From: Prevotella sp.
GTDB taxonomy: Bacteria > Bacteroidota > Bacteroidia > Bacteroidales > Bacteroidaceae
Length of the DNA: 47,571 nucleotides
Reading direction: 5' to 3'
Assembly: GCA_017389705.1 (NCBI GenBank)
Contig: JAFPEE010000063.1
Span: 1 to 47,571, forward strand
The notes beneath the pieces are model-generated. The model ran no database searches and was not told the DNA's origin. It saw only the letters and a list, made by a program, of their open reading frames with translations. The position numbers and the translations under genes were made by a program. Within the stretch, counting starts at the first letter, position 1. Each line of letters begins with the position of its first letter. This document shows positions 1-47,571 of the stretch, in pieces.

Positions 1-143
1 AGATGGTTGCAAGCGCCATGGCGCGCACCCTGATGCGAGTTTTCCCCAAGGCCACCTTCAAGATGGGCGACTCGTACACCATGAACTGCAAGGCCGAAGA
101 TATCTACAACCCAGAAACCGAAGAAGAGGAGGAAAAGGTATGA
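1..143 (+). CDS. C-terminal fragment of an unidentified protein (partial)
   Basis: An open frame enters from the left edge and stops at the TGA at 141-143. In the frame starting at base 3 it gives about 46 residues, with a basic stretch (MARTLMRVFPKATFKMG) followed by a strongly acidic tail of consecutive Glu residues ending EEKV. The codon use resembles that of neighbouring genes, and a possible terminator hairpin follows at 181-206, so this is probably the true 3' end of a gene. I do not recognise the family. The ATG at 3-5 is not necessarily the start, since the frame is open to the window edge. Confidence 0.5.
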   Translation, partial: MVASAMARTLMRVFPKATFKMGDSYTMNCKAEDIYNPETEEEEEKV

Positions 144-180
144 ATTAGATTTGTTTTAGGTTTAACGAATTGTTTGTGGG

Positions 181-218
181 GTTCCCCGTCCGTGAGGATA
201 GGGAACTTTGCCTTTTTG
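181..218 (+). terminator. Probable rho-independent terminator
   Basis: A hairpin pairs GTTCCC (181-186) with GGGAAC (201-206). Inner pairing of GTCC with GGAT extends it around a GTGA loop, with one mismatch. A T-rich stretch follows (TTTGCCTTTTTG). It would end transcription of the gene at the left edge. Confidence 0.5.
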
Positions 219-262
219 AGCTGTTTTTTAACCTTTTTCTTTTTCATGCCGGAAACTTTTCG

Positions 263-270
263 TAACTTTG
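263..270 (+). promoter_or_regulatory. Bacteroidetes -7 promoter element (TAACTTTG)
   Basis: TAACTTTG matches the TAnnTTTG consensus and lies 24 bases before the ATG at 295. The -33 region is only T-rich. The box overlaps a TTG that would otherwise extend the downstream reading frame to 268, which argues for starting translation at 295. Confidence 0.6.
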
Positions 271-294
271 AAAATCAAAGTAAACATAGTCCGT

Positions 295-1503
295 ATGATA
301 AACTTCAGGCCAAAGATTCAGAACTCGTGGGGGAAGGGATTCCTCACCAGTCTGATGGGTACTACGATATCGATTCTGCTGACGTTCGGAACGTCGGCAC
401 TGGTTGAGAGCAAGCAGAAGGCTGACACCCAGCGGCAGACGGCCATGATGGTGATTCACGATATCGATGTGTGCATCGACCAGATGGAAGAGATGGCCAA
501 GGATGAGGAGAAGATGAACAATGCCATGCAGTATGTTCTGGCCCATCAGGACCAGATAGTATCACTGTCCGAGGACACCATCGCATTGGCGATGAGAATG
601 TTGACCGACTACGATCCTAATCACTCCATCTTCGACGATGCCAAGGAGAATATTTTCAAAAGCAGTCAGGACATCTGGAGCAATCTGGACAACATGGCCT
701 TCATTGATAATATGGAGAATTTCTATGATCAAAGAAGGGAGATTAAGGGTCATATGGCGAAAAACCCGCTTTTTATTCATCCCATCTCCTATGATGATTA
801 TTACGAGATGACTATCAATTCAAATGGTTACATTCTCGACGAGGCTGCTGTCTTAAAAGAAAAGCTGAAGGATTCCAGGGTAAAGTTTTACATCGACGTT
901 TCTTCAGCCCGGACAAGATTATACCGTATCTTTGCACAAAGTTGGAAGGATATCAGTGACCGCAACAAGTTCATCATGAATATCAGTGACGAGGAGCTGG
1001 CTGAGTATATCAAGAACAGCCAGCTTAGCGGAAGTCCTATCAGCAAGCACGAACTGATGGGACAATGGGAACGCGAGGTGAACGGTAACGAGCACTATTA
1101 TTATGAATTTCTGGAAGAAGACTCCTTCTGCATAAAGAATGTGACGCTATATCCTAATCCTGTTTATAATAATGATATTATTGTGACGTATATCTATGGC
1201 GGAAAATGGAGTCTCAAGAACGACACGCTGTTTATGATATGCGCTCCGAGATCAGCAGAAGTCAAATTAGACACGTCGCGTATTACCTACAGGCCGGAGA
1301 TGCGTGATTCAGTGAGGAGTATCATCAGGAAAGTGGACATAGCGGCATGGAAAGAATCGCTACGGAAATCGCTTGAGAGAGACAGGCGCGACACCTTCCC
1401 CGTGACGACCAACCAGGCGCGTGACAAGATTGAAATGATCGAGAGCCGCGACAAAGACGGCAATGTCAAGAGCCGATACCTGAAGCGCGTCAAGGACAAA
1501 TAA
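295..1503 (+). CDS. Membrane-anchored protein of unknown function
   Basis: This 402-residue protein starts at ATG 295; the longer TTG start at 268 falls inside the promoter -7 box. A basic N-terminus is followed by one hydrophobic segment (about residues 16-36, LTSLMGTTISILLTFGTSAL) and then a long hydrophilic region beginning with Gln/Lys/Glu-rich helix (VESKQKADTQRQ), possibly coiled coil. The architecture, one N-terminal membrane helix followed by a helical region, resembles the small Bacteroidota membrane-protein families typified by DUF6090, but this is a shape comparison only. No catalytic motif is visible. It has its own promoter and is separated by 173 bases from the tat operon, so there is no clear functional link to it. 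Confidence 0.75.
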   Translation: MINFRPKIQNSWGKGFLTSLMGTTISILLTFGTSALVESKQKADTQRQTAMMVIHDIDVCIDQMEEMAKDEEKMNNAMQYVLAHQDQIVSLSEDTIALAMRMLTDYDPNHSIFDDAKENIFKSSQDIWSNLDNMAFIDNMENFYDQRREIKGHMAKNPLFIHPISYDDYYEMTINSNGYILDEAAVLKEKLKDSRVKFYIDVSSARTRLYRIFAQSWKDISDRNKFIMNISDEELAEYIKNSQLSGSPISKHELMGQWEREVNGNEHYYYEFLEEDSFCIKNVTLYPNPVYNNDIIVTYIYGGKWSLKNDTLFMICAPRSAEVKLDTSRITYRPEMRDSVRSIIRKVDIAAWKESLRKSLERDRRDTFPVTTNQARDKIEMIESRDKDGNVKSRYLKRVKDK

Positions 1504-1526
1504 CGCTCGAGAAAACTCCAAATAAA

Positions 1527-1558
1527 TTTGGTTTTCTACTCGCTTATTCGTAATTTTG
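1527..1558 (+). promoter_or_regulatory. Upstream promoter of the tat operon
   Basis: A TTTG -33 box (1527-1530) and TAATTTTG -7 box (1551-1558) are separated by 20 bases. An inverted repeat (TTTGACC / GGTCAAA, 1555-1571) overlaps the end of the -7 box, so this promoter may be under operator control. Confidence 0.6.
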
Positions 1559-1571
1559 ACCCTTGGTCAAA
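1555..1571. promoter_or_regulatory. Inverted repeat, candidate operator
   Basis: Perfect 7-bp arms TTTGACC (1555-1561) and GGTCAAA (1565-1571) flank a 3-base spacer. The repeat straddles the predicted transcription start of the upstream tat promoter. No T tract follows, so it is more likely a protein-binding site than a terminator. Confidence 0.4.
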
Positions 1572-1612
1572 GTAGGATGCACCTTGTAAATGAAAGAAAA
1601 ACGTGTTTTTTC

Positions 1613-1643
1613 TTTGCATTTCGCTCGGTTTTCACTACTTTTG
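1613..1643 (+). promoter_or_regulatory. Proximal promoter of the tat operon
   Basis: TTTG (1613-1616) and TACTTTTG (1636-1643) are spaced by 19 bases and lie 34 bases before the tatA ATG at 1677. This is the second of two tandem promoters in front of tatA. Confidence 0.7.
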
Positions 1644-1676
1644 CAAGCAAATATAACTAAAAACATATCGGAAAAG

Positions 1677-1895
1677 ATGTTTGGATTAGGAATGCAAGAA
1701 ATTATCGTCATAGCACTCATCGTGCTGCTGCTGTTCGGTGGAAAGAAGATTCCGGAGCTGATGAAAGGCCTTGGCAAAGGCGTCAGAAGCTTCAAGGACG
1801 GCATGAAGGAGATTGACACGGACAACAAGGAAGATGCCACTGCAACACCACACGCTGAAAGAGAAAACAGCCGCGAGCCCGAAGCCAACAGCTGA
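1677..1895 (+). CDS. tatA: Sec-independent protein translocase subunit TatA/E
   Basis: A 72-residue pore-forming subunit of the twin-arginine translocase, which exports folded proteins across the inner membrane. It shows the family pattern: a short N-terminus (MFGLGMQE), one membrane helix (about 7-20, [14 protein letters not shown]), the hinge, then an amphipathic helix with the conserved [10 protein letters not shown] and [11 protein letters not shown] motifs, and an acidic low-complexity tail. Start ATG 1677 sits just after the proximal promoter; the in-frame upstream codons lie inside the promoter region. tatC begins one base after the stop. No separate TatB is seen, as in many Bacteroidota, so TatA probably serves both roles. 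Confidence 0.95.
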
Positions 1896-1896
1896 G

Positions 1897-2631
1897 ATGT
1901 CCTTCTGGGATCATCTGGATGTGCTGCGCTCGTCGCTCATCCGCATGGCTCTGGCTGTGGTAGTGTTTGCCGTCGTGGCATTTCTGATGAAGGACGAGCT
2001 GTTCAGCATTGTGCTGGCTCCGCGAAGTGGCGACTTCGTGACCTACCGGTGGCTGGGTGCTGAGGACTTCAGCCTGCACCTGATGAATACAGGACTGACA
2101 GAACAGTTCATGATTCACATGCGAACGGCGATGTATGCCGGTCTGCTGGTGGCTTCACCTTATATATTATATGAGCTGTTTCGCTTCGTCAGTCCCGGGC
2201 TCTACAGTCATGAGCGTCGCTATGCCCTCTGGATAGTGGGAGCAGCCTACCTGATGTTCATCGTCGGGACGCTGGTAAACTACTTCGTGGTATTCCCGCT
2301 GACGGTACGTTTCCTGGGCACTTATCAGGTGTCGCCTGACGTAGCCAACATGCTGACCTTGCAGTCGTATATCGATACGCTGCTGGGGATGAGCCTGGTG
2401 ATGGGAGTGGTCTTCGAGCTGCCGGTAGTCTGCGGACTCTTAGGGCGCTTGGGACTGGTGACCAACCAGCTGATGAGCCAATACAGGAGACACGCCCTGG
2501 TGGCGATTCTCATCGTGGCAGCCATCATCACGCCAACGACGGATGTGTTTACGCTCTTTGTCGTGGCCCTGCCCATCTACCTGCTGTATGAGGTAAGCAT
2601 CTGGATTGTAAGAATGACTAAACAAATATAA
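1897..2631 (+). CDS. tatC: Sec-independent protein translocase subunit TatC
   Basis: TatC is the multispanning receptor for twin-arginine signal peptides. The protein opens with the diagnostic MSFWDHLDVLRSSLIRM sequence, carries the conserved FRFVSPGLYSHERR loop after the second helix, and has about six membrane helices over 244 residues, which is the usual length. Start ATG 1897 follows the tatA stop by one base; an in-frame ATG at 1834 inside tatA would add a 21-residue hydrophilic extension that the family does not need. The next gene starts one base after the stop. The two downstream products carry twin-arginine motifs, so this operon seems to encode a translocase together with clients. 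Confidence 0.95.
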   Translation: MSFWDHLDVLRSSLIRMALAVVVFAVVAFLMKDELFSIVLAPRSGDFVTYRWLGAEDFSLHLMNTGLTEQFMIHMRTAMYAGLLVASPYILYELFRFVSPGLYSHERRYALWIVGAAYLMFIVGTLVNYFVVFPLTVRFLGTYQVSPDVANMLTLQSYIDTLLGMSLVMGVVFELPVVCGLLGRLGLVTNQLMSQYRRHALVAILIVAAIITPTTDVFTLFVVALPIYLLYEVSIWIVRMTKQI

Positions 2632-2632
2632 T

Positions 2633-4135
2633 ATGCTAAGAAAGATTAGAATAACACTGGCCACCGTGATGATGCTTGGCCTGACATGGCTCTTCGTCGA
2701 CTTCACGGGAACGGCCCACCATCTGGCGGGAGGACTGGCGAAGTTGCAACTCCTGGAGGCCGTACTGGCGCTGAACTTCATCGTTATCGCCTTCCTGCTG
2801 GTGCTGACGCTGGCATGTGGTCGCATCTACTGCAGCGTCATCTGCCCATTAGGCATCCTGCAAGACCTCTTCGGGTGGTTGGGGAAGAAGCGTAAGAAGA
2901 ACCGCTACACCTACTCGAAGGCGCATGTATGGATGCGCATCGTTTTCCTTATTGCCATGTTTCTTGCCCTGCTGATGGGCATAAGCACCGTCGTACAGCT
3001 GCTGGCCCCCTACTCTACCTATGGCGTCATTGCCACCAACCTGCTGCAACCGGTCTATCAGGCTGGCAACAACGTGCTGGCAGCCATCGCAGAGCACTAC
3101 GACAGCTATGCCTTCTACCACTCGGAGATATGGCTGCGCTCAGCCGTCTCGCTGGCTATTGCCGTCGTCCTGTTGTTGCTGCTGGCAGTGCTGGCGTGGC
3201 GCAACGGACGAACCTACTGTAACACCATCTGCCCTATCGGTACGCTGCTGGGAATGTTCTCGCGGTTCTCGTTCCTGAAGATCAACTTCGACGTGGAGAA
3301 GTGTAAGAACTGCTCGCTCTGCACCAAGAACTGCAAGGCCTCCTGCATCGACTACAAGACGCATACCGTCGATGCCACCCGCTGCGTGGTATGTGGCGAC
3401 TGCATCAATGTATGCAAGCACGGGGCGCTGAAATATGACCACAGCAAGGGGACGGTTCTTGCGGTGTCATCCCATGACTCAGAAGAACCGTCTCCACAAG
3501 GCGGACCACAAGGCGGTCGTCGCTCGTTCCTGCTGAGCACAGCCCTGCTGGCTACTGCCGCCCTGGCCCAAGAGAAGAAGAAGGTGGACGGAGGACTGGC
3601 AGAGATAGAAGAGAAGGTAGCTCCTGAGCGCCAGACTCCCCTCACCCCGCCGGGCTCGCTGTCTGCCAAGAATATGGCCCTGCGCTGTACGGGTTGTCAG
3701 CTGTGCATCTCGGAGTGTCCTAACCAGGTGCTGCGTCCCTCAGACAACCTGATGCACCTGATGAAGCCCGTCATGAGCTATGAGCGCGGCTATTGCCGTC
3801 CTGAGTGTAACCGCTGCTCCGAGGTGTGTCCTGCCGGTGCCATCAAGCCCATCCAGAAGGAGATGAAAGCCTCTACGCAGATAGGCCATGCGGTATGGAT
3901 CAAGAAGAACTGTCTGCCTCTGACTGACGGAGTAGAGTGTGGCAACTGTGCCCGCCACTGTCCTGCCGGAGCTATTGAGATGGTGCCGTCAGACCCTGAC
4001 GACGAGGAGTCTGCATACGTGCCCGCTGTCAACGAGGCGCGCTGCATAGGCTGTGGGGCATGCGAGTACCTATGCCCTGCACGCCCATTCTCTGCTATTT
4101 ATGTGGAAGGTCACGAAGTTCATAAAGAGATATAA
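2633..4135 (+). CDS. Membrane polyferredoxin (NapH/CcoG-like) with an internal twin-arginine motif
   Basis: A 500-residue membrane-bound iron-sulfur protein that probably passes electrons across or along the inner membrane. Four hydrophobic helices (about 5-25, 41-63, 98-125, 167-188) are paired with NapH-type CxxxCP motifs (CSVICPLG, CNTICPIG). A first pair of ferredoxin clusters follows (CKNCSLCTKNC; CVVCGDCINVC). At R296-R297 there is GGRRSFLLSTALLATAALA, a complete Tat-signal-like segment in mid-protein. After it come further Cys-rich cluster motifs (CTGCQLCISEC, CNRCSEVCPAG, CGNCARHCPAG, CIGCGACEYLC). The C-terminal half may therefore be exported folded by Tat while the N-terminal half is inserted by Sec. 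It lies between tatC and a Tat-signal reductase, its probable electron partner. Confidence 0.88.
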   Translation: MLRKIRITLATVMMLGLTWLFVDFTGTAHHLAGGLAKLQLLEAVLALNFIVIAFLLVLTLACGRIYCSVICPLGILQDLFGWLGKKRKKNRYTYSKAHVWMRIVFLIAMFLALLMGISTVVQLLAPYSTYGVIATNLLQPVYQAGNNVLAAIAEHYDSYAFYHSEIWLRSAVSLAIAVVLLLLLAVLAWRNGRTYCNTICPIGTLLGMFSRFSFLKINFDVEKCKNCSLCTKNCKASCIDYKTHTVDATRCVVCGDCINVCKHGALKYDHSKGTVLAVSSHDSEEPSPQGGPQGGRRSFLLSTALLATAALAQEKKKVDGGLAEIEEKVAPERQTPLTPPGSLSAKNMALRCTGCQLCISECPNQVLRPSDNLMHLMKPVMSYERGYCRPECNRCSEVCPAGAIKPIQKEMKASTQIGHAVWIKKNCLPLTDGVECGNCARHCPAGAIEMVPSDPDDEESAYVPAVNEARCIGCGACEYLCPARPFSAIYVEGHEVHKEI

Positions 4136-4137
4136 CG

Positions 4138-5532
4138 ATGGATAGAAGAAATTTCCTTAAGATATTGGGTGGCGGTACGCTGGGGACTGCTGCTGTGCTG
4201 ACAGGCTGCAAGTCGAAGAGCGAAAGCCAGGCTGTGGAAGAATACAAGAAGCAGGTAGAGCCCCCCGTAGGCAAGATGACCTACCGCAAGAACAAGAGCA
4301 CCGGCGACAACGTGTCGCTGCTGGGCTATGGCATGATGCGCCTGCCGACAAAGGCAGACAATGACAACGAGTTCGACCAGGACATGATCAACAAGCAGGT
4401 GGACTACGCCATAGAGCATGGTCTGAACTACTTCGACACCAGCCCAGCGTACTGCAAAGGCCTGTCAGAGCGGTGTACGGGCATTGCCCTGAGTCGCCAT
4501 CAGCGCTCAGAGTATCTGATAGCCACCAAGCTCTCCAACTTCAGTCCTGACACCTGGAGCCGCGAGGCCTCGATACAGATGTACCACAACTCGATGAAGG
4601 AGCTGCAGGTGGACTACATCGACTACTACCTGCTGCACGGCATCGGCATGGGAGGCATGGAAGCACTCAACGGACGCTATATCGACAACGGCATCCTGGA
4701 CTATCTGGTAGAGGAGCGGAAGGCAGGACGCATACGCAACCTCGGATTCTCGTATCACGGCGACATCAAGGTCTTCGACTACCTGTTGTCGCAGCACAGC
4801 AAGTATCATTGGGACTTCGTGCAGATAGAGCTCAACTACCTGGACTGGAACTATGCCGACGAGATTAACGACCGCAATACCGACGCCAGCTACTTGTATG
4901 CCGAGCTGGAGAAACTGGCTATTCCTTCAGTCATCATGGAACCTCTGCTGGGAGGCCGACTGGCTAACCTGCCGCAGTATCTGGCGACGGAACTGAAGAA
5001 GCGCGACCCGGAACGCAGCGTTGCCTCATGGGCCTTCCGCTACGCAGGAACGCCCAAGGGCGTGCTGACAGTACTCTCAGGCATGACCTATATGGAACAC
5101 TTGAAGGACAATCTGCTCAGCTACTGCCCGCTGAAACCCTTGACGGAGGCAGAGTGCAACTACCTGCATGGAGAGGTGGCAGAGCGCATAGTAGGTGTGC
5201 AGGCCATTCCCTGTAACGACTGTAAATACTGCATGCCCTGCCCTTATGGCATCGACATCCCAGGCATCTTCGTACACTACAACAAGTGCAAGAACGAAGG
5301 CACCCTGCCCCGTCTGAAGATGGATGAGGAATACTGGAAGCTGCGCCGCAACTATCTCATCGGGCTGGACCGTGCCGTGCCGCGTCTGCGACAGGCAGAC
5401 CACTGCATAGGCTGCGGCCAGTGCGAGCCTCACTGTCCGCAGAACATCCGCATACCCCGCGAGTTGCATAAGATCAGTGAATTCGTGGAGGCCCTCAAGC
5501 AGAACTCGATATTAAATGACAAGAAAGGTTAG
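4138..5532 (+). CDS. Tat-exported lipoprotein aldo/keto reductase with a 4Fe-4S domain
   Basis: The 464-residue protein begins MDRRNFLKILGGG...LTGC, a twin-arginine signal with a lipobox; Cys24 would be lipidated. The middle (about 48-340) is an aldo/keto reductase barrel with the FDTSPAY motif (Asp and Tyr of the active site), ATKLSNF and LLHGIG. The C-terminus has two Cys groups: CNDCKYCMPCPYG (from Cys359) and CIGCGQCEPHCPQ (from Cys423), the latter a classic 4Fe-4S ferredoxin motif. It starts two bases after the polyferredoxin gene, so electrons may pass between the two products at the membrane. Substrate is unknown. The stop overlaps the end of the convergent flavoprotein gene by 4 bases. 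Confidence 0.92.
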   Translation: MDRRNFLKILGGGTLGTAAVLTGCKSKSESQAVEEYKKQVEPPVGKMTYRKNKSTGDNVSLLGYGMMRLPTKADNDNEFDQDMINKQVDYAIEHGLNYFDTSPAYCKGLSERCTGIALSRHQRSEYLIATKLSNFSPDTWSREASIQMYHNSMKELQVDYIDYYLLHGIGMGGMEALNGRYIDNGILDYLVEERKAGRIRNLGFSYHGDIKVFDYLLSQHSKYHWDFVQIELNYLDWNYADEINDRNTDASYLYAELEKLAIPSVIMEPLLGGRLANLPQYLATELKKRDPERSVASWAFRYAGTPKGVLTVLSGMTYMEHLKDNLLSYCPLKPLTEAECNYLHGEVAERIVGVQAIPCNDCKYCMPCPYGIDIPGIFVHYNKCKNEGTLPRLKMDEEYWKLRRNYLIGLDRAVPRLRQADHCIGCGQCEPHCPQNIRIPRELHKISEFVEALKQNSILNDKKG

Positions 5533-6713
5533 CGGCACTTGCCCACTATGCTGCAAGCCACCGTATAGGCGGTAGTCCACGCTGCCTGGAAGTTGAAGCC
5601 TCCCGTAATGCCGTCTACGTCAAGCACCTCGCCGGCAAAATAGAGGTTGTCCACATGACGGCTCTCCAGCGTAGAGGGATTGACAGCCTTCAGCGAAACG
5701 CCACCGCAGGTGACAAACTCATCCTTGAAAGGAGCACGCCCTGCCACCTGATAGGAATCATTCATCAGGACGTTGACCAGACGGTTGACGTCCTTCTTAT
5801 TCAGCTCTGCCCAGCGCATCTGGGCACGTTCGCCCAGGGCTTTCTCCAACAGGAAAGACCACAGGCGCTGTGGCAGGGCAAAGGGACTGAATGTCGGGAG
5901 CTGCTTCTGGGGGTTACGCATAGCCGTCTCGTACAACATCCCTTGTATCTCCTGCTCCGGCAGCTGCAGCCAGTTGATGCTCAGCGGAGCCTGATACTTA
6001 CGCTCTGCCAGGTGGCGGGCAGCATAGCTGGAGAGCTTCAGAATGGCAGGGCCACTCATGCCCCAATGGGTAATCAGCAACGGTCCCCCGGCACGGAACT
6101 TGGTACCTGGGACAGATGCCACCGCATCATTCACCACCAGACCCTGTAAGGAGGTCAGCCGGGCATCCTCTATGCGGAAGGTAAAAAGCGACGGCACGGG
6201 TGTCTCTATCTCATGGCCTACGTCTGCCAGCCAGCGCAGACCATCGCCTGTCGGTGAGCCTCCTGTCGTCACAGCGACGAAGTCAAAGTCTTGCACGTCA
6301 TCCAGCGACAGCACCTTCCTGCCCTTCTCTATCCGGACATGGTAGCGATGCGCCAAAGCCAGCAAGCAGTCTATGACGGCATGCGAGTCCTGTGCCTGAG
6401 GGAATACGCACTCGTCATCCTGTATGACCAGCGGCACTCCATGGTGCTCAAACCACCGATAGGCATCTTGCTGGGAGAAGACGTTAAACAGGCGTTTCAT
6501 CAGTCTGTGGCCTCGTGGATAGACAGCAGAGAAATCACGTACCTGACGAAACGTATTGGTGCAGTTGCAGCGGCCACCGCCACTCACCTCCACCTTCGCC
6601 AACACCCGCTGACTGCGCTCAAAGATGGTCACCTCCATCTCGGGCATCATCTCTTTCAGACTGGCAGCAAGGAAGAATCCTGCTGCCCCACCGCCTATGA
6701 TTGCTGTTTTCAT
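5529..6713 (-). CDS. FAD-dependent oxidoreductase, HI0933/BaiN-like family
   Basis: A 394-residue flavoprotein. It opens with the dinucleotide-binding signature MKTAIIGGGAAGFFLA and has the family motifs VSGGGRCNCTNT and VTTGGSPTGDG, with a C-terminal FAD-contacting stretch (LYFAGEVLDVDGITGGFNFQ). These identify the HI0933-like family; members reduce unsaturated bonds of steroid-like or other substrates in some bacteria, but no specific substrate can be read here. ATG 6713 is chosen because it starts directly at the Rossmann strand; upstream codons add an unrelated 9-residue extension. It is convergent with the aldo/keto reductase gene and overlaps it by 4 bases, with no terminator hairpin between them. 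Confidence 0.92.
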   Translation of the reverse strand: MKTAIIGGGAAGFFLAASLKEMMPEMEVTIFERSQRVLAKVEVSGGGRCNCTNTFRQVRDFSAVYPRGHRLMKRLFNVFSQQDAYRWFEHHGVPLVIQDDECVFPQAQDSHAVIDCLLALAHRYHVRIEKGRKVLSLDDVQDFDFVAVTTGGSPTGDGLRWLADVGHEIETPVPSLFTFRIEDARLTSLQGLVVNDAVASVPGTKFRAGGPLLITHWGMSGPAILKLSSYAARHLAERKYQAPLSINWLQLPEQEIQGMLYETAMRNPQKQLPTFSPFALPQRLWSFLLEKALGERAQMRWAELNKKDVNRLVNVLMNDSYQVAGRAPFKDEFVTCGGVSLKAVNPSTLESRHVDNLYFAGEVLDVDGITGGFNFQAAWTTAYTVACSIVGKCR

Positions 6714-6766
6714 GTCGCCAAAGGTACTAACAATCCACAAAATAAAGAAAATAATTCCTAATTTAT

Positions 6767-6797
6767 TTTGTATTTCCCTTAATTTATACTAATTTTG
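6767..6797 (+). promoter_or_regulatory. Promoter of the rhamnogalacturonan-type sugar operon
   Basis: TTTG (6767-6770), 19-base spacer and TAATTTTG (6790-6797), 28 bases before the first ATG at 6826. It is the only recognisable promoter before the five closely spaced genes up to 15103. Confidence 0.7.
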
Positions 6798-6825
6798 TAA
6801 TCTGAACTACTAAGACAATCCAAGT

Positions 6826-7770
6826 ATGAGCACTTATCAGGCAGATAACCAACGATATAGCAGTGGTATGCAATATACCCGCTGCGGACGTAGCGGCGTA
6901 CTGTTGCCCAAGGTCAGCCTGGGCATGTGGCATAACTTCGGAGCGGATGACGACTACCAGCGTTCCCGCAACATCCTCCGCTATGCCTTCGACCATGGTA
7001 TCACCCATTTCGACTTAGCCAACAACTACGGACCGCCCTATGGGTCGGCTGAGGAGACGCTGGGACGCGTGATGGATGACGACCTGCACCCTTACCGCGA
7101 CGAGCTGTTCATCGCTACCAAGGCAGGCTACGACATGTGGCCCGGACCCTATGGCAACTGGGGCTCCAGAAAATACCTCATGGCATCACTCGACCAGAGT
7201 CTGAAACGCATGCATCTCGACTATGTCGACCTGTTCTACTCACACCGCTACGACCCTGAGACGCCTCTCGACGAGACCCTGCAGGCTCTGGTCGATGTGG
7301 TACGACAGGGCAAGGTTCTCTATGTGGGCATCTCACGCTGGCCACTGGAAGCTACCAAGACTGCCATCCGTTATCTGCGCCAGCACGACGTACCCCTGCT
7401 CATCTACCAGGGACGACTGAACATGCTGGATCGCAGCCCACAGGAAGAAGGCATCCTGCAGCTATGCCAAGACGAGGGGGTAGGCTTCATCTCGTTTTCA
7501 CCCCTGGCACAGGGTCTGCTGACAGACCGCTACCTGAAGGGCATCCCTCAGGACTCGCGCATGGCCAAGGCCAAGTTCCTGCGCGCTGACATGCTTACCG
7601 ACGAGCTCCTGCAACAGCTCAAGGCATGGAATGCCGAGGCAGAGAGCAAAGGCAGGACACTGGCAGAACACGCCCTGCGCTGGATTCTCGACCAGCCGGG
7701 AACCACCTCCGTACTGGTAGGTGCCAGCAGCACGGAGCAGTTAGACAAGAACTTGAGATGCGTTTTGTAA
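6826..7770 (+). CDS. Aldo/keto reductase, YghZ/L-glyceraldehyde-3-phosphate reductase-like
   Basis: A 314-residue cytoplasmic NADPH-dependent aldo/keto reductase of the YghZ branch. Visible family features are RCGRSGVLLPKVSLGMWHNFG at the N-terminus, the active-site FDLANNYGPPYGSAEE (Asp and Tyr), the catalytic Lys in ATKAGYDMWPGPYG, the His in YSHRYDPETP, and the C-terminal NADPH-binding SVLVGASS. YghZ of E. coli reduces L-glyceraldehyde 3-phosphate and methylglyoxal. No signal peptide is present. As first gene of the operon it may act on an aldehyde or sugar released downstream by the glycosidases; that is inference. The GH2 gene begins 20 bases after the stop. Confidence 0.92.
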   Translation: MSTYQADNQRYSSGMQYTRCGRSGVLLPKVSLGMWHNFGADDDYQRSRNILRYAFDHGITHFDLANNYGPPYGSAEETLGRVMDDDLHPYRDELFIATKAGYDMWPGPYGNWGSRKYLMASLDQSLKRMHLDYVDLFYSHRYDPETPLDETLQALVDVVRQGKVLYVGISRWPLEATKTAIRYLRQHDVPLLIYQGRLNMLDRSPQEEGILQLCQDEGVGFISFSPLAQGLLTDRYLKGIPQDSRMAKAKFLRADMLTDELLQQLKAWNAEAESKGRTLAEHALRWILDQPGTTSVLVGASSTEQLDKNLRCVL

Positions 7771-7790
7771 CAAGAAAGACACGACAACGG

Positions 7791-10154
7791 ATGAGACGTA
7801 TCACAAGCATCATACTCCTGGGCTTCCTGTCCCTCATAGCCTTGGCACAGCAGCGCCAGGTCATCCCGCTGAACACCGGATGGGAGTTCAGCCGCGACTC
7901 GCTGTTCAGCAACGCAGAGCGGGTAGACCTGCCTCACGACTTCCAGATCAGCCAGCCCTGGGTAGCGCCACAGGCTGACGAGCAGGCCAGCAAGGACGCC
8001 GCTGCCAACACCAAGAGCCGCCTCTCGGCACGAGGCTTCAAGGAGATGGGAACCGGTTGGTATCGGAAAGTCATCAGCTACCATGCCAAAGACTTCAAGG
8101 ACAGGCGGGTGCTACTCGACTTCGAGAGCATCCTGCTGGTTGGCGACGTCTTTCTCAACGGCAGACGCATCGGCGGCACAGACTATGGCTATGTGGGCTT
8201 TGCCATCGACATCACCCGACAGCTCAACGAGGGCGACAACACGCTGGTTGTCAAAGCTTCTACCATGGGCGAGAAGAATTCCCGCTGGTACACCGGAGGC
8301 GGACTGACACGCCATGTCTGTCTGGTGACGACCCCCGCCGACCTCTACTTTGAGCGTCATCCACTCTACATCACCACCCGTGACAACCGCTACGTCAACA
8401 TCCAGGCTGAGCTGACCAACCGTACCAAGACGAAGACTACCCGACTCCGGCTGACCATCTACGACGCCAAGGGCCACATCGTCTGCTCACAGACCGACAC
8501 CATACGCCGTCAGACGCCTGCACGCACCTTCGAGGCTAAGCTGCGTGAGGCAGATATTCGGCAAGCCACGCTGTGGGATACCACGACACCCTATCTCTAC
8601 CGGGCCGTGGTACAGCTGCTGAGGGAGGACGGCACCGTAGCCGACGAAGCCACAGAACACTTCGGCATCCGTACCATTGAGATAGGACCTGACTACGGCC
8701 TGCGCCTCAACGGACAGAAAGTGCTGCTGAAAGGTGTCGCCAACCACCACACCTTAGGACCCTTGGGAGCTGCTGCCTACCCGAAAGCCATCGAGAAGCA
8801 GCTGCGCCTGCTAAAGTGCTTTGGCGTCAACCACATACGCACCTCACACAACCCCTACAGCCGCGACCTCATACGACTCTGCGACCAGCTGGGCCTGCTG
8901 GTAGTAGACGAACTCTACGACAAGTGGACCGACCTGCACTCGGGAGGGCGCAGTCCTTTCATGAACCACTGGGCATACGACGTTGCGGAGTGGGTCAAGC
9001 GCGACAGGAATGCTCCCTCCGTGGTACTCTGGAGCCTGGGCAACGAGCTGCAGCAAGATGCCACACAGCCTTTCAACGACTTTGGTGTGACGTGCTACAA
9101 GATGATGAAACCCGTGGTGCAGCGCTACGACAGCACCCGACTCACCACTGTCGCCATGCATCCCCGCTACCGCAACTGGCAGACCGACTCGCTGCCCTGC
9201 AACCTGGCCATGGTGACAGATGTCCAGTCATATAACTACCGCTATATGTACTTCCCCGGCGACGGACGGCGCTTCCCCTGGATGACCTTCTACCAGAGCG
9301 AGGCATCTACCAGCAGCATGGGACCAAACTACTACGGCATGGACCTCAGCAAGGTCATCGGACTAGCCTACTGGGGAGCCATCGACTATCTGGGCGAGAG
9401 TCAGGGTTGGCCAGACAAAGGATGGGCACAGGGTGTCATCGACATTGCCTGGGAGCCTAAACCCAAGGCTTACCTCATGAAGAGCCTCTTCACCGAGGAA
9501 CCTCTCGTCCATATCGCCATCGTCGAGGATGCCCAGAGCGACTTGATGTGGAATGGCGTACAGACCGGCAACCAGCGACTCTCAGAGAACTGGAACCGAC
9601 CAGCAGACTCCATGGTGAGTCTCTACACCTTCACCAACTGCGACGAGGTGGAGCTGCGACTCAACAGCAAGACGCTGGGGCGTAAGGCTAACCCTGCCGA
9701 CCCGCAACACCGCAACCAGCTGCGCTGGGACAGCATACCCTACCGGCAAGGCAAGCTCGAGGCCATAGGGTACTGCCGCCAGGCACGCTGTGCCAGCCAT
9801 GCCATAGAAACCACTGGCGAGGCTGTACGAATCGTGGCCCAGCAAGAAGAAGAGCACTGGCAGGCTGACGGACAGGACCTGCAATACATTCGCCTGACGG
9901 CTGTCGACAAGAAAGGGCGTCGTGTCTGGACTGCCGACGACCAGCTGTCCTTCACTCTTCAGGGTGATGCCCGCATCGTGGCTGTGGCCAATGGCAACAT
10001 GGCCAGCGACGAGTCTTTTACAGACCACCGGCGACGTCTGTGGAACGGCAGCGCCCTCGTCATCCTGCGGGCAGGTCAGAAACCCTCGAAGGTCACTCTA
10101 ACCACCCGCTCTGTCCATCTGAAACCCATCACAACAATCCTCAAAACTGAATAG
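7791..10154 (+). CDS. Glycoside hydrolase family 2 enzyme (beta-galactosidase/glucuronidase-like)
   Basis: A 787-residue exported glycosidase. The signal peptide is MRRITSIILLGFLSLIALAQ. It is followed by a GH2 sugar-binding jelly roll (MGTGWYRK, RVLLDFESI, VFLNGRRIGG), an immunoglobulin-like domain, and a TIM barrel with VNHIRTSHNPYS. The acid/base Glu lies in LWSLGNELQQ (Glu419) and the likely nucleophile Glu in TFYQSEAS (about Glu504). A C-terminal beta-rich region follows, as in DUF4982-type Bacteroidota GH2 proteins. Start 7791 is chosen for the signal peptide; an ATG at 7758 inside the upstream gene is possible. Beside GH105 and GH106 genes it most likely removes a beta-linked side-chain sugar from rhamnogalacturonan; galactose versus glucuronate specificity cannot be read. 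Confidence 0.93.
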   Translation: MRRITSIILLGFLSLIALAQQRQVIPLNTGWEFSRDSLFSNAERVDLPHDFQISQPWVAPQADEQASKDAAANTKSRLSARGFKEMGTGWYRKVISYHAKDFKDRRVLLDFESILLVGDVFLNGRRIGGTDYGYVGFAIDITRQLNEGDNTLVVKASTMGEKNSRWYTGGGLTRHVCLVTTPADLYFERHPLYITTRDNRYVNIQAELTNRTKTKTTRLRLTIYDAKGHIVCSQTDTIRRQTPARTFEAKLREADIRQATLWDTTTPYLYRAVVQLLREDGTVADEATEHFGIRTIEIGPDYGLRLNGQKVLLKGVANHHTLGPLGAAAYPKAIEKQLRLLKCFGVNHIRTSHNPYSRDLIRLCDQLGLLVVDELYDKWTDLHSGGRSPFMNHWAYDVAEWVKRDRNAPSVVLWSLGNELQQDATQPFNDFGVTCYKMMKPVVQRYDSTRLTTVAMHPRYRNWQTDSLPCNLAMVTDVQSYNYRYMYFPGDGRRFPWMTFYQSEASTSSMGPNYYGMDLSKVIGLAYWGAIDYLGESQGWPDKGWAQGVIDIAWEPKPKAYLMKSLFTEEPLVHIAIVEDAQSDLMWNGVQTGNQRLSENWNRPADSMVSLYTFTNCDEVELRLNSKTLGRKANPADPQHRNQLRWDSIPYRQGKLEAIGYCRQARCASHAIETTGEAVRIVAQQEEEHWQADGQDLQYIRLTAVDKKGRRVWTADDQLSFTLQGDARIVAVANGNMASDESFTDHRRRLWNGSALVILRAGQKPSKVTLTTRSVHLKPITTILKTE

Positions 10155-10156
10155 CT

Positions 10157-11263
10157 ATGATCAAGCGTCTTTTCTTCATCTGTCTCCTCAGCTGCAGCAT
10201 GGGAACAGCCCTCGCCCAGACTGACGTCCTCAAGGCTGCCCAGCGCACCAACGACTACTTCATGGGCCGCTACAGCGACCCCGCACAGCCTACTTTCGTC
10301 AAGCGGATGCGTGAGAGTAACCTGTGGACCCGAGCCGTCTACTACGAGGGACTCATGGCACTCTATGCCATAGACCCCCAGCAGCGCTACCTAGACTATG
10401 CGGAACGCTGGTGTAACCATCATGGTTGGCAGGCCCGTGGAGGAATCAAGGCCAACAATGCCGACAACCAGTGCTGTCAGCAGACCTACATCGAACTGCA
10501 CCAGCTGACAGGCAAGGGGTCCCTGGAGCTTACCCGCCAAAACCTCGAGGCCCAGATGGCCACAGGACGCTACGACTACTGGACATGGATTGATGCTATC
10601 CAGATGGCCATGCCCGTATATATAAAGATGTATGCTGTCAGCCACGACCAGCGATACATCGACTATGCCATGCAGAGCTACCGTTGGACCCGCAACGAGT
10701 GTGGCGGAGGGTGCTTCAACAGCCGCGAGGGACTGTGGTGGCGCGACAAGGACTACGTAGCGCCCTACCAGGAGAAAGACGGCCGCAACTGCTACTGGAG
10801 CCGCGGCAACGGCTGGGTGTATGCCGCCTTGGTACGCTGCATGGATGTGCTATCCCCCTCTAGTAAAGCCTACAAGGAACTCCGCAAAGACTTCCTGCTC
10901 ATGAGCAAGGCACTGCTCCAATGCCAGCACGACGACGGATTCTGGCATGCCAGTCTGATTTCTGACGCCGTCTATCCCACACCCGAGATGACAGGTACCG
11001 CTCTTTTCCTCTATGGCATGTCGTGGGGCATCCGACATGGACTGCTCAAGGCGAAGACGTATCGACCGGCCTGCGACAAGGCATGGCAGGCGCTGCAGTC
11101 CTGTCTCCATAAGGATGGCTTCCTGGGCTGGAACCAGGGCACCGGCAAAGACCCGTCGGCAGGCCAGCCCGTCACCTATTCCTCCGTTCCTGACTTCGAG
11201 GACTACGGCACCGGCTGCTACCTCCTCGGACTCACAGAATACTTTAAGTTGCTGAAGAAATGA
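10157..11263 (+). CDS. GH105/GH88-like unsaturated glucuronyl or rhamnogalacturonyl hydrolase
   Basis: The 368-residue enzyme has a signal peptide (MIKRLFFICLLSCSMGTALAQ) and an alpha/alpha-barrel sequence with RESNLWTRAVYYEGLMALY near the N-terminus, DYWTWIDAIQMAMP carrying the likely catalytic Asp, CYWSRGNGWVYAAL, and DGFWHASLIS. These match GH105, which hydrates the unsaturated uronic acid left by polysaccharide lyases and so releases it from rhamnose. Length is normal. The start is 2 bases after the GH2 stop, and the GH106 ATG overlaps its stop as ATGATGA, so the three glycosidases are probably co-translated. Pectate-lyase genes at 40960 and 45690 could supply substrates with the unsaturated end. 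Confidence 0.93.
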   Translation: MIKRLFFICLLSCSMGTALAQTDVLKAAQRTNDYFMGRYSDPAQPTFVKRMRESNLWTRAVYYEGLMALYAIDPQQRYLDYAERWCNHHGWQARGGIKANNADNQCCQQTYIELHQLTGKGSLELTRQNLEAQMATGRYDYWTWIDAIQMAMPVYIKMYAVSHDQRYIDYAMQSYRWTRNECGGGCFNSREGLWWRDKDYVAPYQEKDGRNCYWSRGNGWVYAALVRCMDVLSPSSKAYKELRKDFLLMSKALLQCQHDDGFWHASLISDAVYPTPEMTGTALFLYGMSWGIRHGLLKAKTYRPACDKAWQALQSCLHKDGFLGWNQGTGKDPSAGQPVTYSSVPDFEDYGTGCYLLGLTEYFKLLKK

Positions 11264-13725
11264 TGAGAACACTAATAATCATACTGCTGACGGCTTGCGC
11301 CTTGATCATGCAGGCACAAGAGTGGCCAAAACCTCAGCAAGAGGCTAAGGCAGGTACCCGCTGGTGGTGGTTGGGGTCGGCAGTAGATCGCCAGAACCTG
11401 CAGTGGAACCTGTCCGAATATGCCCGAGTGGGCATCGGCGCCGTAGAGATTACCCCTCTTTATGGTGTCCAAGGCAACAAGAATAATGAGTTGCCGTTCC
11501 TGTCACCCCAATGGATGCAGACACTTCGCGATGTGCAGGAAATCGCTGCGCCCCTTGGCATCGAGGTCGACATGAACTGTGGCACCGGATGGCCTTTCGG
11601 AGGTCCACAGGTGCCGTTGGAGCAGGCAGCCTGCAGAGCCATCTTCCACGACAGCATCGTGGATGGCAGAAACATCTACCGTGTCGAAATAGGACGCACC
11701 AAGCAGAAGGTGAAGCGTGCCGCGCCAGGTGGCGAGGGCTGGGTGGTTGACCACTTCGACCGCGCTGCCGTCAAAAACTACCTGGACCGCTTCGAACAGG
11801 CCTTTGCCGAGTCGGGAGTACCCTACCCGCATACTTTCTTCAACGACTCGTATGAAGTATATCGCGCCAACTGGACACCCACTCTCTTCGACGAGTTCCA
11901 GAAACGCCGCGGATACGACCTGCGTGAGAAGTTGCCTGAATTGTTAGGCGATATCGATGATGGCAACAAGGTGCTCTGCGACTACCGCGAGACGCTCTCC
12001 GACCTGCTGCTGGAGAACTTTACGCAGCAGTGGGTCAGCTGGGCTCACAGCCATGGTGTCACGGTACGCAATCAGGCGCATGGGTCACCTGCCAACCTGC
12101 TGGACCTGTATGCCGCTGTCGACATTCCCGAGATAGAAGGTTTCGGACTCTCTGAGTTTGGTATCAAGGGACTGCGCACCGACTCCGGCATGACGCGCAA
12201 GAACTTCAGCGACGTATCCATGCTCAAATATGCCGCCTCGGCAGCCCACGTCACCGGAAAGCCCCTCGTCTCCAGCGAGACATTCACCTGGCTCACCGAG
12301 CACTTCCGCACCTCGCTGTCGCAGATGAAGCCAGACCTCGACCTCATGTTCACCTGTGGCGTCAACCACGTCTTCTTCCACGGTTCCTGCTACACTCCCA
12401 AGAACGATCCCTGGCCAGGATGGAAGTTCTATGCCTCCATCGACATGAGCCCCACCAACACCATCTGGCGCGATGCACCCTACCTGATGCAATATATAGA
12501 GAGGTGTCAGAGCTTCCTGCAAGCTGGACAGCCTGACAACGACTTCCTCGTCTACCTGCCTGTGCGTGACATGTGGCGCATTCGCGGACCCCGTAACGAC
12601 GACGACAAGCAGGCCAGCAAGAACCGCCGACATGGCGAGGACCTGCTCATGCAGTTCGACATCCACACCATGGACGAGAAGGCACCCCAGTTCATCCATA
12701 GCATCCTCACCATCGACAGTCTGGGATACGACTGCGACTACATCAGTGACCGTCAGCTGGCCAAGGTACACATTGCAGACGGACAAATCGTCACAGAGGG
12801 AGGTTCCCGCTACCGCGCACTCATCATCCCCTCCGGTACCACCATCGACCAGCGCCTGTCCGCCCTGCTGGCACCACTCAAAGCCTACACCATACATGGC
12901 GAGGACGCACAGGCCATGGCACGCTATGCCAACGCCGAGCCCATGCGCCGCGACATGAGGCTGCGAGCCATCCGCCGCAAAAACGGCGACGGTGCCTACC
13001 ATTACTTCATTGCCAACCTGACACCCAACGACATGACTGAAGACGTCACGCTGGCAGTACCCTTCCAAGGTGCTATCTGGTACGACCCCATGACAGCTCT
13101 TACCACTCCCGCCCTCGTTACCGACGGCAAGGTGCGCATCAGCCTACGCTCCGGCCAAAGCCGCATCCTCCAAACCACCCCTCACTCATCACTTAGCACT
13201 CATCACTCAACACTTAGCACTCATCACTCATCACTTCCCATAACGGGTCCTTGGACACTCAGCTTCATCGAAGAAGCCCCCAAGGTAAACGGCACCTTCC
13301 AACTGGACAAGCTCCAGACCTGGGAGAACCTCAGCGACTCCGCTGCCGTTACCATGGGCACCGGCGTCTATGAAACCACCTTCCGACTCACTAAAGAGCA
13401 GGCCCTCCAGCCCTGGACTATCGACCTCGGTGACGTACGCGAGTCAGCACGCGTCTACATCAACGGACAGTACATAGGCTGCGCCTGGGCAGTACCCTTT
13501 GTCCTCGACTGCGCCGGCAGCCTGCATAAAGGCAAGAACACGCTGCGCATCGAAGTCACCAACCTACCCGCCAACCGCATTGCCGACATGGACCGACGTG
13601 GCGTCAAGTGGCGTAAGTTCAACGAGATCAATGTCGTCGACATCAACTACAAGAAGACCACCTACGACGGATGGGCACCTGTCAAAAGCGGACTCAACAC
13701 AGCAGTAAAACTCATTATACAATAA
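11260..13725 (+). CDS. GH106-like alpha-L-rhamnosidase
   Basis: An 821-residue exported glycosidase with signal peptide MMRTLIIILLTACALIMQAQ. The N-terminal half has the GH106 pattern: TRWWWLGSAVDR, GIGAVEITPLYGVQG, GIEVDMNCGTGWPFGGPQV, and TFFNDSYEVYRANWTP with acidic residues expected in the active site. A C-terminal galactose-binding-like domain (ESARVYINGQYIGCAW) follows. It is shorter than many GH106 enzymes, which often exceed 1000 residues. At residues 642-660 a Ser/Thr/His-rich linker (LSTHHST, LSTHHSS) is encoded by a 21-bp tandem repeat, joining the catalytic part to the C-terminal domain. It overlaps the GH105 gene by 4 bases. The likely role is removing rhamnose after the GH105 step. 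Confidence 0.9.
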   Translation: MMRTLIIILLTACALIMQAQEWPKPQQEAKAGTRWWWLGSAVDRQNLQWNLSEYARVGIGAVEITPLYGVQGNKNNELPFLSPQWMQTLRDVQEIAAPLGIEVDMNCGTGWPFGGPQVPLEQAACRAIFHDSIVDGRNIYRVEIGRTKQKVKRAAPGGEGWVVDHFDRAAVKNYLDRFEQAFAESGVPYPHTFFNDSYEVYRANWTPTLFDEFQKRRGYDLREKLPELLGDIDDGNKVLCDYRETLSDLLLENFTQQWVSWAHSHGVTVRNQAHGSPANLLDLYAAVDIPEIEGFGLSEFGIKGLRTDSGMTRKNFSDVSMLKYAASAAHVTGKPLVSSETFTWLTEHFRTSLSQMKPDLDLMFTCGVNHVFFHGSCYTPKNDPWPGWKFYASIDMSPTNTIWRDAPYLMQYIERCQSFLQAGQPDNDFLVYLPVRDMWRIRGPRNDDDKQASKNRRHGEDLLMQFDIHTMDEKAPQFIHSILTIDSLGYDCDYISDRQLAKVHIADGQIVTEGGSRYRALIIPSGTTIDQRLSALLAPLKAYTIHGEDAQAMARYANAEPMRRDMRLRAIRRKNGDGAYHYFIANLTPNDMTEDVTLAVPFQGAIWYDPMTALTTPALVTDGKVRISLRSGQSRILQTTPHSSLSTHHSTLSTHHSSLPITGPWTLSFIEEAPKVNGTFQLDKLQTWENLSDSAAVTMGTGVYETTFRLTKEQALQPWTIDLGDVRESARVYINGQYIGCAWAVPFVLDCAGSLHKGKNTLRIEVTNLPANRIADMDRRGVKWRKFNEINVVDINYKKTTYDGWAPVKSGLNTAVKLIIQ
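13182..13236 (+). repeat. 21-bp intragenic minisatellite in the GH106 gene
   Basis: The unit ACTTAGCACTCATCACTCAA plus one base is present at 13191-13211 and 13212-13232, with partial copies on each side. The 21-bp period adds or removes exactly seven residues, so copy-number changes keep the frame. The sequence differs from the GC-rich gene around it. Confidence 0.8.
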
Positions 13726-13747
13726 AAACAACAAACTTAAATTTATC

Positions 13748-15103
13748 ATGTCTACATTAACAATTTGCATCGTCATCCTCTTCTGCATCGGCTACTTTTG
13801 CATAGCCATAGAGAGCGTGACAAAAATCAACAAGGCAGCCATTGCGCTGCTCATGTTTGTAGGTTGCTGGACCCTCTTCATGATTGACCCAGCCAGTTAC
13901 GTCGCCGCTGCCGTAGGCGACATGAAAGCAGCAGCCGTCAGCGAAGTCATCGAGCACCACCTGGGCTCAACCGCCACCACGCTGTTCTTCCTCATGGGAG
14001 CCATGACCATCGTCGAACTCGTCGACCAGAACGGAGGCTTCAACTTCGTCCGCGACACTCTGCAGACCAAGTCCAAGCGCTCCCTGCTATGGCGCATCGC
14101 CTTCATGACGTTCATCCTATCGGCCATTCTCGACAACCTCACCACCTCCATCGTCATGATCATGATTCTGCGTAAGCTCGTCAGCGACAAGACAGACCGC
14201 ATCATCTATGCAGCCCTCGTCATCATTTCCGCCAACTCCGGAGGAGCCTTCTCGCCCATCGGCGACGTCACCACCATCATGCTGTGGAACAAGGGCGTCA
14301 TCACCGCTGCAGGCGTCATCACGGAGATCTTCATCCCCTCACTCGTCTCCATGGTCATCCCAGCCTACATCCTGTCGTTGTCGCTCAAGGGCACTCTCGA
14401 ACCAGTCCAGGAAACGACAGTCATAGAAGAAGCTGACGCCCTGTCGCCAGCACAGCGAAAGGTCATCTTCTTCCTCGGCGTCGGTGGACTCATCTTCGTA
14501 CCTATCTTCAAGACTATCACCCACCTGCCACCCTTCGTAGGTATCCTGCTCGTCCTGGGCGTACTGTGGACCGTCACCGAGATTTTCTACACCGGCATCC
14601 ATCAGGAGAGCGAGGACACTGCCGACAACCGTAACACCCAAAAGCGCGTGTCGAAGATGCTGTCGCGCATTGACATGGACACCATCCTCTTCTTCCTCGG
14701 CATCCTCATGGCAGTAGGCTGTCTGGAAACCATCGGCGTGCTTACCATGCTGGGCAAGGGTCTCGACGTCACCTTTGCGGGCAACCACTACCTCGTCACC
14801 GGCATCATCGGCGTACTCTCCAGCATCGTCGACAACGTGCCCCTCGTGGCAGGCTGCATGGGCATGTATCCTGTCCAGGCTGCTGGCGACCTGGCCGTCG
14901 ACGGCATCTTCTGGCAACTGCTTGCCTACTGCGCCGGTGTCGGCGGCTCCATGCTCATCATTGGCTCTGCGGCAGGCGTTGTCGTTATGGGTCTGGAGAA
15001 GATTACCTTCGGCTGGTATATGAAGAAGATTACGTGGATTGCCTTCGTCGGCTACTTGGCAGGTATCCTCTGTTACTGGCTCGAGAAGACCTTCCTCTTC
15101 TGA
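13748..15103 (+). CDS. nhaD: NhaD-type sodium:proton antiporter
   Basis: A 451-residue inner-membrane protein with about a dozen hydrophobic segments. NhaD/ion-transporter superfamily features are INKAAIALLMFVGCW near the N-terminus, FFLMGAMTIVELVDQNGGF, ILDNLTTSIVMIMILRKL with conserved Asp-Asn, ISANSGGAFSPIGDVTTIMLW, and IVDNVPLVAGCMG in the second half. Such proteins expel sodium in exchange for protons. It starts 22 bases after the GH106 gene and is followed by a terminator, so it looks like the last gene of the sugar operon. A sodium gradient might drive uptake of released sugars, but no sodium symporter is in the window, so the link is only positional. Confidence 0.93.
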   Translation: MSTLTICIVILFCIGYFCIAIESVTKINKAAIALLMFVGCWTLFMIDPASYVAAAVGDMKAAAVSEVIEHHLGSTATTLFFLMGAMTIVELVDQNGGFNFVRDTLQTKSKRSLLWRIAFMTFILSAILDNLTTSIVMIMILRKLVSDKTDRIIYAALVIISANSGGAFSPIGDVTTIMLWNKGVITAAGVITEIFIPSLVSMVIPAYILSLSLKGTLEPVQETTVIEEADALSPAQRKVIFFLGVGGLIFVPIFKTITHLPPFVGILLVLGVLWTVTEIFYTGIHQESEDTADNRNTQKRVSKMLSRIDMDTILFFLGILMAVGCLETIGVLTMLGKGLDVTFAGNHYLVTGIIGVLSSIVDNVPLVAGCMGMYPVQAAGDLAVDGIFWQLLAYCAGVGGSMLIIGSAAGVVVMGLEKITFGWYMKKITWIAFVGYLAGILCYWLEKTFLF

Positions 15104-15121
15104 TTACTCACAACACACCAC

Positions 15122-15164
15122 AGCGGCACAGGCCCCGACCACGGGACTTGTGCCGCTTGTTTTG
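15122..15164 (+). terminator. Rho-independent terminator after nhaD
   Basis: A perfect 9-bp stem AGCGGCACA (15122-15130) / TGTGCCGCT (15149-15157), with further inner GC pairing, is followed by TGTTTTGT. It closes the sugar operon and insulates it from the kinase locus. Confidence 0.8.
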
Positions 15165-15212
15165 TAAAAATGTGTGCTCGACATGCGTTTTTTTACTTTT
15201 CTTCCGAAAAAA

Positions 15213-15243
15213 TTTGTTAATACGAAAAAATTGTGTATCTTTG
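15213..15243 (+). promoter_or_regulatory. Promoter of the Ser/Thr kinase locus
   Basis: TTTG (15213-15216), 19-base spacer, TATCTTTG (15236-15243): a full Bacteroidetes consensus. The start codon is at 15324, so the leader is about 75 bases. It is the only clear promoter before the seven genes ending at 23332. Confidence 0.75.
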
Positions 15244-15323
15244 CAGTCAACTAGGTCTAAAATATAAAAAGGTGGGACTGAAAAAAAAGTCAAAAACGAA
15301 TTAATAAAGCTACTTTAGGAAAT

Positions 15324-16916
15324 ATGCTTAGCGAGGGTCAAAAATTTGGAGAAAGAGAGAGATATGAGCTGATTAAACAGCTTGGGCGCGGGGGGTTCTC
15401 AGAGGTCTGGCTGGCTGAAGACACGTGGACACATGTTCAAGTGGCCATTAAAGTTTATGCTCCTGGAACAGGACTGGACGAGGCCGGTATCCAGCTCTTT
15501 ACTCAGGAGTTCTCGCTGGTGTTCGACATGAACCATACAAACCTGTTGAAACCAACCTATTTCGACAGTTACGAACGCCAGCCTTATCTGATTATGCCGT
15601 TGTGTAAGAACGGCTCAGCCTTCAAGTATGTGGCGGCTAAGGAAAGTATTCCTGAGGAGGAATGCTGGAAAATGTTGCACGACGTAGCGGCCGGACTGGC
15701 CTATCTCCACGGAAAGAACCCGCCAGTGATTCACCAGGATATCAAACCGGACAATATTCTGATTAGCGATGAAGGACGGTATATGATTACCGATTTCGGC
15801 ATCAGTGCCCGTGTGCGTAGCACTATCCGCAGCAGTTCGGCAGCACAAGAGCAGAGTGGCGGTACGCTGGCCTATATGGGACCAGAACGTTTCAGCTCTC
15901 AACCCAGACCTATCATGGCCAGCGACGTATGGTCGCTGGGTGCCATGATGTACGAACTGATATGTGGCATGCCGCCTTTCGGCAACAATGGCGGACTAAT
16001 GCAGAAGAAAGGGGCTGAGATACCTATCATAGAGGAAGATTATTCACAAGAGCTGAAAGATATCATCTACAGCTGTCTGCAGGAGGAATCAGGTAAGCGT
16101 CCCTGGGCCAAAACGATTGAGGAACTGACCTATAACCACCTGCACGGCATCACCATGCCACAGGCAACGGAACCAGTCCAAACGCCACAGAATAAACCTT
16201 TGGTGGAGTCGGCGCCCGTCTATCAGCCTGAGCCTCAGCCAGCACCTGTCGCTGAGCCTAAACGCGTGCCTGTTCAACCGGCAGACAAACCTAAACCTGC
16301 CGCATGGAATCCACAGAATACTGCTGAGGCTAAGAAGAACGGCAACGCGTCGCCACTGGCCAACAAGAAGCTGCTGATTGCCGCTGCCGTTGTCGGCGTG
16401 CTGCTGATAGTGGGTTTGCTTGGTATGTGTGGCGGTGAAGAAGAGACAGCCCAGGTGGCAGAGGTGGAGCAAGTGGTGCCCCAGGTTAACCTGGACTCCA
16501 TAGCACAACTGAAGTTGGCCGTCACCAGGGAGGCTATGAAGAAGGCAGACGAGTTCCAGACGAATTATAATGAAGAGCTATTGAATCCTGAAAACGGAAA
16601 GATAGAGGATTTCTATATTGACATCATCGAGAAGTGTCGTGAATACAAGGCTGAGGCTGACCAGTATCCTGACTCACACTTGAAAGATGCCGCTCTGGGG
16701 TCAGAGATGCTGAGCCAGCAGGAAGAGGCAGTAAACCATTTGTATGACATTTACAAGTTGATGGAAAAAGATATCAAGGAACTGTTGAATATAGGATCGA
16801 AGGGTACGGCGGATTTATATCAGGAGCGTGCTAATACTATCAAGCCCTATATAGAACAAAAACTGCAGGAACAGCCAGAGGCTGAACAACATGATACTGA
16901 ACCGTCTAAACAATAA
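15324..16916 (+). CDS. Transmembrane Ser/Thr protein kinase (HQD type), kinase 1
   Basis: A 530-residue eukaryotic-like kinase. Residues 14-270 form the kinase domain: glycine loop LGRGGFSEVW, catalytic Lys43 in VAIKVY, catalytic loop VIHQDIKPDN (His137-Gln138-Asp139), DFG at 157-159, and GPERF in place of APE. Arg of the usual HRD is Gln, a non-RD kinase. A Pro/Glu/Gln-rich linker (280-345) leads to one membrane helix (about 350-368, LLIAAAVVGVLLIVGLLGM). A 160-residue acidic, helical, extracytoplasmic domain follows. The architecture is PknB/PrkC-like, with the outer domain as presumed sensor, but the domain is not PASTA. It is the first gene of the locus; the TPR/BACON gene begins 5 bases later. 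Confidence 0.93.
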   Translation: MLSEGQKFGERERYELIKQLGRGGFSEVWLAEDTWTHVQVAIKVYAPGTGLDEAGIQLFTQEFSLVFDMNHTNLLKPTYFDSYERQPYLIMPLCKNGSAFKYVAAKESIPEEECWKMLHDVAAGLAYLHGKNPPVIHQDIKPDNILISDEGRYMITDFGISARVRSTIRSSSAAQEQSGGTLAYMGPERFSSQPRPIMASDVWSLGAMMYELICGMPPFGNNGGLMQKKGAEIPIIEEDYSQELKDIIYSCLQEESGKRPWAKTIEELTYNHLHGITMPQATEPVQTPQNKPLVESAPVYQPEPQPAPVAEPKRVPVQPADKPKPAAWNPQNTAEAKKNGNASPLANKKLLIAAAVVGVLLIVGLLGMCGGEEETAQVAEVEQVVPQVNLDSIAQLKLAVTREAMKKADEFQTNYNEELLNPENGKIEDFYIDIIEKCREYKAEADQYPDSHLKDAALGSEMLSQQEEAVNHLYDIYKLMEKDIKELLNIGSKGTADLYQERANTIKPYIEQKLQEQPEAEQHDTEPSKQ

Positions 16917-16921
16917 ACATA

Positions 16922-17833
16922 ATGAAATCTTTAATAAGAGTATTATTCATAATGATGCTAGCGCTGACCCCTGCGGTAGGTGCCAGTGCGCAAGGCGCAG
17001 CCCAGAAGTATGACGAGGGCGTGGCTTTATATAAGAAAGGTAATTACCAGGAAGCCATCAAAGCGCTGAACGAGTCGATGATTGTGAACAAGAGTGCTGC
17101 AAACAAGAGGAAGTGCAACGCTATGATCAAGAAATGCCGGGCAGCCATGAAAAATCAGAAAACCAACAAGGCGCAGTCCAGACAGGAAGAAGACTTGATT
17201 AGCGTAAGGACTAATTTGGTGGAGTTTGACGGCAGTGAAGCTGCTGCTGAAATCATATCTGTGACGACATCGGGTGACTGGGGGATGAAGCTGGAACGCG
17301 AGACTGATAACGTGTGGTGTACGCTGGAGAAGTCGGACGACCACAGCTCGCTCGTCATTAAGACCAAACAGTCGAACCAGACAATGGCCCGTGAAGCCAA
17401 CATTATAGTCTTTTCTACGAAAGACGAAAGTCATGGCAAGAAAATTAAAGTAGTGCAGAGCAGAGGCAAGAAACCTGTGCTCAGGGTAGAGCCGGCAGAG
17501 CCTGAGATGATAGACAGAAAGGGTGGCGAAATTCTGCTGCGGGTGAACTGCGTGTCAGATACTTTGTATGACGACGGCAGAAACTGGACGGTGTCGAAGT
17601 TGCCTGACTGGGCCAACGTCATATCGACCAAGCAGGTTGTGGCCAAAGAGATCTTAGGCGTTGCGTTAAGCAAGGAACGTGTGGAGGTGAAAGGAAACGA
17701 ACTATCTATTATGCTGGAGCCAAACCCAACCAAGCAGGAGCGAGTGGACTATATCATCCTGAGCAGTCAGGACACGGAGCTCCGCGTCAAGCTGACCCAG
17801 CAGAAAGGTAACAAAAAAACTGGTGCAAGATAA
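16922..17833 (+). CDS. Secreted protein with TPR-like and BACON-like domains
   Basis: A 303-residue protein with signal peptide MKSLIRVLFIMMLALTPAVGASAQ. A tetratricopeptide-like helix pair follows (about 25-57, AQKYDEGVALYKKGNYQEAIKALNES), then a Lys-rich segment. Two beta-sandwich repeats that look BACON-like come next: each has a Trp-rich strand pattern (TSGDWGMKLERETDNVWCTLE; NWTVSKLPDWANVIS) and ends with a VVQSRG or LTQQKG strand typical of the family. BACON domains are common in Bacteroidota exported proteins, usually for binding. In this operon it may be an outer partner of the kinase sensor domains. It is followed after 27 bases by the zinc-ribbon/FHA gene. No catalytic residues are visible. 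Confidence 0.82.
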   Translation: MKSLIRVLFIMMLALTPAVGASAQGAAQKYDEGVALYKKGNYQEAIKALNESMIVNKSAANKRKCNAMIKKCRAAMKNQKTNKAQSRQEEDLISVRTNLVEFDGSEAAAEIISVTTSGDWGMKLERETDNVWCTLEKSDDHSSLVIKTKQSNQTMAREANIIVFSTKDESHGKKIKVVQSRGKKPVLRVEPAEPEMIDRKGGEILLRVNCVSDTLYDDGRNWTVSKLPDWANVISTKQVVAKEILGVALSKERVEVKGNELSIMLEPNPTKQERVDYIILSSQDTELRVKLTQQKGNKKTGAR

Positions 17834-17860
17834 TTACCGATTTACTAAAAACATAATGCT

Positions 17861-18742
17861 ATGAGATGTAACAATTGTGGATACGACAATGATCCAGGTG
17901 TAAGTGTCTGCGTGAAGTGCGGACATCAGTTGCAAGACGCGGGAGGTTATAACCCCAATACCTATCAGGCTGGTGGCTATGCTCCTAACTACGGAGGCGG
18001 GGCAGAACCAGCCCCAAGACCCACAGTTGTAGGTGCTACAGGTATGCAGGAACCCCTGCCAAAGCCTACGATGATAGGTGCGGCAGGTGCTGCTATGGCA
18101 GAGCCTATGCCCCGCCCTACACGTGTGATGAACGGCCCAATGATGCAGGAGCAAGTACGTGCGGCCGCAAGCCAGGGTAATAAGGCATGTCCAACCTGTG
18201 GTTATCCGGTTATGGGTGACTTTGCCATGTGTCCCAGCTGTGGTGCACAGCTTAAGCCTCAACCTGCTCAAATGGTTAACGAGGCTACGGCAAGAGTAGC
18301 AAAGCCAGCTCCTTCTGAGGAGGAGATGAATATTGTCACTACCTGCGACGCTTGCGGTAAGGAGGTGCCTGCCAGCTATGCACACTGCCCGTACTGCGGT
18401 GAAAAGATTCACCAGAAGACGGTGTTCGTACGGCGGCATCATGTAGAACCTCCTAAGCCCAAATGCTCTTTGACGCTCGTTCCTGAGGAGAACGAACAGG
18501 TGGAGAGAGTGAACGACTACGAGGGAGCCAGCATCATGCTGAACAGGGAGAACACTGAGCCCAACAACCGTTCCATCACCTCGAAGGTACAGGCAGAGCT
18601 GATTTGCGAAGATGACAAATGGTATATACTAAACCATAGCGAGCTGTGCTCAACCGTCGTGGAGGCCAACCGTAAGATAGAGCTTTTGCCAGGCGACATC
18701 ATCGTGCTGGGTGACAGACGTTTCAAGTTTGAGAAGAAATAG
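17861..18742 (+). CDS. Zinc-ribbon adaptor with a C-terminal FHA-like domain and repeated PxPT motifs
   Basis: This 293-residue soluble protein has three zinc-ribbon units: CNNCGYDN...CVKCG (3-21), CPTCGYPV...CPSCG (110-128) and CDACGKEV...CPYCG (162-180). Between the first two lies a low-complexity Gly/Pro region with three similar motifs, PRPTVVG (Thr55), PKPTMIG (Thr70) and PRPTRVM (Thr87), which look like repeated phosphoacceptor sites. The C-terminus (about 201-293) has an FHA-like pattern: an Arg in LNRE, SKVQAEL at the usual SxxH site with His replaced by Gln, and LLPGDIIVLGDRRFKF. Phosphothreonine binding may therefore be weakened or altered. It has no signal peptide. The kinase-FHA gene starts 15 bases downstream, so it is a probable substrate or scaffold of the cluster kinases. 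Confidence 0.85.
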   Translation: MRCNNCGYDNDPGVSVCVKCGHQLQDAGGYNPNTYQAGGYAPNYGGGAEPAPRPTVVGATGMQEPLPKPTMIGAAGAAMAEPMPRPTRVMNGPMMQEQVRAAASQGNKACPTCGYPVMGDFAMCPSCGAQLKPQPAQMVNEATARVAKPAPSEEEMNIVTTCDACGKEVPASYAHCPYCGEKIHQKTVFVRRHHVEPPKPKCSLTLVPEENEQVERVNDYEGASIMLNRENTEPNNRSITSKVQAELICEDDKWYILNHSELCSTVVEANRKIELLPGDIIVLGDRRFKFEKK

Positions 18743-18757
18743 CGAACTTTCCGAGAG

Positions 18758-20047
18758 ATGAGCTCCTATCAGGTAGTAGACCGATGTGACTTTCAGCCAG
18801 GACAGACTATCAATAATCTGTATACGGTGAGAAAAACCCTTGGTGAGGGGTCATTTGGTGTGGTCTACCTGGTAGACGACTTCCGTGGAGGCAAATATGC
18901 GCTGAAACTTCTCCGCCTTTGGGAGGTACCGTCAGAAATCAGGCAACCTCTGATGGACAGGTTCGAGATGGAATTCAAGACAGGACAGATAGCCTGCGAC
19001 AACTTGGTGCAGTCTGTTGACTTTGGACGAGTGGGAGGTAACCCTTTTATCGTAATGGAGTTTTGTCCTGGCGGTGACCTGGAACCCTTGCTTGGGAAAA
19101 GCGGAACACGCGCGCCGCGCATTTGTACAGACATACTGACAGGACTCGGTGCCCTGCACGCAGAAGGCAAGGTACACCGTGATCTCAAACCTGAAAATGT
19201 ATTGTTCAAGCAGAGCGGAACAGCTGCTCTAACAGACTTTGGGATATCAGGTGACCGCAATCATAGAATGACACAGCGTAACATCTTTGGACGCCCAGAC
19301 CAGATATTCGGAACCTATGCCTACATGCCGCCAGAACAGGTGAATAGGGCCAGGGGGGGGGCCACGGTGCTGCCTACAACGGATATCTTCTCGTTTGGCG
19401 TGCTGACTTACCAGCTACTGACAGGGCTGCTGCCTTTTGGCACACTGGAGTCGCACAACGAATTGGCAGAATACCAGATACGCGGCAAGAGAGGACAATG
19501 GGACAGAGAACGGTTGCGTCACATTGCTGACGGAGAAAAGTGGCTGAGACTAATAGAGGGGTGCATAGCACCAGACTTTAAACAGCGTATACAGACCGTC
19601 GACGAAATAATCCACATGGTGCCTCAGTCGCCCTTCAGTTCCTATGCTCCACGTCCAGTACGAAGGCCAATCTACCAGCCACCGCAAGCTACCCACGGCT
19701 ATCAGCTGAGGATCTTGCAGGGCGAGGAATACGGGCGCATTTACAACCTGAGTCAGATGATAGCGCGAGGAATAGGCATATTGACAGTAGGACGACAGAC
19801 GGACAATGCAATCTACATCAAGTCGGACAGCTCTGATTTCCTCTCTCGTCACCATTGTACCATCGAAACGGGACAGTCGCAGTGGTTCATCCGCGACGGA
19901 CAGTGGAGAAGTGCAACCCGCCTGTGGGAAGCCTCGAGCAACGGGACGTTTGTCAACTCACATCCTGTCACTTCCAACGGATACTATCTGAGTCCAGGCG
20001 ATATTATTGCCATCGGTGATGTTACATTGAGATTTGAGAATTATTAA
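18758..20047 (+). CDS. Soluble Ser/Thr kinase fused to an FHA domain (HRD type), kinase 2
   Basis: A 429-residue fusion with no membrane helix. The N-terminal kinase (about 20-290) has LGEGSFGVVY, Lys50 in YALKLL, the canonical VHRDLKPEN (His140-Arg141-Asp142), DFG at 160-162 and YMPPEQ. A Pro/Arg linker (300-312) leads to an FHA domain (about 315-429) with intact phosphothreonine-binding signatures: VGRQTDN, SRHHCTIE and SSNGTFVN. It is the only one of the four kinases here with HRD, so it alone fits activation-loop control. The FHA domain could recruit a phosphorylated partner such as the adjacent zinc-ribbon protein. A run of nine G at 19353-19361 encodes Arg199-Gly200-Gly201 inside the kinase domain and is a possible slippage site. 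Confidence 0.93.
   Translation: MSSYQVVDRCDFQPGQTINNLYTVRKTLGEGSFGVVYLVDDFRGGKYALKLLRLWEVPSEIRQPLMDRFEMEFKTGQIACDNLVQSVDFGRVGGNPFIVMEFCPGGDLEPLLGKSGTRAPRICTDILTGLGALHAEGKVHRDLKPENVLFKQSGTAALTDFGISGDRNHRMTQRNIFGRPDQIFGTYAYMPPEQVNRARGGATVLPTTDIFSFGVLTYQLLTGLLPFGTLESHNELAEYQIRGKRGQWDRERLRHIADGEKWLRLIEGCIAPDFKQRIQTVDEIIHMVPQSPFSSYAPRPVRRPIYQPPQATHGYQLRILQGEEYGRIYNLSQMIARGIGILTVGRQTDNAIYIKSDSSDFLSRHHCTIETGQSQWFIRDGQWRSATRLWEASSNGTFVNSHPVTSNGYYLSPGDIIAIGDVTLRFENY
19353..19361 (+). repeat. Homopolymeric G9 tract inside the kinase-FHA gene
   Basis: Nine consecutive G bases lie in the codons for Arg-Gly-Gly after the PPEQ motif. A one-base slip would end translation before the rest of the kinase lobe and the FHA domain. 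Such long G runs are uncommon in coding sequence. Confidence 0.85.
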
Positions 20048-20066
20048 CCCCTAAAACTATAATAAT

Positions 20067-21866
20067 ATGAAAGAACAAAATTACAAACGCACTGTAGCCG
20101 GCTCTGTTGGTGCTGGTATGGGTGCTATTTTTAATGGTTCAGGACGTACTTATTACATTCTGGAGCACAAAACGAGTTCTAAGTACCATATGGCTGGTGA
20201 GTCACAGAAGATTATCATCGATCAGATTGAACTGGGACGTGATGCTTCTTGTCAGGTTCGCTTTGACGAATCGTTCGAAACGGTTAGTCGTAAACATGCC
20301 GCCATCGTTCGTGATGGCCAGAACTGGCAGCTGATTCACCTGTCAAGTGCTAATCCTACTTTGGTGAATGGGCGTCCTGTGCAGGGAAGCTACTACCTGC
20401 AGTCGGGTGACGAAATCCAGTTGTCAGTAGGCGGCCCCAGACTGGGATTCATCGTCCCGCAGGGTAAGCAGTCTCTGACGTCGAGCATTAAGCTGACAGA
20501 GCGCATGAACCTGTTCCGCCAGCAGGCACTCCGTCCATACCGCCGGGCCATATGGATATTGTCAGCTCTGCTGATACTGGCCATTCTGGGCTTTGGTGCA
20601 TGGAACTATAAACTGAGTCTGGACAATTCCGCACTGCGCCAGGAGATGGCCACCTATCAGATTAAGCTCGATTCGCTGTCATCAGTGAAGCAGGGACTGA
20701 TGCAGGAACAAGAGAAACTCAATCAGGAACTGGCAGCAGCTCCCGCAGCAAGGCGCGAGGAAATACGCCAGCGCATTGTATATGTGAACCGTCAGCTGTC
20801 AAGCGTTGCCGACGAGGCTAACCGCGTCCAGCAGCAACTGGCAACTACTCGGCAACGTGCCATCGATAGCGGTGTGTCCGATGATATCATCGAAGGCGTG
20901 GTCAATCCTGCTGCCCCCGGTGAGTCATCTGCAACCATTGCTTCCATCGGTGATCCGGATGAGAACCATAACGTTTCTGGTGTTGCCACACCTATAGCTG
21001 GTGAGGCTGCTGCACAGGAAGGTGCCATGAATGCCAATCCAACGGCTCACGGTGATGCCAGCGGTACCATTCGTGACTACTACAACCATATTTATTCGCT
21101 GAAGATACGTCGCATCACCTGTGAGCGTGACGGACGTTCCTTCGACCCAGGCATCTCACTGACTGACGTCGTTTGTGGTACTGCTTTCGTGCTGAGTAAC
21201 GGTACGCTGGTCACTGCTCGACAGAATATCGAACCTTGGATCTTCTGGCGTCAGCTGGGAGGCAGATGGCGTGAGTTGCTGGCCAACTACAAGGCTATGG
21301 GATTCAATATCGTCATCGAATATGATGCGTATAGCACTACAGGCACAGCCCACAAATTGTCGTTTAACAATCAGGACTTCCGTGTTGACCGCAGCGGTGA
21401 CGTAACCGAGGTGATTGATGAAGTCATCAAGGATGTTCGAGTACTGATTAAGGAGAATGGATTCAGAATCAGCTCCAGCGAATTCCGCAATCGTAGCGTA
21501 ACAGTGGTTACACCCAGTTCACAGTGCTATGCCATTCTGCCAGGCAAGGGTGGTGCAGGTATCCCCTATGATGCAGGTGCCTCGCTGTCGAGCGATGGTG
21601 GTACTGAAGTACAGGTTGCCGGATTCAAGAACAATCCTGACATCCATAATTTGGCTAACTATATTAGTTACTTCAAGTCGAGCACTTCTCGTGCCGATAC
21701 CCGCAATGGTACTATCGTACTGCAGGATGCCAATCGTAATGCCGGCTATCTCGGATCGCCCGCATTCTTCAAGGAGAAAGACGGATCCTATCGTGTCATC
21801 GGTGTGATGATTGGCCAGCTGTTTGGCGAAGACCGTCTTGTTCCTATTGCAAGATGTAATAAGTAA
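20067..21866 (+). CDS. FHA-transmembrane-coiled coil protein with an inactive-looking chymotrypsin-like domain
   Basis: A 599-residue protein. An N-terminal FHA domain (about 50-130) has intact signatures: LGRDASCQV, SRKHAAI and NPTLVNGRPV. One membrane helix follows (161-178, AIWILSALLILAILGFGAW), then a Gln/Glu-rich coiled coil (about 182-265) and a Gly/Ala/Pro linker. The C-terminal region (about 345-595) resembles a trypsin-like serine protease: CGTAFVLSNGTLVTARQN matches the strand before the catalytic His, but that residue is Gln386; and NAGYLGSPAFF matches GDSGGP, with Leu562 at the catalytic Ser position. It is probably a pseudoprotease. Topology places FHA in the cytoplasm and the protease fold outside, so it could carry a phospho-signal across the membrane. 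Confidence 0.88.
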   Translation: MKEQNYKRTVAGSVGAGMGAIFNGSGRTYYILEHKTSSKYHMAGESQKIIIDQIELGRDASCQVRFDESFETVSRKHAAIVRDGQNWQLIHLSSANPTLVNGRPVQGSYYLQSGDEIQLSVGGPRLGFIVPQGKQSLTSSIKLTERMNLFRQQALRPYRRAIWILSALLILAILGFGAWNYKLSLDNSALRQEMATYQIKLDSLSSVKQGLMQEQEKLNQELAAAPAARREEIRQRIVYVNRQLSSVADEANRVQQQLATTRQRAIDSGVSDDIIEGVVNPAAPGESSATIASIGDPDENHNVSGVATPIAGEAAAQEGAMNANPTAHGDASGTIRDYYNHIYSLKIRRITCERDGRSFDPGISLTDVVCGTAFVLSNGTLVTARQNIEPWIFWRQLGGRWRELLANYKAMGFNIVIEYDAYSTTGTAHKLSFNNQDFRVDRSGDVTEVIDEVIKDVRVLIKENGFRISSSEFRNRSVTVVTPSSQCYAILPGKGGAGIPYDAGASLSSDGGTEVQVAGFKNNPDIHNLANYISYFKSSTSRADTRNGTIVLQDANRNAGYLGSPAFFKEKDGSYRVIGVMIGQLFGEDRLVPIARCNK

Positions 21867-21875
21867 TGTATTATC

Positions 21876-23063
21876 ATGTCAGAAGTAAAATTCAAGTTAG
21901 CGGCAGGAACTAATGTCGGACTTTATCGGCAGAACAATGAGGACAACTTCATTGTGTGTCCTGACCTTGCCACACCCCACTGGGTAATGCCCCAAGACGA
22001 AGACTATGCTGAGCTGAGTCCCTACGGTGCCTTGTTGGTAGTAGCAGACGGCATGGGCGGCATGAATGCCGGAGAAGTGGCGTCAGCAATAGTTGTTGAG
22101 ACTATTCAGCAGATGTTTACGGCGGAAGCCATAGCCCCCATTGTCGATGACAGCAAGGCTATTGTTGAGTTCATGGAAAATGTGGTAGAAACAGCAGACT
22201 TGAATATTCTGAACCGTAGCCATACTGATAGCAGTACCCAAGGCATGGGTACTACTATCGTCATGGCATGGATCATTGGACAAAGGGCCTATGTCTGTTG
22301 GTGTGGTGACAGCCGTTGCTATGTGTATAACAGCGAACGTGGCATCGCACGTCTTTCCAAGGACCACTCTTTCGTACAGGAGTTAGTTGACAGGGGCGAG
22401 TTAGATCCGGCATATGCCAGTGACCATCCGCTGTCGAATGTCATTACTCGGTGTCTGGGCAATGAAGAGAAACGAGCAAAGCCAGATACCCGCATCTATG
22501 AGCTGTACGATGGAGACGTCATCATGCTGTGCAGCGATGGACTTTGCGGCCTGTGTCAGGATGAGCTGATAGAGGAGGTGATTGCAGAGTTTCATGAGTC
22601 TCCGAAGGATTGTCGCAACGAGCTCATCTCGGTAGCTTTGGCCAAGGGTGGTCACGACAACGTTACCGTAGCGCTTTGTACTGTCAAAATGGACAGAACG
22701 GTTGCAGTCTCTGATGATGAGGAAGCGGAAGACGGGGTGTCCATGACTGTTGAAGGAAAATCTTTTGGAGATTCAGCGACGGACTCGGACCAGCAGAAGA
22801 CCTCCGATGCTGACAATCAACAGGAGGAAAAGTCAGAAGAGAAAGAAGAGTTACAGGCTACGTTACGCAACACTCCTGTCAAAGGTCGTTCGCATAAGTT
22901 CCTATGGTCGGTATGCCTGTTACTGCTTGTTGCAGTTGCAGCTGTTTGCTTCATCTATATCAATGAAGACTGTGCGCCTGTCAGGCAGCAAATAAACTCG
23001 TTTCTGAATGAAGTAAGTAAAGCAATATCCAATTTTATTAAATCAATTAATTCAAAACTATGA
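21876..23063 (+). CDS. PP2C-family Ser/Thr phosphatase with a C-terminal membrane anchor
   Basis: A 395-residue PPM/PP2C phosphatase, the only eraser in the locus. Metal-binding and catalytic motifs are clear: RQNNEDNF (Asp23), VVADGMGG (Asp58-Gly59), GMGTTIVMAWI, GDSRCYV, LCSDGLCG (Asp221) and GGHDNVTVALC (Asp261). After the catalytic domain (about 5-270) come an acidic Glu/Asp/Gln-rich linker (280-335), a membrane helix (about 342-362, FLWSVCLLLLVAVAAVCFI) and a short outer tail. It should reverse phosphorylation by the neighbouring kinases at the inner membrane. It starts 9 bases after the FHA-pseudoprotease gene and overlaps the next gene by 4 bases (ATGA). Confidence 0.95.
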   Translation: MSEVKFKLAAGTNVGLYRQNNEDNFIVCPDLATPHWVMPQDEDYAELSPYGALLVVADGMGGMNAGEVASAIVVETIQQMFTAEAIAPIVDDSKAIVEFMENVVETADLNILNRSHTDSSTQGMGTTIVMAWIIGQRAYVCWCGDSRCYVYNSERGIARLSKDHSFVQELVDRGELDPAYASDHPLSNVITRCLGNEEKRAKPDTRIYELYDGDVIMLCSDGLCGLCQDELIEEVIAEFHESPKDCRNELISVALAKGGHDNVTVALCTVKMDRTVAVSDDEEAEDGVSMTVEGKSFGDSATDSDQQKTSDADNQQEEKSEEKEELQATLRNTPVKGRSHKFLWSVCLLLLVAVAAVCFIYINEDCAPVRQQINSFLNEVSKAISNFIKSINSKL

Positions 23064-23332
23064 AAAGAACAATATTATCAATGGCAGCAGCGCTCTTGAT
23101 GGGACTAGCTGCCGTATCGTGTGCCTCCCATCATTCGGTACGTACTACAACCTACACTCAGGGAGAGTACGTGTCCCAAGGCGAATGGCAGAAATGTGCC
23201 GTGTGCGATGGCAAGGGATCTTGTAATGCATGCCGTGGCACTGGTCGTATCAGCGGTGACACTTGTAAGCGCTGCAAAGGTTCTGGCAAGTGTAACACCT
23301 GTAACGGAAATGGTGGATATACCATCAACTAA
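23060..23332 (+). CDS. Small lipoprotein with DnaJ-type CxxCxGxG zinc-finger repeats
   Basis: A 90-residue protein starting MKRTILSMAAALLMGLAAVSC, a lipoprotein signal whose lipobox Cys is residue 21. The mature part has four CxxC units: CAVCDGKG (46), CNACRGTG (55), CKRCKGSG (69) and CNTCNGNG (78). This is the pattern of the DnaJ central zinc finger, but there is no J domain. In DnaJ this module binds zinc and unfolded protein in the cytoplasm; as an exported lipoprotein it could bind zinc or act in thiol chemistry. Its ATG overlaps the PP2C stop by 4 bases, tying its expression to the phosphatase. A strong hairpin follows it. Confidence 0.88.
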   Translation: MKRTILSMAAALLMGLAAVSCASHHSVRTTTYTQGEYVSQGEWQKCAVCDGKGSCNACRGTGRISGDTCKRCKGSGKCNTCNGNGGYTIN

Positions 23333-23347
23333 TCACACCACTTCTAC

Positions 23348-23392
23348 AGCGAAAGAAAGTGTGTCCAATCTGACGACACACTCTCTTTCGCT
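23348..23392 (+). terminator. Intra-locus hairpin, terminator or attenuator
   Basis: Two 18-base arms (23348-23365 and 23375-23392), complementary except at one position, flank a 9-base loop. Only a few T bases follow (ATCTTAATATAAA) and no promoter is evident before the next ATG at 23406. It may reduce read-through into the second half of the locus or stabilise the upstream mRNA 3' end. Confidence 0.65.
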
Positions 23393-23405
23393 ATCTTAAT
23401 ATAAA

Positions 23406-25037
23406 ATGAAGCTAGAGGAAGGTCATATAATAGCAGAACATTACAAACTGCTGAAACAGTTGGGACACGGCAGTTTCGGAGATGTTTGGCTGGCGCATAA
23501 CTTGCTGGCCGATATTGATGTGGCTATCAAGTTCTATGGAACTTTTGACATGAAAGGTTTAGATGAGTTCCGTAATGAGTTCAAGATGGCTTATCAGCTA
23601 CATCATCCTAATCTTTTGAGCATCAGTCATTTTGATGTATGCGACAATTGTCCTTACTTGGTAATGCCCTATTGCGCCAACGGTTCTGTAAGCAGCCGAG
23701 TGGGGAAAATGAGTGAGGATGAAATCTGGAAATTCGTGCTTGACGTCTCTAGCGGACTGGCCTTCCTACACAGTTTGCAACCTCCTATTATACATCAGGA
23801 TATCAAACCTGATAACATTTTGATTACCAGTGACGGCCGATACGTCATATCAGACTTTGGCATCAGCCGCAGCATGCGTACCAAGATGAGCAAATCGGCC
23901 AATGACATGGGCAGTTCTGGAACAATCGCCTATATGGGTCCAGAACGGTTTTCGGAAATGCCTGTCATTGTGTTAGCAAGCGATGTATGGGCTTTTGGCA
24001 TGACGCTCTACGAGTTGATGAATGGAGATATACTCTGGGAAGGTATGGGGGGATGCGTTCAGCTAAACGGTGCCCGGATGCCTGTTATTGATAAACGCTA
24101 TTCAGCAGCATTGGCCAATCTGGTAATATCCTGTTTGGCAGCAGAAACCTGGGACAGGCCTACGGCAGAGCAAATCCATGAGTATGCCTCTGCTTTTATA
24201 CATCAGAAACCTCTGCCACCCATCATGCCTAAGACAGTAGAAAAGCCAAAGTCCCTCTTTCAGCCTGAATCCTATTATGGGCACCAACAGCCACAACTAA
24301 GGTCTGAAAGACAGAATATCAGGGAAAGAAGACAGGCAATGAAGCCTGTTGTTACCCATAATGATATTCTGGATAGTTCCGTCTTTGAAAATCTGAACTG
24401 GAAGAAAATAGCAGCAGTTGCCGCAGCTATCGTCTTTGGTATTTCCCTGATTACAGGAGGTGTAAAGTATTATAACGTCGTATCTGAGGAACAGGAATTC
24501 GTGTCTTGTCAAACCATTCAAGACTATGAGAAATTTATCAAGAACTATCCCTCATCCTCTTATGTTGAAACAGCAAGGAAGCGTATTAACGACTTAAGAC
24601 CTGCTGTTTCTGCTGGAGCGCAGCCAGTACCTGAACCACAGCCTGCACCGGAACAGTTGGAAAAGCCAGAACAAAAGATTCAGCAGGCGGCAACGTTGCA
24701 GGAAGTAGTTCCTGAAAAGGCTATTGGAAAGAAGAATACAAATTCTGTCGTAACATCTGCACGTTCTTCTTCCTCCACTTACAATTCGGATGACAGGGCA
24801 TTCTTTAGCTGTGTGACAGCCAAGGACTATCATAACTACTTGAAACAATTCCCTAATGGCCGCCATCGCGAGCAGGCCACCAATGCACTAACCGTTCTTG
24901 TGAACAGTCAGGGAGCGAACGAAGCTCCAACAAATAGGGTTATAGAAAGACAACCACGGATGCGCTCTGGCAGGCCATCTGTGCACAGAGCCCCCAGGCC
25001 TGGTTTTGGAGGTCCAAGAAGCAGACCTCACCCATAG
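23406..25037 (+). CDS. Transmembrane Ser/Thr protein kinase (HQD type), kinase 3
   Basis: A 543-residue kinase. The kinase domain (about 14-265) has LGHGSFGDVW, Lys42 in VAIKFY, IIHQDIKPDN (His130-Gln131-Asp132), DFG at 150-152 and MGPERF. A linker rich in Pro/Gln/Arg leads to one membrane helix (334-352, IAAVAAAIVFGISLITGG). The outer part holds two copies of a 30-residue helical repeat: 365-394 (EFVSCQTIQDYEKFIKNYP...) and 466-495 (FFSCVTAKDYHNYLKQFP...). They are separated by a Pro/Gln/Ser-rich spacer and followed by a basic Arg/Pro/Gly tail. The repeat resembles the TPR-like units of Bacteroidota envelope proteins. It comes 73 bases after the zinc-finger lipoprotein gene, behind a hairpin, and the next kinase gene has its own promoter. 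Confidence 0.92.
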   Translation: MKLEEGHIIAEHYKLLKQLGHGSFGDVWLAHNLLADIDVAIKFYGTFDMKGLDEFRNEFKMAYQLHHPNLLSISHFDVCDNCPYLVMPYCANGSVSSRVGKMSEDEIWKFVLDVSSGLAFLHSLQPPIIHQDIKPDNILITSDGRYVISDFGISRSMRTKMSKSANDMGSSGTIAYMGPERFSEMPVIVLASDVWAFGMTLYELMNGDILWEGMGGCVQLNGARMPVIDKRYSAALANLVISCLAAETWDRPTAEQIHEYASAFIHQKPLPPIMPKTVEKPKSLFQPESYYGHQQPQLRSERQNIRERRQAMKPVVTHNDILDSSVFENLNWKKIAAVAAAIVFGISLITGGVKYYNVVSEEQEFVSCQTIQDYEKFIKNYPSSSYVETARKRINDLRPAVSAGAQPVPEPQPAPEQLEKPEQKIQQAATLQEVVPEKAIGKKNTNSVVTSARSSSSTYNSDDRAFFSCVTAKDYHNYLKQFPNGRHREQATNALTVLVNSQGANEAPTNRVIERQPRMRSGRPSVHRAPRPGFGGPRSRPHP

Positions 25038-25063
25038 AATAAAATGTTTTTCCGATAAACTAT

Positions 25064-25093
25064 ATTGTAATTTGAAAAAAATGATTACCTTTG
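25064..25093 (+). promoter_or_regulatory. Internal promoter before kinase 4
   Basis: TACCTTTG at 25086-25093 fits the -7 consensus. ATTG at 25064-25067, 18 bases upstream, is a plausible -33. The box overlaps a TTG (25091) that would otherwise lengthen the next frame, supporting the ATG at 25124 as start. Confidence 0.6.
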
Positions 25094-25123
25094 CATCCTC
25101 ATAAAGCGAAGATCTTTGGAAAG

Positions 25124-26695
25124 ATGAATATTTTTGATAACAGATATGAACAAGAAACTCTCTTAGGAAAGGGTGCTTTTTCAGAGGTATGGAAAGTAAG
25201 GGATATACAGACAGGTGTGTCTCTTGCTTTGAAAATATATAATTCAGCCAACGGAGCATCAGTAGACGGCTCCGAAATGCTAACGCATGAATTTGCCTTG
25301 ATGGTTAACGTTAACCACAAGAATTTGCTTCGTCCCCTGTTTTATGCTACAAGTGAGAATCGTCCCTATTTGATCCTCCCCTATTGTGAAAGTGGAAATA
25401 TAGGGAAAATGGTAGGAAAAATGACGGAAGATGAAGCTTGGAGACTATTTAGGGATTGCGCAAGTGCCCTGAGTTATCTGCATGCGTTGCACCCACCAAT
25501 TCTTCACCAGGACATTAAGCCTGCCAATATTCTGATAGGCGACAATGGCGAGTATATGCTGACTGACTTTGGCGTAAGTACCCAGTTGAAAGCATCACTG
25601 AGTCGCGTGTCCAACCAGGAGTTAGCACTTTTTTCAGCAGGAACTGTCTCCTATATGGCACCAGAACGATTCTCGCGCAACAATTTGCCTATAATGGCAA
25701 ACGACATCTATTCCCTTGGCTCTACGGTATATGAGATGTTGTCTGGTTTCCTGCCTTTTGGAAATGACGGTGGTCTGTTGCAGAAGAAAGGAGCAGAAAT
25801 TCCTGAACTGCAAGGTGATTTCTCGCCTATGTTGAAAAAGACGCTCGATCTTTGCCTGCAGGCTGAACCTTGGGATCGTCCTACAGCCGAGGACTTAGAG
25901 GATATTGCTAACAAGGCCCTTACCCATCGAGAGCTGCGCTGGAAAGAAGAGGAGGAACCGGTCCCACAGCAGAATGAAGAGTCTGCCTCAGAAACTATTA
26001 CTGAGCAACCAACTCCTCTCAAGGAAGCACCTGTTGATGTTCCGCCTGTCGCTCTTCATGAAATAGAAGATACCATAGGAGAGGAACATGCGCCAAGTCG
26101 CAAGAAACTTTATGGTATCATCGGTGCCATTTCTGCTGTGGCACTCTTAATAGGTGGATTCTTTTTCTGGAAATCAGGTGTCCAGGAGAATAGCCAACAA
26201 GAAGTCATTAATGCTGATTCCTTGAAGAGGATTGTCGATGACGTGGAATATGAGAAGTGCTTGGTACTCTTTCAGCAGCCCGACAGTACGCGCGAGGCGT
26301 TCAACAGGATTGTTGCCTTAGCCAAAAAAGGCCATCAGGGAGCTGTTCATGAAGTGGCTTATACCTATGCCTGGGTAGCAAGGGATCCAGAGTCAATACG
26401 TCGTAAGAAAGCACTGGGATGGGGCGTTGGCGAAAATGGTCTCCCCGTATCAGAAGAAATTAACAAACAGGCGGTGGTGTGGCTTGACAAGTCTATCCAG
26501 CTGTCAGATTCTACAGACTATCAGGCATTGTATTGGCGCTCGTTCTATTATATTAATGAGATTCTCGGAGAGCGTGACTTCGAAAAAGCCAGCCAATTGC
26601 TCCGTAAGTCGAGTCTCGAGGCGAACAAGAGTCAGGACTATGTCTTCAAGAACAAAATAGATGATACTATTCATCAGTTGGAAAAGATTAAATAG
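25124..26695 (+). CDS. Transmembrane Ser/Thr protein kinase (HQD type), kinase 4
   Basis: A 523-residue kinase starting at ATG 25124; the TTG at 25091 lies in the promoter. The kinase domain (about 8-265) has LGKGAFSEVW, Lys37 in LALKIY, ILHQDIKPAN (His128-Gln129-Asp130), DFG at 148-150 and MAPERF. It is closest in wording to kinase 1; both share GNNGG/GNDGG-L-QKKGAEIP late in the domain. An acidic linker is followed by a membrane helix (330-349, GIIGAISAVALLIGGFFFW). The outer domain of about 170 residues is helical and Sel1/TPR-like, with AKKGHQGAVHEVAYTYAWVARDP and DFEKASQLLRKSSLEA. The WG-repeat gene starts 3 bases after its stop. Confidence 0.92.
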   Translation: MNIFDNRYEQETLLGKGAFSEVWKVRDIQTGVSLALKIYNSANGASVDGSEMLTHEFALMVNVNHKNLLRPLFYATSENRPYLILPYCESGNIGKMVGKMTEDEAWRLFRDCASALSYLHALHPPILHQDIKPANILIGDNGEYMLTDFGVSTQLKASLSRVSNQELALFSAGTVSYMAPERFSRNNLPIMANDIYSLGSTVYEMLSGFLPFGNDGGLLQKKGAEIPELQGDFSPMLKKTLDLCLQAEPWDRPTAEDLEDIANKALTHRELRWKEEEEPVPQQNEESASETITEQPTPLKEAPVDVPPVALHEIEDTIGEEHAPSRKKLYGIIGAISAVALLIGGFFFWKSGVQENSQQEVINADSLKRIVDDVEYEKCLVLFQQPDSTREAFNRIVALAKKGHQGAVHEVAYTYAWVARDPESIRRKKALGWGVGENGLPVSEEINKQAVVWLDKSIQLSDSTDYQALYWRSFYYINEILGERDFEKASQLLRKSSLEANKSQDYVFKNKIDDTIHQLEKIK

Positions 26696-26698
26696 ACT

Positions 26699-28486
26699 AT
26701 GATGATAAGAAACTTACTTCTTGCTGTATTACTGTTGATGTCGTGCAATGTAAGTGCACAGGTGGCCCGATGGATTATACATCCTGAGTATGACTATATA
26801 AAGATGCTAGAGAGTGGCTTTTACGTAGCATCCAAAAATGGCCAGTATGGTATGCTTGATGATCAGGAGAAGGTCGTGGTACCGATGCAGTATGACAGTA
26901 TTTCGGTGTTCAACTCCCATAAAGCACTACTTTATAAAGGAGGAAGATGCATAGGTTACATCAGCGATCGTGGTGAGGTAAAAAACATTGCATCCCTTCA
27001 GTTTGACGTTGTTGGGCTCAATAGCTTTTCTGATGGTTATCTGGCAGTCTGCAACTCTTCTGGCTATTTCTATATCCGCGCCAGTGATGATGAGAAACTG
27101 GGTCCATACACTTATGCTACACCATTCTCCGAAGGCTATGCATGGGTGAAGGTGCCTAAATCCATGAAGCATGTTCTTGACGGTTCCTATACTTTCCAAG
27201 TATTGTCTGCCAATACAGGAGGACCAGTGAACCTATCCTTGGGTGAATACGAGGAAGACGATATCGATTTTGTCTCTTCATGCTGTAACGGGAAAAGCAT
27301 CATCGTGCTGAAAAAGCGGTTCTATGAATACGAGTATAAGACGGGAAAGCTGACTCCACTGGCTACCGATGACAATCCAACAAACAAGAAGACACGTGTG
27401 ACCGCTTTGGAACGTCCTGTCGATGTGAGAGGAAACGGAAACGGCTATACGATACGTTTCAAGCAGGGAACTATGATTTTTGACGGTCTGATGCGACTCA
27501 CTAGCATTACGTACGAAGGTCAGGTACCACGACTCTTTGAGAAACCGAAGGTTGTTATTCCTGCTCCGAAGAGTAACATTAACGGTATTCGTTATAACGA
27601 GAATCCGCTCTTGGGATTGGCTTATGAAGGAAAGGAAGTTTTGCCAGCACAGTTTGACAATGTAATTATGTTGCGGGGAAATCACGCTCTGCTGAGAAAA
27701 AGCGGCAAGATGGGCGTGTTGGCTATTGACCCGAATACCCATCTCCGTTTTGTGCTTAACGACAATCGCAACATTGGTTTTGAGCATCGGCTGACTAATA
27801 CGGATGTAAAAGTCATATGTCCGCCTTATATGAATCCCAAGTTGATGACCTTGTCAAGCGCTGACAATGATTGTGTCATCAATGCTGATACACGGAGTGA
27901 AAGCGTCAATGTTGAAACGGCAGTGCTATCCTATAAGTGCTCGCTGAAAATACCTGAAGAGATTAGCTCTGAACAGACTTCGTCTTCTGTGAAATTTGTC
28001 CTAAATTACGATGGATTGAAATACGTTCCATGCTCGATTTCTTTTAACACGTGGTATGTCAATAATTACAATGTTCAGTTGCTCTCACATCAGTTTGTCG
28101 GTTCCGCCCTGAATGTCGAACTGTTGGTGAAAAACAATTCACGTTACGAAGACGGCAATTACTTTTTCGATGTAAAAATCGTTGCCGATGACTCGACAAC
28201 TTGTACTTACAAGCGACTTAACGAGGAATTGTATCAAGCTCATTTCTACCGTTGGACTGAGGATGTCGTCAAGTTTAATGTTGACATCACCGAGGAAGGA
28301 TGTCCGACTATTAGTTATTCTTATTCTATACCTGTGAAGTCAGGCAATTCTTCAAAGAAAGATAAGGCTAAAAGCGAATCCACCGAAGCAGATTACCAGT
28401 CGCAGGGACAGGTAAAACGTAAGTTTTCACGTCCAAAAACTCCAGCCAAGAAAGAAGATTCCAAGATTATTCTGATTCCTAATTGA
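26699..28486 (+). CDS. Secreted WG-repeat protein
   Basis: A 595-residue exported protein with signal peptide MMIRNLLLAVLLLMSCNVSAQ. The N-terminal half contains WG-type beta-hairpin units, for example KNGQYGMLDDQEKVVVPMQYDSISVF and GGRCIGYISDRGEV, and a later unit with NPLLGLAYEGKEVLPAQFDNV and KSGKMGVLAID. The C-terminal half (about 380-540) looks beta-rich. The tail is basic and Ser/Lys-rich. WG repeats are found in surface and signalling proteins; no ligand can be inferred. A Cys in MSCNVSA might be read as a lipobox, but the MSC-NVSAQ context fits a type I signal better. It follows kinase 4 after 3 bases, so the two are probably co-expressed and may interact in the periplasm. Confidence 0.82.
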   Translation: MMIRNLLLAVLLLMSCNVSAQVARWIIHPEYDYIKMLESGFYVASKNGQYGMLDDQEKVVVPMQYDSISVFNSHKALLYKGGRCIGYISDRGEVKNIASLQFDVVGLNSFSDGYLAVCNSSGYFYIRASDDEKLGPYTYATPFSEGYAWVKVPKSMKHVLDGSYTFQVLSANTGGPVNLSLGEYEEDDIDFVSSCCNGKSIIVLKKRFYEYEYKTGKLTPLATDDNPTNKKTRVTALERPVDVRGNGNGYTIRFKQGTMIFDGLMRLTSITYEGQVPRLFEKPKVVIPAPKSNINGIRYNENPLLGLAYEGKEVLPAQFDNVIMLRGNHALLRKSGKMGVLAIDPNTHLRFVLNDNRNIGFEHRLTNTDVKVICPPYMNPKLMTLSSADNDCVINADTRSESVNVETAVLSYKCSLKIPEEISSEQTSSSVKFVLNYDGLKYVPCSISFNTWYVNNYNVQLLSHQFVGSALNVELLVKNNSRYEDGNYFFDVKIVADDSTTCTYKRLNEELYQAHFYRWTEDVVKFNVDITEEGCPTISYSYSIPVKSGNSSKKDKAKSESTEADYQSQGQVKRKFSRPKTPAKKEDSKIILIPN

Positions 28487-28563
28487 TGAAGTGTGGCTAT
28501 GGCGACATTGAAGGAATTATCAAGAGAAACAAGTATTCAGCATTGACTGGTGACGGCTACTGA
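28486..28563 (+). CDS. Possible 25-residue small ORF coupled to the WG-repeat gene
   Basis: An ATG overlaps the preceding TGA as TGATG and opens a frame reading MKCGYGDIEGIIKRNKYSAL plus five more residues to a TGA at 28561-28563. The arrangement favours translational re-initiation. There is no recognised homologue, and it could equally be chance or the remains of a longer C-terminus. Confidence 0.2.
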   Translation: MKCGYGDIEGIIKRNKYSALTGDGY

Positions 28564-28590
28564 TTCGGTTAACAAATAAGAAGAAAGCGG

Positions 28591-29223
28591 ATGAAAAGAG
28601 TTATCATTTTACTTGCTGCTGCGCTGTCGCTGATAACGGCAGATGCGCAGATTGTTAAAGAGGTGATGGACAGTGTGAAGTCCGGCACTAAAACGGGTAA
28701 TGTGAAAACCATGGTTTCTTCGGTGAAAGGTGCCCTCTCAAATAAAGCTGTTAATGCGGAAAAAATAGTCGGCACCTGGCAATATGTCAAGCCTGTAGTG
28801 CTCTCCACTTCTGGCAGAATATTGTCTAAACTGGCCGCAAACAGCATTGACGACAAACTGGAGGACCAGCTGAACAAATATTGTGAGAGGGCCCATGTAT
28901 CTGCAGGTAATACTTATTTCGAGATACGTGATAATGGCACTTACACCTATTCTTTTGTGGACAAGAAGACATCAGGCACTTGGATGGCCGACGGTGACAA
29001 GATGCGTTTTGCCGTCAAGAATGTTCAGGCGGTAGAGATGGTCTCCCGCATGGAGCACAACGACACACTGGCGCTTGTCATGGACACCTCGGTGCTCATC
29101 AAAGAGATTCAGGAGCAAGGAGGTCTTTCTGACAGTAAGGCTAACAACGGCTTGATTAAATTATCCAAGCAGGTAAAGAAGATGAAATCCGGATTCCTTC
29201 TGGTCCGCAAACACCGTAAGTAA
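28591..29223 (+). CDS. Secreted DUF4923/lipocalin-like protein
   Basis: A 210-residue protein with signal peptide MKRVIILLAAALSLITADAQ. An N-terminal helical stretch (IVKEVMDSVKSGTKTGNVKTMVSSVKGAL) is followed by a lipocalin-like beta region beginning VGTWQYVKPVVLSTSG, with YFEIRDNGTYTYSF, KKTSGTWMADGDKMRFAV and a C-terminal KKMKSGFLLVRK. This organisation matches the Bacteroidales DUF4923 family, whose function is not known. It ends the kinase 4 / WG-repeat run after a 104-base gap; no separate promoter was found before it. Confidence 0.8.
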   Translation: MKRVIILLAAALSLITADAQIVKEVMDSVKSGTKTGNVKTMVSSVKGALSNKAVNAEKIVGTWQYVKPVVLSTSGRILSKLAANSIDDKLEDQLNKYCERAHVSAGNTYFEIRDNGTYTYSFVDKKTSGTWMADGDKMRFAVKNVQAVEMVSRMEHNDTLALVMDTSVLIKEIQEQGGLSDSKANNGLIKLSKQVKKMKSGFLLVRKHRK

Positions 29224-29243
29224 GTATTATGGCAATAAATAAG

Positions 29244-29273
29244 TTGCCGAATCAAATTATTTTCCTATCTTTG
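29244..29273 (+). promoter_or_regulatory. Promoter before the 29296 gene
   Basis: TTG (29244-29246), 19-base spacer and TATCTTTG (29266-29273). The ATG lies 22 bases downstream, so this gene can be transcribed independently of the kinase cluster. Confidence 0.7.
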
Positions 29274-29295
29274 TGGCACATTTATAAATAAAACA

Positions 29296-30153
29296 ATGAT
29301 GATGAGAAAAATAGTATTATTCCTTTTGTCGCTGACAATGGTTTCAGACATGATGGCACAGGGTGAGAACACTGTGCAGAACGTAAGCGTGATGGACCTG
29401 ACCTATACGGTAAAGGAGGGTACCAAGTCGGGGGTGGCAACGGTGGTGGGTGCCGTACTCGACGTTCTCTCCGACCAGACTACCACCGAGGAACCGGGCT
29501 ATGCTGATGCCGTGCGAGCCAGCGTTGTCATGGCCTTGGGTAATGTGCGGCGCTTCACCGTCACTGACGGGCTACAGGTGAGTCCTAACGGAGAGACAAA
29601 CATCATTGCCGACGGCACTATCAACTACATCTCGGTCACAAAGGAATTGAAAACGTCATCAGATAACAAGGACAAGACACCACAGTTCTACGCGCAGATC
29701 AATCTGACGCTCAACATGAAGGACGCTGTAAGCGGCAAGGTGTTGAACAGTCAGGCATTTGAGGTAACCAGGTCGAGTTGGCTGTGGTACAAAAGTACCG
29801 ATACAGCCATCAAGAACGCATTGGAGACACTACGGGCAAAGATTGAGAAATACTATAACACTGCTTATCCTTACACGGCACGGATTCTAGAGCGCGGTAT
29901 GGAGAAGAACGACAAGCAGAAGGAGCTTTACATTGACCTCGGTGCAGCTCACGGTCTGCAGGAGGGTACGCACTTCAACGTCTACACCATCGGTAGCATA
30001 GGCGGAAAAGAGACACGCAAGCAGATTGGCCGTCTGAAAGTGAAGTCCGTTGAGGGCGACGAGGTCAGCCTCTGCAAGGTCACTTCCGGTGGTAAGGATA
30101 TCAAGGCTGCTATCGATGCAGGACAGCAGCTGCTCATCATTTCTACAGATTAA
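29296..30153 (+). CDS. Exported protein, possibly CsgG/LpoB-like
   Basis: A 285-residue protein with signal peptide MMMRKIVLFLLSLTMVSDMMAQ. The mature part has strand/helix patterns seen in CsgG-like and related envelope proteins: VMDLTYTVKEGTKSG, a helix with YADAVRASVVMALGNVRRFTVTDG, then NIIADGTINYISV, QINLTLNMKDAVSGKVLNSQAF and a C-terminal region with LYIDLGAAHGLQEGTHFNVYTIG, a small barrel-like fold. The assignment is tentative. It converges on the sensor-kinase gene with a single base between the two stops and no terminator hairpin. It may be unrelated to the kinases, since it has its own promoter. Confidence 0.65.
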   Translation: MMMRKIVLFLLSLTMVSDMMAQGENTVQNVSVMDLTYTVKEGTKSGVATVVGAVLDVLSDQTTTEEPGYADAVRASVVMALGNVRRFTVTDGLQVSPNGETNIIADGTINYISVTKELKTSSDNKDKTPQFYAQINLTLNMKDAVSGKVLNSQAFEVTRSSWLWYKSTDTAIKNALETLRAKIEKYYNTAYPYTARILERGMEKNDKQKELYIDLGAAHGLQEGTHFNVYTIGSIGGKETRKQIGRLKVKSVEGDEVSLCKVTSGGKDIKAAIDAGQQLLIISTD

Positions 30154-30154
30154 T

Positions 30155-32206
30155 TCAATTCTCCTGGTATTCCTGAATGTCGGCGGGTATCCAGAACCAG
30201 AAGGTGGAGCCTTTTCCGACCTCGCTGTCGACGCCTATCTGGCCGTCGCACTTCTCGATGATAGCCTTACAGATGGAGAGGCCCAGACCGGTGCCCTGGA
30301 TATAGTCGTTGAGCTTGACAAAACGCTCGAAGATGCGCCCTTTCTGGTCTTGCGGGATACCAGAACCAGTGTCTTCGCAGTAGGCATAGAGGCCTTGGTG
30401 TCCCTGGCGTTCCTCTATGCGATAGCCGACGCGAATATGCCCCTGATGGGTGTACTTGACGGCATTGGTGACGAAGTTGGTGACGACCTGGTCGAGGCGG
30501 GCACTGTCAAGACTGGTGAGAAGCATGCAGTAGGGGTTGTCTTTCTGGAACTCTACGGTAGGCTCTTGGACGCGCTGTGATAGTGACTGGCAGAGGTCGT
30601 CAAAGTTGCGGGCAATGTCGACCTGCTTGGGGATAATCTGCATGGCGTTGGCATCGACGTTGGAGAGCACGAGGATGTCGTTAATGAGACGCAGCAGCAT
30701 GTCGCAGTTGTTGTGGATGATGCGTATCATCTCTTTCTTTTCTTCTGGGCCCTCAATAGCCTGCAGGAGGTCGGAGAAGCCGACAATGGCATTGAGCGGG
30801 GTGCGAATCTCGTGAGTCATATTGGCAAGGAAGACGGACTTGAGGCGTCCGGAGTCGTTGGCGCGCTCAGTCTCTTGCTTGAGCAGCTCTTGCTTGCGCA
30901 TAAGGCTGGAGATGTTACGGATCAGTCCGAAGCCGCCGATGAGGTTGCCTTCCTTGTCGTGCAGGGGGATGCTGTTGATTTGGTTCCACTGCACTTCGTC
31001 GCCGTCGTGGAAGATGGGACGGGTGCGGCCCATATAGCTCATGGAGGTGGTATAGAAATCTTGCGGGCGTGCAAAGTGCTCGCTGATTGTTTCCTTATCG
31101 TCGAGGAAGTATTCGGCGAGCTGTTCGAAAGTAATCTCGCGTTCGACGGTGCTCAGGCCCTTGAAGAACTGGATGGTGCCGTCGGCAAATGACGAGCGCC
31201 AGGCACGCATCTCGCAGGCTTCCATCATGAAGGTAAGCTCTTCCTCGTAGGCCCTGATGCGCTCGTTGGCTTTCTGAATCTCGATGTCGTTGAGCTTGGC
31301 CTGCTGGTACATCTGGCGCTCCTCGCTGACGTTGCGGGTGGCGATGGCGAGATATGCTATCTGGCCCTTCTCGTCGTAGATGGGGTGCACGCGGGTCTCG
31401 AGGTAATCGTAGATGTCGCGCTCAGGCACTATGCTCAGATGGCAGAACCACAGTTCCTCGATGTTGTCCTTGTCGACAATCTCGCGGAAGGGAGACTGGT
31501 CGAAGAGGTTTGTCTTGGAGAAGAACTCGTCGAACTCGTCAGAGTCGAAGTGGCATATCTCGCGCATCATCTGGTTAGAGTCGAGAAGCCAACCGTCGGG
31601 GGTATAGAACGACAGTCCGATGATGGAGTGCTCGAAGATGAGCTTGTAACATCTTGCAAGACGGTTGACTTCCTGCTCGTCCTGTCGCAACTTACTCTCG
31701 TCCTTGATGGTGCTGATGACGTTGCTGACATAGCGGGTGCCCGGCTGGTACTCGGGCACGCTGACGTTGTGGAGGTAGCCCCAACGTGGATTCTGGCCGG
31801 TGAAGTCGAAGTTCCAGCGGTAGTAGAACTCGGCACGTTTCAGTCCGCAGTAGATGACCTGGCGGAACCACTCGAGGGTCTCTTCCAGGTCGTCGGGGTG
31901 AACATGACTTTTCCAATCCTCCAAATCGATTCCATTTTCGGGGAACATGGTACCGTAAAGCCTGTAGATATACTGGTCGCGCAGGTCGTAGCGTACTATG
32001 TCGTTGGAGGTAATGGCCACGGCTTGGTCCATCATCTGGGTGACGGTCTTGGCCTTTTCCATTCGCCGGCGTACGCGAAGCAGTATCATGCGGTTGGAGA
32101 TGAGTACGATGATGAAGATGGCCACAATGCCGACGATGAGGATGAGGGGCAGCAGCTGGGGCATCTTAAACGCCAATACATTATATATAATACGTAGGAC
32201 TGTCAT
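30155..32206 (-). CDS. Membrane-anchored PAS-domain sensor histidine kinase
   Basis: A 683-residue kinase. A membrane helix lies at about 15-38 (MPQLLPLILIVGIVAIFIIVLIS). Several PAS-like domains follow (about 60-440), including IFEHSIIGLSFYTPDGWLLDSNQMM and GFGLIRNISSL. The dimerisation/phosphoacceptor domain has FLANMTHEIRTPLNAIVGF with His465. The ATPase domain has all boxes: NFVTNAVKYTHQG, CEDTGSGIPQD, FERFVKLN and GTGLGLSICKAI. No response regulator is adjacent. It lies 22 bases downstream of a homologous sensor gene with a degenerate catalytic core, and the two probably form one transcript and possibly a heterodimer. Confidence 0.95.
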   Translation of the reverse strand: MTVLRIIYNVLAFKMPQLLPLILIVGIVAIFIIVLISNRMILLRVRRRMEKAKTVTQMMDQAVAITSNDIVRYDLRDQYIYRLYGTMFPENGIDLEDWKSHVHPDDLEETLEWFRQVIYCGLKRAEFYYRWNFDFTGQNPRWGYLHNVSVPEYQPGTRYVSNVISTIKDESKLRQDEQEVNRLARCYKLIFEHSIIGLSFYTPDGWLLDSNQMMREICHFDSDEFDEFFSKTNLFDQSPFREIVDKDNIEELWFCHLSIVPERDIYDYLETRVHPIYDEKGQIAYLAIATRNVSEERQMYQQAKLNDIEIQKANERIRAYEEELTFMMEACEMRAWRSSFADGTIQFFKGLSTVEREITFEQLAEYFLDDKETISEHFARPQDFYTTSMSYMGRTRPIFHDGDEVQWNQINSIPLHDKEGNLIGGFGLIRNISSLMRKQELLKQETERANDSGRLKSVFLANMTHEIRTPLNAIVGFSDLLQAIEGPEEKKEMIRIIHNNCDMLLRLINDILVLSNVDANAMQIIPKQVDIARNFDDLCQSLSQRVQEPTVEFQKDNPYCMLLTSLDSARLDQVVTNFVTNAVKYTHQGHIRVGYRIEERQGHQGLYAYCEDTGSGIPQDQKGRIFERFVKLNDYIQGTGLGLSICKAIIEKCDGQIGVDSEVGKGSTFWFWIPADIQEYQEN

Positions 32207-32228
32207 AGGGCTATGCGGGGTTTAATGT

Positions 32229-34319
32229 TTAGATGATGATTTCACGCTTTTTCTCGATGGTCTTTGCCTTGCAGGGAATGGTGACCCATACGGTAGTGCC
32301 CTTGTCGATCTCGGACTGTATCTCGATGGTGCCGCCCATCTGGGTGATGAGCTCCTTGACTATAGGCAGGTCGAGGCCCGTGCCGCAGAGTTCCTCGTTC
32401 TTGTTGCGCACAAAGCGGTCGAAGACGCGAGGCAGGGTCTGCTCGTCGATGCCACGACCACTATCCTCTATACTGAAAGTAAGCTCGCCGTGGCGGTATT
32501 CATACTTGGCGCGGATGAAACCTTTTTCAGTATGGCTCACAGATTGGGAGCAGAGTTTTTCGATAATCTTGCCGAGGTATTCCTGGTCTACATGCACCAC
32601 GAGGTGATTGTAGGGGTTCTCGATGATGGTCTTGACCTCGGGACTGACGCTGCTCCAGCCCATCTGGCAGTGACTCTCGAAAATCATTGCAAAGTCGACA
32701 TCGGCCTTATTGTACTCTATCATGTTGGCATCGATGCGCGAGAGGAAGAGGATGTCGTTGACGAGTGCAAGCAGGGTGTTGGAGTTGCGCTTGATTTCCT
32801 CGACAAAGACGGTCTCGTCAGCCTCGTCGTGCTCCGACTCGAAGAGCTCGGCAAAACCTACCACGGTGTTCAGCGGGGTACGGATCTCATAGCTCATGTT
32901 GGTGAGGAACGACTGCTTGAGCAGCTCGGTCTCCTGGGCTTTCTTGGTCTCGACGGCAAGGCGGCGCTCGGTCTCTACCATGTCGGTCATGTTACGGCAG
33001 AGTCCGAAGTAGCGCACTACGTGTCCATCGGCGTCCTTCATGGGCACCATGTTGAACATCAGCCATATCTGACGGCCTTTCTTGTCGCGTATCTCGGTCT
33101 CGATGGTCTCGACGATGGGGCGTGACGTCAGGTGGTCCATGCGGTTGAGCACGCTGGAGACGACACGGCGGAAGCGCGGTGTGGCCAGTCGGATGCAGCG
33201 CAGCTGCGAGAACTTGAGCTGCGTCTCGCTGATGTTGCCTGAGACCTCGAAGGTATAGGACTTCGGATGGTAGTTCACCAGACGCACATCGCTGACGCGC
33301 AGGGCGTAGTTGATGTTGGTGATATAGTTCTGAATGTCGTCGTTGACCTTGCGCAGCATATTGATACTCTCCTTCTGGCGGTGGTACGACTCTACCATCT
33401 CGGTGATGTTGCGGCCTGCCATGTAGAAGCCTTCAAGTTCACCCTCCTCGTTGCGGATGGGGTTGATGGTTGACTCGTAGTACATCTTGCCTGCCAATCC
33501 TAACTCTTTGGTACGATAGATTTCGTCCTGGTAATCTTTGAAGTCGATGATTGACGAGGTGCGTGTGTTCTCCAGGGTAGCCACTTCGAGGTTGTTGAGG
33601 AAGGGGTTGTTTTTGAGCAGGAACTGCTGCTCCTGGAGCACCATTGCACGGTTAGGGATATTGAACGACTGGCAGGCCTTTTCGTTGATGTCGGTCAGCA
33701 CACCGTTACTGTCGTAGTAGAGCATGTCGACAAGAGAGGTGTTGAACACGGTATGGTAGCGGATGAGCAACTGGTTCACATTGCGCTGCCTCATACGCTC
33801 CTCGGTGACATCCTGCTGGATGCCCAGCAGGCGGGCTGCCTTTCCTTGCTGGTCGTGGCTGACGACGGAGAGTTTGACTTCGTAGTAGCGTATGTCGTCT
33901 TTATCCTTGGCATTGCTCTTGAGCTCGGCGGAAGAGGTGGTGCGACGACCCTCACAGATGTCGAAGATATCCTTGCGCATCAACTCGAAATCGTCGCGGT
34001 CGTATAACTCGGAGAAGGTGACGGGATTATACTCCTGATCGTACTCACCGATATCAGTAAGGGTGATATAGTGGCGGCTGGCAACGTCGTAGAGCCACAG
34101 CCGTCGGTTACCAGTCTTCAGTACCAGAGCCAGGCGTTCGTTAAGTCTTTGGATCTGTGACTTGGTATCCTGCTCGAGGAGAATATAGAGTCGGTTATAG
34201 AACAAAAGGACGAAAACGCTAATGAGAAAAGCAGCCATCACATACACTACGATATGCTCTGCGTTGAAGGCCTGCATCACCATATCCGGCATAGCTGCTA
34301 AGATCATATGTTGATTCAT
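32229..34319 (-). CDS. PAS-domain sensor protein with a degenerate histidine-kinase core
   Basis: A 696-residue paralogue of the downstream sensor kinase. An N-terminal helix (about 25-42, VVYVMAAFLISVFVLLFY) is followed by PAS-like domains (YHTVFNTSLVDMLYYDSNGVLTDINEKA; GFYMAGRNITEM; RYFGLCRNMTDM) and a kinase core. At the H-box it reads FLTNMSYEIRTPLNTVVGF: Tyr477 replaces the phospho-acceptor His. The N-box is also eroded (EKLCSQSVSHTEKG in place of the Asn-Ala pair), and the last glycine box reads GTGLDLPIVK. The DSGRGID box is kept. It is therefore unlikely to autophosphorylate on His and may act as a regulatory partner. It is the first gene of the minus-strand unit, behind the promoter at 34363-34394. 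Confidence 0.9.
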   Translation of the reverse strand: MNQHMILAAMPDMVMQAFNAEHIVVYVMAAFLISVFVLLFYNRLYILLEQDTKSQIQRLNERLALVLKTGNRRLWLYDVASRHYITLTDIGEYDQEYNPVTFSELYDRDDFELMRKDIFDICEGRRTTSSAELKSNAKDKDDIRYYEVKLSVVSHDQQGKAARLLGIQQDVTEERMRQRNVNQLLIRYHTVFNTSLVDMLYYDSNGVLTDINEKACQSFNIPNRAMVLQEQQFLLKNNPFLNNLEVATLENTRTSSIIDFKDYQDEIYRTKELGLAGKMYYESTINPIRNEEGELEGFYMAGRNITEMVESYHRQKESINMLRKVNDDIQNYITNINYALRVSDVRLVNYHPKSYTFEVSGNISETQLKFSQLRCIRLATPRFRRVVSSVLNRMDHLTSRPIVETIETEIRDKKGRQIWLMFNMVPMKDADGHVVRYFGLCRNMTDMVETERRLAVETKKAQETELLKQSFLTNMSYEIRTPLNTVVGFAELFESEHDEADETVFVEEIKRNSNTLLALVNDILFLSRIDANMIEYNKADVDFAMIFESHCQMGWSSVSPEVKTIIENPYNHLVVHVDQEYLGKIIEKLCSQSVSHTEKGFIRAKYEYRHGELTFSIEDSGRGIDEQTLPRVFDRFVRNKNEELCGTGLDLPIVKELITQMGGTIEIQSEIDKGTTVWVTIPCKAKTIEKKREIII

Positions 34320-34362
34320 AGAATAAGGTTTCTTTTTATTGGATAATAGCCATTATTGCCCA

Positions 34363-34394
34363 CAAAGTTAGGTAAAATTTGCACATTCTCCAAA
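34363..34394 (-). promoter_or_regulatory. Promoter of the two sensor-kinase genes (minus strand)
   Basis: Read on the minus strand, TTTG (34394-34391) and TAACTTTG (34370-34363) are separated by 20 bases. It drives transcription away from frr, so the interval to 34470 holds two divergent promoters. Confidence 0.7.
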
Positions 34395-34410
34395 TTTTTT
34401 TGAATTTTAT

Positions 34411-34441
34411 TTTGTATTTTGCCCACTTATTCGTAACTTTG
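34411..34441 (+). promoter_or_regulatory. Promoter of frr-rsgA
   Basis: TTTG (34411-34414), 19-base spacer and TAACTTTG (34434-34441), 29 bases before the frr ATG. Confidence 0.75.
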
Positions 34442-34470
34442 TCGATAGAAAACCCAAAATATCAAGAATT

Positions 34471-35031
34471 ATGATAGATGTAAAAGAAACATTAGCCGCA
34501 GCTGAAGAGCGCATGGAGATGGCAGCAATGTTCCTGGAGGAAGAGCTGAACCGTGTGCGTGCAGGACGTGCCAACGTAGCCATCCTGAGCGGTGTGAGAG
34601 TAGAGTCGTACGGTCAGAAAGTACCCCTGAACCAAGTAGCTAACGTGTCGACACCCGATGCCAGAACCATTGCCATCAAGCCCTGGGACCGCAAGCAGAT
34701 CAAGGATATTGAGAAGGCTATCATGGACTCTGACGTGGGTATCACCCCAGAGAACAACGGTGAGATTATCCGTCTGGGTATCCCCCAGCCTACTGAGGAA
34801 CGCCGCCGCGACCTGGTAAAGCAGTGCAACAAGATTGCCGAGAAGGCCAAGGTGGAAGTGCGCAACGTACGTGGCGACATCAAGGACAAGCTGAAGAAAG
34901 CCATCAAAGACGGTCTGAGCGAGGACAACGAGAAGGATGCCGAGTTGGAGTTGCAGAAGCTTCACGACAAGTACATCAAGAAGTTGGATGAGCTGATGGA
35001 GGCCAAGAACAAGGAGATTATGACGGTTTAA
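34471..35031 (+). CDS. frr: Ribosome recycling factor
   Basis: A 186-residue protein, the normal length for RRF, which with EF-G splits post-termination ribosomes. Family motifs are LNRVRAGRANVAILSGVRVESYG, VPLNQVANVSTPDARTIAIKPWD, IEKAIMDSDVGITPENNGEIIRLGIPQPTEERRRDLVKQ and the C-terminal helix with ELQKLHDKYIKKLDEL. The start ATG 34471 gives the expected N-terminus. The rsgA ATG follows the stop codon with no gap, and both genes serve ribosome function. Confidence 0.98.
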   Translation: MIDVKETLAAAEERMEMAAMFLEEELNRVRAGRANVAILSGVRVESYGQKVPLNQVANVSTPDARTIAIKPWDRKQIKDIEKAIMDSDVGITPENNGEIIRLGIPQPTEERRRDLVKQCNKIAEKAKVEVRNVRGDIKDKLKKAIKDGLSEDNEKDAELELQKLHDKYIKKLDELMEAKNKEIMTV

Positions 35032-35991
35032 ATGCACGGCCTCGTCATTAAGAATACGGGCAGTTGGTACACCGTCCTTACGGACGATGGGCCAACTGTC
35101 GATTGTAAGATAAAAGGTAATTTCCGCCTGCGTGGCATACGGAGCACCAATCCCGTGGCTGTCGGCGACAGGGTGGAGATAGAGGTGAGCGGCGAGGGCG
35201 CAGAGACGAGAGGCTGGATTACCGACATCGAGGAGCGCCGCAACTACATCATCCGCAAGAGCATCAACCTGTCGAAGCAGAGCCACATCATTGCCGCCAA
35301 CGTAGACCAGGCCCTACTGGTGGTGACGGTGGTGAAGCCTGAGACGTCGACAACCTTCATAGACCGCTTCCTGGCCTCGGCAGAGGCCTACCGGGTACCC
35401 GTCATTCTGGCATTCAACAAGAGCGACCTACTGGGAGAGGACGAGTTGCGCTACCAGCAGATGATGATGAACCTCTACGAGACGGTAGGTTACGAGTGTC
35501 ATGCCATCTCGGCTACCACAGGCGACGGTGTGGAGGCGCTGCTGCCCTTGCTGAAAGGGAAAATTACCCTACTGAGTGGCAACTCGGGAGTCGGCAAGTC
35601 AACACTCATCAACCGCATACTACCGCATGCCAACCTGAAGACCGCCGACATCAGCGACGCCCATCAGACAGGCATGCATACCACTACCTTCTCAGAGATG
35701 ATCAGCCTGTCGCCATCGGGGGACAACAGAGAGGCTTCCTGGCTCATCGACACCCCAGGCATCAAGGGCTTTGGCACTTTCGACATGGAGCGCGAGGAGC
35801 TGACCAGCTACTTCAAGGAGATTTTCGAGTTCTCCAAACAGTGCCGCTTCAGCGACTGCACACATACCCATGAACCAGGCTGTGCCGTACTCAAAGCCGT
35901 AGAAGAACACTACATAGCGCAAAGCCGCTACCAGTCGTACCTCTCCATGCTGGACGACAAGGAGGAGAACAAATACCGCGAAGCTTACTGA
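35032..35991 (+). CDS. rsgA: Ribosome small subunit-dependent GTPase A
   Basis: A 319-residue circularly permuted GTPase that assists late maturation of the 30S subunit. An OB-fold comes first (about 1-65). The permuted G motifs follow: NKSDLL (G4), then ISATTGDG (G5), [12 protein letters not shown] (G1, P-loop), and DTPGIKGFG (G3). The C-terminal zinc knuckle is [14 protein letters not shown]. The start at 35032 abuts the frr stop. The last codons form the 5' arm of a terminator hairpin whose loop contains the TGA stop. Confidence 0.97.
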
Positions 35992-36006
35992 AAGCTTCGC
36001 GGTATT
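35972..36006. terminator. Bidirectional terminator shared by rsgA and the convergent operon
   Basis: A perfect 15-bp stem, AATACCGCGAAGCTT (35972-35986) with its complement (35992-36006), encloses the 5-base loop ACTGA. The rsgA stop codon lies in the loop, and the minus-strand gene ends at 36011. One hairpin therefore serves both strands. T tracts are short on either side. Confidence 0.8.
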
Positions 36007-36010
36007 CATA

Positions 36011-36865
36011 TTAGCCTATCGTAATTGTATATTTGCTCATAAACGAGGCGCCTGGCAACAGGTGGTTCATGAGGGGCTTGTCTCTGAACTCACCATTGAA
36101 ACCGCGTGGATCGCCAATGCCGTACCAAGGCTCTATGCATACGAAGGGGGCATATTTGTCGAAGGGACTCCAGAAGGCACAGACGGGTGTCTTATAGTCG
36201 ACGGTGACAGCAGGCTCGCCATTGGTATCCATCAGCATGGCCCGGCGGGTCTGGCTCTTGTGAATCTTGACGCTGTCGTTGCGGAAAAAGTTATTGTTAA
36301 TCTCCAAGATACCCATATCGGACTCCAAGGGCACGTCCACCATGTCGTGAGAGCCATCGGCATAACTCTTCAGGGCATCCATGGGTTCCTCGTTGTCTAG
36401 CTTGATGATGCCATCCAACTTGCCACCAGGGACATTGAAAGCAGGGTGGCCTCCTATCTGGAAGTGAATCTCACAGGTGTCGGTATTCTCGACATGCCAG
36501 ATGACATGCACCTTGTTGCCTTCCAGACGATAGGTAATAGCCAGATTGAAGCGGTAGGGATAGACCTGCAGGGTCTCGTCGCTCTCGTGCAGGGCAAAGG
36601 TTACTTTCTCGTCAGTATGAGCGATGAGGGTAAACTCCTTGTCGCGTGCAAAGCCGTGGCGCGGCAGGTGATACTCCTTGCCGTCAACGCGATAGGTATT
36701 GTCGTTGACGCTGCATACCAGGGGGAAGAGGATGGGTGAATGGCGAGTCCACTCAGGACCTGCCTGCCACATGTACTCACGTCCCTCACTGTCTTTCACA
36801 CTTTGGAGCTCGGCTCCCACTTCAGCGACACGGATGGTCAGCTGTTCGTTCTTTAATTCTACCAT
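36011..36865 (-). CDS. Aldose 1-epimerase-like protein (LacX-type)
   Basis: A 284-residue cytoplasmic protein of the galactose-mutarotase superfamily, interconverting anomers of a sugar or sugar phosphate. It has AEVGAELQSVKDSEGREYMWQ, HSPILFPLVC, YHLPRHGFARDKEF with the conserved His-Gly-Phe-Ala-Arg, QIGGHPAFNVP with the catalytic-type His, and a late Glu-containing strand VCIEPWYGIGD. This matches the LacX-like subgroup common in Firmicutes and Bacteroidota. It is the last gene of the minus-strand operon that begins with the SPFH gene, and it ends 5 bases beyond the shared terminator stem. The substrate is not determinable. Confidence 0.92.
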   Translation of the reverse strand: MVELKNEQLTIRVAEVGAELQSVKDSEGREYMWQAGPEWTRHSPILFPLVCSVNDNTYRVDGKEYHLPRHGFARDKEFTLIAHTDEKVTFALHESDETLQVYPYRFNLAITYRLEGNKVHVIWHVENTDTCEIHFQIGGHPAFNVPGGKLDGIIKLDNEEPMDALKSYADGSHDMVDVPLESDMGILEINNNFFRNDSVKIHKSQTRRAMLMDTNGEPAVTVDYKTPVCAFWSPFDKYAPFVCIEPWYGIGDPRGFNGEFRDKPLMNHLLPGASFMSKYTITIG

Positions 36866-36874
36866 AGTCTTACT

Positions 36875-38083
36875 CTATTTGATTTGTTGTATCCATGTAA
36901 CCATTTCCTGCAGCACTTCTGGAGAAAAAGTCTCCTCTATGTCGCCATACTCTGCGGGCAGGCCTGTCGTAGCGTGCTGGAAGAGGTGATTCAATTCAGG
37001 GTATTCTTTAATCAGGTGTTGTTTATTGTCTGGCAGGCTGCGACGGATGGCGGGCAGATTCTGGCTGGCTACCACCTGACTGTCCTTGCTACCATTAAGG
37101 GCCATGACAGGGCAGGCTATGCGGGCTATGTCAGGCTGAGGATTATAGTCGATGAAGAAGTCAAGCCAAGGACTTTTCTGTCTGGCTACGTTGGCACGAA
37201 TCTGGGCAATGGTCAGGTACTTGCTACTCTCCGCATCGATGGCTTTGTTCTGTGCCAGCAGCAGGGTATCCCCCTGAACGCCCGGTCCTGCCAGGCTGAC
37301 AATGAAATCTACCTCGTCCTGAGCTCCCAGCATGAAAGCTATCATGCCTCCCTCGCTGTGACCCAGGATACCTACCTTGGAGAAACGTCCTGACTGGCGC
37401 AGCCAACGGATGCCTGCCTGGGCATCTTGGGCAAGGTCTTTTGTCGTGGCATTCTTTATCTCGCCACCCACTGACTGCCCTTCCCCACGGTCATCATAGC
37501 GCAGCGTAGCAATGCCATGACGTGCCAGATAGTCGGCAATGACGGCAAAGGGCTTATGTCCCATGATTTCTTCGTCACGGTTTTGCCTGCCACTACCCGT
37601 AACCATGAGCAACACCGTTTTGGCTTCGTTGGGGCATGCCAGCGTGCCTGCAAGGGTGGCTCCTGTCTGTTCGTTGATAAAGGTGACATCCTCCGTGTGG
37701 TAAGGGAAAGGAGGCTGAGGGTTCTGAGGACGCTGACGCAACAGCTGCCCCCGCTTGAGGGTAAGAGGCAAGGCACTCAGACCCTGGACAAAGGTTCCCC
37801 GCAGCTCGTCATTCACTAGACGGGCACCATAGAGTACCACCAACGAGGGAATCTTGACGAGGATAGAGTCTGCCGACAGGTAGGCCACTTGCCCGGCGAC
37901 CTCCTTGTTACCCTGGTCAGGACTGACGGCACGGCAGGTGCTGTCGTTGTCGATATGCAGCACAAAGCCCAGTTTCATCACACCTGTATTCAGCTCGCCA
38001 CTCCAAGTTCCGCTGATGTTCTGGGCTGTGGCGGTATAAAACGACCAGCAGATTGCCAATAATGCAAAAAATGCTTTCATCAT
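36875..38083 (-). CDS. Secreted alpha/beta hydrolase
   Basis: A 402-residue exported hydrolase. The signal peptide is MMKAFFALLAICWSFYTATAQ; the second Met at 38080 is an equally good start. An N-terminal beta-rich domain (about 22-130, ISGTWSGELNTGVMKLGFVL) precedes the alpha/beta fold. Visible elements are MVTGSGRQNRDEE, YDDRGEGQS, the nucleophile elbow GHSEGG, ALNGSKDSQV with the probable acid, and YPELNHLFQH with the catalytic His. This is the architecture of the Bacteroidota DUF3887/peptidase-S9-like exported esterases. Substrate is unknown, perhaps an acylated sugar or peptide. Its gene lies 5 bases after a small membrane-protein gene and 9 before the epimerase-like gene. Confidence 0.92.
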   Translation of the reverse strand: MMKAFFALLAICWSFYTATAQNISGTWSGELNTGVMKLGFVLHIDNDSTCRAVSPDQGNKEVAGQVAYLSADSILVKIPSLVVLYGARLVNDELRGTFVQGLSALPLTLKRGQLLRQRPQNPQPPFPYHTEDVTFINEQTGATLAGTLACPNEAKTVLLMVTGSGRQNRDEEIMGHKPFAVIADYLARHGIATLRYDDRGEGQSVGGEIKNATTKDLAQDAQAGIRWLRQSGRFSKVGILGHSEGGMIAFMLGAQDEVDFIVSLAGPGVQGDTLLLAQNKAIDAESSKYLTIAQIRANVARQKSPWLDFFIDYNPQPDIARIACPVMALNGSKDSQVVASQNLPAIRRSLPDNKQHLIKEYPELNHLFQHATTGLPAEYGDIEETFSPEVLQEMVTWIQQIK

Positions 38084-38088
38084 GGTAA

Positions 38089-38367
38089 CTATCCTTTAAA
38101 GAAGATAAATAGAATTGCCACTACGATCATGATTCCCACTGCAACAAGGCGATTCACGTTTTCTGATTTGAACTCCTTGAAATGGCAGAATTTATAGATT
38201 ATCAATGGCAACATCATAAAGACGCCAACATACATCAGATAACGTAACGTATCACTATCTTTGAAGCCATACGTTGTGTGATGCCAGGCCAGACCGCCTA
38301 TCATATATAAGATAAACAGTATGCCACCTGCAAAATTTAAATATGTAAGAAATTTCCTGAGTGTCAT
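38089..38367 (-). CDS. Small three-helix membrane protein
   Basis: From ATG 38367 the product has 92 residues and begins MTLRKFLTYLNFAGGILFIL. Three hydrophobic segments are visible (FAGGILFILYMIGGLAW; LMYVGVFMMLPLIIYKF; LVAVGIMIVVAILFIFF). A GTG at 38385 would add six residues and overlap the upstream stop as GTGA, so that start is possible too. No family is recognised. Confidence 0.7.
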   Translation of the reverse strand: MTLRKFLTYLNFAGGILFILYMIGGLAWHHTTYGFKDSDTLRYLMYVGVFMMLPLIIYKFCHFKEFKSENVNRLVAVGIMIVVAILFIFFKG

Positions 38368-38381
38368 TTTGACTTCTACAA

Positions 38382-38564
38382 TCACATAGGTGGAAGTTTA
38401 CGAATGGCTACGACGATAAGTGCTGAAAAGACAACACCGATGGTGACGGCAACAGCAAGAAACACCGTCAAACTGATGGCTTTGTTTACGAATAGCATGA
38501 CGAATAGCGCCAATAGAAAAAATTGGATGCCTGACAGTAATAAGAGGACTTTCTTCCTGTTCAT
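38382..38564 (-). CDS. Small two-helix membrane protein
   Basis: A 60-residue protein starting MNRKKVLLLLSGIQFFLLAL. It has two hydrophobic helices, separated by VNKAISL, and a short basic C-terminus (RKLPPM). Its ATG (38562-38564) overlaps the TGA of the ribbon-helix-helix gene as ATGA. The longer upstream frame is the shadow of that gene. Function unknown; the tight coupling suggests a shared role with the RHH and SPFH proteins. Confidence 0.65.
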   Translation of the reverse strand: MNRKKVLLLLSGIQFFLLALFVMLFVNKAISLTVFLAVAVTIGVVFSALIVVAIRKLPPM

Positions 38565-38755
38565 AATTCTTCTGGTTTGGGTTCTTGTTGTTTCTTTTTT
38601 GGCAGACGCTTGGCTTTGCGCAGAGCCTCGGTGATGATCCACTGGAGCTGGCCATTGGTGCTGCGGAACTCGTCCGCAGCCCAAGCCTCTATCGCGTCCA
38701 TCGTCTCAGCGTCAACGCGTAGGATAAAACTTTTGGTAGATTTCTTCTCGGCCAT
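38561..38755 (-). CDS. Ribbon-helix-helix (Arc-like) DNA-binding protein
   Basis: A 64-residue protein, MAEKKSTKSFILRVDAETMD followed by AIEAWAADEFRSTNGQLQWIITEALRKAK. The short strand SFILRVD and two helices fit the Arc/MetJ ribbon-helix-helix fold, here in the Arc-family form often found beside SPFH genes in Bacteroidota. The C-terminal tail is Lys/Pro-rich (KRLPKKKQQ). It probably acts as a dimeric transcription regulator, perhaps of its own operon. Nothing toxin-like is adjacent; the next gene encodes a small membrane protein. Confidence 0.8.
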   Translation of the reverse strand: MAEKKSTKSFILRVDAETMDAIEAWAADEFRSTNGQLQWIITEALRKAKRLPKKKQQEPKPEEL

Positions 38756-38797
38756 TAATTATGAATTATGCATTATGAATTATGCATTGTGCATTGT
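38756..38797. repeat. AT-rich ATGAATTATGCATT tandem repeat
   Basis: The 14-bp unit ATGAATTATGCATT is repeated head-to-tail at 38761-38774 and 38775-38788, with degenerate copies on each side. It fills the whole gap between the SPFH gene and the RHH gene. Similar AATTATG/ATGCATT repeats are scattered in Prevotella-type genomes; no function is known to me. Confidence 0.8.
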
Positions 38798-39763
38798 TTA
38801 ATGGTTCAAAGTACCAGTATTCACTACAGGCTGAGCACTTTCGTCACCACAGAGTACAACGAGCAGATTCGAGACCATTGCAGCTTTCTTGTCGTCGTCC
38901 AGCTCGACAATATTCTCGTTAGACAGCTTGTCGAGAGCCATCTTCACCATCGACACAGCACCTTCTACAATCTTCTCACGAGCCGTAATGATAGCCGAAG
39001 CCTGTTGGCGGCGCAACATTACAGCGGCAATCTCGGGAGCGTAAGCCAGATAGTTGATGCGAGCCTCTACCACCTCGATACCAGCCAGAGCCAGACGTTC
39101 GTCAAGCTTCTGCTCCAACTGCTCGTTAATCTCATCAGCACTGGAGCGCAAGGTTGGCTCATCGTCTTTGTTATCCTCATCGTCATAGGCATACTGGCCT
39201 GCCACCTGACGCAGGGCAGCATCGCTCTGCACACGCACAAAGGTCTCCAAGGCCTTCATCAGCCCCTTGGTGTCAGAACCTACGGTATTGGGAGCAGCAG
39301 CCATGGTCTGCGTATCGACCTCGAACATCGCCTTATAGGTATCCTTCAGCTTCCACACCAGCACCAGTCCAATCATGACTGGGTTACCCGTCTTGTCGTT
39401 CACCTTAATGGGTTCAGCATCCAGGTTGCGGGCACGAAGCGATACCTTCTTGGTGCCATAGAAAGGGTTTATCCAGTAGAAACCCGTCTCTGCAAAGGTG
39501 CCTGCGTACTTGCCAAACCAAGTAATGACACGGGCCTCGTTAGGCTCCAGCTGCAAGAAGCTGCACATGCAGACGATGTCTATCAATAACAGCAGAATGC
39601 TGCCTCCCAGAAGCCATCCCCCACAGGCGCCATCGCTCTCATCCAGACAGATAATGGCATATACAATACCCACAACAGAAGCAATAAACAATGCCAAAGT
39701 CACGAACAGCATCAAGAAACCATTCAGTACCACACCATTAAACTTAAACTCTTTTGTTTCCAT
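38798..39763 (-). CDS. SPFH/Band 7 domain membrane protein
   Basis: About 321 residues from METKEFKF; a Met two codons upstream (39769) is equivalent. Two membrane helices lie near the N-terminus (about 12-37, LNGFLMLFVTLALFIASVVGIVYAI; and 46-68, GWLLGGSILLLLIDIVCMCSF). The SPFH domain (about 70-300) follows, with LEPNEARVITWFGKYAGT, GFYWINPFYGTKKVSLR, a long helix with QLEQKLDERLALAGIEVVEARINYLAYAPEIAAVMLRRQQA, and a C-terminal oligomerisation region. Such proteins form membrane microdomain scaffolds. It is the first gene of a six-gene minus-strand operon, behind a promoter at 39799-39828. Confidence 0.93.
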   Translation of the reverse strand: METKEFKFNGVVLNGFLMLFVTLALFIASVVGIVYAIICLDESDGACGGWLLGGSILLLLIDIVCMCSFLQLEPNEARVITWFGKYAGTFAETGFYWINPFYGTKKVSLRARNLDAEPIKVNDKTGNPVMIGLVLVWKLKDTYKAMFEVDTQTMAAAPNTVGSDTKGLMKALETFVRVQSDAALRQVAGQYAYDDEDNKDDEPTLRSSADEINEQLEQKLDERLALAGIEVVEARINYLAYAPEIAAVMLRRQQASAIITAREKIVEGAVSMVKMALDKLSNENIVELDDDKKAAMVSNLLVVLCGDESAQPVVNTGTLNH

Positions 39764-39798
39764 AATCATACAGTTAAATTGATATCATTTTGATATTG

Positions 39799-39828
39799 CA
39801 AATATATATACTTCTTTTGAAATTACAA
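39799..39828 (-). promoter_or_regulatory. Promoter of the SPFH operon (minus strand)
   Basis: On the minus strand, TATATTTG (39806-39799) and TTG (39828-39826) are 19 bases apart. It is divergent from, and close to, the mnmA promoter. Confidence 0.6.
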
Positions 39829-39836
39829 TGGATTTA

Positions 39837-39868
39837 CTTGCACATTTAAGAATAATTAAGTATCTTTG
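39837..39868 (+). promoter_or_regulatory. Promoter of mnmA
   Basis: CTTG (39837-39840), 20-base spacer and TATCTTTG (39861-39868). Only five bases separate the -7 box from the ATG at 39874, so the transcript probably starts at or next to the start codon. Confidence 0.7.
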
Positions 39869-39873
39869 CACCC

Positions 39874-40944
39874 ATGAATCTGAGTGATAAGAAAATCGCC
39901 TTGCTGCTATCGGGTGGCGTTGACTCCAGTGTAGTGCTATACGAACTGGTACGCCAGGGCGTGAAACCTGACTGCTTCTACATCAAGATAGGCCCTGAGG
40001 AACAGGAGGAGTGGGACTGCTCGTCGGAGGAGGACCTGGAGATGGCAACAGCTGTCAGCCACAAGTATGGTTGCCAGTTGGAGGTCATTGACTGCCACAA
40101 GGAGTATTGGGAGCAGGTGACGACCTACACGATGGAAAAGGTACGCCAGGGACTGACACCCAATCCCGACGTCATGTGCAACCGCCTGATTAAGTTTGGA
40201 GCCTTCGACGAGAAGCGAGGACACGAATACGACCTCATAGCCACAGGCCACTATGCACAGACGGAGATAGACGAAGAGGGACGTAAGTGGCTCACTACCA
40301 GCCCTGACCCTGTAAAGGACCAGACGGACTTCCTGGCTCAGATATACGACTGGCAACTGAAGAAGGCCCTCTTCCCCATAGGGCACATGATGAAAGAGGA
40401 GGTGCGCGAGATAGCTGAGCGCGAACACCTGGCGCCAGCCCATAGGCGTGACTCGCAGGGCATCTGTTTCCTTGGGAAAATTAACTACAACGACTACATC
40501 CGACGCTACCTGGGTGAGCTGCCTGGCGACGTGGTAGAGCTGGAGACGGGCAAGAAGATAGGCCAACACAAGGGTCTGTGGTTCCACACCATAGGCCAGC
40601 GAAAGGGGCTGGGCTTTGGAGGTGGCCCATGGTTTGTGGTGAAGAAAGACGTACACCTTAATATATTATATGTCTCGCATGGCTACGACCCAGCAACCGC
40701 GTATAGCCAGGATTTTCTGGTGCGCGACTTCCATTGGCTCACCATCCCCGTCTTCGACAAGGACATCACCTTCAAGATTCGCCATACGTCAGATTATTTC
40801 CATGCCACGATGGAGCCTCAGCCCAATGGGGAGTTCACCATCCATTCTGAGAAGCCCATCCACGGAGTAGCGCCAGGCCAGTTCTGCGTCATCTACGATG
40901 CACAGCACCATCGCTGCTATGGCTCTGGCGAAATCACCATCTGA
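39874..40944 (+). CDS. mnmA: tRNA-specific 2-thiouridylase MnmA
   Basis: A 356-residue enzyme that activates U34 of Lys, Glu and Gln tRNAs with ATP and adds sulfur at C2. The N-terminal PP-loop is LLSGGVDSSVVLYEL. The first catalytic Cys is in NPDVMCNRLIKFGAF and the second in SQGICFLGKINY, as expected for the pair that carries the persulfide. GHYAQTE, KDQTDFLAQ and HTIGQRKGLGFGGGPWFV are further family motifs. Length is normal. The -7 promoter box ends five bases before ATG 39874, so the mRNA is probably leaderless or nearly so. Confidence 0.95.
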   Translation: MNLSDKKIALLLSGGVDSSVVLYELVRQGVKPDCFYIKIGPEEQEEWDCSSEEDLEMATAVSHKYGCQLEVIDCHKEYWEQVTTYTMEKVRQGLTPNPDVMCNRLIKFGAFDEKRGHEYDLIATGHYAQTEIDEEGRKWLTTSPDPVKDQTDFLAQIYDWQLKKALFPIGHMMKEEVREIAEREHLAPAHRRDSQGICFLGKINYNDYIRRYLGELPGDVVELETGKKIGQHKGLWFHTIGQRKGLGFGGGPWFVVKKDVHLNILYVSHGYDPATAYSQDFLVRDFHWLTIPVFDKDITFKIRHTSDYFHATMEPQPNGEFTIHSEKPIHGVAPGQFCVIYDAQHHRCYGSGEITI

Positions 40945-40959
40945 CCTTTCGGGCTTTCT

Positions 40960-42627
40960 TTACCTGTGTCGACGCCTAGTATACTGCTTAGCGTCTATTT
41001 TACCATCAGCGACACCATTGAGGAACAGTTCCAGGTTACTGTATCCGTTGGCAGTAAGCTTCGGTCCGTCGCTGGCGTCATTAGGGTTCAGCCCCACCTT
41101 CTTCTCGTAGCTGTCAGGCATTCCGTCACCATCAGCATCCTGCATGGCACAGTCGTCAGCATCCATCTGCAGACGGGGGTAGCAGGTCACGTCGATGAGG
41201 GTCTTGGTGCTCTCGTCGAGTGCCTTGAAGTCGTCGTGCTGTTGCAGGGTGATGTCGTAGGGTGAATTGATGATACCCAGCTCGGGACGGGCCACCTTAT
41301 GGTTCTTGTGCTTGTCGACATAGGGTATCTCGCGACCCTTGAACTGCGGGTCTATTTTGCCGGCAGCCTCATCCAGGATGCGTCGGTCCACCTCATCATA
41401 GCGAGGCAGCGAGGCACCAGCCTTCGTCACCACTTTCCGATAGGCCTCGTCAGCCGATTCTGCCACCAGACCACTCAGCGCATAAGGGACTTCACGCATC
41501 AGGGTCTTCTCGTAGAGGGCGGCATTATGCTCGGCATTCGAGAAATTGATGGCGCGAGAAGCGTCGTCGGTAGCCAGCCCGTAATAGTTGTCTGCATTCA
41601 CCTTAGCCAGCTCTGAAGCGTCCCATACCTTGCCGGCGCCACGCCACTTGCTGTTGACTTCGAACTTGTTTCCCTTGAGATACCACTGCCCCAATTTCTC
41701 AAGCTCTCCATTCGGACATACGAAATAGCGCTCGTTCGTCGTGGCGGCCTGGGTAGCAGGACCTGGGCGGAAGTAGTTACCCACCATATAGATACGGTCG
41801 TAATGCTCTATTCCGGCCTCTTCCTCTACAGGCTTCACGTAGTTCTCGCCACCATAGATCGATCCTGGCTTGCCACAGTTGTATATCACGTTGTTGAAGA
41901 ACTCGCTGTCCACCTTGCGGTCGTGGTTCTCCTGGCGCACACCATTGAAGCGAGGGGAGCGACTCATGCTATGAGCCAGCAGACAGTGGTGCATCGTGCT
42001 ATGTTCCCCACCCCACTGGGCAGCATAGGCGCGGGCTCCCTTGGCGTTCTTCGAGCAATACAGCCCTTCTGAGAAGATACACCATTGGAAAGTGGTATAG
42101 TTGTTGTCGTAGGCAGTCACGTTTTCCTCCATCGACCACGAGAAGGAGCAGTGGTCCAGAATGACGTTGTGCACATTCTCCATACCCAAGGGCGACATAC
42201 TGCGCCTGGGCAGGTCGCCTGCGCGGAAACGGATGTGGCGGATGATGATGTTCGACCCCAGCTTCACCCTGTAGCCTGCCAGACAGATGCCGCCACCAGG
42301 TGCTGTCTGACCTGCAATCGTGGTGTTCGACTTGATGTCGACATTTGACGTCAGGTAGATGGTTCCGCTCACCTTGAACAACACCGTTCGAGGTGTGTCG
42401 TCGCCCGACTTGACGGCCCAGCGGAAAGTGCCCTCCACCAGATTGTTGTTGGGACAGTCGTCCAGACGTGTCACATAACATACTCTCGAGCCACGCTCAT
42501 CAATGGCTCGTCCTCCCGTTGCAAAGCGGCCATAGCCCTCTGCTGTCGGGAATGCCAGCGTCTGCTCTTGCGCAAACCCTGTCGCTACCACTATAGTGGC
42601 CAACGCTGTCAAAAGCTGTTTCTTCAT
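40960..42627 (-). CDS. Secreted pectate lyase-like polysaccharide lyase (PL1-type)
   Basis: A 555-residue exported protein with signal peptide MKKQLLTALATIVVATGFAQ, starting at 42627; the longer frame to 42714 adds an unrelated basic stretch. Parallel beta-helix lyase features are AEGYGRFATGGR, GTFRWAVKSGDDTPRTVLFKVSGTI, TIAGQTAPGGGICLAGY, IIIRHIRFRAGD, NVILDHCSFSWSMEEN and MSRSPRFNGVR with the likely catalytic Arg. Near the C-terminus DADGDGMPDSYEKKVGLNP is a Ca-binding, thrombospondin-type-3-like motif. It would cleave pectin-type galacturonan and so supply unsaturated ends for the GH105 enzyme at 10157. It is a paralogue of the lyase at 45690. No Bacteroidetes-type promoter was recognised upstream on the minus strand. 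Confidence 0.9.
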   Translation of the reverse strand: MKKQLLTALATIVVATGFAQEQTLAFPTAEGYGRFATGGRAIDERGSRVCYVTRLDDCPNNNLVEGTFRWAVKSGDDTPRTVLFKVSGTIYLTSNVDIKSNTTIAGQTAPGGGICLAGYRVKLGSNIIIRHIRFRAGDLPRRSMSPLGMENVHNVILDHCSFSWSMEENVTAYDNNYTTFQWCIFSEGLYCSKNAKGARAYAAQWGGEHSTMHHCLLAHSMSRSPRFNGVRQENHDRKVDSEFFNNVIYNCGKPGSIYGGENYVKPVEEEAGIEHYDRIYMVGNYFRPGPATQAATTNERYFVCPNGELEKLGQWYLKGNKFEVNSKWRGAGKVWDASELAKVNADNYYGLATDDASRAINFSNAEHNAALYEKTLMREVPYALSGLVAESADEAYRKVVTKAGASLPRYDEVDRRILDEAAGKIDPQFKGREIPYVDKHKNHKVARPELGIINSPYDITLQQHDDFKALDESTKTLIDVTCYPRLQMDADDCAMQDADGDGMPDSYEKKVGLNPNDASDGPKLTANGYSNLELFLNGVADGKIDAKQYTRRRHR

Positions 42628-42728
42628 ATCGAGTTGAGTTTTGATTCCATACCTTATTACACTAACAAGACGAGCAAGCACGCGGATTGTACTCTTTCTT
42701 CGCCTAAAGAACAAAAACGCGCAAAAAG

Positions 42729-42760
42729 TTTGGCAATTTGGAGGAAAAGACGTATATTTG
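42729..42760 (+). promoter_or_regulatory. Promoter of the frameshifted ATPase gene
   Basis: TTTG (42729-42732), 20-base spacer and TATATTTG (42753-42760). The transcript would start near 42766 and run through the repeat array at 42772-42853 before the ATG at 42855. Confidence 0.7.
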
Positions 42761-42771
42761 CAGCCAGAAGA

Positions 42772-42853
42772 TGTAAAACGGAGTTAACACTTTGCAACCA
42801 AAAGTGTAAAGCCGGCTTAACACTTTTATGAAAAAAATGTAAAACAGAGTTTC
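42772..42853 (+). repeat. Array of three TGTAAA-type elements in the ATPase leader
   Basis: Three related elements lie between promoter and start codon: TGTAAAACGGAGTTAACA (from 42772), TGTAAAGCCGGCTTAACA (from 42804) and TGTAAAACAGAGTTTC (from 42838). The spacing is 32 and 34 bases. The middle one sits in a 28-bp palindrome (42800-42827) with one mismatched pair. They could be operators for autoregulation or form mRNA hairpins. Confidence 0.65.
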
Positions 42854-42854
42854 T

Positions 42855-44059
42855 ATGGATAAGCTATTCGAACGTCATGATGCCTATTTGTCGAATGTCC
42901 CAATGGATTATATTCGCGGTCTTTCAACAATATCGACTGGGAGTCGCGCCTGATTGCCATCAAAGGCCCCAAGGGTGTGGGCAAGTCGACCTTGATGCAG
43001 CAGTATATCAAGAGTCATTTTGACACAGACGACAGGCACGTGCTGTACTGTTCGGCAGACACCAATTACTTCACAACCCATACACTCACCGATGTAGCCG
43101 ACCAGTTCTGCAAAATAGGAGGGAAGCATCTTTTTATTGACGAAATACACAAGTACAAGGGGTGGAGCAGTGAAGTCAAGGAGATTTACGACCTGTACAG
43201 AGATTTGCACATCGTGCTCAGCGGCTCGTCGCGCATTCAGATAAACGACGGACAGGCAGACCTTTCGCGTCGCATCTTGGAGTACAACATGCCCGGGCTC
43301 TCCCTACGTGAGTTTCTCAGGCTGGAACTGGGTATCGACATCCAACCCACGTCTCTGCCGGAACTGTTGGCGTCGCCCAATCAGTATTGCCAGTATGTAC
43401 GTAGCCAATGTCACCCCTTGGAACACTTCCGCCGCTACTTGCAGTCAGGCTACTACCCCTTCTACTTTGAAGACAAAGTGAAATACTATAACCGCTTGGA
43501 GAATGTCATCAACTACATTGTAGATGTGGAGCTGACTAAGCATCGAGGCTTAGAGGTGAGCAATACGCGAAGTATCAAGGCCCTGCTACAGGTTGTCGCG
43601 CAAATGACACCCTATGAGGTGGACATCGCCAAACTGTCGAAGGCCACTGCCATCTCGCGGCCCACCACGCTCAAATACCTGAAGCATCTTGAAGAAGCAA
43701 ACCTGGTGCGCAGGCTGTTTGCCAACCTGAGCACCGTCACCGACCTGCAGAAACCAGACAAGATGTATCTCGACAACTCCAATCTGCTTTACGCGCTTAG
43801 CCAGAACACTCCAGAGATGGGAACTGTCAGAGAAACCTTCATGGCCAACCAGTTAGCATCAGCCGGACATCATGTGGAATATGCAGGATACAAAAAAGGT
43901 GACCTGCGAATAGACCACGATACCGTGATTGAAATCGGAGGTGCCGACAAGGGGTTCAGCCAACTGGCAGGTCAGGAGCACGCTTTTGTCGCAGCTGACG
44001 ACATCGAGTCGGCCATGCTGAACAAAATCCCACTATGGGCGTTCGGGTTCCTGTACTGA
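42855..44059 (+). pseudogene. AAA+ ATPase of the DUF4143 type, interrupted by an early frameshift
   Basis: From ATG 42855 the frame reads MDKLFERHDAYLSNVPMDYI-RGL and then shifts to a stop. In another frame from about 42923 the protein continues FNNIDWESRLIAIKGPKGVGKST to 44059. One missing T in the CTTTC run at 42921-42925 explains the break. The rest is intact: Walker A GPKGVGKST, Walker B HLFIDEIHKYKGW, SGSSRIQ sensor, a winged-helix-like region (LSKATAISRPTTLKYLKHLEEANLVRRLF) and a C-terminal DUF4143-type domain ending MLNKIPLWAFGFLY. A GTG at 42977 would start a product inside Walker A, so it is not a sound start. Either a true pseudogene, an assembly error or programmed slippage. Confidence 0.75.
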
Positions 44060-44183
44060 CCCGGTCTTCGCATGTTTCACATTCATCGCACTGCGAATTT
44101 CCCATATTCAAATCTGGAAATCACCGACTTCTGATGACAAAAAGGCAGCAGAAACGTCTTTATGACAACAAAAAGGCAAAAAA

Positions 44184-44215
44184 TTTGGAGAATTGGAATA
44201 AAATCCATAAATTTG
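44184..44215 (+). promoter_or_regulatory. Promoter of the 44255 secreted protein
   Basis: TTTG (44184-44187), 20-base spacer and TAAATTTG (44208-44215), 39 bases before the ATG at 44255. Confidence 0.7.
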
Positions 44216-44254
44216 CACGCAGAAAACTTTTAGTACTAATTAAATTATAACGTT

Positions 44255-45244
44255 ATGAAGAAGATTTTTACCCTAATTAGCATGGCTGTCGTTGCCATGA
44301 GTGTCAATGCCCAAAGCACTTGGAAAGCTGCTGAGTTCGATTTGTCGACAGCAGTGCTGTCAGAGCTTTCAGAAGGTGTTTATGGCGGCGGTACTGCTGA
44401 TGCTCCAGACACCAGCATCCCCCTGACCATCACGACTTCTAGCATTACCGCTACGGTTGACGGTCTGACCTACACGGGTGTGTCGACTCCCAACAGCCTG
44501 AGCAAAAAGGACGTCGAAGATGGAAAGACCCAGGTCTACTGGGAGCTGAAAGGCTCAGTCGACGGCAACGATGCCCTGATTACAAGCGACTGCACACCGC
44601 AGTTCGCCCAGTATCTAATGCCGAAGGGCAATCCTGGCTTCCAGCACTGGGAGTTCTATGAAGTAAATAGTGATGGCGACGAGGTGTTCCGTGCCTACGA
44701 CACCTATTGGGAGCCAGGTGCTACAGCCATGCCTGCCAAGGGTGCTTACCACAAGTTTGCCGCCACCAAGAGCGGTACACTTCGTGTAGGTATCTATGGT
44801 AATAAGAATGCAAATCCCACCTATGTAGTTGACGAGTCTACCAGACAGCCGTTGGCTCCTTCGACAATAGATGTAAGCATCTATTATCAGAACACTGGGT
44901 TTGCTTATGAAGGCAGTGCTGAAGAAGGAACAGCCAAGTACTTCAATGTGGGTAAGATGGCTGACGACTATGTACTGCAGCACACCAATGGTGTAACTCA
45001 GAACCGCCCTGTTCTTGGCTTCATCGATTTCTCTGTCGAGGCGGGCAAGACCTACTGGTTGTTCAATCCCAAGAGCCAGATTGGTATCTATGGTTTCTAT
45101 TTCCAGGCAGGTGGCGAGAGCGGCATCAGCAACGTAAAGGCTGAGCTCGATGCTGATGCTCCCGTTTACAACCTCGCTGGCCAGAAGGTTTCTAATGACT
45201 TCAAGGGTGTAGTTATTCAGAACGGCAAGAAGTTTGTGAAGTAA
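44255..45244 (+). CDS. Secreted protein with a Prevotella-type C-terminal domain
   Basis: A 329-residue exported protein with signal peptide MKKIFTLISMAVVAMSVNAQ. The mature protein is rich in Thr, Ser and Gly and has beta-strand patterns, such as STWKAAEFDLST and HKFAATKSGTLRVGIYGN; it could be a carbohydrate-binding or lectin-like fold, which is a guess. The last 30 residues, with APVYNLAGQKV and GVVIQNGKKFVK, match the C-terminal sequence of many Prevotella exported proteins and look like a short sorting or anchoring domain. It is monocistronic: its own promoter lies at 44184-44215 and a terminator at 45274. It sits between two pectate-lyase genes, which suggests a role in pectin use. Confidence 0.8.
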   Translation: MKKIFTLISMAVVAMSVNAQSTWKAAEFDLSTAVLSELSEGVYGGGTADAPDTSIPLTITTSSITATVDGLTYTGVSTPNSLSKKDVEDGKTQVYWELKGSVDGNDALITSDCTPQFAQYLMPKGNPGFQHWEFYEVNSDGDEVFRAYDTYWEPGATAMPAKGAYHKFAATKSGTLRVGIYGNKNANPTYVVDESTRQPLAPSTIDVSIYYQNTGFAYEGSAEEGTAKYFNVGKMADDYVLQHTNGVTQNRPVLGFIDFSVEAGKTYWLFNPKSQIGIYGFYFQAGGESGISNVKAELDADAPVYNLAGQKVSNDFKGVVIQNGKKFVK

Positions 45245-45273
45245 GCAACACTAACTCATAGAATAATAATGTC

Positions 45274-45308
45274 AGCGGCTCTGCACCAAGCAGGGCCGCT
45301 AACTTTTT
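45274..45308 (+). terminator. Rho-independent terminator after the 44255 gene
   Basis: AGCGGCTCTG (45274-45283) pairs with CAGGGCCGCT (45291-45300), with one G-T pair and a 7-base loop, followed by AACTTTTTC. Confidence 0.75.
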
Positions 45309-45318
45309 CCCCGAAAAG

Positions 45319-45350
45319 TTTGGATTTTAGATGATTTTTTTGTATATTTG
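45319..45350 (+). promoter_or_regulatory. Promoter of the second pectate-lyase gene
   Basis: TTTG (45319-45322), 20-base spacer and TATATTTG (45343-45350). If transcription starts near 45356, the leader before ATG 45690 is about 335 bases, unusually long for this window. Confidence 0.65.
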
Positions 45351-45380
45351 CAGTGTCTTAGGGTGTTGTCGCCTATGGCG

Positions 45381-45396
45381 ATTCTCATTTGAGAAT
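45381..45396. promoter_or_regulatory. 16-base palindrome, candidate operator
   Basis: ATTCTCA (45381-45387) and TGAGAAT (45390-45396) are perfect inverted arms around two bases, about 30 bases downstream of the -7 box. Position and symmetry fit a dimeric repressor site. Confidence 0.35.
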
Positions 45397-45408
45397 ATTG
45401 GAACTGAT

Positions 45409-45563
45409 GACTTTTTCCCGCCCGCTGCAAGACTTTGCCCCGTCCGCCGCAAGGCTTTGCCCCGCCCGCCGCAAGACTTTTTCCCGCCCGCTGAAAACCG
45501 GAGCGCCTGGTCCTCCGTCCCCTTTTGCCTTAGGCTCCGTTCCCTTTTGCCTTAGGCTCCATT
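45409..45563 (+). repeat. 22-bp tandem repeats in the leader of the second lyase gene
   Basis: Four units (45409-45430, 45431-45452, 45453-45474, 45475-45496) share the pattern GACTTT(TT/GC)CCCG-C-CCGC(T/C)GCAA. After a 23-base gap, two copies of a different 22-bp unit follow (45520-45541 and 45542-45563, CCCTTTTGCCTTAGGCTCCG plus TT, or CATT at the end of the second). The identical 22-bp period in both families, about two helical turns, is notable. Confidence 0.8.
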
Positions 45564-45689
45564 GCGCTTAGCCCAAAACTTAGTCTCTCTGAGTCAAGAG
45601 CTTTCCTTGTCAAAATGCGTCATGCTGCTTTGGTGACAAAACGGAGAGCCTTTCGTCTTAATAAAAACGGGAACAAGAAACATTTGCAA

Positions 45690-47571
45690 ATGAATATGAA
45701 GAAAACTATCGCCATTTTATTGACAGCGATGCTCACATGCACCGCGAGCATAGCATTGGCAACGTTGCCTGGCATTCAGGCCTTTACGTATTATACCGCA
45801 ACATTTGTTGTGTCGCCAGACGGTGCTGGCAGCGTCAGCCCCACCAGTGCCAGAGTACTCTCTGGTACGCAGACAAGCAATATTACTGCCACCGCAAATG
45901 CCGGCTACTCGTTCGAGGGCTGGTATGCTGGCGACGAACTGCTGTCGACGGAGAATCCGCACAAGTTTACGCTGACGAGCGATATCACTATTACGGCACG
46001 GTTCAAGGCTGAGGCCGCCAACACCGTTTTAGGCTTCATCAAGGCCGGCTGTGAGGGCATGGGAACGGTAACGGTTAGTCCTGAGGGCACTGCCGTCGAG
46101 GGTGGCTATAAGTACAATCACGGCACGGCGATAACCCTGAAAGCCTCTGCGGCCAAGGGACATGAGTTCCTGCGTTGGGAGGATGCTGCTGGGAATAGCT
46201 TGTCTACCAGTGCCACTTATAGCTTTACCATCAACGAGGACTGTGCCGTGTATGCAGTGTTCAAGGTGATGGAGAACTACAAGGCCGACCTCATCTCGTT
46301 CCCTGGCGCTGAGGGCTACGGACGCTTCACAACGGGTGGCCGCATGGTAGACAGTCGTGGCTCGAAGGTCTACTACGTCACCCGACTCGACGATACTGGC
46401 GATGAAGGTACCTTCCGCTGGGCCGTCACCACAGGCGACGACACGCCGCGAACGGTGCTGTTCAAGGTGGCAGGTACCATCTACCTGACTTCTAGGCTCA
46501 CGGCAAAGGCCAACACCACCATCGCGGGACAGACGGCACCTGGCGGTGGCATCTGCCTGGCAGGCTACCAGATGAAGCTCGGCAGCAACAGCATTGTGCG
46601 CCACATCCGATTCCGTGCCGGCGACCTGCCCAGCAACAGCAATGCCAACAACGGCAACAGCATGTCGATGCTCGACGTGGAGAACGTGGAGAACATCATG
46701 ATGGACCACTGCACCTTCGCCTGGTCGATGGAGGAGAACCTGACCATGTACGACTGCGACTACACCACCGTGCAATGGTGCATCTTCTCGGAGGCGCTCT
46801 ATAACTCGGGCAACCTGAAGGGTGCCCGTGCCTACGGTGCCCAGTGGGGCGGCGAGCACGGCACGCTGCACCACTGTCTCTTTGCCCATAACGTGAGTCG
46901 CTCGCCGCGCTTCAATGGGGTACGCTCAAGCGTGAACGACCGACAGGTGGACAGCGAATTCATCAACAACGTCATCTACAACTGGGGAAATCACAATTCC
47001 GTCTATGGAGGCGAATGCTCAGCAGGTGGAGCTACTGACTACAACCGCACCTACATGATTAACAACTACTACCGTCCAGGTCCTGCGACAAAGGCAGGTA
47101 CCAGCAATGGGCGCCACTTCGTACGTCCCAGTGGTGGAAACATCAACGAGGTTGGAGAGTGGTATCTCAGCGGCAACAAGTTTGAGACCGGCAGCAAGTG
47201 GGCAGGCACTGAGGCCTTTTGGAAGGACGACATTCTGGAAAAGGTAAATGCCGACAACTACTGGGGCTTCCTGTCAGAGAAAGGACGCGGCATACACTTC
47301 TGGTCACTTAGTCCCACGCAGGAACTCTATGACACCAAACTGCTGAAAGCACTTCCTGAGGGTTATCAACTGACTATGAGCTATGATACTGCCGACGAGG
47401 CTTTCCAGAAAGTTGTCAAGCAGGCAGGTGCCTCGCTACCCCGTTACGACGAGGTAGATGCACGCGTCCTGAAGGAGGCTGCCGGTGAGACAGACCCGAT
47501 ATACAAGGGTGACTACGGACAGCTGGGCATCATCGACACACCCTACGACATCACCCTGTCCAGTCACGACG
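45690..47571 (+). CDS. Secreted pectate lyase-like polysaccharide lyase with InlB-type repeats (partial)
   Basis: The frame opens at ATG 45690 (MNMKKT; a second Met at 45696) and runs without a stop to the window end, giving 627 residues. A signal-like segment (about 4-26) is followed by two beta-rich repeats of the InlB B-repeat/Listeria-Bacteroides type (about 35-107 and 113-193), with AGYSFEGWYAGDEL and KGHEFLRWEDAAGN, each ending in an ARFK or AVFK strand. From about residue 203 comes the lyase domain: AEGYGRFTTGGR, GTFRWAVTTGDDTPRTVLFKVAGTI, TIAGQTAPGGGICLAGY, RHIRFRAGD, DHCTFAWSMEEN and VSRSPRFNGVR. It closely parallels the lyase at 40960, which lacks the repeats. The C-terminus lies beyond the window. 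Confidence 0.9.
   Translation, partial: MNMKKTIAILLTAMLTCTASIALATLPGIQAFTYYTATFVVSPDGAGSVSPTSARVLSGTQTSNITATANAGYSFEGWYAGDELLSTENPHKFTLTSDITITARFKAEAANTVLGFIKAGCEGMGTVTVSPEGTAVEGGYKYNHGTAITLKASAAKGHEFLRWEDAAGNSLSTSATYSFTINEDCAVYAVFKVMENYKADLISFPGAEGYGRFTTGGRMVDSRGSKVYYVTRLDDTGDEGTFRWAVTTGDDTPRTVLFKVAGTIYLTSRLTAKANTTIAGQTAPGGGICLAGYQMKLGSNSIVRHIRFRAGDLPSNSNANNGNSMSMLDVENVENIMMDHCTFAWSMEENLTMYDCDYTTVQWCIFSEALYNSGNLKGARAYGAQWGGEHGTLHHCLFAHNVSRSPRFNGVRSSVNDRQVDSEFINNVIYNWGNHNSVYGGECSAGGATDYNRTYMINNYYRPGPATKAGTSNGRHFVRPSGGNINEVGEWYLSGNKFETGSKWAGTEAFWKDDILEKVNADNYWGFLSEKGRGIHFWSLSPTQELYDTKLLKALPEGYQLTMSYDTADEAFQKVVKQAGASLPRYDEVDARVLKEAAGETDPIYKGDYGQLGIIDTPYDITLSSHD

Follow-up and report, generated by a model that had tools for sequence, protein, structure and literature searches.

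A conserved putative phosphothreonine-signalling operon of Bacteroidales with a possible output domain outside the cell

Gene content of the locus

The window analysed here is a 47,571-nucleotide stretch of Prevotella sp. contig JAFPEE010000063.1. Its ORF list contains ten plus-strand ORFs in a row between positions 15324 and 28486, as the first-pass annotation of this DNA had stated. They are separated, in order, by 5, 27, 15, 19, 9, -4, 73, 53 and 3 bases, the 53-base gap being that obtained with a TTG start for K4 (the first ATG would give 86). The features are as follows, with the evidence for each in brackets.

15324..16916, + strand: K1, membrane kinase; Pkinase domain 14-265, HQD (non-RD) loop, one TM helix 350-368 (Pfam, hydropathy)
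16922..17833, + strand: BACON-domain protein with a hydrophobic N-terminal stretch, secreted or anchored (Pfam, hydropathy)
17861..18742, + strand: ZR-FHA, zinc-ribbon protein with a degenerate C-terminal FHA domain at about 18473-18739; candidate phospho-hub (Pfam, family profile)
18758..20047, + strand: K2-FHA, soluble kinase (18821-19612, HRD loop) with a C-terminal FHA domain at about 19784-20017 (Pfam, hydropathy)
20067..21866, + strand: FHA-TM-pseudotrypsin; cytoplasmic FHA at about 20229-20423, juxtamembrane and TM segment at about 20436-20606, trypsin-like domain at about 21168-21854 (Pfam, family profiles, alignment)
21876..23063, + strand: PP2C phosphatase with a C-terminal TM helix 342-360 (Pfam, motifs, hydropathy)
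23060..23332, + strand: 90-aa lipoprotein-like protein (DnaJ-zf) with lipobox AVSC and CXXCXGXG zinc-finger-like repeats (motifs; below the Pfam cut-off)
23406..25037, + strand: K3, membrane kinase; HQD loop, one TM helix 335-353, outer part with a weak YfiO/TPR match (Pfam, hydropathy)
25091..26695, + strand: K4, membrane kinase; HQD loop, one TM helix 340-358, first ATG at 25124 (Pfam, hydropathy)
26699..28486, + strand: WG-repeat protein with a hydrophobic N-terminal stretch (Pfam, hydropathy)

The four kinases, the PP2C, the three zinc-ribbon stretches, the BACON domain and the WG repeats had all been named from the letters alone, and Pfam bears them out, with E values of 1.5e-47 to 1.2e-37 for the four Pkinase domains, 1.5e-9 for BACON and 1e-20 for the WG repeats. 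The description of the second gene as a TPR/BACON protein stands for BACON, while its TPR part lies below the Pfam cut-off; the proposed DnaJ-type zinc-finger lipoprotein likewise shows its lipobox and repeats, with a Pfam match below the cut-off. The reported lack of VWA and PASTA domains agrees with the absence of any such Pfam match in the ten proteins, and the PknB_PASTA_kin model, whose cut-off is 450 bits, scores 121-169. Two trailing secreted genes, S1 (28591-29223) and S2 (29296-30153), had been counted as members of the cluster, which is not supported: neither has a relative in the 107 fetched relative loci (tblastn, E<=1e-4), among which, of the closest relatives, just L163 and L165 run past the WG gene. 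Terminator-like sites number 14 versus 12.1 expected and promoter-like sites 32 versus 20.2, in a pattern scan that is uninformative for Bacteroidota promoters.

All four are Hanks kinases with the catalytic HxD and DFG motifs expected of active members. A TM helix is found by hydropathy in three of them (K1, K3 and K4), K2-FHA being soluble. The HRD loop of K2-FHA is present in 72 of 72 relatives, and its FHA domain is detected by Pfam at E 1.3e-14. In K1, the kinase domain is 66-79% identical to those of five same-genus relatives and the outer part, which has no Pfam match, is 20-33% identical. The earlier picture of several membrane kinases is upheld, and their outer parts change fast. The PP2C retains the motifs RxxNED, DGMG, DGL and GGHDN.

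Conservation and distribution

Four genes, encoding ZR-FHA, K2-FHA, the membrane FHA protein and PP2C, form a core found in 62/62 relative loci that are 14 kb or longer and in 78/86 overall, nearly all in Bacteroidales; these counts are conditional on a search that used the FHA-TM protein as query. The 8/86 loci without the full core are contigs of 3.3-12.3 kb, and PP2C is present in 83/86. The presence of all four genes in every locus of 14 kb or more indicates co-location beyond chance, and the set is found across genomes; confinement to a single strain, which the first-pass annotation had named as refuting its reading, does not apply. L163 and L165 repeat the complete order K1-BACON-ZRFHA-K2FHA-FHATM-PP2C-DnaJzf-K3-K4-WG, including the WG gene after K4, except that a single additional ORF separates K3 from K4 in both.

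Outside the core, the membrane kinases flanking it differ between loci, a BACON-family profile match occurs in 44/86 relative loci, and relatives of the 90-aa lipoprotein-like protein occur in 4/107 (L163, L164, L165 and L166). Judged by gene content, the conserved unit is the four genes, and K1, BACON, DnaJ-zf, K3, K4 and WG are accessory. Among the first 25 of 127 families listed, accessory proteins of the relative loci include TPR, Sel1, LRR and WG proteins and OMP barrels. The operon is patchy in its distribution, being found in 8/200 same-genus genomes (the window's own counted), and record titles give rumen, gut and other sources for the Bacteroidales that bear it. A mobile origin was considered and rejected, as phage records contain nothing that matches the FHA-TM protein and the plasmid matches of K2-FHA are to generic kinases alone (710 records, all below 60% identity, 6 of them covering 80% of the query).

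The zinc-ribbon/FHA protein

The family profile of ZR-FHA matches Sulfolobus ArnA in two parts (E 6.2e-12). An FHA domain is reported by Pfam (E<=0.01) in 40/47 family members, and that of the window's copy is not reported at E<=0.1. Three FHA-containing proteins had been claimed for this locus; K2-FHA and the membrane protein are clear cases, and ZR-FHA is a weaker one resting on its family. The linkers of the family contain two near-invariant threonines, present in 46/47 and 45/47 members. Counts made free of alignment agree, with T[VI]x[ED] in linker 1 of 51/68 ZR-FHA proteins versus 3.1 expected and T[VIL] in linker 2 of 67/68 versus 22.9 expected. In the window's copy, the candidate residues are Thr55 (18023-18025), Thr70 (18068-18070) and Thr87 (18119-18121) in linker 1 and Thr187 (18419-18421) in linker 2, and its sites differ from the family consensus in having no E at +3 and no NPW behind Thr187. 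The earlier proposal of a zinc-ribbon/FHA hub served by one phosphatase thus gains from the conserved linker threonines and the one PP2C in the locus, and loses from the degenerate FHA of the hub itself. The threonines could also serve something besides phosphorylation.

The membrane FHA protein and its trypsin-like domain

The FHA domain of the membrane protein is detected by Pfam at E 6.7e-16. Its motif residues G57, S74, R75, H77 and N101, which we take to be putative pThr-binding positions, are invariant over 58 family members. The family profile matches FHA (GarA) and HtrA/trypsin structures, and the C-terminal, extracytoplasmic trypsin-like domain had been overlooked in the earlier reading. 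Pfam reports Trypsin_2 in 56/58 members and not in the window's copy. Compared with a profile built from the 77 intact homologues, the C-terminal domain of that copy gives E 9.4e-30, and 20 shuffles and seven other window proteins give E>=0.95 or nothing. Six K/R residues occur in the 20 residues before the TM helix and two after it; by this positive-inside charge pattern the FHA domain is predicted to lie inside and the trypsin-like domain outside. This is the only membrane-spanning reader in the locus, K2-FHA being soluble, and the plural used for such readers in the first-pass annotation does not stand.

The His-Asp-Ser triad is intact in 77 of the 86 complete rows of the alignment, and in the window's copy its positions are occupied by Gln386, Cys487 and Leu562 (Q-C-L). 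The dead domain is 92.6% identical to that of L164, 92.6% to that of L165 and 79.9% to that of L163, with dN of 0.047, 0.053 and 0.134, respectively, and pS of 0.68-0.75; in the same three relatives the kinase domains are 74-80% identical and PP2C 65-68%. An identity of 80-93% together with low dN argues that the domain is not decaying, and by these substitution measures it is kept by purifying selection within its type. Close rows also keep the pseudo-active site, TARQNIxPW and GYLGSPAF.

L161, L166 and L167 carry a different outer type, 42%, 39% and 47% identical to the window's domain. Their K2 kinase domains are more conserved than their outer domains (69%, 75% and 76%), and their FHA-TM halves are 84-87% identical, within the 84-91% found for all six same-genus relatives compared. 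The outer domain thus occurs in distinct types and may be swapped, and strong conservation of the dead domain is, on these comparisons, confined to its own type (L164, L165, less so L163). The description of the dead domain as the most conserved part of the cluster, drawn from three relatives, was dropped in view of the 39-47% identity in the other three. A Lys/Arg specificity of trypsin type, considered for the active homologues in view of the basic tail of the neighbouring protein X (below), is not claimed, since the residue before the catalytic Ser, presumably the S1-pocket position, is not Asp in the rows inspected.

A proposed signalling pathway and its alternatives

Most work on bacterial Ser/Thr kinases treats them as outside-in sensors. 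The first-pass annotation described an envelope-sensing pathway, of which the write/erase/read module and the several membrane kinases stand; it missed the outer trypsin-like domain. The outer half of the reader is trypsin-like and has catalytic residues in most relatives, so the pathway may include an output beyond the cytoplasm besides its sensors, and the gene set suggests a coupling between phosphorylation within the cell and something that happens outside. Our preferred reading, held tentatively, is that this conserved phosphothreonine operon couples external sensing, by way of a switch in the cytoplasm, to an output that is likewise external. The variable single-pass kinases K1, K3 and K4 would sense something outside the cell and, with the soluble K2-FHA, would phosphorylate threonines of the zinc-ribbon/FHA hub, from which PP2C would strip the marks. 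The canonical FHA domain of the membrane protein would read the phosphorylated hub and relay its state through the highly conserved juxtamembrane/TM segment to the outer trypsin-like domain. In most relatives the output would be this domain with its protease triad; in the window's clade the domain, dead by its residues yet maintained within its type, most likely acts as a regulated binding domain. The existence of distinct outer types lowers our confidence in one shared output.

It is possible, though we regard it as somewhat more doubtful than the switch itself, that these proteins represent a new signalling class, in which an FHA domain reads cytoplasmic threonine phosphorylation and relays it to a trypsin-like protease that lies outside the cytoplasm but belongs to the same polypeptide. 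For the window's clade, this protease would be dead and would occur in distinct types behind a near-constant FHA-membrane half, with the outer domains of the kinases diversifying like a recognition system. With a phosphothreonine reader and a protease joined in one transmembrane protein, cells could convert phosphorylation inside into proteolysis, or into regulated binding, outside. If true, the output of a Bacteroidota kinase network becomes directly testable, in a system that offers clear parts, mutable residues and, for comparison, a protease that occurs naturally in both an active and a dead form.

The trypsin-like domain could instead be a sensor of peptides or debris that alters FHA engagement of the kinases, so that signalling runs from outside to inside only, with the window's pseudoprotease serving purely as a receptor for a ligand and existing in several types. 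Its conserved pseudo-active site is as expected of a binding pocket, dead domains are unable to cut, and the domain comes in distinct types behind an 84-91% identical FHA-TM half, a pattern common among receptors. A mere sensor, however, has no need of the full triad kept in 77/86 rows, and the TM kinases already supply outer domains; we consider this alternative unlikely.

An anti-phage or conflict module resembling KKP, with the kinases as effectors restrained by PP2C, is less probable still. The PADLOC kinase models mad6 and PD-T4-6 match all four kinases, but the NCBIfam defence-kinase scores are far under their cut-offs, so these matches look like general kinase similarity. The patchy distribution and the variable outer parts in distinct types would fit such a module, and vWA-MoxR conflict systems are described, in the excerpted text of PMC7159879, as having inactive trypsin domains as a rule at the effector position. 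Against it, defence families are matched once each by accessory genes (among 25 of 42 families listed, 86 proteins), the FHA-TM protein has no phage-record match, and membrane and secreted proteins predominate.

Control of a secretion machine by threonine phosphorylation, on the pattern of the type VI PpkA-PppA-Fha system, involves the same types of parts (TM kinase, PP2C and FHA protein) and finds some backing in weak matches to the T6SS FHA model (TagH), but it is very improbable, as these lie far below the cut-off, TssC (PF17541, the only T6SS family tested, with matches in 0/14 control genomes) occurs in 2/14 operon-bearing genomes and not in the window's own (85.8% complete), and the accessory families listed above are of other kinds.

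Comparison with known systems

In type VI PpkA-PppA-Fha sets, post-translational control is exerted by a TM kinase and a PP2C together with an FHA reader; the reader described here differs in crossing the membrane, and the sparse occurrence of TssC sets the operon further apart. DegS-type proteases have a membrane anchor and a trypsin-like domain on the outer side. The FHA-TM protein resembles them in both respects, including its HtrA matches, but it has an FHA domain at its cytoplasmic end, and the window's copy lacks the catalytic residues. In LapD-LapG, a cytoplasmic c-di-GMP signal controls a periplasmic protease, and the protease and the membrane part are separate proteins. The proposed model likewise has a cytoplasmic signal governing a protease outside, with phosphothreonine in place of c-di-GMP and a single polypeptide. 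The locus differs from the PknB/PstP pair in having no PASTA domain on its kinases and from the TerY-P triad in having no VWA (TerY) match among the ten proteins.

The following comparisons draw on excerpts of the published descriptions. In Sulfolobus, the zinc-ribbon and FHA protein ArnA is central to Hanks-kinase/phosphatase signalling (ArnA-ArnB-ArnC/PP2A) and binds the phosphorylated vWA protein ArnB (PMC12852372). A zinc-ribbon/FHA protein would be central here as well, and the family profile matches both ArnA parts with the window's own FHA below Pfam detection; unlike in the Arn network as excerpted, there is no VWA match, and the canonical readers are a kinase-FHA protein and a membrane FHA-trypsin protein. 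KKP is described as a prophage-borne kinase-kinase-phosphatase system with one kinase fused to FHA and one bearing a cold-shock domain (PMC11341870). The present locus likewise combines a PP2C with kinases, one FHA-fused, with K3 and K4 after PP2C as in the KKP order of a PP2C and then two kinases (here with the DnaJ-zf gene between), but the four kinases have no cold-shock match and the FHA-TM protein is in no phage record. T7SSc/e loci are described with a kinase and a PPM phosphatase, and in T7SSe with FHA proteins, tied to EssC/EccC and WXG100 proteins (PMC11217815). Kinase and phosphatase (and, for T7SSe, FHA proteins) share one locus here too, but Pfam finds neither EssC/EccC nor WXG100 among the ten window proteins, both being part of the T7SSc/e sets as excerpted.

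A small secreted protein beside the active protease

A small secreted protein, X, is usually encoded adjoining FHA-TM genes with an intact triad. In raw counts it is present in 67/76 intact-triad loci versus 1/9 degenerate-triad loci, based on 85/87 rows (L144 and L135 were excluded because of contig ends, and L102 was scored as having X though X is truncated there). An intact triad without X is found in 9/76 loci and in the distant loci L168 and L169. The whole genomes of five X-less loci contain no X (controls 4/4 matched), nor do those of twelve more (controls 3/3 matched). X as an obligatory partner of the active protease was rejected, as three triad changes and six X changes on the tree give 2-3 independent pairs, which is not significant. 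In 55 proteins the tail of X is basic, its last 20 residues holding 6.2 K/R versus 2.1 per 20 in the body, and X may be considered a candidate substrate or regulator of the active outer protease.

Gene content and topology of the cluster

The ORF listing contains the ten consecutive same-strand open reading frames (15324-28486) that the first-pass annotation described, and Pfam bears out four protein kinases, one PP2C phosphatase, the zinc ribbons, the BACON domain and the WG repeats. Three FHA-containing proteins had been claimed; Pfam recovers the domain in K2-FHA, a kinase that carries it at its C-terminus, and in the membrane protein encoded at 20067..21866 (FHA-TM). Hydropathy gives one internal transmembrane (TM) segment each for the kinases K1, K3 and K4, for PP2C and for FHA-TM, and none for K2-FHA or the zinc-ribbon/FHA protein (ZR-FHA), a candidate phospho-hub. 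The two secreted genes trailing the cluster (S1 and S2, the first with a DUF4923 match) had been counted as members, and are left out because neither has a relative at E ≤ 1e-4 among 107 fetched loci.

The genome has six Pkinase matches, four of them inside the cluster. A second, different phospho-locus is found on its contig C143 (L070:8554-16193), where consecutive genes encode a kinase of 986 aa, a protein of 1103 aa bearing several AAA and AAA_lid_6 domains, a 192-aa double-zinc-ribbon/FHA protein and a PP2C-like protein of 248 aa. Two neighbouring, mutually similar ORFs of 683 and 696 aa (window 30155-34319, minus strand) converge on the cluster end and look histidine-kinase-like by eye.

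Distribution of the four-gene core

Searches with the FHA-TM protein matched 9/198 genomes at the order level and 20/399 at the family level, the latter comprising 13 strong (E ≤ 6e-69; own genome counted) and 7 weak matches. Common to all 18 loci fetched around these matches are a zinc-ribbon/FHA gene (in L059 detected with a profile only), a kinase-FHA gene, the FHA-TM gene and PP2C. Scanning named genomes gave 139 confirmed relatives; of the 80 loci kept, nearly all are titled Bacteroidales or one of its families (Prevotellaceae, Bacteroidaceae, Muribaculaceae, Paludibacteraceae, Tannerellaceae and others), with one record titled Clostridia. The operon also occurs in records titled Candidatus Azobacteroides (L128) and Candidatus Symbiothrix (L113), which live with termite-gut protists. 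Duplicate removal left 86 relative loci, the window not counted.

Genes found in the 86 relative loci (counts are conditional, the FHA-TM gene being the selection criterion for loci)
ZR-FHA: 80/86
K2-FHA: 82/86
PP2C: 83/86
At least one further kinase: 72/86
X, a small secreted-looking gene product: 68/86
BACON-like protein: 44/86

The gene set extends beyond a single strain, with the complete four-gene core in 78/86 relative loci and in 62/62 where the locus is at least 14 kb; the eight loci missing a core gene are contigs of 3.3–12.3 kb. Its spread is patchy, as a profile of the FHA-TM juxtamembrane segment finds 8/200 same-genus genomes and 3/395 genomes phylum-wide, own included in both. 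Two of those three (L168 and L169) have the core in a different gene order and, being labelled only "same phylum", lie outside the window's class.

The HRD motif is present in all K2-FHA relatives (72/72), whereas HQD dominates the 86 other kinases (HQD 71, HRD 8, other HxD 4, no recognised motif 3), 77 of which have a single TM segment after the kinase domain. These motifs fit a two-class reading, in which a shared soluble RD kinase would be accompanied by membrane kinases that vary and are mostly of the non-RD kind. Kinases of that kind are not known to require phosphorylation of the activation loop.

A trypsin-like outer domain without its catalytic triad

The FHA-TM family profile matches structures of GarA-type FHA and HtrA/trypsin, and Trypsin_2 is found in 56/58 family members, the window row not among them. 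With a profile of the 77 intact homologues only, the window outer domain is matched over nearly its full length (E 9.4e-30); 20 shuffles and 7 other window proteins gave E ≥ 0.95 or nothing, and L058, which has no trypsin-like domain, gave no score. Charges flanking the TM segment place the FHA domain on the predicted inside and the trypsin-like domain on the predicted outside. The juxtamembrane segment (consensus SIGLTRRLSLFRQQALRPYK) is strikingly conserved across the family, with a mean column identity of 65% (28 family rows).

Of the 86 complete rows, which include the window but not L144 (truncated at a contig edge), 77 keep the catalytic His-Asp-Ser triad. In the window, the triad positions (residues 386, 487 and 562) read Q-C-L; the other eight rows without an intact triad are L052, L053, L054, L057, L058, L146, L147 and L150. 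Seven of the nine, including the window, form a single clade (support 100/95). Six more loci from the same genus (L161, L163-L167), examined by pattern outside the tree, lack triad motifs as well.

The dead domain of the window is 92.6%, 92.6% and 79.9% identical to those of L164, L165 and L163, with dN of 0.047, 0.053 and 0.134 and a synonymous-difference share of 0.68–0.75, near saturation. For the same three loci, identity to the window is 74–80% in kinase domains, 65–68% in PP2C domains and 24–51% in the outer regions of K1, K3 and K4. The high identity and low dN point to purifying selection on the dead domain within its type, long after the loss of catalysis. Against L161, L166 and L167, the outer domain is just 42%, 39% and 47% identical, whereas the FHA-TM halves are 84–87% identical to that of the window; the K2 kinase domains are 69–76% identical. 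Thus distinct outer-domain types, which may stem from swapping or from fast divergence, lie behind a nearly constant FHA-membrane half.

All individual domains are already known; the architecture and the maintained pseudoprotease branch appear to be new, and the mechanism is something we infer. Among the titles and abstract openings returned by full-text literature searches that had most subscription journals outside them, none described the gene set or an FHA-TM-trypsin protein, a silence that is weak evidence of novelty. Over the outer half (window 20616-21866), types differ within one genus, and the FHA-membrane half stays 84–91% identical.

The candidate hub

ZR-FHA is mostly divergent, with two near-invariant linker threonines (46/47 and 45/47 in a first alignment; 71/74 and 67/74 in a second, which puts the first site at window Thr55, not Thr70) and flanking conservation of 0.07 and 0.05. 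An alignment-free test on the 68 of 74 proteins with two recognisable ribbons found T[VI]x[ED] in linker 1 of 51/68, where shuffles averaged 3.1 and reached at most 11. For T[VIL] in linker 2 the count was 67/68, against a shuffle average of 22.9 and a maximum of 33; S[VIL] was not in excess. The window protein, whose linker 1 holds three P-[RK]-P-T repeats, departs from the family in lacking E at +3 and NPW after Thr187. The ZR-FHA profile matches both the zinc ribbon and the FHA domain of archaeal ArnA, an adaptor in Hanks-kinase signalling (PMC12852372). Tandem zinc-ribbon/FHA-like gene pairs are found at L118:7222-8700 and L132:7058-8587.

X and accessory genes in relatives

X, of about 300 aa, directly follows the FHA-TM-trypsin gene in 68/68 loci (e.g. 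L075:5372-6226). It has a signal-peptide-like start in 45/55 and a basic, Lys/Arg-rich C-terminal tail; four members tested gave no match above Pfam's cut-offs (one weak, E 0.029). A putative link between X and the intact triad is suggestive by count, not by phylogeny.

A MotA/TolQ/ExbB-like protein is present in 15/86 loci and a coiled-coil partner in 14/86, the pair being a possible proton-channel link. It lies inside the operon in L056 and about 14 more of the 86 loci, and in L168 and L169 as well:
L056:3935-5552, MotA/TolQ/ExbB-like and coiled-coil pair
L168:10179-11812, the same pair
L169:10065-11635, the same pair

Of the 132 accessory proteins with a length of 140 aa or more, 86 were scanned; among the first 25 of 127 families listed, the domains include TPR, Sel1, LRR, WG and OMP-barrel.
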